Part shown: one piece after another, positions 1 through 64,000 of the stretch
Layout: every line of letters starts with the position of its first letter
How positions within the stretch are numbered: the first letter of the stretch is position 1
Assembly: GCA_019096065.1 (NCBI GenBank)
Contig: JAGUCH010000005.1
Coordinates: 6,510,001 to 6,574,000 of the forward strand
Reading direction: 5' to 3'
From: Paracyclopina nana
Lineage: Eukaryota > Arthropoda > Copepoda > Cyclopoida > Cyclopettidae
Length of the DNA stretch: 64,000 nucleotides
The notes under the pieces: generated by a model
Told to the model about the DNA's origin: nothing
What the model saw: the letters and a program-made list of their open reading frames with translations, nothing else
Databases searched by the model: none
Position numbers and translations under genes: made by a program

Positions 1-1492
1 ACAATATTTCTGGCCAAAGATGGTGGCTGACGTGGAAGAATACATTGGCTCATGCTGGAAATGTGACAAAAGCAAGCTAAAGTCACAACACCCCAACACT
101 CCCTTAAACCCGCTATCACAACCTAGAGGGCCGTTTGAACGAGTGCACTGTGATCTCTTCAGACCACTACGAACATCAGGTAGACAAAAGAAGTTTATCC
201 TAGTCATCACGGATGCTTTCACAAAATATGCCGAATTTGTGGCATTGCCAGACAAGACTCCAGAGACAGTTAGCCGAGGCATTTTCAACAGGTGGATTTC
301 GCGCTATGGATCACCATGCATTTTGGTAACCGACGGTGGTAAGGAATTTACAGCAAAGGTCAATGATGAACTGTTCTCGCTACTGCAAATTGATAAGAAG
401 AAAACTAGCCCCAGACACCCCCAAACTAACGCCGCGGCTGAAGTAATTAATAAGCATATCATTAGCTATTTGCAGAAAACGCTTGACTTGGATTCGACGC
501 TTGACTGGGAAGAAATGTTACCAGCATTGCAACTGAGCTACAATGTGGGCGTTAGTAAAGCAACGAAAATGAGCCCGTTCTTCCTTCTGTTTGGGGTACA
601 CCCCAGGACCCCATACATGGATCCAAATGTGGTAGACCACAAGTATTACGGTGATAGCTACAAAGACGAAATTGGAAAACGTCTCCAAATTGCGCGACGA
701 GTGGCCGCAGAAAACAACATTCACTACTAGGAGTTGTACACTGCACAGCACAATGCCAAGGTAAAACAAGAAGACTTTAGGGAAGGTATGCTAGTGTGGC
801 TACACAGACCTGAATTACGCAAGATTAACCCTAAAATTAATTCACCTTGGGAAGGCATGTATGTTATTGTGGGTCTGCAAGATGAGAATGCACTCATCCA
901 ACACATGCAGACAAAGAAAACAAGATATGTGCACAAAGACAGATTGCGAATTTGCAAATCCGCATCCAACATGCCTGGGCCTACTCAGTCAAGCGCCTTG
1001 CCCGACAACCCAAAGCCAGACGTCGCAACTCGTGCAGAAGAAAATGAAACGCACGCCTCAGAAACAAAGTCTGGCTATATAAGGATTGAAGACGACGACA
1101 TCACCATTCTTAACATGCTGGCACCTCCGCCGCAGCCCATCCCGATCAAAACTGATACTGATCAAGAGTCTGCAACTGACTTCACTCGGCCTAACGTTAA
1201 AAAGGAACCACCAAGCCCAGAATCTGCTACTGATAATCAACCCACAGGGCTGTTTCAGCGGTTACGGCAAGGTATTTCACCGTTATCTGATTTTGGTACC
1301 GAGCTAGGCAACCTGGTTGTCCCCCTCGACCCTGAAGCCCAACGCCAAGCCCGTTCCTATAAGAAGGCTACTGCTCCCACCGAACAACCCGCTACCACCC
1401 GTAGAGCTGCGGCTGCAAAGAATATCGAGGTACAAGATCCAGTTTTACCTTCCAGACCAGTTGAATACAAGAAATACACGAAGAAAAAATGA
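1..1492 (+). pseudogene. pol: Element A Pol C-terminus: integrase core and tail
   Basis: The protein begins in the integrase zinc-binding region (CWKC pair near residue 14 of the first frame) and runs through the catalytic core. The core shows VHCDLF (first Asp), VTDGGKEF (second Asp) and a downstream Glu in the NAAAEVINKH stretch, the D,D-E arrangement of retroviral integrases. A tail with a WEGMYVIV stretch fits the Ty3-type GPY/F module, followed by a long Pro-, Thr- and Glu-rich extension. It would have inserted the cDNA copy into host DNA. The start lies upstream of the window, and this copy looks broken. Confidence 0.8.
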
Positions 1493-3231
1493 ACCTGCAC
1501 CTATACTTTATCGCTCTGCAGCTTGTCGCAGACTTTGTGGCCACAGGGAGGGGATTGGCTGAAACGCAGAACCCCACAACTCAGCTGTTAATCAAAACTT
1601 CCAACACAGACTGGTCCCACTATGGATTCCAAAGGGCTGGCAAAGCCATGGTCTCCGTCCATTATGGCCATATCTACATAAATGTCAATCTTCATAACCT
1701 CAAGGAATACTTTTCAGTAGCTCTGAACCTCCAGCTCCTCATTTCAAGCGCCGCCACTTCTAAAGCAAATGACTCAGTACTCCAAACTCTCAGAGATCTT
1801 GTCAATGAACGCACTCGCCGAATGGAATTGAAGTACAACGATGTTGTTAGCTTCTATACCCTTTATGCTGAGAAAAACCAAGGCCCCAGACAGAAACGGT
1901 TCCTTGGTGTCCTCTTAGCAGGCCTCGCTGGTCTGGGCATTGGATCAACCTTATTTGGGTTACTAGACCAGGGGAAGATGGACAACCTCGCCAGAAACAT
2001 CAACAAACTGGGTTTCCGCCAGGACAAGATAATACACCTCCTTGGTAAGACTAACGAAAACGTCCGCTTAAACCGGGTAGACATTGCTAAACTGAAGGAA
2101 GCCTTGTCTGCTGTTTCTAACCTGGTAAGCAAGAACCAGCTAGAAATAGAAGTCACCGTCCTAGCCATGCAATCTGACCACATCCTTAGTATGATTGAAA
2201 ATAAGCTTGACCTATATGTCGACAGCTGCAGCAGCTGCCGGTGCCCGACACAGACTTGCCCACGGCTTACTCTCTTACGAGGAAGCCTCCAGCTCCTTAA
2301 AAGCTGTAGCAAAGATGGCACGCAACAAGGGCTTACAACCAATTGTTACCGACCCCCATTACCTATACCAGCTTGAGACCTCCATAGTTTTTGACGTGGA
2401 CGGATTTAACCTACTTGTCCATGTGCCACTTACCAACGAAGATAAGGTTTTGACACTCTATCGCTACTTGCCTTTCCCCATTGAAATCACACCAGGTCTA
2501 ACTTTAGAAGTTCACCCAGAACATGACATGTTAGCCCTACACGAAGAATCTGGATCACACTTTGAGCTATCCCACACGGACATCTCTATGTGTGAAAAGG
2601 TGCACGACTACTATATCTGTCCCCATATATCCTATCTGGCCAAAAGAAATCATCCTTCCTGCGTAATGTCCCTCTATCTTGCAGACCACAATCAAGTCTT
2701 AAAAACTTGTAAACTGGCGATACGGCAGGCTACCGATTGCATTCTTCCATTTGGGAACAACGAGTTTTCTGCTTTCACTGAGGATCCGACCTACTATCAA
2801 CTGTCATGCAGCAATGGCACCACAAAGACTAGCCAACTGCTTCACTTCCATCATTTCAAGTTAGAAGAGGGTTGCAATGTTGAACTTCCACACTTCACGC
2901 TGTTTGGGGGCATAGAAATCAGAGTGGAGAAGACTATGGAAACCTACAAAGTCACAATATGTCACCTGACGACATTCTCAAAACTCTCAACCAAATCAAC
3001 TCCACTTTACCTCCAACCGACCCATCTTCTCTGGCTTTCCTCAAGAGCCATTTTGAACCAGTCACAACTTGGAATGAGACATTAATCATCATCGCCATTG
3101 TTGCCGTCATCTCCCTAGTTTTGGTTCTCTTGGTCTACTCCTACGCCTTCAAAAATTTTCGCATAATGACCTTCTTCCGACAGACTAAAAATCAGGACCA
3201 TGACCTCATTCCCAATAACGTAACCACCTAA
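1489..3231 (+). pseudogene. env: Element A envelope gene (F-protein-like), fossil copy
   Basis: Directly overlapping the end of pol is an envelope-type protein. It opens with a hydrophobic signal-like segment. In the middle is a furin-type RQKR followed at once by the glycine-rich hydrophobic segment FLGVLLAGLAGLGIG, the usual layout of a class I fusion peptide, and then a heptad-like helical stretch. A cysteine-rich region follows, and near 3085-3160 there is a strongly hydrophobic membrane anchor with a short tail. The layout matches errantivirus and baculovirus F-like envelopes. The copy looks broken in about two places. Homology is inferred from layout and the cleavage/fusion motif only. 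Confidence 0.65.
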
Positions 3232-3719
3232 ATCTTTTTACCATGGGGAGGGATATTGTACTTTTGACTTCCTGGCAATTACTCTTTTACATAACTACGC
3301 GACTAACCCTTTTCCTCCTTCCGCCTAACAACACTCACTCTTATTATAGTGCCGTAACCTTGTGCGACAGATATATAAGCGCGAGTACTGCAATAAAGGA
3401 ACAGCTTTGATACTGACTTTGAGCTAGCAAGTTGTGCTCATTCCGGCTCGTCACTGTTGTCAGGATCTTGGAAGTCCAGGATCCATTAGGAGTTTGCTTT
3501 GACAACATTGCCTTGAAAAGCAACATAGAGGAATGAAGACACTGGATCGGATGAGTAGATTTTGATACGCTATGCATTTTTCCTACTTTCTATTTTATTA
3601 GGTTCTTTATGCTCTTATCAAAATTTTCGCCTTGTGTAACTAGGTATGTCATAAATCCTAGGCCCCAAAATTAGAGTAGTTTGAGGTCAATTGATATAGG
3701 CTAATATGTTAGGGGGAGG
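3232..3719 (+). repeat. Probable LTR of element A (from about 3254) and unassigned sequence
   Basis: Just after the env stop is a purine-rich tract (ATGGGGAGGGA), as expected next to a 3' LTR. The following DNA carries TATATAAGCGCGAG near 3371 and AATAAAGG near 3392, i.e. promoter and polyadenylation signals about 20 bases apart, typical of a compact LTR. No second copy is in the window, so both ends are uncertain. The stretch from about 3490 to 3709 shows no gene. Confidence 0.4.
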
Positions 3720-4037
3720 TGTTGTATCACGTTGAAGCGTACTTCCCTATACCTGACTCTCACGTGTAACCTAGCTAGATACGCCCTCTTGTGATCCCAG
3801 CGCGCGTGCATATTCATTCATTCTTTCTCTATATCGCTTAAGCTTACACAAAAATATACTCAGTACACATCTTGTATCGAAGTGGATACATTCTCCTCGA
3901 TCAGGTGAATCTCGGGGCAGAGACTACCCTTGGTACTCACGGCTTCCTGGTAGAGACCAGGGATCTATTCTCCGACGTAGTTTGAGTAGTAGTGCCAGTA
4001 GTGGCACCCACGAGGTCGGGATCCACCACAAACAACA
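3720..4037 (+). repeat. LTR of Ty1/copia type (solo or terminal fragment)
   Basis: A stretch beginning TGTTGTATCACG and ending ACAAACAACA has the TGTTG...CAACA ends common in copia-type LTRs. It is preceded at once by AGGGGGAGG, a good polypurine tract, which says it is the 3' LTR of a plus-strand element whose body is lost or unrecognised. No flanking target duplication is seen. It could also belong to element A, which would make the stretch at 3254 something else. Confidence 0.4.
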
Positions 4038-4094
4038 TTTCAAAGGTGGCTCCAAAGGTGTGGATTGATACAAAAGGTCGTTTGGTATTTTCAC

Positions 4095-5303
4095 TCAAGG
4101 ATAGCAGGCTGAAACTTGTGATTGCGTGAAAAAGCTCAACGACCTTGCGATGACCAGTGGTGAGGAGCCCACCCTGGTCGTTAACCAGTTTAAAGTGTTG
4201 GAATGGTAGGAGGCATGAACTTCATTGACCTTCTTTGCCTCTTGCTCTGATGCTCTTTTACTGCCAGGCCTTGGGTTGTACACGCCCTTAGCAGCATCTG
4301 CTTGCTTGGAAAAGCACTCGGTCTCACAATGATTCTTCTTGGTGCAATACCAGCAAACCAAGTTGGCTCCTAACTGGCCACTTGCAGGTTCCCGCACTTG
4401 TCCCCGCGCTTGTCCTCGAGCTCCACTTCCATTAATCAAATTCACAAGTGCTCCTAGTGTCAGAGGCTGGTTGTGAGGATTGCTCTCCGACTGAGCACTG
4501 TCGGCTTGCTCAATGGCATGGACAGGAACTGGTACGGTGGCTTTCTTTTCACTTGACAATGAGGCCTCTACACGCTTAGCAACCTTGAAGATTTCCTTAA
4601 GGTCCGTGATGTCATGCACGATCACATGCTTCTTGATGGCAGTTAACAGACCTTGAATGAACTTTCGCCGGCATGCGAACACATATGCGCTCCTCTTGCA
4701 CATTTTAACGGCAGCGTCATTTGTAGCGTACTCGCCCTAACCAAGGACGATGAAAGTTTCCATCAGGGTCATGACTCCAGTTTTGACTCGGTCATAGAAA
4801 TCCCGCACGGATTCTGATGCCTCCTGCCCCAGGCTGTCTTCGATTGCGATTGCGGACTGTTCCGCCAAAGTGGCCTCATGGTGCCAATGATCAAGGAATT
4901 CCTTCTTTAACCCCGATACTCCGCTCCATTTCTTAGGCGCAAATCCCTCTTCCTTTAGGGTGTTGTACCATTGGGCTGCCTTGGCTTTGAGTGCCATGGC
5001 AGCATACATGGCCGTCATTTCATCCGTCCACCGTTGAGTCTGTCCAGCTGGGATGTTGTTGTTGGCAAGGGCTCTTAAATTGTCAATTCTCCTAGCCCAT
5101 GCTCGTGCTTGCAGCTTGTCAACTGCTGGGTCCCCACTAAATTTGGGTACGTCAATTGCCTTGATATTACGCTGAGCCATGGTGAACAGATATCGTTGAG
5201 GAACTGGGGAGGTTTCTGTGTTATCTTCTTGTGGTGGAGCAGTAGGTTGAATTGTGCCTTCTGATGAAGCCTCTTCGTAAAATTCGTCCTCACTATCAGC
5301 CAT
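4095..5303 (-). pseudogene. gag: Element D Gag remnant
   Basis: The minus-strand frame starting at 5303 gives an acidic N-terminus (MADSEDEFYEEASSEG), then a capsid-like region with VPKFSGDP and WARRIDNLRAL motifs typical of retrotransposon Gag. A downstream frame ends in a basic, Gly/Arg-rich region with a zinc knuckle of the form CWYCTKKNHCETEC. Gag would form the particle and bind the element RNA. The two frames are adjacent; the copy looks broken in one or two places. Confidence 0.7.
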
Positions 5304-5755
5304 TTAAATAGGACACAGCAGGGGGGTCTCGTAAGTGAATTCTTGACGCAAGTTTTGCTTGCTAAAATCACCAAATCTGTTTGTTTTAGCCTAGGTGGCC
5401 CTAGTTGTTCTAACTACATAGCGCGTGAGCTCAAGTGACGTGTCGGACATGGAAGCAAGCGGGCTAATCTCACGCGTTTTCAACAGAGCTCCTAGCTAAG
5501 TTCTGTCTTTTTTTTAAAAAAAAATGCGATTTGGGCACTTTTTACTAATTTAAGGCAGATTACGGAATTTTTTGGAAGTGAAATCCACAGAATTCTATTG
5601 AAATTTTGTCTTGAAGCCTACCACAGCTCAGTCAGACTGTATGCTATAGTAAAGCAGCGACAAGAGCTCACCTTATTACTATAGATCATCTTGGGACACA
5701 GCATCACTCACTTTTCATTCCCTCCAGGGCTGCAGGTAAGTGAGCTGCCACCAAT
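5304..5755 (-). other. Leader of element D, with a dispersed repeat and a primer-binding site
   Basis: This lies between the D LTR and its gag start. Next to the LTR the minus strand reads TTGGTGGCAGCTCAC, placed where a tRNA primer-binding site should be. A poly-T/poly-A stretch sits near 5510. The part from 5575 to 5705 is a dispersed repeat also found at 38568. No ORF of note. Confidence 0.45.
5575..5705 (+). repeat. Dispersed repeat, copy 1 (second copy at 38568-38698)
   Basis: About 130 bases here, including GCTATAGTAAAGC, AGAGCTCACCTTA and CTATAGATCATCTTGG, match a stretch at 38568-38698 in the same orientation with scattered differences. The two copies lie on either side of element B. 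They may be pieces of one repeat family or of D-like leaders. Confidence 0.6.
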
Positions 5756-5995
5756 TGTTGGGAATTTGGTGTCTATATAACAATACCTGACTTCTCTCGT
5801 ACAAAGCCACAACTGAGTTTATTTCTCAACCAGGCACTGTATATACAATGTACTGTCAAGGTGAAATAGCATTGCACATCCTGCAAGGTGAAAGTATGGT
5901 TAGGCAGCGCGGCTCGTACTATGCTACTATACTACTATATTACTGAAGGATGACGCGCTAGCGCCATGCATGATGAAGGTTATAAAAACATAACA
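5756..5995 (-). repeat. LTR of element D (240 bp)
   Basis: Read on the minus strand it starts TGTTATGTTTTTATAACC and ends TTCCCAACA, with an AATAAA signal (GAGAAATAAACTCAG) about 70 bases before its end. The adjacent primer-binding-like sequence supports a 5' LTR. No second copy is in the window. Confidence 0.6.
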
Positions 5996-6369
5996 CTGGA
6001 GAAAGTGCTCAGCTACTGAATTTTGACTCTTACAGCAAAAGTATAGCTAGATTTGAGACAGTATTTTAATGCTTACTCATGGAACGAGCTTCTGCTTGGC
6101 TCAAAAGCTTGAGCTACAGCAGCACAAAGCTTGGGATTGCTTGAACCAAATTTTGAAAAGCTTAAAAGTTGAGAAAGCTTGTTAAATATGGTGAATTTAT
6201 CACCATTTTTTTCCTTTACTTAAAATAGTGAAAAGTTAGAAAAAAGCTTGAAAAGCTTCAGTCGTTGCAAGAACAGTATGTTTTCCCAGTTGATCCAAGG
6301 CTGATTAGTCGTGTTGATCCAAGTACTGTCCATCTTTTGTCTATCCAAGGATGATCTGTTTGTCGATCC
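5996..6369 (+). other. Gene-free spacer rich in AAGCTT motifs
   Basis: There is no coding signal. The motif AAAGCTTG or close variants recurs about six times between 6100 and 6260, and a hairpin ATGGTGA-ATTTA-TCACCAT lies near 6190. The stretch ends in GATCC, which is the left copy of the target duplication of element B. Confidence 0.5.
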
Positions 6370-6571
6370 TGTTTGAATTTTCCCGCTCCCTCCCCATATT
6401 CTTCGTAGTCACTAAAGTAAATAAACAAAGTCAGTTACGTTCCACCTTTCAAACCCACAAGTTGTTCATCGTGATTTATTCACAGATTCCAAACTTATAC
6501 AAAAGTATTACTTCGTAAAGTCATCGGCAATTTTCTCCAAGGACTAGTATCCGGGTAGCAAATTGCTTACA
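6370..6571 (+). repeat. 5' LTR of element B
   Basis: 202 bp, TG...CA ends, with an AATAAA signal near 6419. It is matched by the copy at 37942-38143. The left flank GATCC (6365-6369) equals the right flank of the far copy. Confidence 0.92.
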
Positions 6572-7389
6572 TGGCGCCCAACGGATTGCAGGCAAGAACA
6601 AAACTTTCTGTAACCTTGGGTGTAAGAATACGCCTCGAAAGGCAGTAGCTCTTTGGGCTTGAATCAGAGGCCGGCTTTGCAACCCTCTGGCTCAAGCTAA
6701 CAGTGACTGGACAACCTTTGGCTTCGACGGCCCTCAAACGAGTGAATTCCCTCGGCTTTCTTAACGTTCCCGAGGCTTCGGATCTCCGCAAGCGCCGGCT
6801 TCCCAAGGGACCCAGCACTATTTCCAGCATCCTTGATAACGGCATAAGAAAACACGCTCAAAAGCGGAGTCGAAATCCCGTTTGAAAAGGAAGCAAAAAC
6901 CACGTGGCAAACTGAGACATAGAAGACCTTCAGACGAGTGAAATCCCACGGCTTTCTATAAACGTTCCCGTGGCATAAGACCTTGCCTTTCGTCATCAAA
7001 ACTCAGATTCCACCTGGCATATGACCTTCGGACGAGCAAAATCCTCAGCTTTCTTAACGTTCCCGTGGAATAGAGCTCTAAATTCGTCATTCCTTCTTGT
7101 AAGTTGACTCAACAGTCAATTTTTCCTCTTTCCAGTTCAAAAGAACTAATCCGTTTCTATTTACAGGTCCAACAGGACCAGTGAACCCCACCCAGACAAT
7201 CCTAAGGCCAAAAAAGACCCAAAAGGACGTCGAACTCTTTTCTATCTATCCTATTCCGGAAAGACTCAAAAGCCAATCCGGATTCACCACTTCTTCTTAC
7301 ACCCAGTTAAAACTGTAGCTGTTTAAGGACAATAAAGATCAATACTATAAAAAGTTTAGTTCTTGAATAGCAAACTTACTTACTGAAAC
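6572..7389 (+). promoter_or_regulatory. Element B leader: primer-binding site and repeated hairpin
   Basis: The primer-binding site TGGCGCCCAAC starts at 6572. Downstream, a unit of about 40 bases recurs three times (near 6738, 6935 and 7034), each with a CTTTCT...AACGTTC core. In the first, CCTCGG (6750-6755) can pair with CCGAGG (6770-6775). In the second, CCACGG (6946-6951) can pair with CCGTGG (6968-6973). The paired bases change together while the loop stays, which suggests an RNA hairpin used by the element. The third unit does not keep the pairing. Confidence 0.6.
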
Positions 7390-8298
7390 ATGGCTAGCGC
7401 AATGAATACAAGCTCTCCAAACCAGTCAGACGAGGAAAGTCCTCAAAGACACTGGCAGCTTGTCTACAAAGAACTCGAGGCCGAAATGCAAATTATACAG
7501 GCTCAATATGACGCATGGTACAAAATCATGCCAGATGTCATGAAAAAAGACATCAAACCTTACATGAGACAGCTTAAAGAACTCAGGCCAAAGATCGCCC
7601 ACCTTGACAAGGAAGTTGAAGCCTTTGAGGAGGATACTGACTTCATTGATGGTGATGACGGCGAAGCCAGAGACGAAGCTTTCATTGTATTACGTGAAAA
7701 GATGGAAATGATCCTCATAAGGAAGCGAGGCTGGTTTGCGCGATTCCGCAGATACTTGGCCGAATTCGAAAAGGAAAATCCTGACGCATTGAAAATCTCA
7801 GCCAATGAGTCCTCGTATGTCATGCCATTCCCAGAGGATCTTAACATCTCCAAAATTTCGAAAACCAGCGTGAATACACGCAATAACCTCCTTGAAAAGC
7901 GTGAAATTCTACGCTCGGACGGACAAGGAGATAGAGACACCGAAGTCTCAAAGAATAGCGAACCGGACTGGGACATCCCAGAAAACAAAATAGCTAGAGA
8001 GCTCTACTTGTCAGTAAGATCTTTAATAGATAATCTGAAAGTAATGATCGCCACTTTCGAAAGCGACCCAAATCCGGACTTGAACCTGTCCCGCAAAAAG
8101 ATGCTAGATGACGCAGACGCATCAATTGCCATCAAAGCACAAGCTGCCAAAGAAGCTTTCAAAAAAGCTAAAAACCTAGACAGCAGGCAAATTGGCAGCT
8201 ACATCGGACATGTAACTCGGGCACGCAGTGAAGCCCAATCAATAATAAAGGCTTATAAGCCTCCTACACCTGTCACAGATGACACACCGGACCGCTAA
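7390..8298 (+). CDS. Element B first ORF: coiled-coil protein, function unknown
   Basis: A 302-codon frame with an ATG start 20 bases downstream of an A-rich leader. It ends three bases before the gag-type ORF begins. The protein is highly charged and predicted helical throughout: Glu/Lys-rich heptads from about residues 25 to 80, a second helical stretch near 215-290, and Ser/Asp-rich linkers. I see no zinc knuckle or enzyme motif. The position before Gag suggests a matrix-like or Gag N-terminal role; that is inference. Not all BEL elements have a separate ORF here. Confidence 0.6.
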   Translation: MASAMNTSSPNQSDEESPQRHWQLVYKELEAEMQIIQAQYDAWYKIMPDVMKKDIKPYMRQLKELRPKIAHLDKEVEAFEEDTDFIDGDDGEARDEAFIVLREKMEMILIRKRGWFARFRRYLAEFEKENPDALKISANESSYVMPFPEDLNISKISKTSVNTRNNLLEKREILRSDGQGDRDTEVSKNSEPDWDIPENKIARELYLSVRSLIDNLKVMIATFESDPNPDLNLSRKKMLDDADASIAIKAQAAKEAFKKAKNLDSRQIGSYIGHVTRARSEAQSIIKAYKPPTPVTDDTPDR

Positions 8299-8301
8299 AA
8301 A

Positions 8302-9975
8302 ATGAAGTCCTTTGAACCTGAAGCCTTCAAAGAGCTGAATGAAAGCATTGCAGCTCAAAATGCCAAAAAAGATGCAGAGACAAAAACCCTGCTTCAAAAT
8401 CCGGAACAAGTGCCAAAAGTCAACTTGATTCCACCACCGGTGTCAGAGATCAAAGCTCCACCCCCACCTCCACACTTGAGGCTAGGCAGCACTCACATCC
8501 CGATGATAGACGAAAATGCCTTGAATCCGGATGACAATGAAAACGAGAATGGCAATGTGAACGAAGTCCGAGAGGACAACAACTCGCAGAGAAGCCACAA
8601 TAACAATGAAAATAGAGGCAGAGGCCGTGGTAGGGGACATGGAAGAGGCAATCGTCAAAGCCATGCCCATGACAATTCCATTTGCCTATCAGCCTCAGAA
8701 GAGGAAGAAGAGGAATACGAGCAAGTCCGAACGGAAAAGCACTTTAACTCTAACAAATTAGAGACTGAAACAGTCTCGAGCTGGTCAGACCTCTATAAAA
8801 GGGCTTTCAAACTGAGTCAAATATTCAAAGAAAAGAAAGAGAAACTGCCCAAAGAATCTGACATCCCCAGACTCAAGTTCAAGGGAGACATGGGAGAATA
8901 TCCTGACTTCAAAGAAAGGTTCTTCCTAAAGGTCATCAAAAATGTGACCATCTCCCCTTCAAACAAGCTGATGATCTTAACAGATTGTCTGGAAGGCGAA
9001 GCTCTGACTGAAGTCAAAGACTGCAAGCCTTGGAACTTGAAAAATCTAGCAATAGCTTTAGAGAGGCTGGACTCTTTATTTGCCGATCAGAAAGGCAGAA
9101 AAGGATTCTTACAAACAAAGCTCTCTAATCTGTCCCCCTTTGATCATTCGAAGAGGGAGCTTCTCTTAGAATACAAAGATGTCATCTATGACCTAAGGAA
9201 GCATTACAGAGAGGAAAGCTCAAAGAAAAATTGTAATCCAGATATGGCCATCGAATCCATCTTTTTCGCAGTTCATTGGAAAGACAATTCCAAACAGATG
9301 TACGAGACATATATCGAGTCAAAAGGCCTCGAAAAAAGCCTGGATTCGCTGCTCCAATTCATGGAATGGCACCTGAGCCTCAACAGACTAAATGCCTACG
9401 AAAAGTCTCTGAAAACAGAAAAAACAGAAAAAGTGGCTTCAAAAAAGGCAGCTAAAGCTGACCCAGTCTTATTGACAAATGATGCAAGTGACTCATCCTG
9501 CTCCGATTATTCCACGGACTTCGAAGAGGAGGAGACTTGTCTGGCCACAGCAACCCGGGATGAATCCCTCAATGACTGCCCCATCTGCAACAAAAACAGT
9601 CATAAATTGTATCAATGCAGAACTTTTTTCAAAATGTCTGCCAAAGACAAATATGCCAAGTGCATTGAAAAGGGAGTATGCATGCGCTGCCTGGACTCGA
9701 AACATAGGCGTGTCTCTTGCAAAGCCAAAAAGTGCAAGTGCGGCAACCCGCATCACAGTATTATGCACCGCGCTTTTGACAAGAAAAAGGATACAAAGTC
9801 TACTCAAGACTTGAATAAAAAACTAGAGAAAATCGAGTCAACTCTAAATAATAACTATTATCAAGTATATACCTTTGAAAAGAAGCAAGAAGACAAGCTT
9901 GGATCAGAAAATATGAAACAAGTTGACAAAGCCATTGATGACATGATCAAACATGGCGCCTTACGTTTACTTTGA
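8302..9975 (+). CDS. gag: Element B Gag (BEL/Pao type, DUF1759-like plus zinc knuckles)
   Basis: 557 codons. After an acidic, Gly/Arg-rich N-terminal part (GRGRGRGHGRGNR near residues 108-120), residues about 190-370 match the DUF1759 region of BEL/Pao Gag: IPRLKFKGDMGEYPDFKERF, then LTDCLEGEAL and a SLLQFMEWHLSLN stretch. Near residue 440-500 come the family's cysteine arrays (CPICNKNSHKLYQC; CMRCLDSKHRRVSC) and CGNPHHSIMH, which bind nucleic acid. This is the particle protein. In many BEL elements Gag and Pol form one frame. Confidence 0.88.
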   Translation: MKSFEPEAFKELNESIAAQNAKKDAETKTLLQNPEQVPKVNLIPPPVSEIKAPPPPPHLRLGSTHIPMIDENALNPDDNENENGNVNEVREDNNSQRSHNNNENRGRGRGRGHGRGNRQSHAHDNSICLSASEEEEEEYEQVRTEKHFNSNKLETETVSSWSDLYKRAFKLSQIFKEKKEKLPKESDIPRLKFKGDMGEYPDFKERFFLKVIKNVTISPSNKLMILTDCLEGEALTEVKDCKPWNLKNLAIALERLDSLFADQKGRKGFLQTKLSNLSPFDHSKRELLLEYKDVIYDLRKHYREESSKKNCNPDMAIESIFFAVHWKDNSKQMYETYIESKGLEKSLDSLLQFMEWHLSLNRLNAYEKSLKTEKTEKVASKKAAKADPVLLTNDASDSSCSDYSTDFEEEETCLATATRDESLNDCPICNKNSHKLYQCRTFFKMSAKDKYAKCIEKGVCMRCLDSKHRRVSCKAKKCKCGNPHHSIMHRAFDKKKDTKSTQDLNKKLEKIESTLNNNYYQVYTFEKKQEDKLGSENMKQVDKAIDDMIKHGALRLL

Positions 9976-10017
9976 GACGATGAAGACAAGCTAATAGGCT
10001 TCTACATACCTCGAGTT

Positions 10018-11485
10018 ATGGTAGTCAAACTTGATAGACTAACAATGAAAGTCAGAGTCTGCATGGATGCAGCTAGACCTTTTGGAAAAGACAAGGTCTC
10101 ACTAAATTCTCAGGTCATGACTGGCCAAAAATTACAAGGAGACATCTGGTCTATCTGGCTTCGTTTCCGGATGGGCTTAAAAGGTTACATAGCAGACGCT
10201 GAAAAGATGTTTCTAAACGTCCACCTTAGTGAAAAGGACAAAAAATTCCATAGACTAATCCACAGAGGCCAAGCCTATCAGTTTGAGTCCTGGGTCTTTG
10301 GAAATGCAGCCTCCCCTTACGCTGCTCTATACACTATGAAGGAAATATCAAAAGAAGGCAAATTGCATCCTCTAACTGAGTATGTATTCAATGAATGCCT
10401 TTACATGGACGATATCCTATTCAGCTGCGATGACACTAAAGATGCTCTTGCAGTTTATCATGATGTCAAAAATGTCCACGCCAAATCAAAAATGGTCTTC
10501 AAAAAGTGGGTCAGTAATGATAAAGACTTCATGGCCAAGCTAAACAAGGAAGATTGGCACCCCACGTTTGACTTGCAGTCCAAAACGCCCGATGTCAAAG
10601 CACTGGGCATCAAGTGGATCTCAAGCAATGACACAATCCAATTCCAAGCTTTAAAGACAAAGCTTACAGAAAAAGACCAAAGTCTAATAACGAGACGCTA
10701 CATAGCTTCAATAGTAGCTCAAATTTTTGACCCGCATGACTTGCTAGCTAGCCCCATTTACACTTCGAGGTAGACTAATTACCCAGGAAGTATGGGGCTT
10801 AAATGACACGCTAAAGCTAAATTGGGATGACAAATTGATCGATTACGAGTCTAAGGACGATCGAATCAGACCAATACTCGATGCATTTATGCAATTCACG
10901 AATGAAGCAACTCGAATTGATGAAATAGTTCTACCGAGATATGTATCCATTCCGGAGAACCAAGTAATCCGGCGAGAACTTCACGCTTTTTGCGATGCTT
11001 CTAAAAAAGCTTACTGCGTAGCAGTTTACCTTCGCATTATCTATACAGATGAATGCGGGGAACAAAAGGCTGAAGCCAATTTGATAACCGCTAAAAAGAA
11101 GCTTATCTCTTTTACTGGCCGTTCAATTCCAAAAGCTGAATTGATGGGAGCAGTCTGCGCTGCTCAAATCGTGCCAAATGTTTTGAAAAACTTGAAACTA
11201 GTCGACTGCTCTATTAGCGACGAAAATGTCTTCTACTATTTGGATTCACAGTGCACTTTACAGTGGATCAAATACTGCTCAAGGAGACTTGAACAATTCA
11301 TAGCCACAAGGCTTTCGTTAATCAGACAGACAACGAGCAAAAGCCAATGGAACTATGTCAAAACTGACAAAAATCCAGCAGACAAAGGCACTCGTAGCCT
11401 GTCACTGGACGAATTCATAAAAGACAAAAACCACTGGTTCAAAGGCTATAATTTAGATTCTCTTGATTATCAAATCGATGATGAG
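10018..11485 (+). pseudogene. pol: Element B Pol part: reverse transcriptase and RNase H
   Basis: The first frame shows Pao-type RT motifs: VRVCMDAARPFG, the DAEKMFLNV palm motif and the YMDDI catalytic box near 10405. The second frame (10835 on) shows the Pao RNase H region with HAFCDASKKAY, KAELMGAV and YYLDSQCTLQWIK. Together they would copy the element RNA into DNA. The gene is cut at 11485 by the insertion of element C, and its remaining part is at 34277. This copy looks broken. Confidence 0.85.
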
Positions 11486-12085
11486 TGAAAGGGGTTGGAT
11501 GACCGGGGCCTCAGAGGCCTAAATACGTATTCTGCACTCTGAGGCTGGATCGACTTCCCCTTGGGACGAGGGGCCTCTACCTCTCTAGTCTACCACTCTG
11601 GTCTCCTCGTGGACTGGCCGGTACGACAGTCCTGATCGGCCTCTTCCTCGGCCCCTTGTGACCTCAAGGCTCTATAGCGTCTATGCACCTCCAGTTCCGG
11701 AGACGAGACTCTTGAGAGGCGAGATATCCCACACCGTAGGATCACTACTGAATTGAGAGGCCTCTGGATGAACTGAGGCTTCAAGTCAGCGCTACGCGAA
11801 CAACTCAGGTTGAAAGGCTGAGTTCTCGATGGAGTTTGTTCACTAAAAACCACTGTTTTGTTATTCAATAGGCTGCTTTTATTGCTATCTTAGACCCTCC
11901 AGGTCTCAAGTCTGCAATCACTAAGTACAGCAAAACTTAATTGGACATCGCGATATGGCGTCCCACAAGCGACTCCTGGATGATCCGGCTCGTTCCTTGC
12001 TCGGCGCCTTCCCTCGCTCTCGTCCTCTATGAAGCTGCCTGCGCGCTGCCTGCGCACATCGGGCCCCACTATATGTCACGCTTCA
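11486..12085 (-). repeat. 3' LTR of element C
   Basis: 600 bp. On the minus strand it carries an AATAAA signal (at 11878-11883), as expected for an element transcribed leftward. A short frame inside it occurs in both copies and is not a gene. Confidence 0.93.
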
Positions 12086-12222
12086 ATCACCCTAACCAAT
12101 TTTGACCTCGGAGGCCAAGTCCAGTGTGACCTTGGATGACGAGGTCACTAACCTAAAAAATAAAAGAAAGGGTGACCACAGGACGTGGGGAATATTCCCC
12201 GATGAGAGGTTAGTTGCAGTAT
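12086..12222 (-). promoter_or_regulatory. Element C 3' end with polypurine-like motif
   Basis: On the minus strand GGTTAGGGTGAT directly abuts the 3' LTR, in the place of a polypurine tract. The same motif recurs at 19931-19942 and 19999-20009, each followed by AATTT-like sequence. Confidence 0.45.
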
Positions 12223-14121
12223 TTATTCTAATCTAGAAGTGTCGGGATATGTGGTTAAAGGAGTTAGATTGTTGGCTAATTTATCGCTGTATCGTTGTCG
12301 CGTTTGCAGTGATCGCGTCTCTTCGGTGTCGCGTGAGCCCCTTCGTCTCGTTGGTCGTGTAGGCCGCGTTTTACAGCATTGATGTCGTTTTCTCCAAATT
12401 ATGCAGGCCAGTATTAGTCCGATGGCTCCTGAGAGGCATGCCACGGTGGTATATACTTCCCATCGAGTGAAAATATTGAGCCAGGTCTTCTCCGGCAGTT
12501 TGTGTATGTATTGTGCGATGTCTGACTCCTTGGCCATTTCCGGCACGCCGATGGTTTGATCATTCAGCTCCAGTTGGCAGTTCGACTTGATTTGATAAGA
12601 TCCGGGCTCCAGGATGAGTTTTTGCGTGTCGTCCTCCGCACAAGTGCGGTTGAGGGTAGTTTCCTTGACCACGTTTGCTATTCCTGTGTATAAGTCGCAG
12701 TCCACGGGTGTGAGCGTGTTATCGCCTAGTTGCTGGAGCTCGCACACGTCGAAAGGGTCATCTATTGCCTTTCCTAACAGGCTGTGTGCGCATAGTGTCT
12801 CCTGGGAAGTAGGCTGATACTCGTTGGGCTCGCACACGATGGTCCCGTCTTCCTCCTCGTAGCAATCGGTGTAGTTGGGTAACTCGTTCGTCACGTAGGC
12901 CTTCTTCTTGTACTGTGTTAAGTATTTGGGCCTGAGAATCTTGCCGTCCAGGCTTCTGCTAATTATGAGGTAAGTTGTTTCCGGATCAGGATCTCGCGAG
13001 TCTTGACGCATTACCCCTCGGATTACGTAATCGTTGGCCTCGATAGTGTTGGCAATTCCCACGTATCTGATTTCATCGAGTTCCTCAGTTGCTTCGTTCG
13101 CGTATGGAAAGCGATATACATTCTTTAATCTTCTTATGGCTTTGCTGAACTGGGCTACTAGCTTGAGGCCTCCCATGAGGGTGTTAAGTTCCTCGCTATC
13201 GATGCCACCTACTTTTACTATTCTGGAGATTTTATCTATCGTTTGCACGGCTTGCCGAAGGGCGGCAGGTAGTGTTGCTTTTTTGGCTTTTCTAATCATG
13301 TTGGTCGCAAACTCGCGGGCTGACCCGGAGAGCGCTAGCTCCCCTAAGACTTTGATGGCATTTTCCATTTTTCTCAGGTAAGAGTCTACTGTGTTGGTAA
13401 ACTTGTTGAATGCACTCTTGTCGTTTATCAAGGCAGGATATTTCCGCTGGCAGACTGCGTCTTGCACTGCTGTGACGGGTGGAAACACGGTCATTTTCTT
13501 GATTTTGCTGGGAAATTGTGGCTCTGTTTCAACTGTGAGTGTAGGAAAGCCCTCGACATAGGTGCCACTGGGCTCTGCTCCTTCCATGTTTTCGAATACC
13601 AGTTTTTTATCGAGGGTCACAATGGATTTAAAGACTACGTCGATCTTCATATTAAACGTGTGTTTATTTCCCGAGCCTGACCGTAGGATTAATGCCTTAC
13701 GTAGAAATTCGGACATTTCTTCGTTTGACTCAGGTTCGAATCCCTCGAAGCCGGGGATCCTTTCGTTGCACAATTTGTCCAAATCTTTCACGTCTCCATT
13801 GGTCAGGGCTACTATTTTATTGTTGTAGTCCATCAGGAATCTGGGGACGCTTAAATCTTGCGGGTGGCGGCGTATTTTCACTAATGAGTCTTTCGTTTCG
13901 GCCCTGACCTTGGTTAACGCTTGTGCGTAAGGTTCAAGGTCCAGCACTGTCATCTCAGCTTCTTCTTGCACATGATATAGTCGACGGTACGGCCTAAGTG
14001 CGAAGTTGTTCATGCAAATCGAATTCTCCGGCACTTGCCCATATTCGTGAATAAATGCGGGTGCAGAGATGTCAGCAAGCGCTAATAATAAGTAAGCGGT
14101 TGCGTGAATGAACACTTTCAT
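12223..14121 (-). CDS. Element C Env-like type I membrane glycoprotein
   Basis: 632 codons, ATG start at 14121. Residues 1-20 are a clear signal peptide (MKVFIHATAYLLLALADISA). Residues about 555-576 are a membrane anchor (VACLSGAIGLILACIIW), followed by a basic Cys-containing tail of about 56 residues. The ectodomain has a helical middle and a cysteine-rich C-terminal half with N-glycosylation sites (NYTDC, NRTC) and a pattern of Cys followed by Gly-x-Tyr-x-Ile and Cys that recalls errantivirus/F-like envelopes. I see no obvious furin site. As the last gene before the 3' LTR it is placed like an env. The family assignment is inference. Confidence 0.6.
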   Translation of the reverse strand: MKVFIHATAYLLLALADISAPAFIHEYGQVPENSICMNNFALRPYRRLYHVQEEAEMTVLDLEPYAQALTKVRAETKDSLVKIRRHPQDLSVPRFLMDYNNKIVALTNGDVKDLDKLCNERIPGFEGFEPESNEEMSEFLRKALILRSGSGNKHTFNMKIDVVFKSIVTLDKKLVFENMEGAEPSGTYVEGFPTLTVETEPQFPSKIKKMTVFPPVTAVQDAVCQRKYPALINDKSAFNKFTNTVDSYLRKMENAIKVLGELALSGSAREFATNMIRKAKKATLPAALRQAVQTIDKISRIVKVGGIDSEELNTLMGGLKLVAQFSKAIRRLKNVYRFPYANEATEELDEIRYVGIANTIEANDYVIRGVMRQDSRDPDPETTYLIISRSLDGKILRPKYLTQYKKKAYVTNELPNYTDCYEEEDGTIVCEPNEYQPTSQETLCAHSLLGKAIDDPFDVCELQQLGDNTLTPVDCDLYTGIANVVKETTLNRTCAEDDTQKLILEPGSYQIKSNCQLELNDQTIGVPEMAKESDIAQYIHKLPEKTWLNIFTRWEVYTTVACLSGAIGLILACIIWRKRHQCCKTRPTRPTRRRGSRDTEETRSLQTRQRYSDKLANNLTPLTTYPDTSRLE

Positions 14122-14488
14122 GTTGCCTTTAACGTTGGTCTTGTTGAACTGAGTGCAATGTACAAGGGGCCTCTAATTTATACTGCAAAAGTGCATTTTT
14201 AGGCTGCATTTTTCTGGTCCCGGGCGTGCGAATTTGTGCTGTAAAAGTGCATCTTTGGGATGCATTTGTTGGTCGGGCGCGCGTCTGGGAAGAGTTCGCG
14301 CGTTTGTGTGGTATGCAAGTATTTTTATTTCATTCGTGCTGGCGCCAGTTCTATGGTTAGTAAGCATTGATTCAAAAATGTTATGGGAATTTTTGTTGAC
14401 AATTATGTACAAGGCGATTGTGCAATCCTGTTCTCGCAGAGGTCCGGGCCGTTTCAGTAAGTTTTAATGGTGGAGTGAGGTCATCGGG
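14122..14488 (-). other. Spacer in element C with a short direct repeat
   Basis: A unit of about 60 bases with AAAGTGCATxTTT and GGxTGCATTT occurs twice between 14186 and 14280. No ORF worth calling. It may hold a promoter for the Env-like gene. Confidence 0.4.
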
Positions 14489-15669
14489 TTATTTTTTCAC
14501 CATGCTGAGCAGCTCCCTTTTTAGGCGTTCTCTTTTATTGGGCTCGAGCTGTTCAAGCGCGGACGCGATTTCCCGCTCGATTTGAGTCGAGGGCTCGGTC
14601 CTCTCTGGTCTTCTGGAGGGCGCTGGGCGATGACTGGCTCTGGCAGCGGCTGCGTAACTTGTCGGTGGTGAAGTAATCCTTTCTCTATTCTCACGTTCCT
14701 TATATTCTCGCTGGCGTTGCTGTAGGGCTTTACGCTCCTGCAGGGTGAAACATCCTTGCAAGTAGCGCACCATGCGGGGATTCTCCTCTTCAAGCTGCGC
14801 GATGAAGGATTGGACCTCCGGGCAGGCTTGGTAGCGCATGTCTACTTTGAGTGGGAAGAAGCTTCCAAAACTAAGCAGGCCGTTGGCCAGATACTCCGGC
14901 GAGATCACCAGGATCTGGACTGCAATGGTGGACGGGTCGATGTATAAGGAGGGCTCTACGTAAGACTCGTCGAGTTTAATCAAAACGTCGATTTTTCGGT
15001 TGCGCACCGGTGCCTCTTCGAAGACACCGGGCAAGCCTTCGTTTCCGATGGTGGCCACCTTGTAGTGGGAGCCCAGTGTGGGGCTCAGTACTGGACACAT
15101 GTCTTGGATCTCAAGTGCGGTGCCCGTTGTGTTGTACAGTGGGTATGGGTTAGCCTCTTCTCCGCCCAGAAGAACTAGGGCTACTCGTGGAATCTCGTCG
15201 CTTTCAGCTGCTCCGGGGCGGATCTCGAAGGTCAACCTTGCTAAGTTACGGATGCGTATTGGTTGGCGAAAAGAGGATGGCTCATATCGCTCGCCATTTT
15301 TCATGGGCCAGGCTTCCAGTTGCATGCCCCACTGAACTTCTGGCCTGGGACCTGATTTAGAATGTGTCAATGAGCTTGACAAGTTAATAAAAGAGAGTTA
15401 CTTTTTAGTGTACCTTTTAATAGGTTCAATTGGCGAATAAATGGGCTTTGCACTGGTTGTCGGGCTTTTTCTATTGCTATTAGGCCCTCGATAAAGCGCT
15501 CAGGAGTGTGGTGCGCGGTTAGCTCCTCCAAGCTGTAGTAGTAGTCGAGATCGCGTGCCCATTTTTCCAGGGTGGGCCGCTCAGGTTCCGCGGGTGAATC
15601 GTCGTCGACCTCACGTTCATTATTGGGCTGAGCTGGAGTTTCCTGAGTGTCGCTTCGGTCAACTTCCAT
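14489..15669 (-). CDS. Element C unknown gene, probably two exons
   Basis: A frame from 15669 (ATG, acidic Pro/Glu-rich start MEVDRSDTQETPAQPNN) overlaps a longer frame ending at 14489. A short intron with GT-AG ends near 15350-15415 is plausible between them, similar in size to host introns. The C-terminal part has a beta-rich middle (RVALVLLGGEEANPYPLYN; KIDVLIKLDESYVEPSLYID) and ends in a basic, Arg/Ser/Pro-rich and coiled-coil region (REYKERENRERI). There is no membrane segment. It might be a structural or nucleic-acid-binding protein. I do not recognise the family. Confidence 0.5.
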
Positions 15670-16618
15670 GGGGCCTAGGGGGACCCCGGGGGTCTCGGCT
15701 TGGTTATCTTGGCTCTTTTCGTTACGTGGGGCTTAACGTAGTCGTAGTGCTGGCTGCAATGCTGGTTGCGAGTGGAATGAATCCTTCTCATTTTTGCAAG
15801 CTGTATTTATCTGCATCTCTGGCTGGCCCATTTCTGTGTGACCTTGTAGTCACAAAGGGTTGAGCACTCGAGAACCGGTTGTTTTTAAAGCGTGGGTTTT
15901 TGCCCTGGGGCCAAGCCCTTTTTTTTCTGGCAAGACTGTACAAGCAAGAATAATGATGATGATTGAGCGGTCCTGAGTTTTACTCAAGTAATGTGTTACA
16001 GCTCCCCATGCTTTATGGCCATGGGGAATTTTGACTTCGTCCCCCTGCCTTATTTCTCTTTCTCGCAATTTTAATGTAGTAAGTGTTCATCTCTAAGATT
16101 TATGGTCTTGTTTCTTGTCTCGTTTCGAGCAGTGTGAATTCGGAATTTAGACGTAGCGTGCAACGTTATGAGCGGGCCATTCACTCGTTTTCAGGGGGCA
16201 TGAACCCATTGTGCGTTTTTATATCACAATATTTTAGTTAATTTTTGCATTCATTTTTTCCCTTCATTTGTGGTGAGATCAGTGCTCGAGCTGAATGCTG
16301 ATGTCAGCTTGATTTATGGCGCGAGGAGTGCTTAAAGCTGCGTTGAAGAAATGTGACCTCGCTGCGGGGAGTGAGCTCGCCTTGCAGTTGTATAGTCTCG
16401 TTTTCAAGATGCGAAAACCGGTTTACATTTTTCTCTCTGCTGCTTTTTTAAAGGGGGCGTTTATGATGTCCCTGATTTATTGCTGATTTGGTATTGCATG
16501 CGCAATGTCTTTCGCGGAGGGGGGTGATCTGGGGCGCGATGAGTGGCTGCCAGGAAGAAAGGTGATTATTTCTCATTAAGCTCGTGGTATTGCTCCTGTA
16601 CGCATATATATACGAGAC
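15670..16618. other. Gene-free stretch in element C between oppositely oriented genes
   Basis: This separates the leftward genes from a rightward gene and may hold promoters for both. The plus strand is T/G-rich. A TATATATAC run sits at 16604, only a few bases before the next ATG. No ORF is supported. Confidence 0.4.
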
Positions 16619-17706
16619 ATGAGCTTCGTTCTTCCTTCTGCTAAAGAGGCGGGCAGTACTGAGGTAAGACATTACTTTGGTCGACTGCTTTATGAGCTCT
16701 CTTTGGGCCGGGAGGAATTTGAGGCAGACCGATATTATGCAGAGCAGTTTTGGACTGCCTTTCCCTGCACCAAATTATCGGCTGTGCTCCAATCACTGCG
16801 GTCGTTCAATTTGGGCGAGGTGGTCGACCTGTACTTTCCAGTAATGCAATTTTTTATTCTGATAGTAATTTTGTATGCTTATATTTATGCTTGATAGGAT
16901 TTGCCAGTCAATGAAATAGTGGATAAAGTGACTACGGCGGTGGCCCAATTCACCACAGCTGCTCCGCAATTTGCGTTTTCATCGGAGGCCGCACCTGGAT
17001 GCCCGGGTGCTCCCAAGGGCGAGCCGGCTGGACCCGAAAGTGTGGATTTGCTTGGCATTTTCGGCACCATTTCCTTTGGTGTGTGGATCATAGTAAGTTC
17101 TAGTTGACTTCCTTTTTGAGGGCTCAATCTTATGCTCGGCCTTTTTTGTTGCAGATTATTTTGGCGGCCTTGGCCTGGGGCTGCATCTGGGGGTATCGTC
17201 GCCTCGACAATTGGTGTTTGAACCGATACCACCGTCGTTTTCCCCCGAGTGAGCCGGTGACTTATGATGTCGAACTCCAGCAGGTGGTCGTTGGAGGGAG
17301 AGGAACAAGCACTGTTCAAGTTCTGTCGGCCGAGAAGCAGGAGGATTCGTCTGAAGATGCGAGTAGAAGTGGCCGTAAGAAGCGTGGATCAGCGGCTAAA
17401 ACGGGCCAAAAAGCTGTTGGTGGCACCGTGGCGGCGGCTGGTGGGCTACGCCCGAGTGTAGCGGGTCCTAGTGTGGAGGGGCTAATTGCGGGTATAGAGG
17501 CTCGCAATCGGGCAGCGCATCAGGCGCTGCATGATAAGGTCAACGGGGCACTTTGCACGGTGGCCCAGCTTGTGATCCTTGATGATTTGGGTAGACAAGT
17601 TGATGTTGCACTTGGAGCCATCAAGAGCGCGAGAGACAATGTTGGTGATGCCACCGAGGCTGAGGTTCTTGTAGAAATTCATGACGATGGCGCGGCCGCT
17701 TCGTAA
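16619..17706 (+). CDS. Element C antisense gene: single-pass membrane protein with two short introns
   Basis: The gene runs opposite to gag-pol. It has an ATG at 16619 and a stop at 17706. The frame is carried across two short introns (about 57 and 62 nt) with good GT-AG signals (GTAATG; GTAAGT with a TTTTTTGTTGCAG acceptor), both between codons. The product would be about 320 residues: a soluble N-terminal part, a Pro/Gly/Glu linker, one long hydrophobic segment (IFGTISFGVWII then ILAALAWGCIWGY), then a basic tail and an Ala/Gly-rich C-terminus. An AATAAA follows at 17766. Introns survive because gag-pol transcripts read this gene backwards. Its function is unknown. Confidence 0.6.
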
Positions 17707-20096
17707 TTATAGCCTCATTTTGCGTGTATAGTTATTTGTTCATGGATTTCTAATTTTACTTGTTTAATAAATCATGGCGAATGCATTTCACTTGGTGGTT
17801 GCTTGCTTTCGTTTGATATTGTAGCTCGCAATTTCGGCGTTTATGGGGCAAGTTTGGCCTTTTTCTGCGTCCTAATATATGGTCGCGTTGTCTAGCAGAG
17901 GTACCAGATGTCATAGTTGACGCGTTCTAAGCTCATTTTGGCTTTTGCGCATTGCGAACGGGGACTTTGGTTGACTTTGGTCTGGTAACTCTGTTTGGAC
18001 TTGTGATTTTTGCTTGAGGCTGCGAAAATGTCTTTTATTGTGCGTGAGGTAAAATTGTCCGAAAATTCGTGGCTTTACGGCTTGACTTTTCCGAATTTAC
18101 AGTTTTATAGTGGGACTGGGCGACCTCGACGTCAGTGGCGCCGGCCATGGCTGTCGCGGCTCCAGAAAGTGTGAGTGGAATTTGACAATCTTTGTTTACT
18201 TTTTTATTAGAAATAGCTCTGTTTTCTAGGGCTCTGATTAGGCCGCTTTTTGGGGCTGTGTCAGCCTCTTAATTACGGTAGCGGCGGGGCTGATATGCCG
18301 AATCTACCTCGGGTTGCCGTTCCTCGTGTGGGTTTTTCGGAGGCGGCCGCGGTTTTTATTCCCGGTGGTGAGTCAGCTTTACTTAGAGCCGCATGACTTG
18401 CCCCGGGGATCCCGGTTCGTCGTCCGAATCCTGGGACTCGAGGAGCAGGTCATCGACGACTCTATAGAAGTTTAGTAAGTAATCTGTTTTCGAAAGTATC
18501 GCATATATGAATTGTATTTTGTTGCAGGATGTGATTTTATAAAAATCGCTGTTATAATAATCCTCGTGGTGATCAGGCGGGCGGGGCTCGCGTGTGACCT
18601 TGTCATTGTCAGGTCCTGGGTGTGGCCGAGCGCAAGACGTGGGCATGGCCGAGCTCGAGCTGAGTAGCAAGACTGGAGGCGTGGGCAGCGTTGGTGGTGT
18701 AGTCCAAGTCCAGCCAACTTTCTCGTACTGGAATCTGAGGCGTGGCCGGTGTCATTTTCGGCGTGGGTGCTGACGTGGGCGTGGTCGTCGACGAACTTCT
18801 TCTCGCGAGGGCGGGTCATTGAATGGTCCCCATGGAAGTCAAGTAAGTATTTTTGTTATACCAAAGTGATTAGTACAAATTATATTTTTTCTTTTTCGTT
18901 ACAGAGTGTGGTTTTATAAAAATCGAAGTTATAGTTATCCTGCTATTCCATCTTCGTGGCGAGGGCGTGGTGGCCGACGTGGTGAGAGGGCGGGGCACGC
19001 TGACGATGGGCGGGACTGGGCGTGTCGCTTGCCTCTCTGCGTTTGGCTCGATAGTTGTGGCCTGTACTCGTCAATGTGCGGTGGGGACACCTCGGTCTTC
19101 GAGGGCGGCCCCGCCTCTCTGTGAAGGCGTGGTCCGGCATGTTCGAGGGGTTAGGCCAATGGGCGAGGCCGAGGCCGGTGGGAGGGGCCAATGCGGCTGG
19201 CTGGGTGGGCCCGGCTCGTGTAGCGAAATGGTTTTTGTTCCTCTTGGAGGCGCCGCCGCATCGTGGGCATGTTTCCTGATAGGCGTATACCTGGTTGGTC
19301 TCGGAACTGCTGCGAAATGATATTTGTTCCCCTTGGAAAACTGTGCTTGGCATTGGTTGCAAGCGCGGGCGCGTGAATCTGGTAAGTCACAGTTGCAGTG
19401 CGGTGCTAATTTAGAGGTTTATTTTTCTCTTTTTGTCAGGCCGGTGTCTTGAACAACGATAGTGTTTTTGTAAAAGGCCAACTGCTGAGCACGCTGGGCT
19501 GCGCCTTCGTATTTCTGAAGATTCCGAGGCTGATGTGGTAGACTCAACTGAGGCAACTGATGAGTGATTTCCTCTGGCTATGATTGATCCGTGATAGCTC
19601 CGTTGAGAGAGCGATCAATGCGGTCCTTCCGCTGGTTGCTTTTTAGGCTGAATGAGAGCTTTGCTGATTGAGCTTAACCTTTTATAGTTGTTGAACTCTC
19701 AGTTGTGTGATTCAGCCGGCTGTATCTGGTTTTATGTGACTGAAGTAAAGTTGTTTTTGGGTGTCATAATTAAGGTTTTGAGATTTGTTAAATAAAACAC
19801 CGTATTTGATGCAAAAAAGCGTATTGATCTATCCGTGTGTGTATGCCTTGCATTCCCCCCCCCTCGGAAAAGGTGGGTGGCAAAAAAAAAAAAAATTTTG
19901 TCGTATTTTTGGCGCACTGGTGTCACGGACATCACCCTAACCAGATTTGGTGTGATGTGTGTGACTATTTGAGGTTGTGAGAGGTTATGGTGACCTGGTC
20001 ACCCTAACCGAATTTGAGGCCATATCTTATGATCTTATGTGCTGTATCGTATGAAATATATATATATTATACATGTGTATTATTATTGGTGCTAGC
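17707..20096 (+). other. Element C G/T-rich region with possible further exons and a duplicated module
   Basis: Splice-like sites occur on the plus strand, e.g. a GTAAGTC...CTTTTTGTCAG pair near 19380-19440. A module occurs twice (18525-18580 and 18897-18950): a pyrimidine-rich acceptor followed by a sequence encoding CDFIKIAVIIIL in one and CGFIKIEVIVILL in the other, so hydrophobic segments may be exons of a second membrane protein. An AATAAA lies near 19793. I could not assemble a convincing gene. Two copies of the 3' polypurine-like motif lie at 19931 and 19999. Confidence 0.4.
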
Positions 20097-20729
20097 TTAT
20101 TGTGTCCTAAATAGTGACATAATTCCCATAATTCGCATCTTGTCAAGCTCATGGTAATTGTCCAATGTTTGGGGCTCAATCATTAACAAGGTTTTGTCGT
20201 CGGCTTGTGGGTCGCCCTGTAGCTGTTTCTCCCAGCGTGTGGCAATTAGACCTAAGGCGCTTGCTAAGAGGGGTGCGAACGGCATAGGAGTGGGCTGGCC
20301 GTTTCCGTCGACGTAGTGTTCTGGGTGGTGCTGGTTACGCAGATAATGATGCCTGATGGCCCTGTCGTAGGCAGCTCCTCTACGGCCATGAATAATGCCT
20401 TCGGTCAGGCCAACCAACTCGTCGAATTCGTACAATGAGGAGTTGTCGTAGGCTGCGATCTCGTCTCGCGAGATCACGTTTTCCCACGGCGGGCGAATGA
20501 AGCGCTCGTAAGTTTTGGTCACAAAGGCTTTGTGCCTGCATACTTGCTGTACGTACAGGTCGATGCCGAATCGTGCCAGCTCGTGTAACATGGCGCGGTC
20601 CATAAGGTTCGTCATCCCAATTGGGGGTGGAATTGGATGTTTGTCTATCCAGTGTTTTTTCATGAGCCGTGTAGCTGTATTTTTCCATTCGGGAGTTCTG
20701 ATAATTAATTTCTGTGCTGTAGGCTCCAT
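20097..20729 (-). CDS. Element C DUF5662-like protein, copy 1
   Basis: 210 codons from the ATG at 20729; the frame extends further upstream without an ATG. Shared with the next ORF: RHKAFV at about residue 66, a SRDxI stretch, SSLYxFxELxGLT, then AYxxAxxxHYLRNxHxPEH and a LxAxRW helix. This order (His-Lys near the start, a D-S/K-containing helix, then H-x2-N-x-HH-PE-H and a W helix) resembles the small HD-like DUF5662 family known from phages and large DNA viruses. The activity of that family is unknown, though the His/Asp pattern suggests metal binding. No membrane segment. Confidence 0.55.
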   Translation of the reverse strand: MEPTAQKLIIRTPEWKNTATRLMKKHWIDKHPIPPPIGMTNLMDRAMLHELARFGIDLYVQQVCRHKAFVTKTYERFIRPPWENVISRDEIAAYDNSSLYEFDELVGLTEGIIHGRRGAAYDRAIRHHYLRNQHHPEHYVDGNGQPTPMPFAPLLASALGLIATRWEKQLQGDPQADDKTLLMIEPQTLDNYHELDKMRIMGIMSLFRTQ

Positions 20730-20988
20730 AGTGAACGCAAAGAGACTGCGAAGTTTCCTGTAGCAGCGAGAGAATGTGATGAGTAGACTGTCTGCTGTCT
20801 CGTCCAAAAGTGTTATGCATTATGAAATAAATTTAATTTAATAATTTCTTTACAATTGTGCAACAAAGTTTTATGAGAAAGGCTATATTAGTTTATTTGT
20901 CCTGACGATACATGTAAGGCTTTTATTTTTTATTCATATTTTTATCGGCAATTTCGTGTTCTTTGGCCTTTATTGACAGGCCTTTTTG

Positions 20989-21621
20989 TTATGTTTCGCT
21001 GTTTGAGAGGGCCAAAATCGATTTAATGCGAAGCTTGTCTGTTTCGCAGTAATTCTGGCAGTGGTCCTCTAAGAATTGCTCAGGAATGGCCACCAATTTC
21101 TCGTGATCCATTTCTGAGTTGCCTCTGAGGTGTAGTCTCCATCGGCAAGCCATTAAGCTAATTAGGCTCTCGTATAACGCGTCTAGAGGCATTGGTGTAG
21201 GGCGCAGGTGTTCGTCCCTGAAATGTTCTGGGTAGTGTCGGTTTCTGAGGTAATGTTCATTTAGTGCCTGCTTGTATGCTATTCCTTTATTTTTTCTTAT
21301 GAATCCGTCGGTAAGCCCAATTAGCTCGTTGAAGTTGTACAAGCTTGAGGTGTCGTGGGAGGATATCGTGTCTCGTGATACTAAGGAATGCCATGGGGAA
21401 GGCCTCAGAAGGTCATATGTGGCCCGCACAAAGGCTTTGTGTCTACCAACCTTTTTCACGTGTTGGTATACTCCGAACCCATATAGCTCATGTAAAATGT
21501 CCTGTTCGTGAAGTGTAGGCGATGAGAAGCTCATTCTCACCCAATATTGTCTTATCAATTCAAGTGCTAGATGTTTCTTCTCAGATTTCCAAGCTAATAG
21601 GTTGCATGCGTTAAGCTCCAT
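20989..21621 (-). CDS. Element C DUF5662-like protein, copy 2
   Basis: 210 codons, ATG at 21621, exactly the same length as copy 1 and clearly its paralogue (GRHKAFVRATYD; SSHDTSSLYNFNELIGLT; HYLRNRHYPEHF; PTPMPLDALYESL). The histidine-aspartate pair HD and the H-Y-L-R-N-x-H-x-P-E-H box are both clear. It starts about 80 bases after the pol stop on the same strand, so it could be made from a spliced or readthrough transcript. A tandem duplication followed by strong divergence suggests that both copies are kept. Homology is by motif only. Confidence 0.6.
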   Translation of the reverse strand: MELNACNLLAWKSEKKHLALELIRQYWVRMSFSSPTLHEQDILHELYGFGVYQHVKKVGRHKAFVRATYDLLRPSPWHSLVSRDTISSHDTSSLYNFNELIGLTDGFIRKNKGIAYKQALNEHYLRNRHYPEHFRDEHLRPTPMPLDALYESLISLMACRWRLHLRGNSEMDHEKLVAIPEQFLEDHCQNYCETDKLRIKSILALSNSET

Positions 21622-21702
21622 TTTTCAAGGCTTAAGCGAGTGTACTGAGGAGCAGTGGTGCACGGGTGGCTAAGAAGGGACGGTACGCCTGGCGCCTGAA
21701 GG

Positions 21703-24700
21703 CTATAGTGTTCCTTTATATAGGTGGTACATGTCGTCTCGCGTAACTCTGTGCTTCATTAATGTTTTTTGTAGCTCGTCGCTCTCGCTGTCTAACCCCA
21801 TCGCCTTGAGGAAGATGGCGTAGTCGAAACGCGGTGCTACAACGTGTTTTCCTTTCCAATCTCTCAATACGTGATGTTTCAACTGGACTCGATAAGGCGA
21901 ATCACCATTGTCGCTGTTGAATATTTCGCGAAGTTTTCTCCTTTCAGCCAGTGGCAGAGGTCCTTCTCTGGGTTCGAGTGGCACATAGTGTACCTTTTTT
22001 GTGTATGCTCTTGCTTCTCTGTAATTTATTGGTTTTCTGCCTCGCAGTCTACGCATCACTTCTTCCGCTATACTAGGTGGTGAGACTAATTCGTCTTCTT
22101 CATCTGGTGTGGGCGGCCTGGCGGTGGCCCCATATTCTCCCACGTCCTCGTATACGTCAGGATCGTGTGAAGGATCGTTAGTGCTTGGACTCAGGGGTGA
22201 CATTTCTGTGCCTGCATCCTCTAGGCGTGTTTTGGGTGATTTAAAGGGAGAAGTGAAAGCTCGTGACAGTCTTCTGAAGCCCTCTAGTAGTTTATTTTTG
22301 CTCTCTGGGCTGACAAAGCTGGTCTGTTTTTCGAATTCTTCGATGAACTCTTTAGTATTGTCAAAGGCCTTAGTTAGGTCTGTAGGTTGCAGTAATCCTG
22401 AGAACAGCGGGTCTTGAGGCTCAATGGAGGCCTTAGCGAAAGAGTCAGCTAAAGACTCGATTTCGAGGTCCATGTTTCGGTTCGGGAAGTTGATTCTAGA
22501 AAGCTCGGCTTGTAGATTATTCTCGTTTAATATGGGGTGGTCGGGAGAAAAACTTCCGTCCGTGTCGAATGATTGGTTTTGCTCCCGGTCCTTCGGGAAT
22601 GCCTTGGATATGGAACTGTAGTCTGGGTTAACTGGTTCAGCTGGTTTGTCTGGTGTGGAGTATTCCATCGTTTTAGGGTCTTGCTGTGAAGCCTGGTTTT
22701 TGACCCTATCTAAAGCTAGCTGTCTAAACGAGGGCATGTTTTTGTCAAGGCCCAGTTGGGCCTTTATTTGTTCAGGGGAGTCTTTATGTCTGATCTTGAA
22801 CTGTTTCCAATCTTCGAGAACAACATCCTGCGCTTTTTGTCTTACTCGAGCGATGTCTTCAGGCTTAAATATGTCAGCGGCCTTTCTTTGCAAAATGCTG
22901 CCTGCATCTAAGGCGGTTTGCAGTTGTCTATCGTACGAGGTTGTGGTGTCAGACGTGGTTTCCGAAATTAGCTGTTCTACCAGCTCTCTTTCTGAGATCT
23001 CGTCTGTTCTCTTTTTGTGAGGAGGCTTGACCAAAGGGTTGGTCAGGAACTGTCTCATCTCCCTTGAGCTCTCATTTTTGCTAATTTGTTCTGGAGTGTA
23101 GGTACGCAATAATAAATCGGTGACTTTTTCAGGAAGCATGGAGTATAACTCGTGAAAGCGATATATTTTAATTTGGTCTAGGCCTACTTGTCGTTCTTTT
23201 CCTTTACGTAAGTAGGGCTTGACTGTGGCCTGGGTGCGCGTTATATCTACAATTTCGTGTAACTCGGCCATAAATCTTCGCCTGTGTTTGTTTTCCGGCA
23301 ATCGTCGAACGAACACGAGGCTTCCAATTTCTGGTTTGAAGGACAAGGATTCAGTCTTTGACATGACTTTTATCCTCTCTTCTTCCTTTTCATCATATTC
23401 TTGTATTATTTCGGCCCATTGTTTTTTCTGTACTAATTTTTCTGTTTCCGACAGAATGTCATAAATGTCATGTCCAATGTCGAAAACTGGCTTTCGGTCA
23501 AAAAATAGGCTGAACGGTGTAGGGATGATGGTGTGACCTTTTTCATCAACATATTTGTAAAAGGTTAACGGTCGGTTGTTGAGGGCGAACACTGTGTATT
23601 TTAGTACTTCGCTCTGCTTTTTATTATAGCATTGCAGGTTCTGCAGTAGAGCTTTTCTTAATAGGCGTATATTACTTTCTGCATAACTATTTGTATGCTT
23701 ATGGGGAGTAGTGAATAGTAGTCCTACGGTCTCTACGCTATACTTATTTATTAATTCCTGCATGGCTAGATTTCGAGTAAGGTTGCCTCCATTGTCAGCA
23801 ATTATGTGCTTTGGGGTGCCATATGTGGAAAATATCTCTTCCATGGCTGTTGATATTTGTTTGAACTTGGCATCTGTGAGAGGCTTGACTATAAGAAGCT
23901 TGCTGAACATATCTACCATTATAAAAGCCACTGTGGCATTTCTGCCTGTTATCAGTGTTTCGTCGAAGAATGCTAAATCTATGGAGACCATGTCAAAAGG
24001 GGCTTTCGGTAAGGGGAACCGGCTTTTCCCTATAAACCGGGAGTTTGATTGTTTGTTTAGGCTACAGTGGATGCATGCTGAGGATATAATGCGTGCAATT
24101 CTTGCACTGTAAGTGCCGTACATGGATTGTGTAAAGAGTAGATTCATTTTATTCGCACCTAGGTGGTTGTGTAATAAGTGAGTACATGCTAGTAAATACG
24201 CTGTGTTATGAGTGCTCATATATATTTTCGTATTGCTGGCCTGCGAAAAAGGCCTTTTTAGGTTCTTGCGAGCCACTAGGATAGATGCGTCAAGTACTCT
24301 AAAGCGGCTTGAAAGTTCCGGAGGGATGTGCTTTTTATCGCTGATAAGTAGTAGCTTTACAATAGTTTGCGTTTCCTCGCAGTTTCTCTGAAGTTTAATG
24401 AGCAAATTGCGGGTAATTCCCGGTAGTCTCGGCTCGGGTGCTCTTTTTACGGAGAGTATCTCTACTACAGGGTTATTTTCTAAGTAGCTAATTGCTGAGT
24501 ATGGATTTATCTCTTCCTCATGAGTGTGCTTGATAGGTTGTTCATGCGGGTCCTCTTTGACAATGACTAGGCTGTCTTCGTCCCATGGTTCGTTTTCGCA
24601 TGGGCCTATCAAGTCAGTCCATTTATCGCGAAGCGATGCTAGGCGTTTGTCTAGTAGCTGTTTGGAAAGAAGGCCATTGTTTAATAATGTATTATAGATG

Positions 24701-27700
24701 TGCGTGAGAAGCTCCTGCGTGGTTATAACTTTATTTTTTAATTCGGCAGGCAGTTCCAGTTTGCCTGCGTATAGGTCTTTTGTGAGTTGGCAGGAGTTAC
24801 TGTAAGGGGCGAAGAACATTGTTTCGTCGGTCGAGAATTTAAATTTATTTAGTAGTACATCTACCACGTCTAGTTGGTCCCTTGGGACTGTTCTCAGTCT
24901 CCACGAATATGGTAGTGCATATAGTCGTGATGCTAAACGCGTCATGAAAGAATTGTTTGTGGTAAATGAATGTGAGAGGATGGAAGCAATTGCCATGCAA
25001 TCTGTGATAATTATCACTCGCGTGCATGCATCAAGAATTTTCTTGTAATGTGTGACCGCTGCTAATACTCCCACGCATTCTTTTGTGAATGAGCAGTAAT
25101 TGAGTACAATGGCTAATGGGAATCTGGCCGAGTGGGCTCCGAGGCAGACCATTTTGCCTTGTGAGTCCACTTCCGCCAGCAGTGCTGAGTAGCTTATCGT
25201 CCCGGCGTCAACTATTACATATGTTTCTCCGTAAGAAGGTAAGGCTAGCGTGAGGCCTAATTTTATTTCTTCGACAATGGCTTTAAAGCATTTTTCTTGG
25301 AATGGAGAAAGGGTGAATTTTCCGGCTCGGCCATCGTCGGTGCCAAGGATATCTAATATCGGGGCTATGTATGCTCCCAGGCTAGGGCAGTATTGGCTGA
25401 GCCAATTTGTGAGGCCTACGAAGCGCTGCAGTTGCTTTCTAGTTTTTGGTGGCGGGTAATTGTCAAATGCGTCCCTGTATTTCGGTGGCATTTCCATTGT
25501 TACTCGTCCGTTTTGTGCTATCTTTATTATGTGGCCTAAGACTTCAACTTCTTTTACTGCTACTTTGCTTTTCTTTAATGAAAGTAGAGCATTTAAGTTG
25601 CGCATGCTTTCTAGCATGAGCTGGAAGTCTCGTAAATGGCATTCGTAGTCGTTATCATCTGCGGGAGCGGGCTCGTTTTTGATCCGTGCCAGGCACAAAT
25701 CGTCTACATAGCATGTGCATCTGTCGAGTATTTCGGGATGTAAGGACTGTTGCACAATTGTAGAGAAAACTACTGGTGATAGTGCTAGTCCCATCGGGAT
25801 GGTCTTGGGCCTGAAAAGGTGGCCTCTGTAAATACTTCGTGGGGAGGTTACACATAAGCAAGATAAATCAGCTGAGCTTTCTGCTAATCTACACTGGTCG
25901 AAGCCCGATGCGTAATCTACTGTGGTTAGCAGACAGGCCTTATTAAGCATTGGCAAAAGTGTTTGTATTGGTGGTATTACATGGCCTGTCTCTCGGTAGA
26001 CAATGTGGCTGTTTAGCTCCTGGAGGTCATATAGTAATCTGACTTTGCGCTGCTTCATAGGGGTGTCTTCATCGTTTTTTCTATTGCGGATGAAACAGGG
26101 GCTCGAGCCGAATTTATTAAGGCTTGCATCTACGGGCTCAATCAAGCCACTGGCCAGCATAAGCCCAATTTTTCGGTCACAGAGTGCGACGTCCTGTCTT
26201 CCCATATTATAGGCCTTGGCCACGACCTTTACGTTATCTTTTGTTTCGAACTCTATAGGAGGGCTGTTCCATAATTTGTACGCGCGCGGGTCATTTGTGA
26301 AGCAGTCGTTGTATGATTTCATGAGGGATCTAAATTTCTCCCTGTGGCTGTCAGGTATGTGGCTCAGATCGAACTTGTCGAACTCTTCATCAGGGGTGGC
26401 GAAGAAATAGCCGCCTAGCCCGTTGAATATCGTGTTCTCCGTTATGCTGGAGGGGTGATTTATTAGAAGCTGATATACTTCTTCAAAGAGCTGTCTCTCC
26501 GTCTCGGTGTGTTCGGCTATGTCTAGGGAGGCGCTCACTAAGTCCAGTTCTGAGGTCTTTCTGATCAGCGTCTGGCGGTTGTGGTACTCTTCCAGGTGAC
26601 CCTCGAAGATTGTCTTTACTCCGCAGACCGTGACTGGTTGATCATTTTCTCTCTTTAGGCATAGGTTGCAGCGGCAGCCTTCGGGTATGTAGACAAAGTG
26701 GTGTATATTATAGTCTGTACGTAGGTCTTGAAAAGTGCTTTCTTCGGGGTAGTATTTTAGCCCGGAAAGAAGGGTGAGAGCTGCTGCGCTGGCTAAAAAT
26801 AGAGGGTTATCATTTAAGTTTATTAGACATTCGGTCACGGCCCGTACGTAAATGTAGTCGCTTGTTTGCTTGAAGCGTAATTGTCCCAATATAGTGTATA
26901 TCAGGGCCGTGGTGTATTCGATGTCTTCCACGTCCTCTTGACGGATGTGTAGGATGATATGAATATCGTTGGCCAGTTTATATAGTCTCAGCCGTGAGCC
27001 CATTACTTTGAGGTCATAGAAATCCTCTCCTTTGTTCTTTTGGTATTGGAAATTGAAGCATTCGAGGCCGTCAGCGAAGATGGTTAAAACTGTGTATTCG
27101 TATCCAGCTAGGAAGGAGGTAATAGGGGCTGTGGCTAATGTTTGGTGTCGGTGGCAACAATGATTGTGCCTTAAGTGTAAAAGCTTAAAATTGTTGAATA
27201 GTCGATTGCATGTGCAAAGAATCCTCTTCATTTCTCCCGATAAGTGTTGCTCAACGGGAATTACGAATATGCATGGAATGTGGGTTATCTCTTTCTTCGC
27301 GAGCCATTTTTGCAGGTACTCATCCGTAAGTTGGTCGTACGAGTCTTGTTGGTCACTGGCCAAGAATAGCTGCATGTCCCGGTATACAATTTTAGGTCTA
27401 TTTTTACCTTTTAATGGGTTTGCTCTGTCAAAGGCATTAAACGTGGTGCGTGTAAGCCCATTAACGTCTGAAAATTGGGCAATTATTCCGTGTGGCTGGC
27501 AATAACACTGGGAAGGATATCTAGCTATGGTTTTTAGTCCCAGGTTGATGCGATTTATTTTATCCGTCTTTTTAAATCGGTGCGAATCGATTAGATTTAC
27601 ATGTCCAACTATCTGCTGTCCGTCCAGTCGTATTGGAAATTCGCATGTGTTTCTCAAGTTGATGGCCACCATTCCGTTGTGGTCAGCTTTTGTGATTGCG

Positions 27701-29436
27701 CCATCCGTTAACTCTGGCTTTAGAAATTCTTCCGCTTCGAAGAGCATAGGTTGGTTTTCAAATTTGGATATATGGCTGATAACCGATTCGTCATCTTCGT
27801 CGGCCTCCCAGTCTGTGTCCTCGTTGTACTCGAGGCCTGGCAGTATGGGGGCTTCGTCTTTGATGTATGCCAACGTGGTAATTTCCTCTCCTGGGCTTAA
27901 TGCCACAGAATGGGTTAATATTACTGGGTAAAACTCCTGCGATGATAATTCTAATGGTATTTTACCGTATTTTGACATTTTTCCAATTAATTCTATGTAT
28001 TGTGTGTTTCCTTTACAAGTCAGTCTTACATCGTTGTGTGCGAAGAGCGAATTGCCTATTAATAGCATCGTTTCTACGTCTGCTATTAGAAACATGACTT
28101 TTCTTAGTAGAATTTTGCCTCCTAGCAGAATTTGTAGTATTACTGCCTCGGAGGAGGGTATTGTGTCGCCGTTAAATACTTTTAGCTTGTGTCTGGTGGC
28201 TACTCTTGGTAAGCTGTAGCCTAATTTATTTTCGATGATTTCTACGAGCTTCGTCGAAATTATTTGGCTTTGCGAGCCCGTGTCGATCATCGCTTTGATG
28301 AAAACCGGGCCTGGTAGCTGTACGTGAATAAATGGGCGATCTGCTAGGTCATTTAACTCTAGTGAATGACAACTTTGAATGTCCTCGTTGCCCCAGACGT
28401 CTACTTCATCTAGTGATTTCTTTACGTGTGTGCTAAAGTTTACTGCCTGCACTGAATTAATTTTGGACTGGATTACGGTCATTATATCATCATCTTCAGC
28501 TGCAACTGTATTATTGGTTGTTGCTTCAACTGTCTCGGCTACGACTGTGGCCGAGACTGGGGCCTCAGCAGGGGTGGAAATCTCCAGTTTTGTTTCGGTA
28601 ACTGGTGCTTTGTTGAGCTCAGCAGTGCTGCTTTCGCAGGGCACGGTCTGATTGGTTATTTTCAGACATACTACTTCCTTTTCCTTGCTTTCCTTATTTA
28701 TGCCTAACAACCTTGCTAAATTGGTTAAGTTATTCTTAGCGTATTCGGCTACGGTTTTGCCAGTGACTGCGATGATGATAGCCGTGGAAGCTGCCTTAGT
28801 AATTAAAGGATTTCTCACGGCTTGGGTGGCCAAGGAGGCTCCTAGTATGGCCAGTGAGGAGTAAATTGCATAGTCCCATACATTGCCTTGCTCTAGTAAG
28901 GTCTTCTCCTCGCTGGAGTCGGCTAATGGGCTATTTTCGATTATTGTTACGGGCTTGTCATTTTTAGGTTTCCCCTGGTTACTGACAGAATCCCAAGTTT
29001 CTATGATATCGGCAGGCTCGTCGTCGAAGTAGTGACAAGTACTTTCGATCTCAGTCTGGGTTTTCGTGGACACTTTGGCTACTTCTGCTACTCCTGTTTC
29101 CTTAAGTTTCTTTGCTTCAGATTGAGCTCTGTAGAATGAAAAGCTGGCCTTTCCGCATTCTCGGGAAAAGTGTCCCTGCATGAAAGGGGGTAGCTCGTAG
29201 TTATAGCTCTTAGTTTCGTCTGCGTCAGCGTTTTTTGTTTTGTCAGCCTCCTTTTGAGGCTCTGCGGGTGAGGCATTTGGTGTAATTAAATCTTTATTGT
29301 TGGTGCTCATTTTAATGCTTCTTTTTTGATTTTCCAGCAAAGTAGATTTTCCAAGGCTCTGTGGTAGCCTCCGCAAAAGCTGCAGCGGCCTACATTTCGA
29401 AAGTGTGTGCGCGGCGTATTCGGATATTCGCGGCAC
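21703..29436 (-). CDS. pol: Element C Pol polyprotein (protease, RT, RNase H, integrase, long C-terminal extension)
   Basis: A single open frame of 2577 codons. Near residue 385 is an aspartic protease motif (AMIDTGSQSQI). RT motifs follow, with VRLLYDLQELN, TTVDYASGFDQ, IPMGLALSP and the catalytic YVDDL near 1244. RNase H begins near 1410 (VIVDAGTISYS; IIITDCMAI). Integrase has an H-H-C-C zinc region (HNHLGANKMN; CIHCSLNKQ), and D,D,E at SIDLAFF (about 1820), IADNGGN (about 1880) and NSYAESN (about 1917). About 600 further residues follow, mostly charged and low-complexity, with no motif I recognise. Domain order is Ty3/gypsy-like but the RT is divergent. The frame overlaps the upstream one, as expected for a frameshifted Gag-Pol. 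It looks whole. Confidence 0.88.
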   Translation of the reverse strand: MPRISEYAAHTLSKCRPLQLLRRLPQSLGKSTLLENQKRSIKMSTNNKDLITPNASPAEPQKEADKTKNADADETKSYNYELPPFMQGHFSRECGKASFSFYRAQSEAKKLKETGVAEVAKVSTKTQTEIESTCHYFDDEPADIIETWDSVSNQGKPKNDKPVTIIENSPLADSSEEKTLLEQGNVWDYAIYSSLAILGASLATQAVRNPLITKAASTAIIIAVTGKTVAEYAKNNLTNLARLLGINKESKEKEVVCLKITNQTVPCESSTAELNKAPVTETKLEISTPAEAPVSATVVAETVEATTNNTVAAEDDDIMTVIQSKINSVQAVNFSTHVKKSLDEVDVWGNEDIQSCHSLELNDLADRPFIHVQLPGPVFIKAMIDTGSQSQIISTKLVEIIENKLGYSLPRVATRHKLKVFNGDTIPSSEAVILQILLGGKILLRKVMFLIADVETMLLIGNSLFAHNDVRLTCKGNTQYIELIGKMSKYGKIPLELSSQEFYPVILTHSVALSPGEEITTLAYIKDEAPILPGLEYNEDTDWEADEDDESVISHISKFENQPMLFEAEEFLKPELTDGAITKADHNGMVAINLRNTCEFPIRLDGQQIVGHVNLIDSHRFKKTDKINRINLGLKTIARYPSQCYCQPHGIIAQFSDVNGLTRTTFNAFDRANPLKGKNRPKIVYRDMQLFLASDQQDSYDQLTDEYLQKWLAKKEITHIPCIFVIPVEQHLSGEMKRILCTCNRLFNNFKLLHLRHNHCCHRHQTLATAPITSFLAGYEYTVLTIFADGLECFNFQYQKNKGEDFYDLKVMGSRLRLYKLANDIHIILHIRQEDVEDIEYTTALIYTILGQLRFKQTSDYIYVRAVTECLINLNDNPLFLASAAALTLLSGLKYYPEESTFQDLRTDYNIHHFVYIPEGCRCNLCLKRENDQPVTVCGVKTIFEGHLEEYHNRQTLIRKTSELDLVSASLDIAEHTETERQLFEEVYQLLINHPSSITENTIFNGLGGYFFATPDEEFDKFDLSHIPDSHREKFRSLMKSYNDCFTNDPRAYKLWNSPPIEFETKDNVKVVAKAYNMGRQDVALCDRKIGLMLASGLIEPVDASLNKFGSSPCFIRNRKNDEDTPMKQRKVRLLYDLQELNSHIVYRETGHVIPPIQTLLPMLNKACLLTTVDYASGFDQCRLAESSADLSCLCVTSPRSIYRGHLFRPKTIPMGLALSPVVFSTIVQQSLHPEILDRCTCYVDDLCLARIKNEPAPADDNDYECHLRDFQLMLESMRNLNALLSLKKSKVAVKEVEVLGHIIKIAQNGRVTMEMPPKYRDAFDNYPPPKTRKQLQRFVGLTNWLSQYCPSLGAYIAPILDILGTDDGRAGKFTLSPFQEKCFKAIVEEIKLGLTLALPSYGETYVIVDAGTISYSALLAEVDSQGKMVCLGAHSARFPLAIVLNYCSFTKECVGVLAAVTHYKKILDACTRVIIITDCMAIASILSHSFTTNNSFMTRLASRLYALPYSWRLRTVPRDQLDVVDVLLNKFKFSTDETMFFAPYSNSCQLTKDLYAGKLELPAELKNKVITTQELLTHIYNTLLNNGLLSKQLLDKRLASLRDKWTDLIGPCENEPWDEDSLVIVKEDPHEQPIKHTHEEEINPYSAISYLENNPVVEILSVKRAPEPRLPGITRNLLIKLQRNCEETQTIVKLLLISDKKHIPPELSSRFRVLDASILVARKNLKRPFSQASNTKIYMSTHNTAYLLACTHLLHNHLGANKMNLLFTQSMYGTYSARIARIISSACIHCSLNKQSNSRFIGKSRFPLPKAPFDMVSIDLAFFDETLITGRNATVAFIMVDMFSKLLIVKPLTDAKFKQISTAMEEIFSTYGTPKHIIADNGGNLTRNLAMQELINKYSVETVGLLFTTPHKHTNSYAESNIRLLRKALLQNLQCYNKKQSEVLKYTVFALNNRPLTFYKYVDEKGHTIIPTPFSLFFDRKPVFDIGHDIYDILSETEKLVQKKQWAEIIQEYDEKEEERIKVMSKTESLSFKPEIGSLVFVRRLPENKHRRRFMAELHEIVDITRTQATVKPYLRKGKERQVGLDQIKIYRFHELYSMLPEKVTDLLLRTYTPEQISKNESSREMRQFLTNPLVKPPHKKRTDEISERELVEQLISETTSDTTTSYDRQLQTALDAGSILQRKAADIFKPEDIARVRQKAQDVVLEDWKQFKIRHKDSPEQIKAQLGLDKNMPSFRQLALDRVKNQASQQDPKTMEYSTPDKPAEPVNPDYSSISKAFPKDREQNQSFDTDGSFSPDHPILNENNLQAELSRINFPNRNMDLEIESLADSFAKASIEPQDPLFSGLLQPTDLTKAFDNTKEFIEEFEKQTSFVSPESKNKLLEGFRRLSRAFTSPFKSPKTRLEDAGTEMSPLSPSTNDPSHDPDVYEDVGEYGATARPPTPDEEDELVSPPSIAEEVMRRLRGRKPINYREARAYTKKVHYVPLEPREGPLPLAERRKLREIFNSDNGDSPYRVQLKHHVLRDWKGKHVVAPRFDYAIFLKAMGLDSESDELQKTLMKHRVTRDDMYHLYKGTL

Positions 29437-29633
29437 ACTTTAAATAAGTGGCCTGCTTGATTGCAGAGTAAGGATGCTCCCGTCTTTTCAGGGTCGGTGA
29501 ACTGATTCAACTCATTCGAGCTTGACGCGGGTTGAGCTCCTGCTCCAGCGTTTACGGCTTGTAATGCGGCAATTTGAATTTCGTCTTTAATCATTTTCTG
29601 TATTACTGAGCGTAAATCGGCTTGTGATCCCAA
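29307..29633 (-). CDS. Element C nucleocapsid-like overlapping frame
   Basis: A 108-codon frame overlapping the end of gag and the start of pol. It has Cys/His clusters (LLCNQAGHLFKVC; CSFCGGYHRALENLLC) resembling zinc knuckles. Retroelements often reach such a frame by programmed frameshifting from gag. The exact mechanism is not visible here. Confidence 0.5.
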   Translation of the reverse strand: MGSQADLRSVIQKMIKDEIQIAALQAVNAGAGAQPASSSNELNQFTDPEKTGASLLCNQAGHLFKVCREYPNTPRTHFRNVGRCSFCGGYHRALENLLCWKIKKEALK

Positions 29634-31684
29634 GCGTCAGATCCTTCGATTTCGATGGCATGAACGCGTGGCCTTGGATTTTCAGCTCCTGTGATGAGAG
29701 GCAATCTATGATCCTTCTCTTTTTCTTTCTGGGCACGTGGAGGACTGTTCCCAATCATCTTTTGTACTAGTCGAATTAGTGCATGGTAAGCCTCTGAGCT
29801 GTTGGGTTTAATGCCCGAGCTGGCCAAATGTTTTTCAAATTGATCGTCAATTAAGTTGGCATCGTTAGGGTAGAAATTGTCCAACCAGGATTTACCGTCG
29901 AGGAGTGTGGCTGCGACCGCTGATCCTGGGCCTAGCGATCTTCCTTTATATTGGTGAGTGCGGAGTGTTAAGAAACGCTCCATCACTTGACCGAAGCCGA
30001 GCTGATTGTTGTTGTACAAGTTGTTGATTTTTCGTGTGATTTCATGATAAGATGGCTTCGTGTGAGACGATGATTGCAGATATGACCAAACGGTGGGGAA
30101 GGCTTGCTCTCCTTCCATCATGAGTGTGTGTATTGTTGCTACCGTGGTTTGAGAGCACATGAGGCATAGGGCTTCGATTGTGGCTTTCCAAGACCATTGC
30201 TTGAGAGATGCTTGGTCGGCTAGGGCTCGGAAAAAGGTCATCGTCGAAGAGTCCAGATTATCAGGGGAATTCGCATCGAATTTCGTTGTGTACAGAGACT
30301 GTCGGATCAATTTAATAGTCTTAGCATCCGGATGAGCAACTGCTCCGCACGGGGGAGGTTGCACGTACAGCTCGTTATTTTCGAGTGAGTAAGTCACGCT
30401 GCTAATTCCTGACGGGGCTGCAAGCATTTGACTGTTTTTAACAAAGGCTTCTTGAAAAGCTGCTTTCTGCAGGTTAGTAAGGTTGGGCTCATTCGTGAGT
30501 AATAATAGTGTGGCTGAAATTTCTCTCTGCTTGTCGCGCTCGTTTGTCGATGGGTCGACAAGCTGCGAGGCCGCTTCTAAAGCGGTTTCACGATTGTTGA
30601 CGCTGGAGATATCCATTCTGCTGATTCTGTTAAATATGGGTTCCTCGAAGGATTCGTGCTGAACCCGGCTTTCTGCCAGGGCTATCCCATCTCGAGTAAT
30701 GGCCTCAATCCTGGCTTTAATTTCCGTTGCTCTGTGCGCGTTTTTGTCACTCCCTACGTATTTTCTGTAGATGGCTCGCAGTGCGTTTAATGCTGTAGTC
30801 GCTATCTGATCGTTATATAAATCGCGTAAGTGGTTGTAAAATATTCGCTGCTCCTCAGGGGTCGTATTCTCCCCTGCTAGAACTTTAGTCTGAACCTCTG
30901 ATAATGTATCTTCATCTACCGAGGTGTGGAAGCGGCTGGCATCAAAGCTGGGCATTTGAGGTTGGCTCGTGTTATTTTGGGTGCTCGAGAGGTGGTCCCG
31001 GGCTCCAAGCGTTGTCGTGTTCCCGAAAGTCACTGGTTTTTTCATGCCTCCTAATTGAGCTTCTCGTTGCACATTAGTATTTTTCTGAGGCATCTGTTGC
31101 TGGTCGAGTATGATGGAAACAATCTCGATTCCTCTAGCTAGAGGCAGTATGTTTTCGCGAGGGTTTGGCAGTGCGGCTATGATGGCCGCTCGAATGTTAT
31201 CCACCACAGTGAGCTTCTCTTTCACGGCCATGAGCTCGGCTAGGGCCTCAAGGCCAAGAAAATATGTGATTATTTGAACAACAATCGGGTCAATTCCAGA
31301 GTTTTTTATATGTAGGATATAGCGTATGACTTGCATAAGTTGCATCAAGGCAGATCCCTCCCTCAGGCCAGACATGATCGTCACAATGTGCTCGGAGACC
31401 GAGGCGGACTTTTCGCGTGGCCAAATGTCGTTTTCCTCACTTCTGGCTGTGTTCCAGGCTTCAATTAGTTGTAGCTGGTTCAATTGTGTATCCGGTAGCT
31501 CCTCGGGGAAATGCGCGCGTTTGGTCCACAGTGGCATGACATTTTCGATGGGCCCTTTTAGAATCGTGAGTGCATTAATTTCCCGGTCGACCTGGCCTTC
31601 ATCTTGGTCAAGGTGACCGGCAATTCTCGCGATATAAAGTGCGCGGGTCATAGTGTCGTGAGTGTCGGTTTCATTGGAAGCCAT
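29603..31684 (-). CDS. gag: Element C Gag
   Basis: 693 codons, ATG at 31684, the first ORF after a 2-kb leader. The protein is largely helical. The segment from about residue 430 to 660 has the look of a capsid domain (LIRQSLYTTKFDANSPDN; MTFFRALADQASLKQWSW; GKSWLDNFYPNDANLIDDQ), and the N-terminal half is a long helical region of unknown fold. It has no zinc knuckle of its own; those lie in the overlapping next frame. Position and size argue for Gag; sequence similarity to known Gags is weak by eye. Confidence 0.7.
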   Translation of the reverse strand: MASNETDTHDTMTRALYIARIAGHLDQDEGQVDREINALTILKGPIENVMPLWTKRAHFPEELPDTQLNQLQLIEAWNTARSEENDIWPREKSASVSEHIVTIMSGLREGSALMQLMQVIRYILHIKNSGIDPIVVQIITYFLGLEALAELMAVKEKLTVVDNIRAAIIAALPNPRENILPLARGIEIVSIILDQQQMPQKNTNVQREAQLGGMKKPVTFGNTTTLGARDHLSSTQNNTSQPQMPSFDASRFHTSVDEDTLSEVQTKVLAGENTTPEEQRIFYNHLRDLYNDQIATTALNALRAIYRKYVGSDKNAHRATEIKARIEAITRDGIALAESRVQHESFEEPIFNRISRMDISSVNNRETALEAASQLVDPSTNERDKQREISATLLLLTNEPNLTNLQKAAFQEAFVKNSQMLAAPSGISSVTYSLENNELYVQPPPCGAVAHPDAKTIKLIRQSLYTTKFDANSPDNLDSSTMTFFRALADQASLKQWSWKATIEALCLMCSQTTVATIHTLMMEGEQAFPTVWSYLQSSSHTKPSYHEITRKINNLYNNNQLGFGQVMERFLTLRTHQYKGRSLGPGSAVAATLLDGKSWLDNFYPNDANLIDDQFEKHLASSGIKPNSSEAYHALIRLVQKMIGNSPPRAQKEKEKDHRLPLITGAENPRPRVHAIEIEGSDAWDHKPIYAQ

Positions 31685-33676
31685 GGTGAATTATGCAAAA
31701 TGATTTTATTTCAAGTTATGTCTATTGAAGTCTCGAGTGTGCAGAAAGTGGTTTGGCAGGTGCAGTTTTAGGCCGCTCCTTTAAAACCTTCAAGCAAGAT
31801 TTATGATGATGGCGTGAAGCCGAGTGCTTGGCCAAATTGTGGTGTGAGTCAGCTAGATTGGACGCCCTTCCAGACTTTTTATGCTGGGCCGTCTCGCTGA
31901 ATCGTGATGTGTGCAAAAGATTAGAGTGGAACCGGTTTTCGCTTGTTGTGTGTAAGAAGATTTTGGGCTTCACAATTTATGGCTGGATTGAAGTAACAAA
32001 GGGTTCTTTATGTGGTTAAACTTGGCTCTGCAACTTTTGAAAGTAGGTTGCAGCTGAATCAAAGTTTAATTCAATAGAGTACTTTTTATTTTCCTTGTAA
32101 AAGTGTGGAGGCTGAAATTATCTCTACGAGTTGAGTAGCAAAACGTTCTCGTTTTCTGCGAGCGAAGTGCGCGTAAATTCGAGTAGAGTGCAGTTGATTC
32201 GTTTATTATAGCAAGATGATGGGTTCTTTTGAAAAAGGGTCCCAAATAGAGCAGGAATGCTTGGAGTAGATGGCCAGATTTGGCTGTGTGGAAACCTGTT
32301 TTTCTCTTCAGAGCTGAAATGGCTCGGGGCTACACAGCTTGCGGCCCACGCTCGAGAGTAGCGAATAAGGTTGCAAAATTGTGTGCGTGAGTTGGCAAGA
32401 TAATAGGCCCTTCTAGTTTATTTATGGGCTTGTCTTGCTTGGATTTTGAGTTGAGGGCAACTAGTTTTAGCTGGTTGAAAAAGAGTTTATATTGTAGCTC
32501 AACTTGGCTCTGCAACTTTTTGAAAGTGGGTTGCTAGGCAAAGCTATGCTATTGTCTGTTTTTTACTCTGATTTAATCTGCGAAAAAGGTCTCTTTTTCA
32601 GCGCGCAAAATGTGCGAAATTGGAGATACTTTTGCGTAATAATTTGAGCAGAGAAGTCGTTTTATTTAATTGTCAATCACTTGTCCGTTTTTATTTGAAT
32701 TCGTGATTAACTGTAGTATATGCAAGGTGTGAGAGGTCTCAAGTCTGTACTTGAGAGTAGGCAAATGGTTTTTTACAGCAAAAACCAATAAAAGCAACGT
32801 GGGCACTTCTCAAGGCTGGGCTTGAGAGAAGAGGTTTTTTATAGCAAAAACCGGGAAAAGCTACGTTAGCAGTGAGCAGATCTGGTCTCAAGTGCGAGCT
32901 TGAGAAGGGGGAAAAGTTTTTCGTAAAACTTTCCCTAATTTTTTCGTGGAGCTAGAAATAAGCAAAGCGTATCGTTAGCTGTGGGCAGAGCAAAATATAC
33001 TGTATTTTAATTCTTAACTTTTGGGATTTTGCGGCGGTCTACTGCAACTTTCGTCTGACTGTGCGGCAATTCCCGTGAACTCGTCCTGAGTTCGGCTTTC
33101 TTTTTTACAGAACGTCTTGTCCCCTCCTTCTTCTCAGGATCACTCCAGTGTCCGGCTCGCAGGTGCGGAGTCGTAAATTCCGCCCAAAATCGAGCTTTCT
33201 TCTGATTCCTCCGATCGGGGCGTCCAAAGTCTAGTCCAATCCTTCCGACCTCGACTTTCTTCGCAGAGGGTGTGGCTCGAGTCGCGTAAGCTAGGAATCC
33301 TGGATCCCCCCGCAGTCAAACGCACCACTTGACTAATGTATTTTCAGAGCCCGGGCTACAAAGGTTTATATCTCTCGAAGACTCTGAAGGTACCCGGCAC
33401 TCCTCTCACGCCGAGACAAGAAATGGGGTCTTATACACACTTGTGGGCCCTTCTCCTCGCGCACGTGGTCCTTTTTGCCTTCACCTAAGGCCGACTTTAC
33501 ACTATTCGCGATCTTCTGTCAGGATGAGACAGACGAGATCGGCCAACCCGCGAGTTAGGCACTTGCACCGCCCGTGCCCCCGCAAAGCCAGTTGGTCTGA
33601 CAAAGAAGACTCCCTAGAGGTCTACTGACAGGCCCATCCTTCCGCCTGTCAGGTCACTCCCGGGTCGCGGCACCAT
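31685..33676 (-). promoter_or_regulatory. Element C 2-kb leader: primer-binding site and triple double-hairpin array
   Basis: Next to the LTR the minus strand reads TGGTGCCGCGACCCGGGA (33675 down), a tRNA-3'-end complement; I could not name the tRNA. A CTCAAG-6 nt-CTTGAG hairpin occurs at 32738-32755, 32809-32826 and 32887-32904, with the same stem and different loops. The first two are followed by GGTTTTT...AAAAACC hairpins and the third by GGAAAAGTTTT...AAAACTTTCC. Farther on, a unit containing TTGGCTCTGCAACTTTT is repeated at 32024 and 32503. No ORF is supported. These could serve packaging, dimerisation or translation. Confidence 0.6.
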
Positions 33677-34276
33677 TGAAAGGGGTTGGATGACCGGGGC
33701 CTCAGAGGCCTAAATACGTATTCTGCACTCTGAGGCTGGATCGACTTCCCCTTGGGACGAGGGGCCTCTACCTCTCTAGTCTACCACTCTGGTCTCCTCG
33801 TGGACTGGCCGGTACGACAGTCCTGATCGGCCTCTTCCTCGGCCCCTTGTGACCTCAAGGCTCTATAGCGTCTATGCACCTCCAGTTCCGGAGACGAGAC
33901 TCTTGAGAGGCGAGATATCCCACACCGTAGGATCACTACTGAATTGAGAGGCCTCTGGATGAACTGAGGCTTCAAGTCAGCGCTACGCGAACAACTCAGG
34001 TTGAAAGGCTGAGTTCTCGATGGAGTTTGTTCACTAAAAACCACTGTTTTGTTATTCAATAGGCTGCTTTTATTGCTATCTTAGACCCTCCAGGTCTCAA
34101 GTCTGCAATCACTAAGTACAGCAAAACTTAATTGGACATCGCGATATGGCGTCCCACAAGCGACTCCTGGATGATCCGGCTCGTTCCTTGCTCGGCGCCT
34201 TCCCTCGCTCTCGTCCTCTATGAAGCTGCCTGCGCGCTGCCTGCGCACATCGGGCCCCACTATATGTCACGCTTCA
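33677..34276 (-). repeat. 5' LTR of element C
   Basis: The partner of 11486-12085, with no difference seen by eye. It is followed by TGAG, the right copy of the target duplication. Confidence 0.93.
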
Positions 34277-36023
34277 TGAGAACTTATATGACATGCCAGA
34301 TGAAGAAAAAGAAGAGTTAAGAAGCTCTGTGGCCAGAATTTGTCTATTCAGCCACTTAAAACTCCGGAATTATCATCCATCGATGTCATTCGACAAAATC
34401 CGGAATCTATTTAAACTGGAAACGAAATGGGCTGAAGAACAGCCTAATGATCTAATCTCTTTTATGAATAAAAGACCTCTACTTTATACAAATGAATTTG
34501 TAAAACGTCATTTCAATGATCTGGACAATCTACTCAAAAGCACGAGTAGCTTACTATGTATTAGGAAAGTACTGACTGAAAAAGCTCTGGCAAATCCAAA
34601 TGCCCCAGCTAATACTCAGAACCTCCGAGAAGGCTTAAACCTAAAGGAAAAGCAATACGAAAACCGAGTTTTTTACAAAAAGAAACTTGCACTTTCTTTC
34701 CTCATTCGCGAAGCGCAAAAAGAAGCGTTTCTGAGTATCAATTCTAATCTAAAGAAAGAATTGGCTAGCTTTAAAGCAAAAATAGACGTTGATGGCATCA
34801 TCAGAGGAGACTCTAGAATCGATGACTTCAGCGCTATTTCAGTTTATCAAAAAAGACCGATTCTACTCGATAAATCCAGCTACTTGACATATCTAATAGC
34901 GAAGGACATACATGACACTAATCATGCCTCGCTTAAAGAATCATTAGCTGAAATGTACAAATTCTTCCATTGCTCGGGTTTACGAGTCATGATGAAGAAT
35001 ATAATCAAAAAATGCTACGAATGCAGACTTACAAAAGGTAAACCTTATCAAAGCCAAATAATGGCGAAGCTTCCGGACTCGAAATTTGACAAACTCCGGC
35101 TCTTCGAATCGATCGCAATTGACTTTGCTGGTCCTTTAAAAGTCATCTTTGGCAGAGGTACTAAAAAGTACTATCTACTGATATTTGTCTGCTTACAGAC
35201 TCACGCTTTCCACATGGAACTGTGCGAAAGTATGGCAACAGAGCACGTACTAACAGCCTTCCAAAGGTTCGCAAGCAAACGCAGAATTCCAAAACTGGTA
35301 AGATCTGATAACGCTGCGCAATTTACAGCTACTAAAAACTTGGTCTTACCTGACATAGAAAGTCTTCAATCCAAATTGAACATAGAACAGTGGGAATTCT
35401 CCCCAGTTTACAGCCCACAAAACAATGGGTTAGCTGAACGAATGGTTGGATTAGCAAAGGCAAGACTGCCATGTCTACAATCCACGGAATTCTCCCTGGA
35501 CAGTCTTCTAACGAGCATTGACATGATCACTGACTTGATAAACAGTAGACCTATAGAATATATAAATACAAACAAAATAGAAGGTATACTATGCATTAAT
35601 GACATACTCAAATGCGGCCTCAACTATGACGAAAGTCTACTCCATGTCAAAGCAGAGAACAAATTCTCAGAGCTCTATCTGACAATTAGAGCTCAAATTG
35701 ACGATTTTTGGTCTCAATGGACAAAAGCCATCATCGATGAGCTGAAAAAATATCCAAAATGGACAAAATTCCGGGACAATCCCAAGCTAGGCGAAATTTG
35801 CATCTTAATGCCGACGTCCACTAGCAAAAAAGACTGGAAAAATCCACGATATGAGTGGAAATGGGGACGAATCCATTCGCTAATCAAAGACTCAGACGAT
35901 GTCATTCGAAAATGCGAAGTCCTCATAACCTCAGATCAAACCAAAACTGAAAAGTATAAAATAAAACCTGCAAAGAGAGAAATATATTCAATTAGACAAT
36001 TGATTCCACTCAATATTCTCTAA
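34277..36023 (+). pseudogene. pol: Element B Pol part: integrase
   Basis: This is the rest of B pol, resuming at the TGAG duplication beyond element C. It has the integrase zinc region (CYECRLTKGK), the core with AIDFAGPL (first Asp), VRSDNAAQF (second Asp) and NNGLAERMVGLAK (Glu), and a C-terminal DUF5641-like tail with WKWGRIHSLIKDSDD. These are standard BEL/Pao integrase features. It is separated from its RT by 22.8 kb, so the gene as a whole is broken. Confidence 0.85.
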
Positions 36024-36500
36024 AACGCGGGGAAAATAACACGAAAAGTGTCAATTCGAGTTCTAAACGCGGGGAACTTTGAATTTAAAGACTGCGTGAA
36101 CTCAAAACAAAAACAAAGGACTCGGCGTCAAGCTTAGAGCCAAAGTTAAAACCGAGTCTAAATGACGTCACGAATTCTCGCAAAACCCGAGAATTGCGGG
36201 GAAGGCTAAACGGCGATTCGCGCCGCGATCACCCATAAACAAAAGAATTCTCACTTTTGCGAGTCAGCAATCAAAACAAAGATCAAAATGCACCTAGAAA
36301 ATCACGAGTTCAAGCATAAGACAAGTGCAAAAACTGACAGATCATGGAGATGAGATGCACGTAAGGTTGAGAGTTCTCATTCTTGGTGAGGTATATAAAG
36401 CCCACGAGGCATCCACCCCGATCATTTCATGTATGAAATTCCACGGGTAACCCCATCGTCATCCCCCTCACCATCTAAAAGTTAAAAAACTTAGTCAAAA
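36024..36500 (+). promoter_or_regulatory. Element B internal regulatory region: repeated polypurine motifs and TATA box
   Basis: The polypurine motif GCGGGGAA that abuts the 3' LTR (37934-37941) is found three more times here, at 36027, 36069 and 36196. The one at 36069 is followed by CTTTGAATTT, close to the LTR start. A TATATAAAG box at 36392-36400 lies about 100 bases before the ATG of the next ORF, at a distance suited to a separate promoter. Confidence 0.55.
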
Positions 36501-37907
36501 ATGGCTCGTCAACTGTCTTCGTCATCGGCCAAAAGGCCTGCTTTCGAACATAAGTTCAACAAGCCCTCTTTCTTCAGCGAATTGAAGAAAAAAGGAGTTG
36601 GCATCGCCGAAGTCCTGCTCAATCCGAAAGATCGGATCCTGGGCTCAAAAGCCCAGGAAGGGCATATCAAAAAGGTTCCGGTCGAGCACTTGAAAAAGAG
36701 GCTAGACTGGGTCAACTTGGACAGCCTCAGGCTTCTTCACCTCAGCAGGGGAGAAATCTACGAAGCCATAAATGTCTACAGGGACCTGGCATTCGCTTTT
36801 GAGACGGCTCTTTATGATAGTAATATCCCGTCCCCATATGCGACGTATAAAGCTCTGCAAACAGAGGAAACCCGTCGCCTAGCTCGCCGAAATCACCTAG
36901 AACTCCAAAGAGAGGTGAATGGCATCAAGGACATTGTGAGGCTCGACAGCGAAGGTGTAAACACCACTCCAATGCCGGCCCCTCGTAATGCAGCCCCACG
37001 TAATGATCGCAAACGATCACATCGAAGCTCTTCCAGGGCAAGAGGTGACGAATTGACTGCGAATTTCCCCCTTTCTGTCACTTTTAGGGACCCTCGAACT
37101 GACCCAAAAGGGCTAGCAAGCACTATAACTAGTGACAAGCTAATTCTCGTCTCCGTAAGCGCTCTAAAAAGAGTTGTGGATAGACATCCACAAATTGCTA
37201 TGGACGACTTCTTCAGGCACAACAATGACTTCATAAGGCCTGATAGAAAGTGGGAATTGCGTAAACGCGAGGCTGATTTCGTGGCTTACCTTCGGAAGAA
37301 TCCGGGCATCCACACCCCATCCTCGTCTCTGGCATCGGCATCGTCATCAGCAGCAGCATCCATGGCAGCCTCGGACGAGTCTTATCGGCCAAGCGGCAGC
37401 GGAGAGGCTTCAATGTCCTCTTCCAACACGTCTTTGGAACCCGGATCTGAGCCTTCCATGACCTCGGGCTCCACCACCTCGGTCACAGATCCGGATTCGG
37501 CACCGGCATCGGATTTGGAGGAAATGAAGAAGAAGATTCTTCCGTTCGCTCAGGTGATGCTGAAGACGGACTCACCGGCCTCAGCAACCTCGACCTCGAC
37601 CCCGTCACCCAGCGAACGGCCTCCAATTGATCTCATCGATCTCGAATCGGTGGCCACGGCGCCAAAACTGGTGAGAGCGGCGGAAACGAATGACGAAATC
37701 GCTCCGCCATCGCAACTGAGGACAAACGTGGTCACTCAACCTCCCGCCGTAGTTAGACGCCCTTCTACCCCGATTCCAGCCCCTCCAGGAGCTATGGCAG
37801 TCTCATACCCAACAGGAGACGTGGACGAGCTCCTCAAAAGAGAAGATGGAGAAGTGGAAGATCTCGACTACGAAATGGACGATTCGATTCTGCGTGAAAA
37901 TGACTAA
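36501..37907 (+). CDS. Element B extra 3' ORF, function unknown
   Basis: 468 codons, ATG start, running to 34 bases before the 3' LTR. Residues 1-130 are basic and helical (SFFSELKKKGVGIAEVLLNP; a helix around YEAINVYRDLAFAF). A basic Ser/Arg patch (KRSHRSSSRARGDE) lies near 170-185. The last 200 residues are low-complexity Ser/Pro/Thr/Ala with an acidic end (LLKREDGEVEDLDYEMDD). There is no signal peptide or membrane segment, so this is not an envelope. It could be an accessory RNA- or DNA-binding protein; I do not recognise the family. Its own TATA box upstream suggests separate expression. Confidence 0.65.
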   Translation: MARQLSSSSAKRPAFEHKFNKPSFFSELKKKGVGIAEVLLNPKDRILGSKAQEGHIKKVPVEHLKKRLDWVNLDSLRLLHLSRGEIYEAINVYRDLAFAFETALYDSNIPSPYATYKALQTEETRRLARRNHLELQREVNGIKDIVRLDSEGVNTTPMPAPRNAAPRNDRKRSHRSSSRARGDELTANFPLSVTFRDPRTDPKGLASTITSDKLILVSVSALKRVVDRHPQIAMDDFFRHNNDFIRPDRKWELRKREADFVAYLRKNPGIHTPSSSLASASSSAAASMAASDESYRPSGSGEASMSSSNTSLEPGSEPSMTSGSTTSVTDPDSAPASDLEEMKKKILPFAQVMLKTDSPASATSTSTPSPSERPPIDLIDLESVATAPKLVRAAETNDEIAPPSQLRTNVVTQPPAVVRRPSTPIPAPPGAMAVSYPTGDVDELLKREDGEVEDLDYEMDDSILREND

Positions 37908-37941
37908 AATAAATGTAAGGCCCCTTTCATTTAGCGGGGAA

Positions 37942-38143
37942 TGTTTGAATTTTCCCGCTCCCTCCCCATATTCTTCGTAGTCACTAAAGTAAATAAACAA
38001 AGTCAGTTACGTTCCACCTTTCAAACCCACAAGTTGTTCATCGTGATTTATTCACAGATTCCAAACTTATACAAAAGTATTACTTCGTAAAGTCATCGGC
38101 AATTTTCTCCAAGGACTAGTATCCGGGTAGCAAATTGCTTACA
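37942..38143 (+). repeat. 3' LTR of element B
   Basis: The copy of 6370-6571, preceded by the polypurine tract GCGGGGAA and followed by the GATCC duplication (38144-38148). Confidence 0.92.
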
Positions 38144-39300
38144 GATCCAAAAACTATTTGTTTTCATAGTTGATTCATGGAAAATTCTTCCAGTCGATTC
38201 GAGTACAGTTGCACAGCGGTTGAAAATGTCACTTTCACGCTCATCCCAAAAAAGTCGCAAATTTCAGGGGCATATCCATCGAGCAATCCTGACGGAATAA
38301 TTCTACTTTTGAATCACGCAACTATAATAGTTATTTCGTCCTCCGCTAGGGAGCGCTCCAGTAGTGCTAGTACATAAAAATAGTGCAAAATTCAAATTCA
38401 AGAACAGGATAAACCAGTGTGAGAGTTAGTGCTCACGCTCGCTCGCATCACATGCCTGAAAGCGTTACCAGCCTTTTCCAACTTTAGCTCGTCTTAAAGG
38501 AAAATCTGGCTGTTTTTATGGTTTCTTGGGGATAATTTGGAATCCTTATATTATTACACCAAGAAAATTCCACAGATTTAAATAGAAATTTCGTCCTGAA
38601 CCCTACCATAGTATAGTCCAATGACGTGCTATAGTAAAGCTGCACATAGAGCTCACCTTATACTATAGATCATCTTGGCAAATTTGACATAGCACCTTTT
38701 TCTTATAGCCCTAAGCTAAAAACAGGCTATCATAGCTCCTCATTCCGCAAATTTCCATGGCCGATTTCAATTGATTATTCTAATATGGTGTCTTGGTTTT
38801 TTTTGTCACAATATCTTGATTGCCTCAAAATAGCCAAAAATGGCTGTTCTACCTAAACTTATCCATGCTTTTTTAAAGACTGGTCAGCCAAATTGACAGG
38901 GAAAAAGTTGAGCTTGAAGGGGCGTTGCAAAAATGAATTAATTTTTTTCAAAATGAAAAACCTTCATCAAAATTAAATCTTTTCAAAGGCAGATGAGAAC
39001 TCCAATTTTTTTGAAGTTCTTCCCTTTTTACTTATTGCCCCTTTGCCCTGACAGACATGAAAGAACAATACTACCTCAAGTTTTCTTTACCAGTCCGAAG
39101 CTTTTGAACTTTTTTGCCTAATTTCTAGATGCCAAGAATAAACTACTTGATGTGCCTACAAAAATTGGAAGCTTTGTAATCTTTTGGTATATCATCTTTG
39201 AATTTACTTTAGAATGGTCACAAGACTGATACCTCTTATAGGGCCTTAAAAGTATTGACCTCTTTCATTTTATCATCAACTCATTTCCCTGTACTACTTA
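38144..39300. other. Gene-free DNA right of element B
   Basis: AT-rich, with no supported ORF. It starts with the GATCC duplication of B and includes the second copy of the dispersed repeat (38568-38698) that also occurs at 5575-5705. Confidence 0.6.
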
Positions 39301-39414
39301 TGTATTAACGCGTGCCTGCAAGACTCAGACGATGTTGACCAGTCTTTAAGAAAAAGGAATGGAGAGGTTTAGTTCTACAATTTGTCCAAAAATGGACTTT
39401 TATCCAGTTTCTAG

Positions 39415-39720
39415 TTTCAAACAGGGGAGCAACATAAGTAACAGTGAAATGTGGAGGGCAGGCCTTCGGCCCACCCCCAAAAATATGTATCAATCAGTTT
39501 GTTTATTGTATTACAGTTTGAGTTTTGAGGGCCCGCCCTCTCAAAAATAATCAGAGTGGGCGGGCCTTCGGCCCTCTCCCACTAATATTGCCTGAATACT
39601 GGTAGCTCATTAGTTTTTATACAGTTTCCTGTTTTTTGAAACAGGGGAGCAACATAAGTCACAGTGAAATGTGGAGGGCAGGCCTTCTTCGGCCCGCTCC
39701 CACAAATATTGCCTGAATAT
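39415..39720 (+). repeat. Dispersed repeat with GGGAGCAACATAAG core (two copies, third at 40890)
   Basis: A block with AACAGGGGAGCAACATAAG and CAGTGAAATGTGGAGGGC occurs at about 39420 and 39639, and a more diverged copy at about 40889. GC-rich hairpins of the form GGGCxGGCCTTCGGCCC sit within or next to each copy. The family is not identified. Confidence 0.65.
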
Positions 39721-39824
39721 TGCTGAATGTGGTCAACATAATTTATTGGGTGTAGGGGCAATCCCAAACATTTGCTCAACTTTATCTTTGAATCATACTG
39801 CAGAGAGTTGGAAAAATTGTGTGA

Positions 39825-39897
39825 CGCTCTGATGGCTCAGTGACAGAGTGTCAGATTGCAATGCAGTCAGACTCGGGTTCAAATCCTGGTGCAGGCA
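39825..39897 (+). pseudogene. tRNA-like sequence (tRNA-Cys-like), probably a SINE head
   Basis: It has an A-box-like TGGCTCAGTGACAGAGTG (39833-39850), a loop TTGCAAT with GCA in the anticodon position, and a good B box GGTTCAAATCC. The acceptor ends do not pair, so it is not a working tRNA. A tRNA-derived SINE or tRNA pseudogene is likely. Confidence 0.5.
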
Positions 39898-39940
39898 ATC
39901 ATTTTTCTGTCTTTTTCTTTCTGGATAACAATTGGGAATA

Positions 39941-40829
39941 CTGTAAAAAGTCCGCAATGTCAAAAGTCCTGATATATAAAATCCTCATGTAAAAAGTCCT
40001 GATATATGAAGTCTTAATGTAAAAAGTCCTGATGTAAAAAATTACGCTCTGCAAAGACTATTTTTTTAAAATATCAATCAAATATTAAGGCATGTATTTC
40101 ATGTATGAAACAAAATTACCGACACTGCTTTTATTGAATAATGTTTGACTTATCTTAAGATCTCCATCGACTTACGTCAAGACCAGAAAGGTGAATCGAT
40201 TGGTCAAAGTAATCTTAGATTGGCCACTGTTTGTTTACTATTATTAACTTATTTGATTAAGAAAAAGTAAAAGTTGGCCAATAAAATTCTATCATAATTG
40301 CCGGTAAAAAAGTTGGTTGTTACATTGCCTTTGATACTTTTATATGATGGAAAGCAATTTTCTCATGTATAATTCAGTTTACCAATTTGTCTCAGTTCAT
40401 ATAACTACACATATATAAAAGCTCTGACGTTTAACTTTATCAAGTGACACACATTATAAAGTATTTTATGAGGTGTATTGCTCCTCTGTTACCATGATAT
40501 TGTCAAAGAAATAAATTGTTTACATATGTAAATAGATATTCCCCATACTGCATAGGAATGCGCGCACGCGCTTGCTGAAAAATTAGTAATTAAGAGAAAT
40601 TAGAAATTGACCCTTTCTGGTCTTGCCATTTGGCGATGGAGATCTTTAAACTTATCAATGCAAGAGTCCTCTCTATTTTTATTTTTGTAAAAATTGGGAC
40701 TTATGACATCCTTTGTTCACATTAAAGGACTTTTGATATCTGGTCTTTATATGAGCGGACTTTTAGTATTTGGACTTTTTGCATCTGGACTTTTTTATCT
40801 GGACATTTCACATCGCGGACTTTTTACAG
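39941..40829. mobile_element. 889-bp MITE with TA target duplication
   Basis: The ends are CTGTAAAAAGTCCGC and its exact complement GCGGACTTTTTACAG, each flanked by TA (39939-39940 and 40830-40831), as for Tc1/mariner-type elements. Inside each end is an array of units containing AAAAGTCC(T/A)GAT, inverted with respect to each other (39955-40050 and 40700-40815). There is no ORF, so it is non-autonomous. Confidence 0.85.
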
Positions 40830-40831
40830 TA

Positions 40832-41379
40832 CATCCTAACAATTTACTTCCTGGTTGATATCCTGGTGCAGTTTCCTAGCAAAAAACTGGGGAGCGACAT
40901 AGGTCACAGCGAAATGTGGAGGGCGGGCCGAAGGCTCGCACTCCAATAGACAAACATTCTGTTCAACTAAAGAGAGTATATATACAGCATGGTTCTCTGA
41001 TATTGCACACTACTAACGAAAATTGGCCAAATCGATAAACCGATCATAGAATTTTAGGGCAAACAATTAGCTGTTGCTACTGACGCATTTTTAGGCGGAC
41101 ACATTGAGTTGTATGCTCGCCATGGGTCGCAACAGGCAGTTTGAGAAATAGTTCCTCAATCGGGCTAGCCCTACTCAGCCTTTTACAATAACACATCAAC
41201 TGCTTTTGTTCAAACATTGTAATTTTGTGAGTTTTTCATTGGATTTTGAAAAAGGTGTTTTTATTATTAAAGAATAAAGGAGGTTTTCATTGCTAAAGTT
41301 CCTCAAGTGATACTACCACAGTTGGGTAAGCCTTAATTAGATGAAAAATCAACACAGAATACAGATACTTGAACAGTGC
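40832..41379. other. Gene-free stretch
   Basis: It contains the diverged third copy of the GGGAGCAACATAAG repeat at 40889. Nothing else is recognised. Confidence 0.5.
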
Positions 41380-42239
41380 ATCAACAAACTAAAGCTTTAT
41401 TTTTTCTGGCAATTTTAGTGATAGTGATTTCAGCCTTGCCAAAAATGACAAAGTATTTGTCTTCTTGAACGTCCTAGAGCCAAAGTACAACCTGAAAAAC
41501 CAAATAAAGTTAAGGTTGGTATAATTGAGGCACAAAGCGTCCACTTTTTAAATATCTGATATCAGCTCTTCAGCCATGACTTGAACGACCTAGTACTTGT
41601 CTTCTTGAACGTAATGAAGAATTTGTATTGATCTTGCTAAAAGTATTCAAGCGTTAGTAGTTGATTTTGCCTTGTGATCAATGCTCCAAAATCAGCCTCA
41701 AAAAGCTGTTCACTTTCTAGAGCAAAATTAAAGCAAAATATGCTGTACTTTCATAGACCAGCATTGGTCAACAAAATTCAAGGCTTAAATATTAGAGTCT
41801 AGCTCAATTCAGCTACTACTTATTGCAACCTTGGAAGTTTTGGGAAGCCAAAAAGCCAAATTATTTAACTTGTAGCGCCATTGTAGCAGCTTCAATTTGA
41901 TGGAAAAATCAAACCGGATAAAATAAAGCACCACAGCATGGCCCTGTGTGCATTAATGATGCCAGCAAATCAGCCATGACTTGAACGACCAAGTACTTGT
42001 CTTCTTGATCGACTAAGTACTTGTCTTCGTGAACATCCTGGTGCTTAAGTACAACCTGAAAAACAAAATCATTTCAAGGGCTGGGTCCACATGGGTCAAA
42101 TCCACTTTTTGGTCCTGTACCTGTTAATCCTAGCTACACACAACCATTTTATTTTAGGCAGCTAAACTAATGATTCAAAATTGATGCAAAAAAGAACAAA
42201 TCTAGTGGTCATTGAAAAAATCCTTTGATTTAGTTTAAC

Positions 42240-42745
42240 TTCCTTGTCTTGAATGTCAGGTACTTGTCCTCTTGAGCATCCTGGAGCAAGGGCAGGCCTG
42301 GAATAGAAAATGAACTCAAATATGGCGCAATTTTGAAGGGAGAGGTTTTTCATACTTATTTCTAATGATGTTAGCACTTCAGCCTGGTCCTGAACGTCGG
42401 GTACTAGTCCTCTTGAACATCCTGGAGCTAAGGTAGGCCTGGAATAGAAAATGAACTCAAAAATGGAGCAATTTTGAAGGGAGAGGTTCTTCATACTTAT
42501 TTCTAATGATATTAGCACTTCAGCCTGGTCCTGAACGTCGAGTACTTGTCATCTTGAACATCCTGGAGTTAGGGCAGGCCTGGAATAGAAAATGAACTCA
42601 AATATGGCGCAATTTTGAAGGGAGAGGTTCTTCATACCTATTTCTAATGATGTTAGCACTTCAGCCAGTTCCTGAACGTTGGGTACTTGTCCTCTTGAGC
42701 ATCCTGGAGCTAAGGTAGGCCTGGAATAGAAAATGAACTCAAAAT
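42240..42745 (-). repeat. Tandem array of 141-bp units
   Basis: The marker CCTGGAATAGAAAATGAACT recurs at 42297, 42438, 42579 and 42720, i.e. with a period of exactly 141. On the minus strand each unit is an 83-nt exon-like part (starting GCCTACCTTAGCTCC or close) and a 58-nt intron-like part (GTATGA...TTCTATTCCAG). Confidence 0.9.
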
Positions 42746-43071
42746 TGGTTTAATTGAGGCAATGGGTCCAAGGATTATTTTATTAAAGTTTCTATGGGTT
42801 AGTTTCGGCTCACAGAAGCTTCCAGATACGATCACTGTAATTCCTTAACACATGGTGAAAGGCAGCGCTTCTCTGGACTAAGTCTTTGGTCTTACAAGGC
42901 CATTGAGAGCAACTGTGTGTTAGAGACCTACAAAAATGCCTAAGTAGTTTGTTAGTCTTTGTTAGTACTACATGAATGAGTCTTGAACTTGTCTCGGCAA
43001 ATTGCCATTGCACTTTGGTCATCTTGAAAATTGGAAAGTCCTTGACAAATGTATGGATGTCATCTTAGGAT

Positions 43072-43540
43072 TCTGTCAAGAGACCTGAAAGAGAAAACTT
43101 AGTTAAAAATCAGAGTCTTTGCTAACTTTCACTTGCTTTACCTAATAAAGACGAAAATTGCACTTTGGTCTCCTTGAACAAGCCAGGGTAGGAATGACAG
43201 GTGTCTGGAGATGGAGACTCTTCCATTGATTCTGTCAAGAGACCTGAAAGAGAAAACTTAGTTAAAAATCAGAGTCTTTGCTAACTTTCACTTGCTTTAC
43301 CTAATAAAGACGAAAATTGCACTTTGGTCTCCTTGAACAAGCCAGGGTAGGAATGACAGGTGTCTGGAGATGGAGACTCTTCCATTGATTCTGTCAAGAG
43401 ACCTGAAAGAGAAAACTTACTTAAAAGACGGACTCTTTGCTAATATTTTCTTGCATTACCTAATAAAGACGAAAATTGCACTTTGGTCTTCTTGAACAAG
43501 CCAGGGTAGGAAAGATAGGTGTCTGGAGACTCAATCTTTG
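43072..43540 (-). repeat. Tandem array of 159-bp units
   Basis: The marker TCTGTCAAGAGACCTGAAAG recurs at 43072, 43231 and 43390, a period of 159. On the minus strand each unit is a 102-nt exon-like part (a multiple of three) and a 57-nt intron-like part with a TTTTCTCTTTCAG acceptor. Confidence 0.9.
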
Positions 43541-43610
43541 TCTTACCTTATCCAAAATGAAGCTGCAGTGGCACACATTTTTTGTTTGTAGTGAACACAC
43601 ACAAGATGGC

Positions 43611-44564
43611 TGACTGAGTGGTATACAGAAGAAATTTACTTATAGCTCAAATAGTTGTAAAAAAAGCCAAATTAAGTGCTGTCAGAATCGGAAACTAAAA
43701 AAGCCAAAATAATAACACTCCTGACGAGATTGCACACGCCAGCATCCCTAGCTAGATCGGCTGATCAGCAATGCGTCATGATTCCTCCGCCACGCTGCTC
43801 TGGTCATGTATTAACGCGCTACTTTTGGCACGAGAAGTGTCAACACTCATTGACGCACTCAATCGAGCTCGACCTAGCCATTTTCATAATTACGTGTGGC
43901 GCCATCTTACGAATTCAGCTTTTTGTGTGCAATATCAGAGGACCATGCTGTAGACCATATTTTGGAAACATCAATTATTATTTAAGTTGTGTAAAATGAA
44001 AGCACCGATTTTTTTGCTTAGTATTGCTTATGAGCAATGTTCTTGGTTCCAAAAAATGGGGCACACTTGAAACTCCTTGTTACCAATGTGCAGTAAAATC
44101 AGGCACTAGTTTCAACTATCTCTGTAGGTCCGCCCTCCGCTGTCCATTTATGGACGCCTTTACCTAGTTTATTTCATAAATATGTAATTTCTCTTCAAAA
44201 CGTGAAGAGGCATATAAACAGGTATTCATTGTTGGAACCGGGCGATTATAATATAAACAGGTATTTTGGTAGTATAAACTAATAATATGTGCTTTCCAGT
44301 AACAAAAATATGTTGTGAAAACTTCAATTTCTTGTCGCTGCCTAGTTTTGAAGCTGTTAGATCTTAAAATCTTGTTCTTTAGATCTTGAAAACCAGGTAC
44401 AGCTCAAATCAAATAATAAAGTACACACCACACTCAAAATGTGTAGTAGATAATCCTACTCTGCAAAAGGTGTAGAAGTTACAACAATTGCCAGAAAAGT
44501 GTAGTAGATAAAAATGGAGCCCCTCCAAAACTGGAAGCCGGAATAGGATCTACCAGGACATATA
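43611..44564. other. Gene-free stretch
   Basis: AT-rich, with no supported gene. It may contain the promoter of the exon-array locus to its left. Confidence 0.5.
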
Positions 44565-44751
44565 GGCTTAGTCTTTCGCAAGTTTTGCATAGTCACGCTA
44601 TTTAAATAGCTCATAACATAAAACGTATTTAAATAGCAGCTATTTAAATACATCCAGAGGCTATTTAAATACATTTTATTTACCAGCTACGTGGTACTAG
44701 CCAGGTCTATTTAAATAGCGTGACTATGCAAAACTTGCGAAAGACTAAGCC
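44565..44751. repeat. Palindromic element with 45-bp perfect inverted repeats
   Basis: Bases 44565-44609 and 44707-44751 are exact reverse complements (ends GGCTTAGTCTTTCGC and GCGAAAGACTAAGCC), around a 97-base centre. The motif CTATTTAAATA recurs five times in the arms and centre. A MITE-like foldback is likely. I saw no clear target duplication. Confidence 0.85.
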
Positions 44752-44769
44752 ACTGTGCTAGAAACCACT

Positions 44770-45010
44770 TTGACGGTACCGGAATAGAATCTACTCCATG
44801 ACGGAGTTGGAATAGGAACTACTGTGACAATACCGTAATAGAATCTACTCCATATGACGGAGTTGGAATAGGAACTACTGTGACAATACCGTAATAGAAT
44901 CTACTCCATGACGGAGCAGGAATATGATCTATTGTGACAGTACATGAATAGAAACTACTGTGACAGGCTAGGAACAGCATCTTTTGCCCGTAGTAGATCC
45001 TAAGGTAGGA
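44770..45010. repeat. Tandem repeat, period about 55
   Basis: Units with TAGAATCTACTCCAT, GACGGAGTTGGAATAGGA and ACTACTGTGACAATACCG occur three to four times, decaying at the right. A related GTGACGGTACCGG sequence occurs near 54338. Confidence 0.75.
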
Positions 45011-45340
45011 GCCCTCCAAAACTTACGAAACCTTTCCATTTTGAGTGTCTAATTAGCAAGAGGCATAATGAATAAAAGAGATTGATTATGTAAGAGCTAC
45101 TTAAAGCCAAATAAGTCCAAAACTAGAAGTATTACTGAATTCAGTTCTATTTTTCAGTTTGTTTGGTTGGGTGGGGGAAAGTGTACGATTCGCTGATAGG
45201 AGCCTAGCAAGCATGCGCTCACAAATCAATGACGAATCTTGGGATGGGTACCAATTCAGTCATAACGTCGATAAAACATGTAAGTTTCACTGAGGGTTAT
45301 TTTGGCGTGTGAGGGCTCAGTATTTCTGGCTGGGGAGAGG
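45011..45340. other. Intergenic region downstream of the kelch gene
   Basis: No gene is seen. This is the 3' side of the leftward kelch gene. Confidence 0.5.
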
Positions 45341-46578
45341 TCAAAGGTAATTGCCGGCGTTGACGTAGCTGATGATATGGTAGATGATGTGCGGAGGGCA
45401 TCGGGCGAGAAGGCAGCCCTCGTCGGGCCGATTCTTGAAGCAGGCAATCCACAGCACTCGCTCTTGGGCCCAGTCCATTTTTTGCGGCAGCCTGAAGGCC
45501 CACATGGGTGGCGGCTGGTCGGTGGAGGTGGGCTTCCGCGCCTGCCCGCCGATCATGAGCAAATGTCCATTGCGCGTGAGCGAGAGCGTGGCGTTGCCCC
45601 TGGCGGGCGGCCCCATCGACCTCGTCGTCGTCAGCCATCGGAAGGTCCTGAGGTCGAGGCCGTGGAGAAGGGCCGTGCCGTTCTCGTAGTCCTCGGAGAG
45701 CACGACCAGGCGGTCGTTCACCACGAGGCCGGCGGGTCGGCAGGGGTAGATGCGGAAGTCGGCGGGACGCAGCCCGGCCACGCCCACGGGTGAGCGCTCG
45801 CTGTCGCTGAACTTGGCCGAGACCCAGACGGAGGTCCACGTCTTTGTGGCCAGGTCTAGCCTGTACATATCGGCGAGGACGCTGCGTCCGTCGTAGCCGC
45901 CGTACACGTAGAGAAAGCCGCCTCGGACGAAGGCGAGCGACTGCGACCTCGGGTGGGGCCGCGAGGGCCGGCGTTGACCGTCCTCGGTGCACTGCACCTC
46001 CTCCCACAGGTTGGTCTCCAGGTCGAACCTGTGGACGTCGTTGTAGTAGGTGTGGGGGCCGCCGAAGCAGCTCTGCCCGCCGAACACGTAGACGGCTTTC
46101 TCGCCGCCCTCGAGCGAGAGCGCGGCGGCGTGGTAGCCCCTGGCCATGGGGCCCACCACGTTTGACACGAGCACCGGCACCAGGCTCTTGGCGGTGACCT
46201 GCAGCAGGATGGTTTGGCCGTAGTGGTGCGTGTCCGACAGCCCGCCATTGAGGAAGAGCAGCCGCTCCCGCGGGTAGTACGCGTACGCGAAGCCCCACCG
46301 CTCCTCGAAGCTCGTGAGGTCGCGGTGAGCCACCGATACCGCCACGCCCTCACCGCCCGCCTCCTCCACGTCGAGCAGGAAGAAGTCCAGCCGGCCGCGG
46401 GATCTACGATTGGAATTTTGAAAAGGCCACCTCCGTGGAACTAGCGTGGAACTAACCTTCGTTTGCCCCCGATGACCAAAATTTGGCCATTTTCCAGGGT
46501 GACGGCCCCGTGGCCGTATCTGTCGTGGGGCAGTGCCTGCTTCCCTCGCACCTCCACAAACTTCCACTCGCTGTTCAT
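45341..46578 (-). CDS. Kelch-repeat beta-propeller protein
   Basis: Two exons: 46457-46578 and 45341-46403. The 53-nt intron (46404-46456) has GTTAGT donor and CAATCGTAG acceptor. The product is 394 residues from the first in-frame ATG (MNSEWKF). Kelch blades are visible as RYGHGAVTLENGQILVIGG, ARGYHAAALSLEGGEKAVYVFGG, SQSLAFVRGGFLYVYGGYDG and ARGNATLSLTRNGHLLMIGG, each with a Gly-Gly pair and, in several, a following Trp (NLWEEV, KTWTSV). The C-terminus (LLARCPPHIIYHIISYV) is helical and could bind a partner such as an E3 complex, but that is a guess. Kelch propellers bind other proteins. The coding DNA is GC-rich compared with its flanks. Confidence 0.82.
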
Positions 46579-47136
46579 CCCGGTAGCATCGACGCGGCCG
46601 GGATGAGAAGGATCTGCCACTGGCTGGCTCAGCTGCTGCTGCTGCCAATGCAACCGACGACGGAGAAAGCCGACTGATGCCGTGCAACCACAAGGGCAAA
46701 ACAGGGCAAGAAAGCAACGACCAGCTAATTCATGACGCCCAATAATTCAATGCATGGCATTGCACAAAAAGCAATCATTGCCCCAGGCCCCGAGGCCTAT
46801 AAGCCAGTGGATCGAGGGACACACTTTTTCGTTAGATGGCGCTTTTTGAGCAAGTATTTTGGGAAAAACTGTCACGTTATTACGAGCGGTAATTTGATTG
46901 GCTGATCGGCGAAGCCTGGCTAGAAAATTTCTACGATTAAAATCTTGGAAATTGGCCCGAGCAATAAGGGCTTGCTTGAAAGGATGCCGTTTTGTCTGCG
47001 GTTTACGTCATTGCAATGAAGTTATAAGGCACGCTTCATCACTCTTGCAGTGACGAGCGTTCATCAGGGATTGATGAAATGGTGCAGTTGACGGAGCATA
47101 TAAAACAAATTGCCACTGATCTAGATTCTAGGGCGA
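46579..47136. other. Intergenic region between the kelch gene and tRNA-Trp
   Basis: No ORF is supported. It should contain the promoter and 5' UTR of the leftward kelch gene. A non-ATG extension of the kelch frame continues to about 46653, and I did not count it as coding. Confidence 0.5.
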
Positions 47137-47208
47137 GACTCCGTGGCGCAACGGTAGCGCGTCTGACTCCAGATCAGAAGGTTGCGTGTTCAAATCACGT
47201 CGGGGTCA
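47137..47208 (+). tRNA. tRNA-Trp (anticodon CCA)
   Basis: 72 nt. The acceptor GACTCCG pairs with CGGGGTC, with discriminator A. It has an A box GTGGCGCAACGG, an anticodon loop with CCA at 47169-47171 and a B box GTTCAAATC. A run of eight T follows at 47211, the Pol III terminator. The sequence is near the animal tRNA-Trp consensus. Confidence 0.97.
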
Positions 47209-47227
47209 TCTTTTTTTTCTTCTCTAT

Positions 47228-48376
47228 TTATGGCAGAAACGTCATCGCCTTTGGAAACAGAGACAAAATGACGTAGTCCGCAATGGACAAAAAAGAGAGT
47301 CCAATTGTTAATCCCAGCGTGCCTCCCACCTCGCCAATGAGGCTCTGCGCGTCATAGATGAAAGCATCGATGTTGTACACAACCATGGGATCCGCGTAGA
47401 CGAGAGTGAATGTCGATGTCTCATTATCTGGCTTCTCCGTCACGCTAATCTGAATGGACAATTTAGTCTGGTTGCAAGCTTGCTTGCTTGGACACTGCAA
47501 CAAGAACGACTTGATCAAATGAGGGGACAAAAACTTGTCGCTCGCCATGGCGTGCTCTGATCCGTTGCAAATTCTTGATTGGCTGGGCCTGAGGTCTTGC
47601 AAGTAGGCACCATCGCGGAAATAAACCAGCTCGCAGCCAGCACCCTCAAGTATGGCTTTGTATTGGTGGCGCTGCAAGCAGCTCTTCTTGGCAAACTTCT
47701 GGCAAGGATTGGACTGGGTGGAGATCGACTGAATGACACGCTTCACCACTGACACTTCATAATCATACCCATAGGTTGCCATGTCAAACCCTGGGTACAA
47801 GATGTGCGCTTCAGACACATCAAAGCGGTCGTGCAAAAGTACTTTCAACTCGTACATTGGCGCGCTCTTCTTGACTTTAAAGTCAATGCCAGGATTGCCC
47901 GTAATGTCCGACATTGGCACCACAGTGAACCGCTCCTCCAAAGCAACATCGAATGTGTAGCAGTAGCCAAACTCAGGATGGACCAGGGATGTCCAAACCC
48001 TGCTTTGCATGCCCTCAAAATCAAAGCCACGTTGATGGATGTCTCCAGTGAGCGGGTTGTCATATTTGATCCATTTCAAGAATGCATCAGTGCTGTTGAG
48101 AGCAGCAATGCATGCGTCAGCCAGCTCAATGAAGGGCGCTGATGAATTTCCAGAGCAGTGGTTCGTTTTTTGGTAATTTTTGTTGCAAAATGTCACGGCC
48201 GGTAGGGAAATGTTGCCCATGTTGTCGTCGCCGTACTTGAACGCCACTTGGGTTGACACTGGCTTACTCTTGAATTTCAGGACTGCCCCATAGGTCCAAT
48301 AGACAAAGACTACCATCAACGCAACTATGGACACCCATCTGACAATTCCCAAACCTATGTTGGCCGACGTCGTCAT
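47228..48376 (-). CDS. DEG/ENaC-family sodium channel subunit (copy 1)
   Basis: 382 residues from the ATG at 48376 (MTTSANIG); the frame extends further without an ATG. The first membrane segment is at about 10-35 (VSIVALMVVFVYWTYGAVLKF). A family motif follows (ISLPAVTFCN), then a Cys-rich extracellular domain (SNPCQKFAKKSCLQRHQY; AGCELVYFRDGAY). The second membrane segment, near 345-372, has the pore signature LIGEVGGTLGLTIGLSFLS, matching the GxLGLxxGxS of these channels. It would form a trimeric sodium-permeable channel at the cell surface. It is short for the family (often 450-700), mainly through a compact extracellular domain and short ends. It is next to a paralogue on the same strand. 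Confidence 0.9.
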   Translation of the reverse strand: MTTSANIGLGIVRWVSIVALMVVFVYWTYGAVLKFKSKPVSTQVAFKYGDDNMGNISLPAVTFCNKNYQKTNHCSGNSSAPFIELADACIAALNSTDAFLKWIKYDNPLTGDIHQRGFDFEGMQSRVWTSLVHPEFGYCYTFDVALEERFTVVPMSDITGNPGIDFKVKKSAPMYELKVLLHDRFDVSEAHILYPGFDMATYGYDYEVSVVKRVIQSISTQSNPCQKFAKKSCLQRHQYKAILEGAGCELVYFRDGAYLQDLRPSQSRICNGSEHAMASDKFLSPHLIKSFLLQCPSKQACNQTKLSIQISVTEKPDNETSTFTLVYADPMVVYNIDAFIYDAQSLIGEVGGTLGLTIGLSFLSIADYVILSLFPKAMTFLP

Positions 48377-48565
48377 GATCAGGCTCGGAAATGCGACGGA
48401 ATGGCAAAAAAATGCATCAACTCCTGGCAAGTCAATTACAACATTGAATTTTAATTGGGCCACGTGAAAACTATTCGTGGAAAAGGCGCCGCCAGGCAGC
48501 CTTCATAAAAAATGAATGTCACTTCCAGGAGGTAATCTTTTTATTGCCTGGAACCCACTTAAATA

Positions 48566-49747
48566 TTAATGAGTTTTACACAAGCCTTGCGCCTTTTCAA
48601 ATGCAAAGTAAATGCAATATTGAACAATGGACAAGAAGGACAGATTGATTGTTAATCCAAGTGTGCCACCTACTTCCCCAATGAGGCTTTGAAGATCATA
48701 ACTGATCTCATCAATGCTGTACTCCACAATTGGATCAACATAGGTCAGATCTAGAGATGAGGTCTCATTCTGGGGCTTAGGCGTCACTGACACTTGTATC
48801 GAGAACTTGGCTTGAGTGCAGCCCTGCTTGCTCACACATCCTGCCAAGAAGCTCTCCATCCCACCTTCTTCCCGCAATGCCTCCGTGGCCAGCTTATGCT
48901 GAGCTGCATTACATGTTACTGGATGAAGTGGCCTTAGGTCATCCAAATAGGAGCCATCTTTGAAGTAGATAATTTCGCAACCAACCAACTCCATAATTGC
49001 CTTATACTGGTTTCTCTGTAAGCAGCTTTTCTTGGCGTACTTCTGGCACGGATTTGCCTCAGTTGAGATCGTCTGAATGACACGCTTCCCAAGGGACACG
49101 TCGTAATGAAATCCATGCGACGCCATATCTATTCCTGGATTCAAGATGTGCGCCTCTGACAAGTCGTACCGAGAATGGATGAGAACCTCAAAGTGTGTGC
49201 GGTGTGAGCCGTTCTTCACCTTAAACACAAAGCCAGGGTTGCCGAAAATGTCTGATATCGCTACCATTTCATACTCAGGAAGGAGGGCTACATCAAGCGT
49301 GTAGCAGAAACCAAATTCAGGATGAACAAAGGACTGCCAAACTTGATCCTGCACATGCTCCAGCGAGTAATCCTTCATGTTGATGTCACCCTCAACAACA
49401 TTCTCATAGGAGACCATTTTGACGAACTCCTCTGTGCTGTTCAAAGCATCGATGCACTTGTCAGCAAAGGGCAAAAAGTTTTGCGCTCTTTCTCCGTTGC
49501 ACGAAATGTCTTTAAAATGTTGGTTGCAAAACGTCACCACGGGCATTGCAATGTTGCCTACGTTGTCATCGCCAAACTTAAATGCAATCCTGGTGGATAC
49601 GGGCTCACTCAAGTATTTTGCGATTGCACCGTAGGTCCAATAGGCAAACACACCCATCAAGCCAACCAGAGCAAGCAGCCTCAGAAACTTGATGAATGAA
49701 TCAAGCATGCTAAGCTGCGACTTTTCCATGACAGTGAGCGTGTTCAT
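48566..49747 (-). CDS. DEG/ENaC-family sodium channel subunit (copy 2)
   Basis: 393 residues, ATG at 49747, single exon. It is a tandem paralogue of the previous gene: first membrane segment LRLLALVGLMGVFAYWTYGAI, then IAMPVVTFCN, the shared ANPCQKYAKKSCLQRNQYKA block, VGCEIIYFKDGSY, and the second segment with LIGEVGGTLGLTINLSFLS. In the pore box, copy 1 has GLTIGLS where this one has GLTINLS, so the usual Gly is Asn; this could change selectivity or gating. An AATAAA lies just downstream (near 48541). Both genes lack introns in the coding part, unlike their neighbours. Confidence 0.9.
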   Translation of the reverse strand: MNTLTVMEKSQLSMLDSFIKFLRLLALVGLMGVFAYWTYGAIAKYLSEPVSTRIAFKFGDDNVGNIAMPVVTFCNQHFKDISCNGERAQNFLPFADKCIDALNSTEEFVKMVSYENVVEGDINMKDYSLEHVQDQVWQSFVHPEFGFCYTLDVALLPEYEMVAISDIFGNPGFVFKVKNGSHRTHFEVLIHSRYDLSEAHILNPGIDMASHGFHYDVSLGKRVIQTISTEANPCQKYAKKSCLQRNQYKAIMELVGCEIIYFKDGSYLDDLRPLHPVTCNAAQHKLATEALREEGGMESFLAGCVSKQGCTQAKFSIQVSVTPKPQNETSSLDLTYVDPIVEYSIDEISYDLQSLIGEVGGTLGLTINLSFLSIVQYCIYFAFEKAQGLCKTH

Positions 49748-49903
49748 GGGCGTGCTACTTTTTAACAGTAGACGTGAATTATTAACTTAATCGTGTCGAG
49801 CCGCATACGGCCTTGCCTCAAATTGGTTGACAATGCAATTAGCCTTCTTTATTACAACCTACTACCCCCTTAAACAGGACGCGCTATGGCTCATTTCATT
49901 TTG
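49748..49903. terminator. CDT1 3' end and spacer
   Basis: An AATAAAG polyadenylation signal (minus strand, 49848-49853) lies about 50 bases after the CDT1 stop. Confidence 0.6.
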
Positions 49904-51816
49904 TTAACCCGTTTTCAGCTTGGACAGAGAGGCCTCGAGAGCCTTTTCCATGCGGTCAAAATCCGGGGCAGCTTTGTTGTAATTGCCCAGCACCTGCTCC
50001 ACTTTGTTGTAAGTTTTCGTCGCAAATACTTCGGGGCATGTTTGCATAAACAGTTTGAGCAACTCCTGAACGACGTCCTTGGACTTTCCAGAGCTGTCAG
50101 CGGTTCTTGCGCAAAGGCTCTCGTATGGAACAGCCTTGCCTTTCCGCAGAGTGTTGTGGCAGTTGACCAGGGTTGAGAAAAACTAGGGGGAAAAAACACC
50201 CCAGTTTGAGCCAATGATGCTACCTCGTCGAAGTGACCACTTACCCTGTTGTGCAGGAGCTCCTCAAGCATCTTGAGCTGTTTCTGCTCACCTTTGTCCA
50301 TGGTCATTTCCCGAATCCTCCTCTCGCGCTCTTGAGCCTTGATCTTAGCGATGAGGTGAGGGGGCAGGTCCCTGAGAGCTGGATCTAATCTCACGTCCTC
50401 CTCCTCGGGCTCCTCGGGCTTGACGGTGGGCGCCGCAGGGCTCTTGGACGGAGTGGAGATGTCGACGACTTTGGCGAGCGCCTTCTCCATGCTTTGGTTG
50501 TTGGCTCCTGTGATTTTCTCGAGCATCAACTGCGGATTCCGCTCCGGGCTCTCGACGACCGGATGGTCAGGGAAGTCGAGCTCGTCAATCTTGAGGCAGT
50601 GGCGATCGACGTCAAACTCCTTGTCCCACTTGTGAATGCGCTCGTTGCCGAGCCCGGAGATGCCTCGCGTCCGCAAGAACTCTTGATGATGGTCTTGAAC
50701 AATTGTGAGCAGGTGATGGTTGAATAGCTTTTGTCGCTCCACCAAGTCCCGCGGGAGGATTTTACTGCTGACGTTCGGGCTGAGGTACAGCTCGTACTTG
50801 GACGTGTTGCGATTGCGGCTGTCCTTGGCGAACTCCCACGTGAAATCGAAGGCCTTGGGGAAGACGCAGCGGATCTGCTTGAGATGCGCGTCGGTCAGCG
50901 CCTTGCGCATCGCGATCTGCACGTCGGCCTTTATGGCTGCCACCGGGATGGACTGCTTGCGGTTGTACTTGATGGCAGCCAGCTCGTCCACTTTGCGAAA
51001 GATGGCGGCCAATTCTCGGTAGGACTGGGGCAGCGGCATGAGGTCCGAGGGCTGGAGCAAGTCCCTCACCTTGTCCTCGACCACAGCGGCCGCTTCCAGC
51101 GCTTGCTTCCGCGGACTGGCCTTGTGGGGGCTCGGAAGAACGACGACGGCCTTGGTCCCTTCCACCTCGAAGTCGAGCCCTTTCCTGCTGAGCTTTGGCG
51201 ACAACGGAACCGTGGCCTCTTCGTCGTCATCGCGAAAGAGAGCCTTCTTGGCATGCACCGGACTCGCGTGGCTGAGGCTCTTCAGCCTGGCCTGCAAGGT
51301 GGCCAAAGAGTTGGTGGAGCCGAGGACCTTTCTCACGTCCGCGGGGCTCTTCTTGGGCGACTGGATCAGCGGCTCCGGGTCCTTGAACAGAGCCTTTTTC
51401 GCCGACCTGCTGGCCTTCTCAGCCGCCGACGCGAGCTTCGAGGGAAGGCAATTGTCGACCGGGCCGGGAGTCAGCACTTTCCTCGGGGTGAGGATTTTGC
51501 GCGGCGTCGTGAAAACGGCCTCCACCTAAAAAAAATAATCGTTGGGCATGCGAAACAACGGCTTGAAAATGTCCGTGAAGCTTACCTCGGCCTCTGCGAT
51601 GATGAGCGGCTTCTCGGCGGGAACCTCATCATCGCCTTTGGCTGCTTGCCGAGCAGAAGCATGTTGGCAATGCTTGTCGGTCTTGGGACTCTTCGGCTCG
51701 AGTGTGGCTGGGTCAAGCGAGCTTGGCCTCACCGCCAACGATTTTCGCTTGCCGCTCGTTGGCTGTGCCCTTTTTCTTGCCTGGAAGTAGGCGTTCACCG
51801 TCCTCTGTTGGCTCAT
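49904..51816 (-). CDS. cdt1: DNA replication licensing factor CDT1
   Basis: Three exons: 51586-51816, 50245-51525 and 49904-50182. The introns are 60 and 62 nt, both between codons (GTAAGC...TTTTTTTTAG; GTAAGT...CCCCCTAG). The product is 596 residues. It starts MSQQRTVNAYFQARKR: a PIP box (Q-x4-x-Y-F) followed by basic residues, the PCNA-dependent degron of CDT1. The middle domain (LMPLPQSYRELAAIF; VDELAAIKYNRKQSIP; HLKQIRCVFPKAFDF) is the geminin-binding winged-helix region, and the C-terminal winged helix (ELLKLFMQTCPEVF; NKVEQVLGNY) binds MCM. CDT1 loads MCM2-7 at origins in G1 and is destroyed in S phase. The N-terminal third carries several SP/TP sites. Confidence 0.93.
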
Positions 51817-52297
51817 GTCGTCAAACTGATTTCGGGATAGGCACTGAAGTTTAAAGGGACGCGTTGTTTTGAATCCGAGCGGCGGTCGGAAAAGAAGGCC
51901 GAGCCAACTTTTGCGGGCCGTCAGCTGACGTAAAGTTGGATGCGAGTCGTTCTCGCCGTGAGCGCGAACCCCCGAGAATTGGTCGGTGGGGCAATGCCGC
52001 TTGCTTCTCGTCACCGTGCCCACATTCTCGCGGGACGCTTGGAATGACGCGGGCCAGAGTCGCCTCGGGAAACGCCGCTCGGTTCGCTCGTCGGCGCGGG
52101 AAAGCGCAAAGTTGAGAAGGGAAGCGACGCAACCTCGACTCCGATTTGAAGAAGTGAAACACATTTATTTGGGAAATATACAGCTGGGGTGGACACAAAG
52201 AGACATCACAGCCACTGAGTTTTAAGTAGGAAAAAAAGCTTTGTCGTTGCGAGTGTTTTTTGGAAGGACATCGAGACGTTGGTTAAAGCCGGCGGTT
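51817..52297 (-). promoter_or_regulatory. CDT1 promoter region and 3' UTR of the CNC gene
   Basis: Both genes point left. The CNC 3' UTR runs from 52297 to an AATAAATG signal at about 52163-52168. The rest, about 330 bases and GC-rich, should hold the CDT1 promoter and 5' UTR. A frame extends upstream of the CDT1 ATG without a conserved look. Confidence 0.55.
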
Positions 52298-55200
52298 TTA
52301 CGATCGGTGAGACGACGAGGGATGATGCAGGTGAGAGCTCGGAATCGTGCCCTCCATGAGCGGGGGGCCCAACGAGGGCACGTAGTGGTAGACGCGTTCG
52401 GCCTGAAAGAAGAAAGGGTTACGCGGCTGGAAATGAGTCATGAGCGAAGGCCGACCTTGAGGGGATCCTGGTCGTCGGCGTGACTCCTGGGCAAGATGTG
52501 CACTTGTCGGTTGTGGTCCATTTGCAGCTGCCAGTGGTTGGGGTTGTGGCCGAGCTCCTGCAAAAGCGGACGTCAATTTAGAATTTAGAATTTAGAATGG
52601 CCGCTACCTTGAGGACGTAGTCGTGGAGGCGCTTGACCTTGTCGGCCCATCGGCTGCGCTCGAGGAGGAGTCGGTCGTGCTCCTGGAGCAGCTCGGTTTT
52701 GCGGCACTTGATGCGCTGCACGTCCTCCTCCAGCTGCTTGATCTGGTCGATCTTGCGCTTGCGGCAGTTGCGCGCCGCCACCTTGTTCTTGCCCCGCCGC
52801 CGGATGTCGCGGCACAGCGTCAACTGCTCCTCCGACATCTCGTGCTTCGACAGCAAGTCGTTGAACTCGTCCATCGGCAGGTTGATGATCTCCTGCACCG
52901 AGATGGGCAGGCTCAGCCCCAGCGCCCGCCGCTCGTCGCGGGTCATCTGCGACACGTTCACGCCCGCCGGCAGCCCGGACAGCGCGGACTCGGCCGACGC
53001 CGACTTGCGCTTCCGCTCCCGCTTCCCGCCCAGCGAGGACCCGCTCGGCCCGGGAACGCCCGGCGCGGTGGTCGCCGAGGACATGTGGCCCATCTGGCCG
53101 CTCGGGCCCGCCTGCGGCGCCATCTGGCGAGGAGAGGGTTTAAAAAAGCGCGCTTCATTCCGGTTGGCGCCTTACCTGGTGCTGGTGGTGCTGGGCCGGG
53201 TAGTGGTGGTGCCACGGGTGGACGAGGCCGTCGGGGTAGCCGTAGGGGTAGTGGTGGATGTTGCCGCCCTCGTAGCCCGGGAAGTCCACGAAGCCCCTGG
53301 CGGCGGCGGCCGCGGCGGCCGCCGCCGCCGCCACCTCGTTGCCGTTGGAGGAGGCCTTGGAGTTCCACTCCTTGATGATCTTTTTCTTTCTGTCTTGGTG
53401 GCCGACGCGGCTGGAAGGAAAGGGAAAGAGCTAGTAGGTGCAGCCAGCTTTGCAATTTTTGCAAGCCCTAGCTATACTAAAAATGATGCAGTTCTGTTTT
53501 AGGTCGGTCATTAAAGGGATCTGGCGGTGGGAATTATAATTTATGCGGCCATGAAACGTCTCAAAAAGCCGAGTGACGCGTTTATGGCTGACAACGAAGA
53601 AGCTGGAAACCGCCAAACTGCATCGCGCCACCGTCTGGCCTTTCGGTTCGGGATGCTGCCTCATTTGCCTTCTTTCGCGGAGCCAACGACGGTCGAGGCA
53701 ATTAAAAGGCAGTCTTGAGGTCGGGCTGCCAGAGTGCAGTTTCGCCCAAGCTAGCCCGTGCGTGGTGATGCTGGTCGCTCTCGCGGCGTGCACATTTTCG
53801 GCAGACTCGTCGTCTGTCTGGAATTTTGCTGAGCTGGCACCGCGCATAACCCCTTATTTGCGTAAGCCCCCAAAGTCTGCGATTCGCGAGGGAGGGAGTG
53901 ACACGCACGCGGGGTCATGCGCATTGCCGCTCGCGGAGGAAGCGCGCATAAGCTCGACGGGCTCGCGAAGGACCCTGCCTTCGTCGTCATTCACCGTGGC
54001 GGAAAGTGCATCATCTCCTTTCTTCAACTTACTTTCAACCGGGACAAACTATGTGCAGGCTTGCCAATATTTCGCCCAGATCATGCGGGATTTTTGCACG
54101 ACCCTGCCACTTTTTTATGCGCGTCCGCCTAGCGTGTTCACGGAATCGGTGCACTTCATTAAAAATGGCCGGGTGGAAATACTTTAATGCGCTATAATTA
54201 AGTAAATGACGGCGAGAAAAAACCTCGCTGCTGCTCCCCAAACGTCACGGAAGTTTTTGCTACAGATACGCGATTGTTCCCCAAACTTGCCACGTCGGGC
54301 TCCTACCTTAGGTTATGCAACGGACCCGTACTGTGACGGTACCGGACTAGCGTCTACGTAGGAATCGAATCTGCTGCCATGACATACCCGGGGGGAACAT
54401 TGCGAACATCTAAGCTTTAAGATCGAAAACGAAACAGCATCTTAGGATCTACATTTTTCTAACCCTTCGTTTTAAGATCCTAGTGGCGTGGGTGAAGCTG
54501 AAAGTATACCTGTGTTTTAAGATGTGTAATCAAGTCGAGATGCACCCAACAAGTTTAGATATGTTAGACAAGTTTTTAAGCCAGCCAAGTACAGAGGCAT
54601 AACAAAAGTCGATAAATCATAGGCAAGTCCTTCAGCTTGATTCAAGTACTGAAGTTTCAGTCAAGCCTTGATGTGTCAGTCAAGTCTTTTAGTTTCAGCT
54701 AAGTCCTGAAGTATCAGCTTAGTCCTGAAGTAAAAGCAAGTCCGAAAGTATAAACAAAGCTCTAAGTTTTAAGTCAGACAAAAGTCAATTTCTGGTTGAT
54801 TCTATTTCAGGTCTGTTGCAGATTCCTATTCCGGCTCCATCATGTAACGGCAGGTTCTTTCTTTTCATCGTTACCAAGTTACGGTATTTAAATACCCTTA
54901 TGTAGTTGAAAGGTATTTAAACACCGTTGCCGGGTAACGATAGCAAGGTTGCATAAAGAACCAGCCGTAGACTCAATTGTCCTGGTAGACCCTATTCCGC
55001 TACATCACCATCCGCATGCGCGACGCTGGCCCGCCCCGTTCATGTCTCAAAATTGCCCTTTCGGGCCTAACATGAAATGGGCATGAAAAAGCTCGTCAAT
55101 TTGGGCTGAAACGCAAACGCTTTCTCACCTGAAATCTAAGTGATATGGGTCAAGGTGATGATGATTTGCGGCCGCGGCCGCTGCAGCTGCGGCCGCTTGA

Positions 55201-58200
55201 CTAGGATCAAACCACGAGGCCCCCTCTGGAAAAGAATCAAATTATTAATTAAACACCCCGTACGTTCGGCAGTACATGATTGTAAAGACAAAAAACTGCA
55301 CGTTGTAAATCCACGCGGTTCATCTATTGATAGGGTATAGTTATACAATTGAGGTTCGTTCAGCATTTCTTTTGATATATACATAAATAATATAAGGGCG
55401 ATACCATATTCAAATTTTTAGTCAAGTTACGTTGCTAGAACAGCAACCTTTCTTGATCAGCTAAGTTCAGCTTGTTCTAGCCAAGTTCGGTTCGTTTTAG
55501 CAATGATCAGTTGACCGCTGAGCTGACCCGCCAACGCGTTGTACATCATCAGCTGATGAGCAAAGTTAGCTTTCTCAATTAAGCGAGCTTCAGTTACTAC
55601 GCATATGAGAACACTTTTTGTAGCTAAGTTCAGTTTGGCAACTCAACTTAGCTTAGCAAGCAAGCTACTACTACGTAAAATTAAGCTAAGTTAAGTTCTA
55701 CCTACATGAATATCTGGGAACGGAACTGAACTGAACTTAACTTTTTTCCTAACTTAACTTGACTAACAGGTCAATATGGGAACGTCCTATAGTATATACG
55801 TATATGAATGTATATACTATATCAGCAGCTGATGAACAAAGTTGGATTTTCTCAATTAAGTAAGCTTCAGCGACTACGCGTACGAGACACTTTTTGTAGC
55901 TAAGTTCAGTTTTCCTACATAGCTATCTGGGAACGGAACGGAACTAAACTTAACTTCTTACTTAACTGAACTTAGTTAGCCAATAAGTTAATTAGCCATG
56001 TGTCTTCAGATGTAAATCAGCTGAGCCTTTCTTTATTGAGAAAAGCCAATTTGCTCGTCTGCTGTTGATTTCCAATAAGTTGGTGTCTCAGCAGTGCAGC
56101 AAACTTAATGCATTGTTCATGTATTAAGAATGCCTTAAGGTATGGAAAAAATTGTCATAAGGAAATCTGAATCTATTGCTGACTGCGACTATACGAGTTC
56201 AGCCAGGGCCCGAGTAGCGTTTTTATGGCAATTTTTGCTATTTTGTCTCGTGGTTTTCAGCATATTTCAAAACAAACTATCTTTTATCACGTTAATTTGA
56301 TAAAAGATGAAATTTAAATATTGATTTTTGCTCAAAAAGACTAAAATGTGCACGCACTGAATAGCCAAAATTAGATTTGTTTGCTTTCAAGTTGGCTTAA
56401 AGTTGACCTGATTTTTTTAGTATCAGCTGGCGCTTGTCATAAGACAATTTTTCTCCTTTCTTTGAGGCGTTTTTTGTGCATTTTCCTAAGGAGTTTGGGG
56501 CGTACATGAACAGGGCATTATTATAGTTGCTACGCATCTGAGAACACTTTCTGTTGCTAAGTTCAATTGCGGCAACCTAACTTAACTTGGCAAGTATGCT
56601 AATGCTACATAAATATCTGAAAATGGAACTGAAGTAAGCTTAACTTTTTTCCAAACTTTACTCGACTAACCAGTCAAAATATCAGGTTCCATAAAATTAA
56701 GCGTTAAGGGCTTACATGATCGAGGCCCATTAAAAGGAGTTAACAAAAAGTGACTTGATGATCGGAGCAACTTCACTACATAACGAGACTGAGCCCCCAT
56801 CGATCATCTTGAAAAGCCGGAAGCTGCGATGACAATCTCATTTGCTTAACCGCATGGATCGGTATCAAAGAGTGCATACCTTCAGACAGGCCCGGCATGT
56901 CGGGGGTCGTTCCAAGGTACTGGTGCAGCGTGATCATGTCTTGAGGATCGAGGTTGGCCGCCGAGGTCGAGGCCGTTAGGGCGAAGTTGGGCACGTGCAG
57001 GCCATCGGCGATGGAGACCGCCGTGGTCGTCGTGGTGGCCGCCGATGACGAGGTCGACGAAGAACCAGTTTCGGTCGTGGTAGGAATCTGCAAGCGCAAA
57101 GAAGACACAAACAAGAAGCAAGAAGAATTAACGGGAGCTGCCAGCTGGGGAGTAGCGCCAAATAAAGTTAGCAGCAAATTTGCCCGTTTTCTCTGCTGCT
57201 GCTGCTGCTTTCACAATATCACATGAATGCCTTTCAATTGACGACGGGGAGACAAAGGAAAGGCGTTAATTGCAGATTGGGCTCGTATACTTGGCTGCTT
57301 ACTTGGTGAGTTGGGGGGTAGTACATGGCTGACATGGCGTCCGGGTCCATCTTGTAGTTGAGGCCGCCGGGTGGTGCGGCCGACGAAGGCGAATTGGCCG
57401 CCACCGAGGCGGCGGCGGCGGCCTCCATGTTGTTGGGCGGCCAGGCCTCGGGGTTGCCCTGCTGAGGCAGAAGGTAGTGCTGGCCGCCATAGGCTCCGGT
57501 CGTGTAGTGGGGCAGGGGGTGGGCGAGCGAGGTGCCGCCGGGGTGCGAGCTGACGACGCCCCCGGGGCCGGTGGAGGTCGGGTCGGGCGGCAGGAGGCCG
57601 GCCAGGTTCCACGCCGGTACGCGACCCTGCAAGTACGTAAAATACATATTCGGGACTGGCTCCAGATTTTTTCCTACGATGGTATCCGTGTTCGCGGTTC
57701 GCGACCGGAAAAGTGCCAACGCGTGGATACTTCAATTCTCCGGGAGTGAAAGCTTTCAAAAAAGCCAATTAAGAAGATGGTCGTGATTGACGTAACTCAA
57801 ATTGAATTTTAAATATGAGCGGGTAATTACGAAACGGGATGTCAGAATTGCGGTGGCTCTCGAGAGATGGATGAAAAATTCAAAGTGATGACGAAGCTTC
57901 TTATATTTGTTGTTAGCATATGCCGTCGATGATGTTTAATGCATGGTGGTGCAACGCGTTGACAAATATCAAATCATTCATTTGGTGGCGAAAAGGTCGC
58001 ATCGCATTTATTTTTTGCCTCTCCTCGCTAGATTTTACGGCCCCCTCGATGCCGTTGTCGGGGGCGGCAAAAAGTAATTGGCTCGGGGAGAAGTTTACCT
58101 CCTCGTCTTCGTCCTTGCCGGGCCTTTGCAGGGCCAAGGCCGCGGCCTGCTGGGCAAAGTGCAGCACCGCGTTGGCGGCCTTCACGTTGTCCGCACTTCT

Positions 58201-58335
58201 CGCCTTGGCCTTTTGGTGGTGCCAGGTCGCGGCGTGCTGACCGGCGTGGTCCGCGCCGCAGGTCATCGACTGCTGATGTTGGCTTTGCGGGTCGTGGTGG
58301 AATTGATGGTTGAATCGCGAGTTGTTCATCACCAT
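52298..58335 (-). CDS. cnc: Cap'n'collar (CNC) family bZIP transcription factor, Nrf-like
   Basis: Eight exons with matching phases: 58099-58335, 57303-57626, 56880-57087, 55129-55225, 53176-53410, 52608-53123, 52456-52557 and 52298-52402, giving 607 residues. The CNC domain is clear (RDERRALGLSLPISVQEIIN; LPMDEFNDLLSKHEMSEEQL), followed by the basic region (RDIRRRGKNKVAARNCRKRK) and leucine zipper (IKQLEEDVQRIK). Upstream are low-complexity activation-type regions: Ala runs in exons 2, 4 and 5 and His/Tyr-rich stretches. CNC factors bind antioxidant-response or related elements with small Maf and control stress or head-patterning genes. I see no Keap1-binding DLG/ETGE motif in this isoform. 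Donor GTCGGC after 52456 is weak; reading through instead ends four codons later. Confidence 0.88.
53411..55128 (-). repeat. CNC intron with minisatellite and foldback repeat
   Basis: Bases 53500-54190 are GC-rich and could hold an internal promoter. Bases 54640-54760 carry a run of AGTCCTGAAGTxTCAGC-type units. Bases 54845-54965 form an imperfect inverted repeat (GGTTCTTTC...GAACC ends) with ATTTAAA at the centre, similar in style to the palindrome at 44565. No exon was found between the flanking exons. Confidence 0.55.
55226..56879 (-). repeat. CNC intron with AACTTAACTT-rich repeats
   Basis: A unit with GAGAACACTTTxTGT, GCTAAGTTCA and ACTTAACTT recurs at about 55605, 55880 and 56530, in the same orientation and diverged. 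The stretch 55790-55830 is a TATAxATATA-rich run. The family is unidentified; it resembles a short non-autonomous element. Confidence 0.55.
57627..58098 (-). other. First intron of the CNC gene (isoform from 58335)
   Basis: 472 nt between donor GTAAAC (after GACGAGGAG) and acceptor ACTTGCAG. Frames continue into both sides without support. Confidence 0.6.
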
Positions 58336-61300
58336 CGTCGCTCGACGCACGCTTAATTCACCAGTCCTCGCATCGCGATCACCTTCGCGCAACTAACTCT
58401 CAAAAAGGCGTTCGCTGGGTCAGCAAAAAAATGCAAAGCCGGTAAATTCATCTCGCGTACGAACGTACGTACGTCGTATGCGGCGGATTCGCGAGCGAGC
58501 CGCTGCGTGCAAAAGCTCGCGAAAAAAAAAAAAAAAAATCGCGCGCCGCTGCCCCCACCGGCTCTCCGCCCGCCGCCGCGTCTGTCGGATCGAAAGCACC
58601 TCGATCTCCTTGTCGTCGCGACTAAAAAGAAGAAGATCGTTTTGCAAAGTTGGCAAGAAATGCACCGCCGTCTGCTCTCCCCTTCTTTCTCCCTTTTTTT
58701 GCACAAGCTTCGGCGGTGCGGTGGAGGGGAAAGCTTAAGCGCGCGTCAAACAAGACCGTTGCATCGATCCAGCAAGTTGCGGCCTTTTTCGTCATTTGGA
58801 CGGGATGATGAGCCTAATTAGGGGTCACCATCGAAGCGATGGCGACGGCACTTAAAAAACCGCTTGCACGCTCCTCCGAAAACGCGGAGGATGCAAGGGT
58901 TTTTTTGCAACCTCATGAGCTTTCTGCCGTGTCTGTTGGCAAAATGGCGGCCTTTTTTATGCACATGCACCAGTACGTACGCGGTGGTTTCAACGGTTGG
59001 CGAGACCCTTTGTCTGGTTTTTTTCCCAAACTGCTACCTGCACTTCCAAGGCCCTGCACCCAGGGAAGCGACCGCCGGTGCGCGAATCTTTCGCATGTAA
59101 CTCCAACCACTTGCCTTTTAAGGCCCTCGCGAGTGAAATAAAAGGCAAATGAAACTTTTGCGGCATTTCCGCTTCGTTAGAGTCTGATGCAATTATAAAT
59201 GGCCGTTTGCTTTGCTACTACGTGCATGGAAAGTCGAAGCTTTCCAATGTTAACCTTGCAATACTAGCCGAAAAGCTCCGGACAACTAAATAGATCTTCA
59301 AGTCAACCGCTATTTTTGGCAAATTAGCGCACCAGCCAATGTAAAGTTGCTGAGCATGGCACGGATGCTTATGTCGACTCTGGTGTGCTAAAACCGCACG
59401 ACAAGTTTGCCCAAGAAAACGCCGCTCGGTCCTATGTTGAACCTGCTACGCTCAAATCATCTTTGCCGAACAGCGAATATTCTTCGAAACCTTCTTAAGG
59501 TACTGTTTTTAATATGCTTAATAAGTAGTGTATGCTAACATTCATGCATACAGTTTCTCTGCATGCCTGGTTAATTGGCGCAACTTACGCGAAAATGTAC
59601 GATTCTTTCCAGATCAGACTGCAAAGCTTACAAAAAGTGACCCATGCTATTGCTGCGCAAAAAAGAAGCAGCACAAAAGGTCCACCGATTTCCTTGGGCA
59701 AATTGCACGTTTTATATCGTCAACCGGCCTCATTTGCATTTCTGCCTCTGCTGCTACCTGTTTGACAATTTGGCCCCAAATGCAACTGTCTAGACAAACT
59801 TTTATTGCTCCAGTTAATTTTCGAGTCACGCTAAAACGCTGAAAGCTCGCTGGCTCGAGCTGTTGATGAGACAGGTTTCACCGCGCAAATTTCGAGAATT
59901 ATGGAAAGCCATTCAAGTTAGCAAAAATGGCTTTGTTGTCTGGGTTATCATCTTTAGTAATAATGCACCAGCGACCGCCGTTTCCCGCTTTCGTTGTTGC
60001 ACTTCCCAATTAACGATACAACGGGAATGCACTGGCGAAAAGTGAGGCGCGGTTAACGGTGCCTAGAAAGCTCCTCGCGGAGTAGAATCGAGACGAGACG
60101 TTTTCCTCACGGATGCATTCGAGTACGGAATTGCATTTTGGTCCTAGTACAGCTTTGCAAAATTCACCTCGTTCAATGTCCCGTTCATGTACACCCTAAA
60201 CTCCTTGGGACAGTGCTCGAAAAACACCCCTTTAGGAAAGGAGAAAAATTGTCTTGCGCTAGATGATACAAAAAAATCAGATCGACTGTAAGCCAACTTA
60301 AACGTAAACAACTCAAATTTCGGCAATTCATCGGCCATATTTTAGACATTTTCAGCAAGATCAATATTTCGTCTTTTACCAAAGAAACATGAAAAAATCT
60401 ACTTTCTCATGAAAAAATGTTGAAAAGCAGGAATCAAAATGGAGAAAATTGCCATTGGAATCGCTGCTCGGTCCGACGTTGGACTCGTAGAGTGGCAGTC
60501 AGGTGCAGATTCACTGTTCCTTAATTTTTCCCATTCCTTTTTAAAAAGGCATGTACTTATGCTGTGTTCACCTACTAAAGAAATTGCGTTTTACTTAAGC
60601 CTCCTATTTCAGAACTGATCATTTTTACTCACTTTTCATAGCTTCAATCAGACCACTTTTCCGACCTCTTTTGGTCATATGAGCTAGAAGTGTTTTGATT
60701 AGTCGGAAGCACGAAAACTTAAGCATTTCGTCTAAGGCTGTCGTAAGATTTTAAGGAAACGAGGCATAGATGAACACCCTATTAATGCATGAACAAGGCA
60801 AAAGCCATTTTTACCACCACCGCGCCAGTTTTCGCTTTTGATAGCAGCTGAGATGATTGACGGCAGAGCAAGACTTTCCTTAACTTTCCAAGTTATTTCC
60901 GTGCATCTCAGCTAGCAACGATATCGTACCCCGCACGGTTTCTTTTTGCTGCCAAAAATGGAGAAAAATGAATGAGCGCTCTCAGCAACAAGTTCGTAAC
61001 TTCAACACCATTATTTCAGCAGTCGCTACTGAATTTGCCCATACCTGAAGGCCCTGATTGTTTGTTGGCTACCACGCAGCTCTTTTCAAGTTTTAGCTGC
61101 ATAGTTTGGCAAAATTTATCCATGTGAAAAACAAGCCCAAATTGCTCGAAAATGCGATAGGATTACCGCACTGTTTGGCCAACTTCGCTCAAAACGTCAT
61201 TAGGTGTTTTGGCATCGGTAAGCCAATGTCCTGACTTTAAAGTCAGCGCGATGCTTTTCGGTCTGTTGAAAAGGTTGCATAACGTTCGGAAAGTTTTTAA

Positions 61301-61400
61301 AAATAGTCTCGATTTTGCGGAAGCTCTCCAATTGTTTGAGTAGCGCTAATTGAGGCCCTCAGCGCGGCAACTGATGGAAAGCTGGCTTGTATCGGCCTAC
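58336..61400 (-). other. CNC upstream region or long intron
   Basis: If the exon at 61401-61502 belongs to CNC, this is its first intron; for the shorter isoform it contains the promoter. A 16-A run lies at about 58520, and CGTACGAACGTACGTACG lies near 58455. I see no supported gene. Short ATG frames such as 60144-60338 (minus) have no recognisable content. Confidence 0.45.
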
Positions 61401-61502
61401 CTTTTGCGGGGGGCTGCTGCTTTTCGCCTCATTGTTGTTGTTGACGTGTAAAAGGTCCTCGAGTCCGAGCCCGACTGAGGAGCCATCCGAGTTCACCATC
61501 AT
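61401..61502 (-). CDS. cnc: Probable alternative first coding exon of the CNC gene
   Basis: On the minus strand an ATG at 61502 opens MMVNSDGSSVGLGLEDLLHV and runs 34 codons to SSSPPQK, then a GTAGGCC donor. It ends exactly between codons, the phase needed to join the exon at 57626 (GRVPAWN...) in frame, skipping the 58335 exon. An in-frame stop lies upstream. CNC genes in other animals use several promoters with different N-termini. The link to CNC is inference from phase, strand and position. Confidence 0.5.
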
Positions 61503-64000
61503 GACGACGACTATGATGATGATGATGACGACGATGATGAAGAGGGTATTCCCGACGTGTCATTCCAGCGTGTCACGTGACCGCTGCAGTTGCAACAAAC
61601 CCTCGTGATGATCGCAAAGCCAACTTCAAGTCATGGCCTTTCGACTCCTTTTTTTGCTGTCGTTGGTGGGTGCACTTGTCACCGCCGCGCGCTGCTGAGT
61701 GCGAAGATGATTCGGGAAAATCCGAGATTTCAGGTATGGAGCCCGCCACGACGATCGCGGAGCGCGCGTCCAGCGATGCCACACTCACGACGAGATGCCA
61801 CCAGCTACCATTTTTTCGCTGTCGTCGTCCACCCGGATCTGGTGCGAAACACTCGGATGACTGTACTAGCATGTTTACTTTCGAGTGCAGCTCTTGAGCA
61901 TTTGTCCTCTCTGACTCCTTTTTGCAGCTGCCCGAACCAAAGGCGCTCGCTCATCCGCTTGGATCAGGCCTGCTGCAACCTTGACGTAAATTCGCCTTTT
62001 TAAAGAATCCATCGCGGAGTGCACATGAGCGTCAAACGATCGTTTCTTCTTACAATGCTAGGGCGGAGAGCGGTTGTGTGCTGACAAATCTTTGGCGCGG
62101 AGAGGTGAATAGGTGATCAACAATGTGGCATATGTTTGACGTTGGAGCCAGCCAGCCTAAGCCAACGTGGGCCATTGTCGTCAAAGCCTCGCGCAAAAAA
62201 CGGGGGCCATTCACGCAATCATAATTAATGATAATCAGCCCTTTGAAACGTCCCTAACCTCCACGCAGCAGCAGCGGCGGACAAAGTGCGAGCAATGCAT
62301 CATCTTAAAACAGGATAGTCTCATTAGGGCTGCACGGTTGAAAACGAGCCCGTCATCGTGATTGATTCGGATGGCATTTGGCGTAATCTGCCACCAAAGA
62401 TGATGGCCAGAATCGAAATGGGAAGATTATTGTCAGAGAGCTAAATGACCGATGTTCAATACTTGATGTTGTGATCAATTTAGCCAGGCGACAGGCTCAG
62501 CTGAGCTCGGTCGGGGGCTTCACTAAGCGCGCATTGACAAAAACTGACAAACCGAGAAACAATTTTCACAACATTCACCGCTTTAATTGGCGGAAAGGAA
62601 GCTCTCTCAGGCAAAATTAACCTACACAGATTTTTGGGAAAAGCACACGCAATCTTTGACGAGTTGCACCACACTTTTTACGGCTCTGCCTTTTTCGTCG
62701 AAGTCATTCCGCTTATGCGTGCATGAGAAGCTGCTGCAGAAAAAGTGCATTTTTCACGACGTGGTACGCAAAACAGTTTGATTGCGAATAATGCTACTAC
62801 ACTCAACTCAAGCCTTTGTCCACCTTTGCAAAAAGTTGGGGCCGCTGACCAAGAGCGGTGCACCAATTAAATCCTCCGAGATTGATGGCTCCAATAAATT
62901 TTTCCCATTTTTAGGCCGCATCTCCTTTTTATGCGAGTCTGCTTGGTGTGATGTTCGAAATCCCACCGATAAATGTTGCACCGTCATGTCTCCTCCGCGG
63001 AACCCTAAATTGTGTGCATATCCCACATTATTTTGCATATGGAGCCCGTTTGCAGCAACGGCTTTTCGGGCACCTCCTAATTGCCCCTTGAGCCTCAGCC
63101 TACTTAGCAGATGTCAAAGCGAGGCTTGAAAAGTGCTTAGGTGTACAAGCGCACGCAACAATTCCAGAATCATAACTTTATTATTTTTGCGATGATGATG
63201 ATGATGATTCTGCGAAAAAAAAGTGGGGCCAGTGTGAATAATCGCGGCAGAGAAAGGCTGGCCGTTCTCTGCATGCGAGGGGCTTTAGGGACGGAAAATT
63301 GTTTCAGGCCAGACTTGTTTTCATCCTCTAGCTGCACTTTACGAGCCCCTTTTCCACTGAAATGCTCACGAAAACACTAAAGGGATCGGATTCGAGCTAA
63401 TTTGCGCACGTAGTGCAAAAATGCAATGTTCGCGGGGCAAAAATGCAACTGCGAGCCCAAACCCACGTATTTTTCCGCCGATTGCTGCCAAAGTGGCTCG
63501 CATTGGAAGTTGGAAGCGACGACAACAACAGGTCAGACGCCTTCGCTCCCGCGAGAGGAGATGGAGGCTAATCATCATTGGAGAAGAACAACCAAACGAT
63601 CTGCGAAATCTGTACAAGTTTACCAAGTACTACGTGCGTGGTTGATCCAGAAAAAAAGCAGCGGTGACAAATCGGGCAGATCGCATTCAAAATGAGCGCA
63701 GCGAGCAGAAAAAGAGTCATTAGCAGGCCATTGACTGTTTTCACACACAAATCCACAGCGAATGGCCAATTTATTGCCATTTTCAGAGCTTGGCCGATGA
63801 ACCAGCTGATGAATAGTACGTGAGAGATGAACGCTTTTTCTCATTTTAATCACCCCGGGCCAAAACTCTTTTGACCACTTTGAAAAAGTGCCATTAATGA
63901 AGGTGACAGGCAAAGCCGGCGACGCCCACCTCAAAGGGCATAAAAAAGGGCATCAATTGTTCATTTTTTCACTACTCAAAGGCCATCAGAATTAAAGAAA
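61503..64000. other. Right end of window: no supported gene
   Basis: A trinucleotide run (GAT/GAC type) sits at 61500-61545, just upstream of the exon, and a (GAT)6 run at about 63192. Several frames of 60-140 codons occur on both strands, but none has a recognisable domain or a convincing splice context. It may be 5' regulatory DNA of the CNC gene. Confidence 0.5.

What the first reader, a model, noticed from the sequence alone, without database searches (positions are those of the whole stretch)
11486..34276. A 22.8-kb LTR retroelement carrying about 9.6 kb of extra genes on both strands
LTRs of 600 bp that appear identical by eye and a TGAG duplication prove one recent insertion event. Yet only about 10 kb is gag-pol. 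The rest holds DUF5662-like twins, a plus-strand spliced gene, an unknown gene and an Env-like gene. Known env-bearing retroelements add one or a few ORFs; I know of none with this set. It may be a new lineage of giant, virus-like retroelement or a retroelement that captured a block of foreign DNA.
Basis: partly seen in the sequence, partly recalled or inferred. Interest (0 to 1): 0.88.

Follow-up and report, generated by a model that had tools for sequence, protein, structure and literature searches.

The report
Giant animal retroelement with antisense genes
The 22.8-kb element is real and one of many giant virus-like retroelements in an animal genome; besides gag, pol and an envelope-like gene it carries a spliced membrane-protein gene on the opposite strand that is kept across distant relatives, which is unusual and can be tested.

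Summary
Confirmed. Window 11486-34276 is an LTR element on the minus strand: 600-bp identical LTRs, 4-bp duplication, tRNA-Phe primer site. It is not a one-off capture: six further insertions, each with its own duplication and 0-3 LTR differences per 600 bp, carry the same block, and their blocks differ by 0.4-6%. At least 60 distant relatives (pol segment 48-54% identical) exist; 56 of 60 have the unknown gene downstream. Three measured members are about 19-25 kb. The "plus-strand spliced gene" is a predicted spliced transmembrane-protein gene antisense to gag-pol. In 75 of 84 loci with the unknown gene a homologous antisense exon lies upstream on the opposite strand, in 0 on the same strand; selection is purifying, and an intron inside the membrane helix fits in five families. 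One copy lacks exactly the 62-nt intron of the unknown gene, so that intron was once spliced out of element RNA. Among elements, DUF5662 twins occur in this family only; their relatives lie in viral contigs and a few bacteria. Env, unknown gene and antisense gene have no Pfam or PDB match. Antisense ORFs (Retand/Grande; HIV-1 ASP) and giant elements (Burro, Ogre) are known; I found no report of this combination. Functions, promoters and infectivity are inferred.

The parts
33677..34276 (-). 5' LTR, 600 bp
   Evidence: identical to the other LTR
11486..12085 (-). 3' LTR, 600 bp
11482..11485 (.). target-site duplication TGAG, left copy
34277..34280 (.). target-site duplication TGAG, right copy
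33658..33675 (-). primer binding site, 18 nt complementary to the 3' end (with CCA) of a host tRNA-Phe(GAA)
29603..31684 (-). gag ORF, 693 aa (by position; no significant Pfam match)
21703..29439 (-). pol open frame, 2578 codons: protease DTG, RT with YVDD, RNase H; integrase by motif only
20989..21621 (-). DUF5662 ORF 1, 210 aa
   Evidence: Pfam PF18907; open in 7 of 7 copies, dN/dS 0.23
20097..20729 (-). DUF5662 ORF 2, 210 aa from this ATG (the frame is longer)
   Evidence: Pfam PF18907; open in 7 of 7 copies, dN/dS 0.19
18242..18475 (+). second antisense exon, 77 codons with a predicted transmembrane helix; upstream exons unresolved
   Evidence: open and gap-free in 7 of 7 copies, variable sites 11/7/30 by codon position; dN/dS 0.19 with 8 upstream codons included; upstream model not supported
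16619..16840 (+). antisense transmembrane gene, exon 1 (start codon inferred)
16898..17092 (+). antisense transmembrane gene, exon 2
17155..17706 (+). antisense transmembrane gene, exon 3 (end of the membrane helix and tail); 322 aa in all
15414..15669 (-). unknown gene, exon 1 (start codon inferred)
15352..15413 (-). 62-nt GT-AG intron of the unknown gene; exactly absent from the copy at C3:2.71 Mb (L003)
14489..15351 (-). unknown gene, exon 2; 372 aa in all
12223..14121 (-). Env-like gene, 632 aa: hydrophobic N terminus, 14 Cys, transmembrane segment near 556-577, basic tail
12087..12097 (-). GGTTAGGGTGA next to the 3' LTR, where a polypurine tract is expected; it recurs at 19932-19942 and 19999-20009

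Best explanation
It is a recently inserted copy of a giant Ty3/Gypsy-like, envelope-bearing LTR retroelement lineage of (probably) an arthropod. Life cycle by homology: RNA from the 5' LTR, reverse transcription primed by tRNA-Phe, integration with a 4-bp duplication. The 9.6 kb after pol are a standing part of the element. Sense genes there are the DUF5662 twins, a spliced unknown protein (I propose a regulator, for example of RNA handling) and Env. Antisense to them, divergent from the unknown gene, lies a spliced gene for a single-pass membrane protein, and beyond it a second antisense membrane-protein exon. Most likely a promoter between the unknown gene and the antisense gene drives the latter, and the antisense protein acts at the cell or particle membrane beside Env. 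Shown: LTRs, duplications, primer site, copies, gene order, open frames, intron sites kept, purifying selection, past splicing of one intron. Inferred: promoters, antisense transcription, protein locations, functions, particles, infectivity.
For: Seven insertions with different 4-bp duplications and 0-3 of 600 LTR differences. Blocks differ by 0.4-6% between copies, so the block was passed on over element generations. DUF5662 twice in each of 7 copies, open. Env open in 5 of 7, pol frame of 2578 codons in 5 of 7. 56 of 60 remote pol segments have the unknown gene downstream, against 0.7 on average (at most 4) in 200 random placements; 55 of 60 remote Env rows have it directly upstream. Antisense gene: 75 of 84 unknown-gene loci, opposite strand every time; no indel or stop in 966 coding nt in 7 of 7 copies while its introns vary in length with GT and AG kept; variable sites 23/21/46 by codon position; exons 1+2 dN/dS 0.09. 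In 6 of 6 pairs among four C-type exons the antisense frame alone has no stop in either sequence and has the lowest dN/dS (0.12-0.23 in five pairs) or a saturated dS (one pair). Models with a phase-0 intron splitting the membrane helix fit in B-E as in the window. Exact loss of the 62-nt intron in one copy. RT scores best against Ty3 among PDB sequences: 79.9 bits.
Against: No RNA or protein data: antisense transcription is not shown. Exon 3 of the window family's antisense gene has dN/dS 0.57, hardly lower than two other frames (0.59, 0.60), though only its frame lacks stops. The models were picked by a filter that asks for a hydrophobic stretch, so the helix is partly built in. Family D was tied to the antisense gene by the model in one member only; the sequence searches missed the seven loci with its 450-aa unknown-gene frame. 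Env has no match in Pfam, PDB or the large protein collection and no R-x-K/R-R site, so 'envelope' rests on layout, cysteines and the membrane segment. The modelled antisense protein has no evident signal peptide. The unknown gene is one unbroken frame in B-E, so its intron seems special to this family.
Confidence: 0.8

Rival explanations
1. One retroelement copy captured a block of foreign DNA between pol and its 3' LTR.
For: A domain otherwise seen here in viral contigs and bacteria (DUF5662) and genes on both strands look foreign.
Against: Seven independent insertions carry the whole block and distant relatives carry the unknown gene, Env and antisense gene without DUF5662. Base composition on the element strand (A above T, C above G) is alike in gag, pol, DUF5662, the antisense zone and Env; the LTR (G above C) and antisense exon 3 (A near T) differ.
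Confidence: 0.03
2. The antisense zone does not code: it is a conserved regulatory DNA or RNA region in which open frames arose by chance.
For: Exon 3 in the window family is weakly constrained; long stretches between pol and the antisense gene hold no long sense frame in B and C.
Against: Codon-position bias, gap-free exons beside introns of varying length, lowest dN/dS and no stops in that frame only, and a like intron position across families.
Confidence: 0.07
3. The element is a plain retrotransposon; Env and the antisense protein work inside the host cell and there is no infectious stage.
For: All copies seen are in one genome, the only animal genome searched; no relative among IMG/VR contigs by Env, unknown gene or pol.
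Against: Env is among the most constrained genes (dN/dS 0.09) and free of internal stops in 56 of 60 remote rows, which fits a standing membrane function; that does not need infection.
Confidence: 0.35

Closest known systems
Ty3/Gypsy elements (Metaviridae)
   Same: protease-RT-RNase H-integrase order, TG..CA LTR ends, 4-bp duplication, tRNA primer, RT best against Ty3
   Different: far longer than usual (usual size recalled); the pol segment is only 21-24% identical to its 7 hits in the large protein collection, which may hold few animal proteins
Burro giant Gypsy-like elements of planarians (PMC6431247, passages read)
   Same: giant Gypsy-like elements of animals with an env-like region and accessory domains
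   Different: Burro has a polyprotein of about 4,900 aa with env in frame between gag and pol; here Env is a separate gene at the 3' end and genes lie on both strands
Retand/Grande-type plant elements with antisense ORFs between pol and 3' LTR (PMC11963269, PMC7264820, passages read)
   Same: a conserved antisense ORF between pol and 3' LTR; in Grande a promoter upstream of it
   Different: Retand antisense ORFs mostly carry TRP28; here the antisense product is a predicted spliced membrane protein without Pfam match, beside an Env
HIV-1 ASP and HTLV HBZ/APH (PMC10186651, passages read)
   Same: antisense retroviral genes; ASP is described as membrane-associated
   Different: those are driven from the 3' LTR and ASP lies over env; here the gene starts 2.5 kb from Env, has two introns and at exon 3 overlaps no sense frame free of stops
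Bdelloid rotifer LTR elements with varied ORF3 (PMC5408684, passages read)
   Same: animal LTR elements with acquired enzyme or env-like ORFs after pol
   Different: different ORF types; the paper does not hold the term DUF5662
Cer1 CERV (PMC10309623, passages read)
   Same: a non-Env protein from a spliced mRNA, its C-terminal half encoded where env would lie
   Different: no sequence relation tested; CERV exons 1-3 share the gag frame; an export function here is only a guess

Membership tests
Ty3/Gypsy (Metaviridae-like) | RT nearest to Ty3-type RTs | tested here: met
   phmmer against PDB sequences: Ty3 79.9 bits, then 4ol8 60 bits (recalled to be Ty3 RT too), then 42.2 bits and less; no tree was made
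Ty3/Gypsy (Metaviridae-like) | order protease-RT-RNase H-integrase | tested here: met
   Pfam for RT and RNase H, protease under the cut-off; protease and integrase by motifs
Ty3/Gypsy (Metaviridae-like) | TG..CA LTRs, tRNA primer site, 4-6 bp duplication | tested here: met
Errantivirus-like (env from baculovirus F) | Env related to a known fusion-protein family | tested here: inconclusive
   no match in Pfam or PDB by sequence; the single-sequence fold failed (pLDDT 33)
Retand-type antisense ORF | TRP28 (PF04195) domain in the antisense ORF | tested here: not met
   no TRP28 in the 322-aa model nor in exon frames of B, C and D (E not scanned)
DUF5662 (PF18907) | score over the curated cut-off | tested here: met
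   40.5 and 35.4 bits against 27
HD-domain hydrolases | HD fold and metal-binding residues | tested here: inconclusive
Burro | env in frame between gag and pol in one giant ORF | tested here: not met
   separate Env ORF at the 3' end

The most novel reading that the evidence does not exclude
A so far unnamed clade of 19-25 kb endogenous retrovirus-like elements of arthropods has, on an internal divergent promoter, a spliced antisense gene for a second surface membrane protein that was kept while RT diverged to 50% identity; one family added a pair of HD-like proteins of viral or bacterial type. That would be an animal retroelement with a two-strand coding plan and two surface proteins.
Probability: 0.45. 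Interest if true: 0.78.

Novelty: new variant of a known kind. Interest (0 to 1): 0.66.

Why it matters
It shows that LTR retroelements of animals can keep a large, two-strand gene set over long times. A spliced antisense membrane-protein gene under purifying selection in dozens of copies bears on the debated question of whether antisense retroviral genes are real and useful. The element is abundant in one 92-Mb genome, so RNA, particle and small-RNA data could settle it quickly.

Tried and rejected
Protein-collection searches: DUF5662 ORF 1 and Env gave nothing at E<=0.001; the pol segment gave 7 hits at 21-24% identity. IMG/VR scans with Env, unknown gene and pol found 44, 59 and 8 pattern stretches and no relative. 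tblastn of DUF5662 ORF 1 against phage records: no match. Scans for DUF5662 with another first sequence found 119 relatives among 134 pattern stretches of IMG/VR and 4 of 75 in genome contigs; with ORF 1 as first sequence 1 of 153 and 0 of 103.

Env structure: AF2 on the single sequence gave pLDDT 33 and was not used. I did not add genome relatives to that job because the tool's text allows only other sources. DUF5662 fold: no firm match; a family not listed there is not excluded.

A full model of the second antisense gene (a short first exon and a middle exon) was rejected: it shifts frame in 6 of 7 copies; only the 77-codon exon is claimed.

Host: nematode cuticle collagen domain and SL1 RNA gave no match, but no control genome rang either, so these answers prove nothing. 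80 Chitin_bind_4 matches (no control rang) point to an arthropod; the link of that domain to arthropods is recalled. The idea of the annelid Dimorphilus was dropped for lack of support. Troyka (passages) does not fit: 3-bp duplications, CG ends, no envelope.

My own errors: one search cut the unknown gene one base off (its dN/dS of 0.77 there is void; 0.05, where the intron-less copy L003 is misframed by the alignment). In one search the row with L039 is misframed and void. In one search the rows with L037 and L025 are misframed and void, and the script stopped at its last pair; one search repeats the C-type rows with right slices. Searches stopped with an error and one search printed nothing, for file-handling reasons. 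Six short fragments were dropped before the count.

Full report
OBSERVATION. The two LTRs (11486-12085, 33677-34276) are identical over exactly 600 bp and flanked by TGAG. The element reads on the minus strand. Next to the 5' LTR lies an 18-nt primer site complementary to the 3' end of a host tRNA-Phe gene plus CCA (of 46 places with the 15-mer I sampled five away from the element, and ARAGORN called a tRNA in one). Pfam finds RT and RNase H over their cut-offs and a protease under its cut-off in the 2578-codon pol frame; the RT scores best against Ty3; integrase is recognised by motifs only. Gag has no significant Pfam match. The element sits inside a plus-strand Bel/Pao-like element (that label is recalled).

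COPIES. The 600-bp LTR has 31 matches in the 92-Mb, 10-contig host genome. They include seven pairs about 22 kb apart. The six other pairs each have their own 4-bp duplication (GGTG, TCTA, CTTA, CCTT, GTAA, CTTT) and 1, 1, 1, 3, 0 and 1 differences between their LTRs; a single LTR flanked by AAAT lies on C9. All seven carry both DUF5662 ORFs open, the unknown gene, the antisense exon 3 open and Env (open in 5 of 7, one with a stop, one broken by a frameshift). The pol frame has its full 2578 codons in 5 of 7. Between copies the blocks differ by 0.4-6% although each insertion is young, so the block has been passed down through element generations.

WIDER LINEAGE. A pol segment finds 60 further loci at 48-54% identity, Env 60 further rows at 28-32% (56 of 60 without an internal stop in the match), and the unknown gene 75 further rows beyond nine close ones. 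The tool calls such counts lower bounds. 56 of 60 remote pol segments have the unknown gene downstream on the same strand within 22 kb and 45 have Env; 200 random placements gave 0.7 on average and at most 4 with the unknown gene. 55 of 60 remote Env rows have the unknown gene just upstream. One member each of three families was measured: B 23,421 bp with duplication GTAC; C 24,716 bp with duplication CCAA; D about 18.9 kb between the matched LTR parts, ends not settled (lengths of B and D by arithmetic from printed coordinates).

ANTISENSE GENE. On the plus strand 16619-17706 a model of three exons, with introns of 57 and 62 nt, gives 322 aa with one strong membrane helix followed by a basic stretch. 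In 7 of 7 copies the 966 coding nt have no indel and no stop, and GT and AG are kept, while intron lengths vary. Variable sites by codon position are 23/21/46. dN/dS is 0.32 overall, 0.09 for exons 1+2 and 0.57 for exon 3. For exon 3 alone two other frames give 0.59-0.60 but hold 3-7 stops in each copy, so exon 3 in this family is weak evidence by itself. In one member each of B, C, D and E the same place holds an antisense two-exon model in which a phase-0 intron of 60-87 nt splits the membrane helix (models were filtered for a hydrophobic stretch; C and E are close, about 57% identical in this exon). Family-wide there are 8 + 56 + 16 antisense hits (six fragments of 101 dropped), and 75 of 84 unknown-gene loci have one upstream on the opposite strand, 0 on the same strand. 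Of the nine without, seven have the 450-aa unknown-gene frame of family D and two lie in the rearranged C7:5.67 Mb region. In 6 of 6 pairs among four C-type exons the antisense frame alone is free of stops and has the lowest dN/dS (0.12-0.23, five pairs) or a saturated dS (one pair); L020 against L035 (B) gives 0.14. A second antisense exon (18242-18475, 77 codons, membrane helix) is open and gap-free in 7 of 7 copies with variable sites 11/7/30; dN/dS 0.19 with eight upstream codons included. Its upstream exons are unresolved. Neither the 322-aa model nor exon frames of B, C and D nor the second exon have a significant Pfam match, and the 322-aa model has none in PDB.

UNKNOWN GENE AND ENV. 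The unknown gene has a 62-nt intron in this family; in the members of B-E that I read it is one unbroken frame. The copy at C3:2.71 Mb lacks exactly these 62 nt, GT to AG, with no other gap in the stretch aligned. That copy differs from the window's by 0.4% and the other five, which keep the intron, by about 4%, so the intron was lost there: its RNA had been spliced before reverse transcription. dN/dS is 0.05, variable sites 8/3/40. Members of B-E have lysine/arginine-rich stretches near the C terminus that look like nuclear signals by eye. Env aligns over its whole length with families B, C and D at 28-29% identity, 11 of its 14 cysteines being invariant. It has one membrane segment near the C terminus, three N-glycosylation motifs (one of them after the membrane segment) and no R-x-K/R-R site; dN/dS 0.09. 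Neither has a significant match in Pfam or PDB.

HOW IT MOST LIKELY WORKS. The retroelement cycle is inferred from homology. The unknown gene and the antisense gene start head to head: about 950 bp apart in the window and, by the frames as seen, a few hundred bases in C, D and E. One internal divergent promoter is the simplest way to make the antisense mRNA. Grande in maize has such an antisense promoter (PMC7264820, passages). I propose that the antisense protein sits in the cell or particle membrane as HIV-1 ASP is reported to (PMC10186651, passages), that the unknown protein regulates RNA as CERV does in Cer1 (PMC10309623, passages), and that DUF5662 is an accessory enzyme. None of this was tested.

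NOVELTY. DUF5662 occurs in 0 papers of the library. Searches for giant, env-bearing or antisense-bearing elements listed no title that describes this gene set; I read passages of eight papers and none as a whole. Many subscription papers are not held. The parts have precedents; the combination, and a conserved spliced antisense membrane-protein gene in animal LTR elements, I did not find.

Noticed in passing
12087-12097, 19932-19942, 19999-20009 (minus strand): The 11-mer GGTTAGGGTGA beside the 3' LTR recurs twice 14.3 kb into the element and nowhere else in the window; 13 of the 14 internal copies are kept in seven elements. It could be a second plus-strand start site.
   Followed up: partly
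7390-11488 and 34224-36023: A plus-strand Bel/Pao-like element is interrupted by the insertion (rve, DUF5641, weak DUF1759).
   Followed up: no
29307-29636 (minus): A short frame with zinc-knuckle-like cysteines overlaps the ends of gag and pol in a third frame, so gag-pol may need frameshifts or splicing.
   Followed up: no
L031 4341-4967 (C2:11.42 Mb): A lone intron-less DUF5662 gene, the best Pfam match of the genome, lies beside ankyrin-like and RRM-like frames (labels by eye); no RT hit is near. A host gene or an old relic.
   Followed up: partly
L020 7844-8290, L022 9399-9863, L025 6386-6856: B, C and E share a stretch (GRRDSLGHRH... on one strand, IIGGRRCHVYGDALENLFGL on the other) between pol and the antisense gene; coding strand unclear.
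   Followed up: no
47228-49747 (minus) and 47137-47208: Two amiloride-sensitive sodium channel genes and a tRNA-Trp lie downstream.
   Followed up: no
20-730 (plus) and 4737-5303 (minus): Fragments of other retroelements: an integrase core (over its cut-off) and a weak gag match.
   Followed up: no
G000 C7:5.63-5.70 Mb and C6:6.43-6.54 Mb: Several related elements and fragments cluster or are nested here.
   Followed up: no
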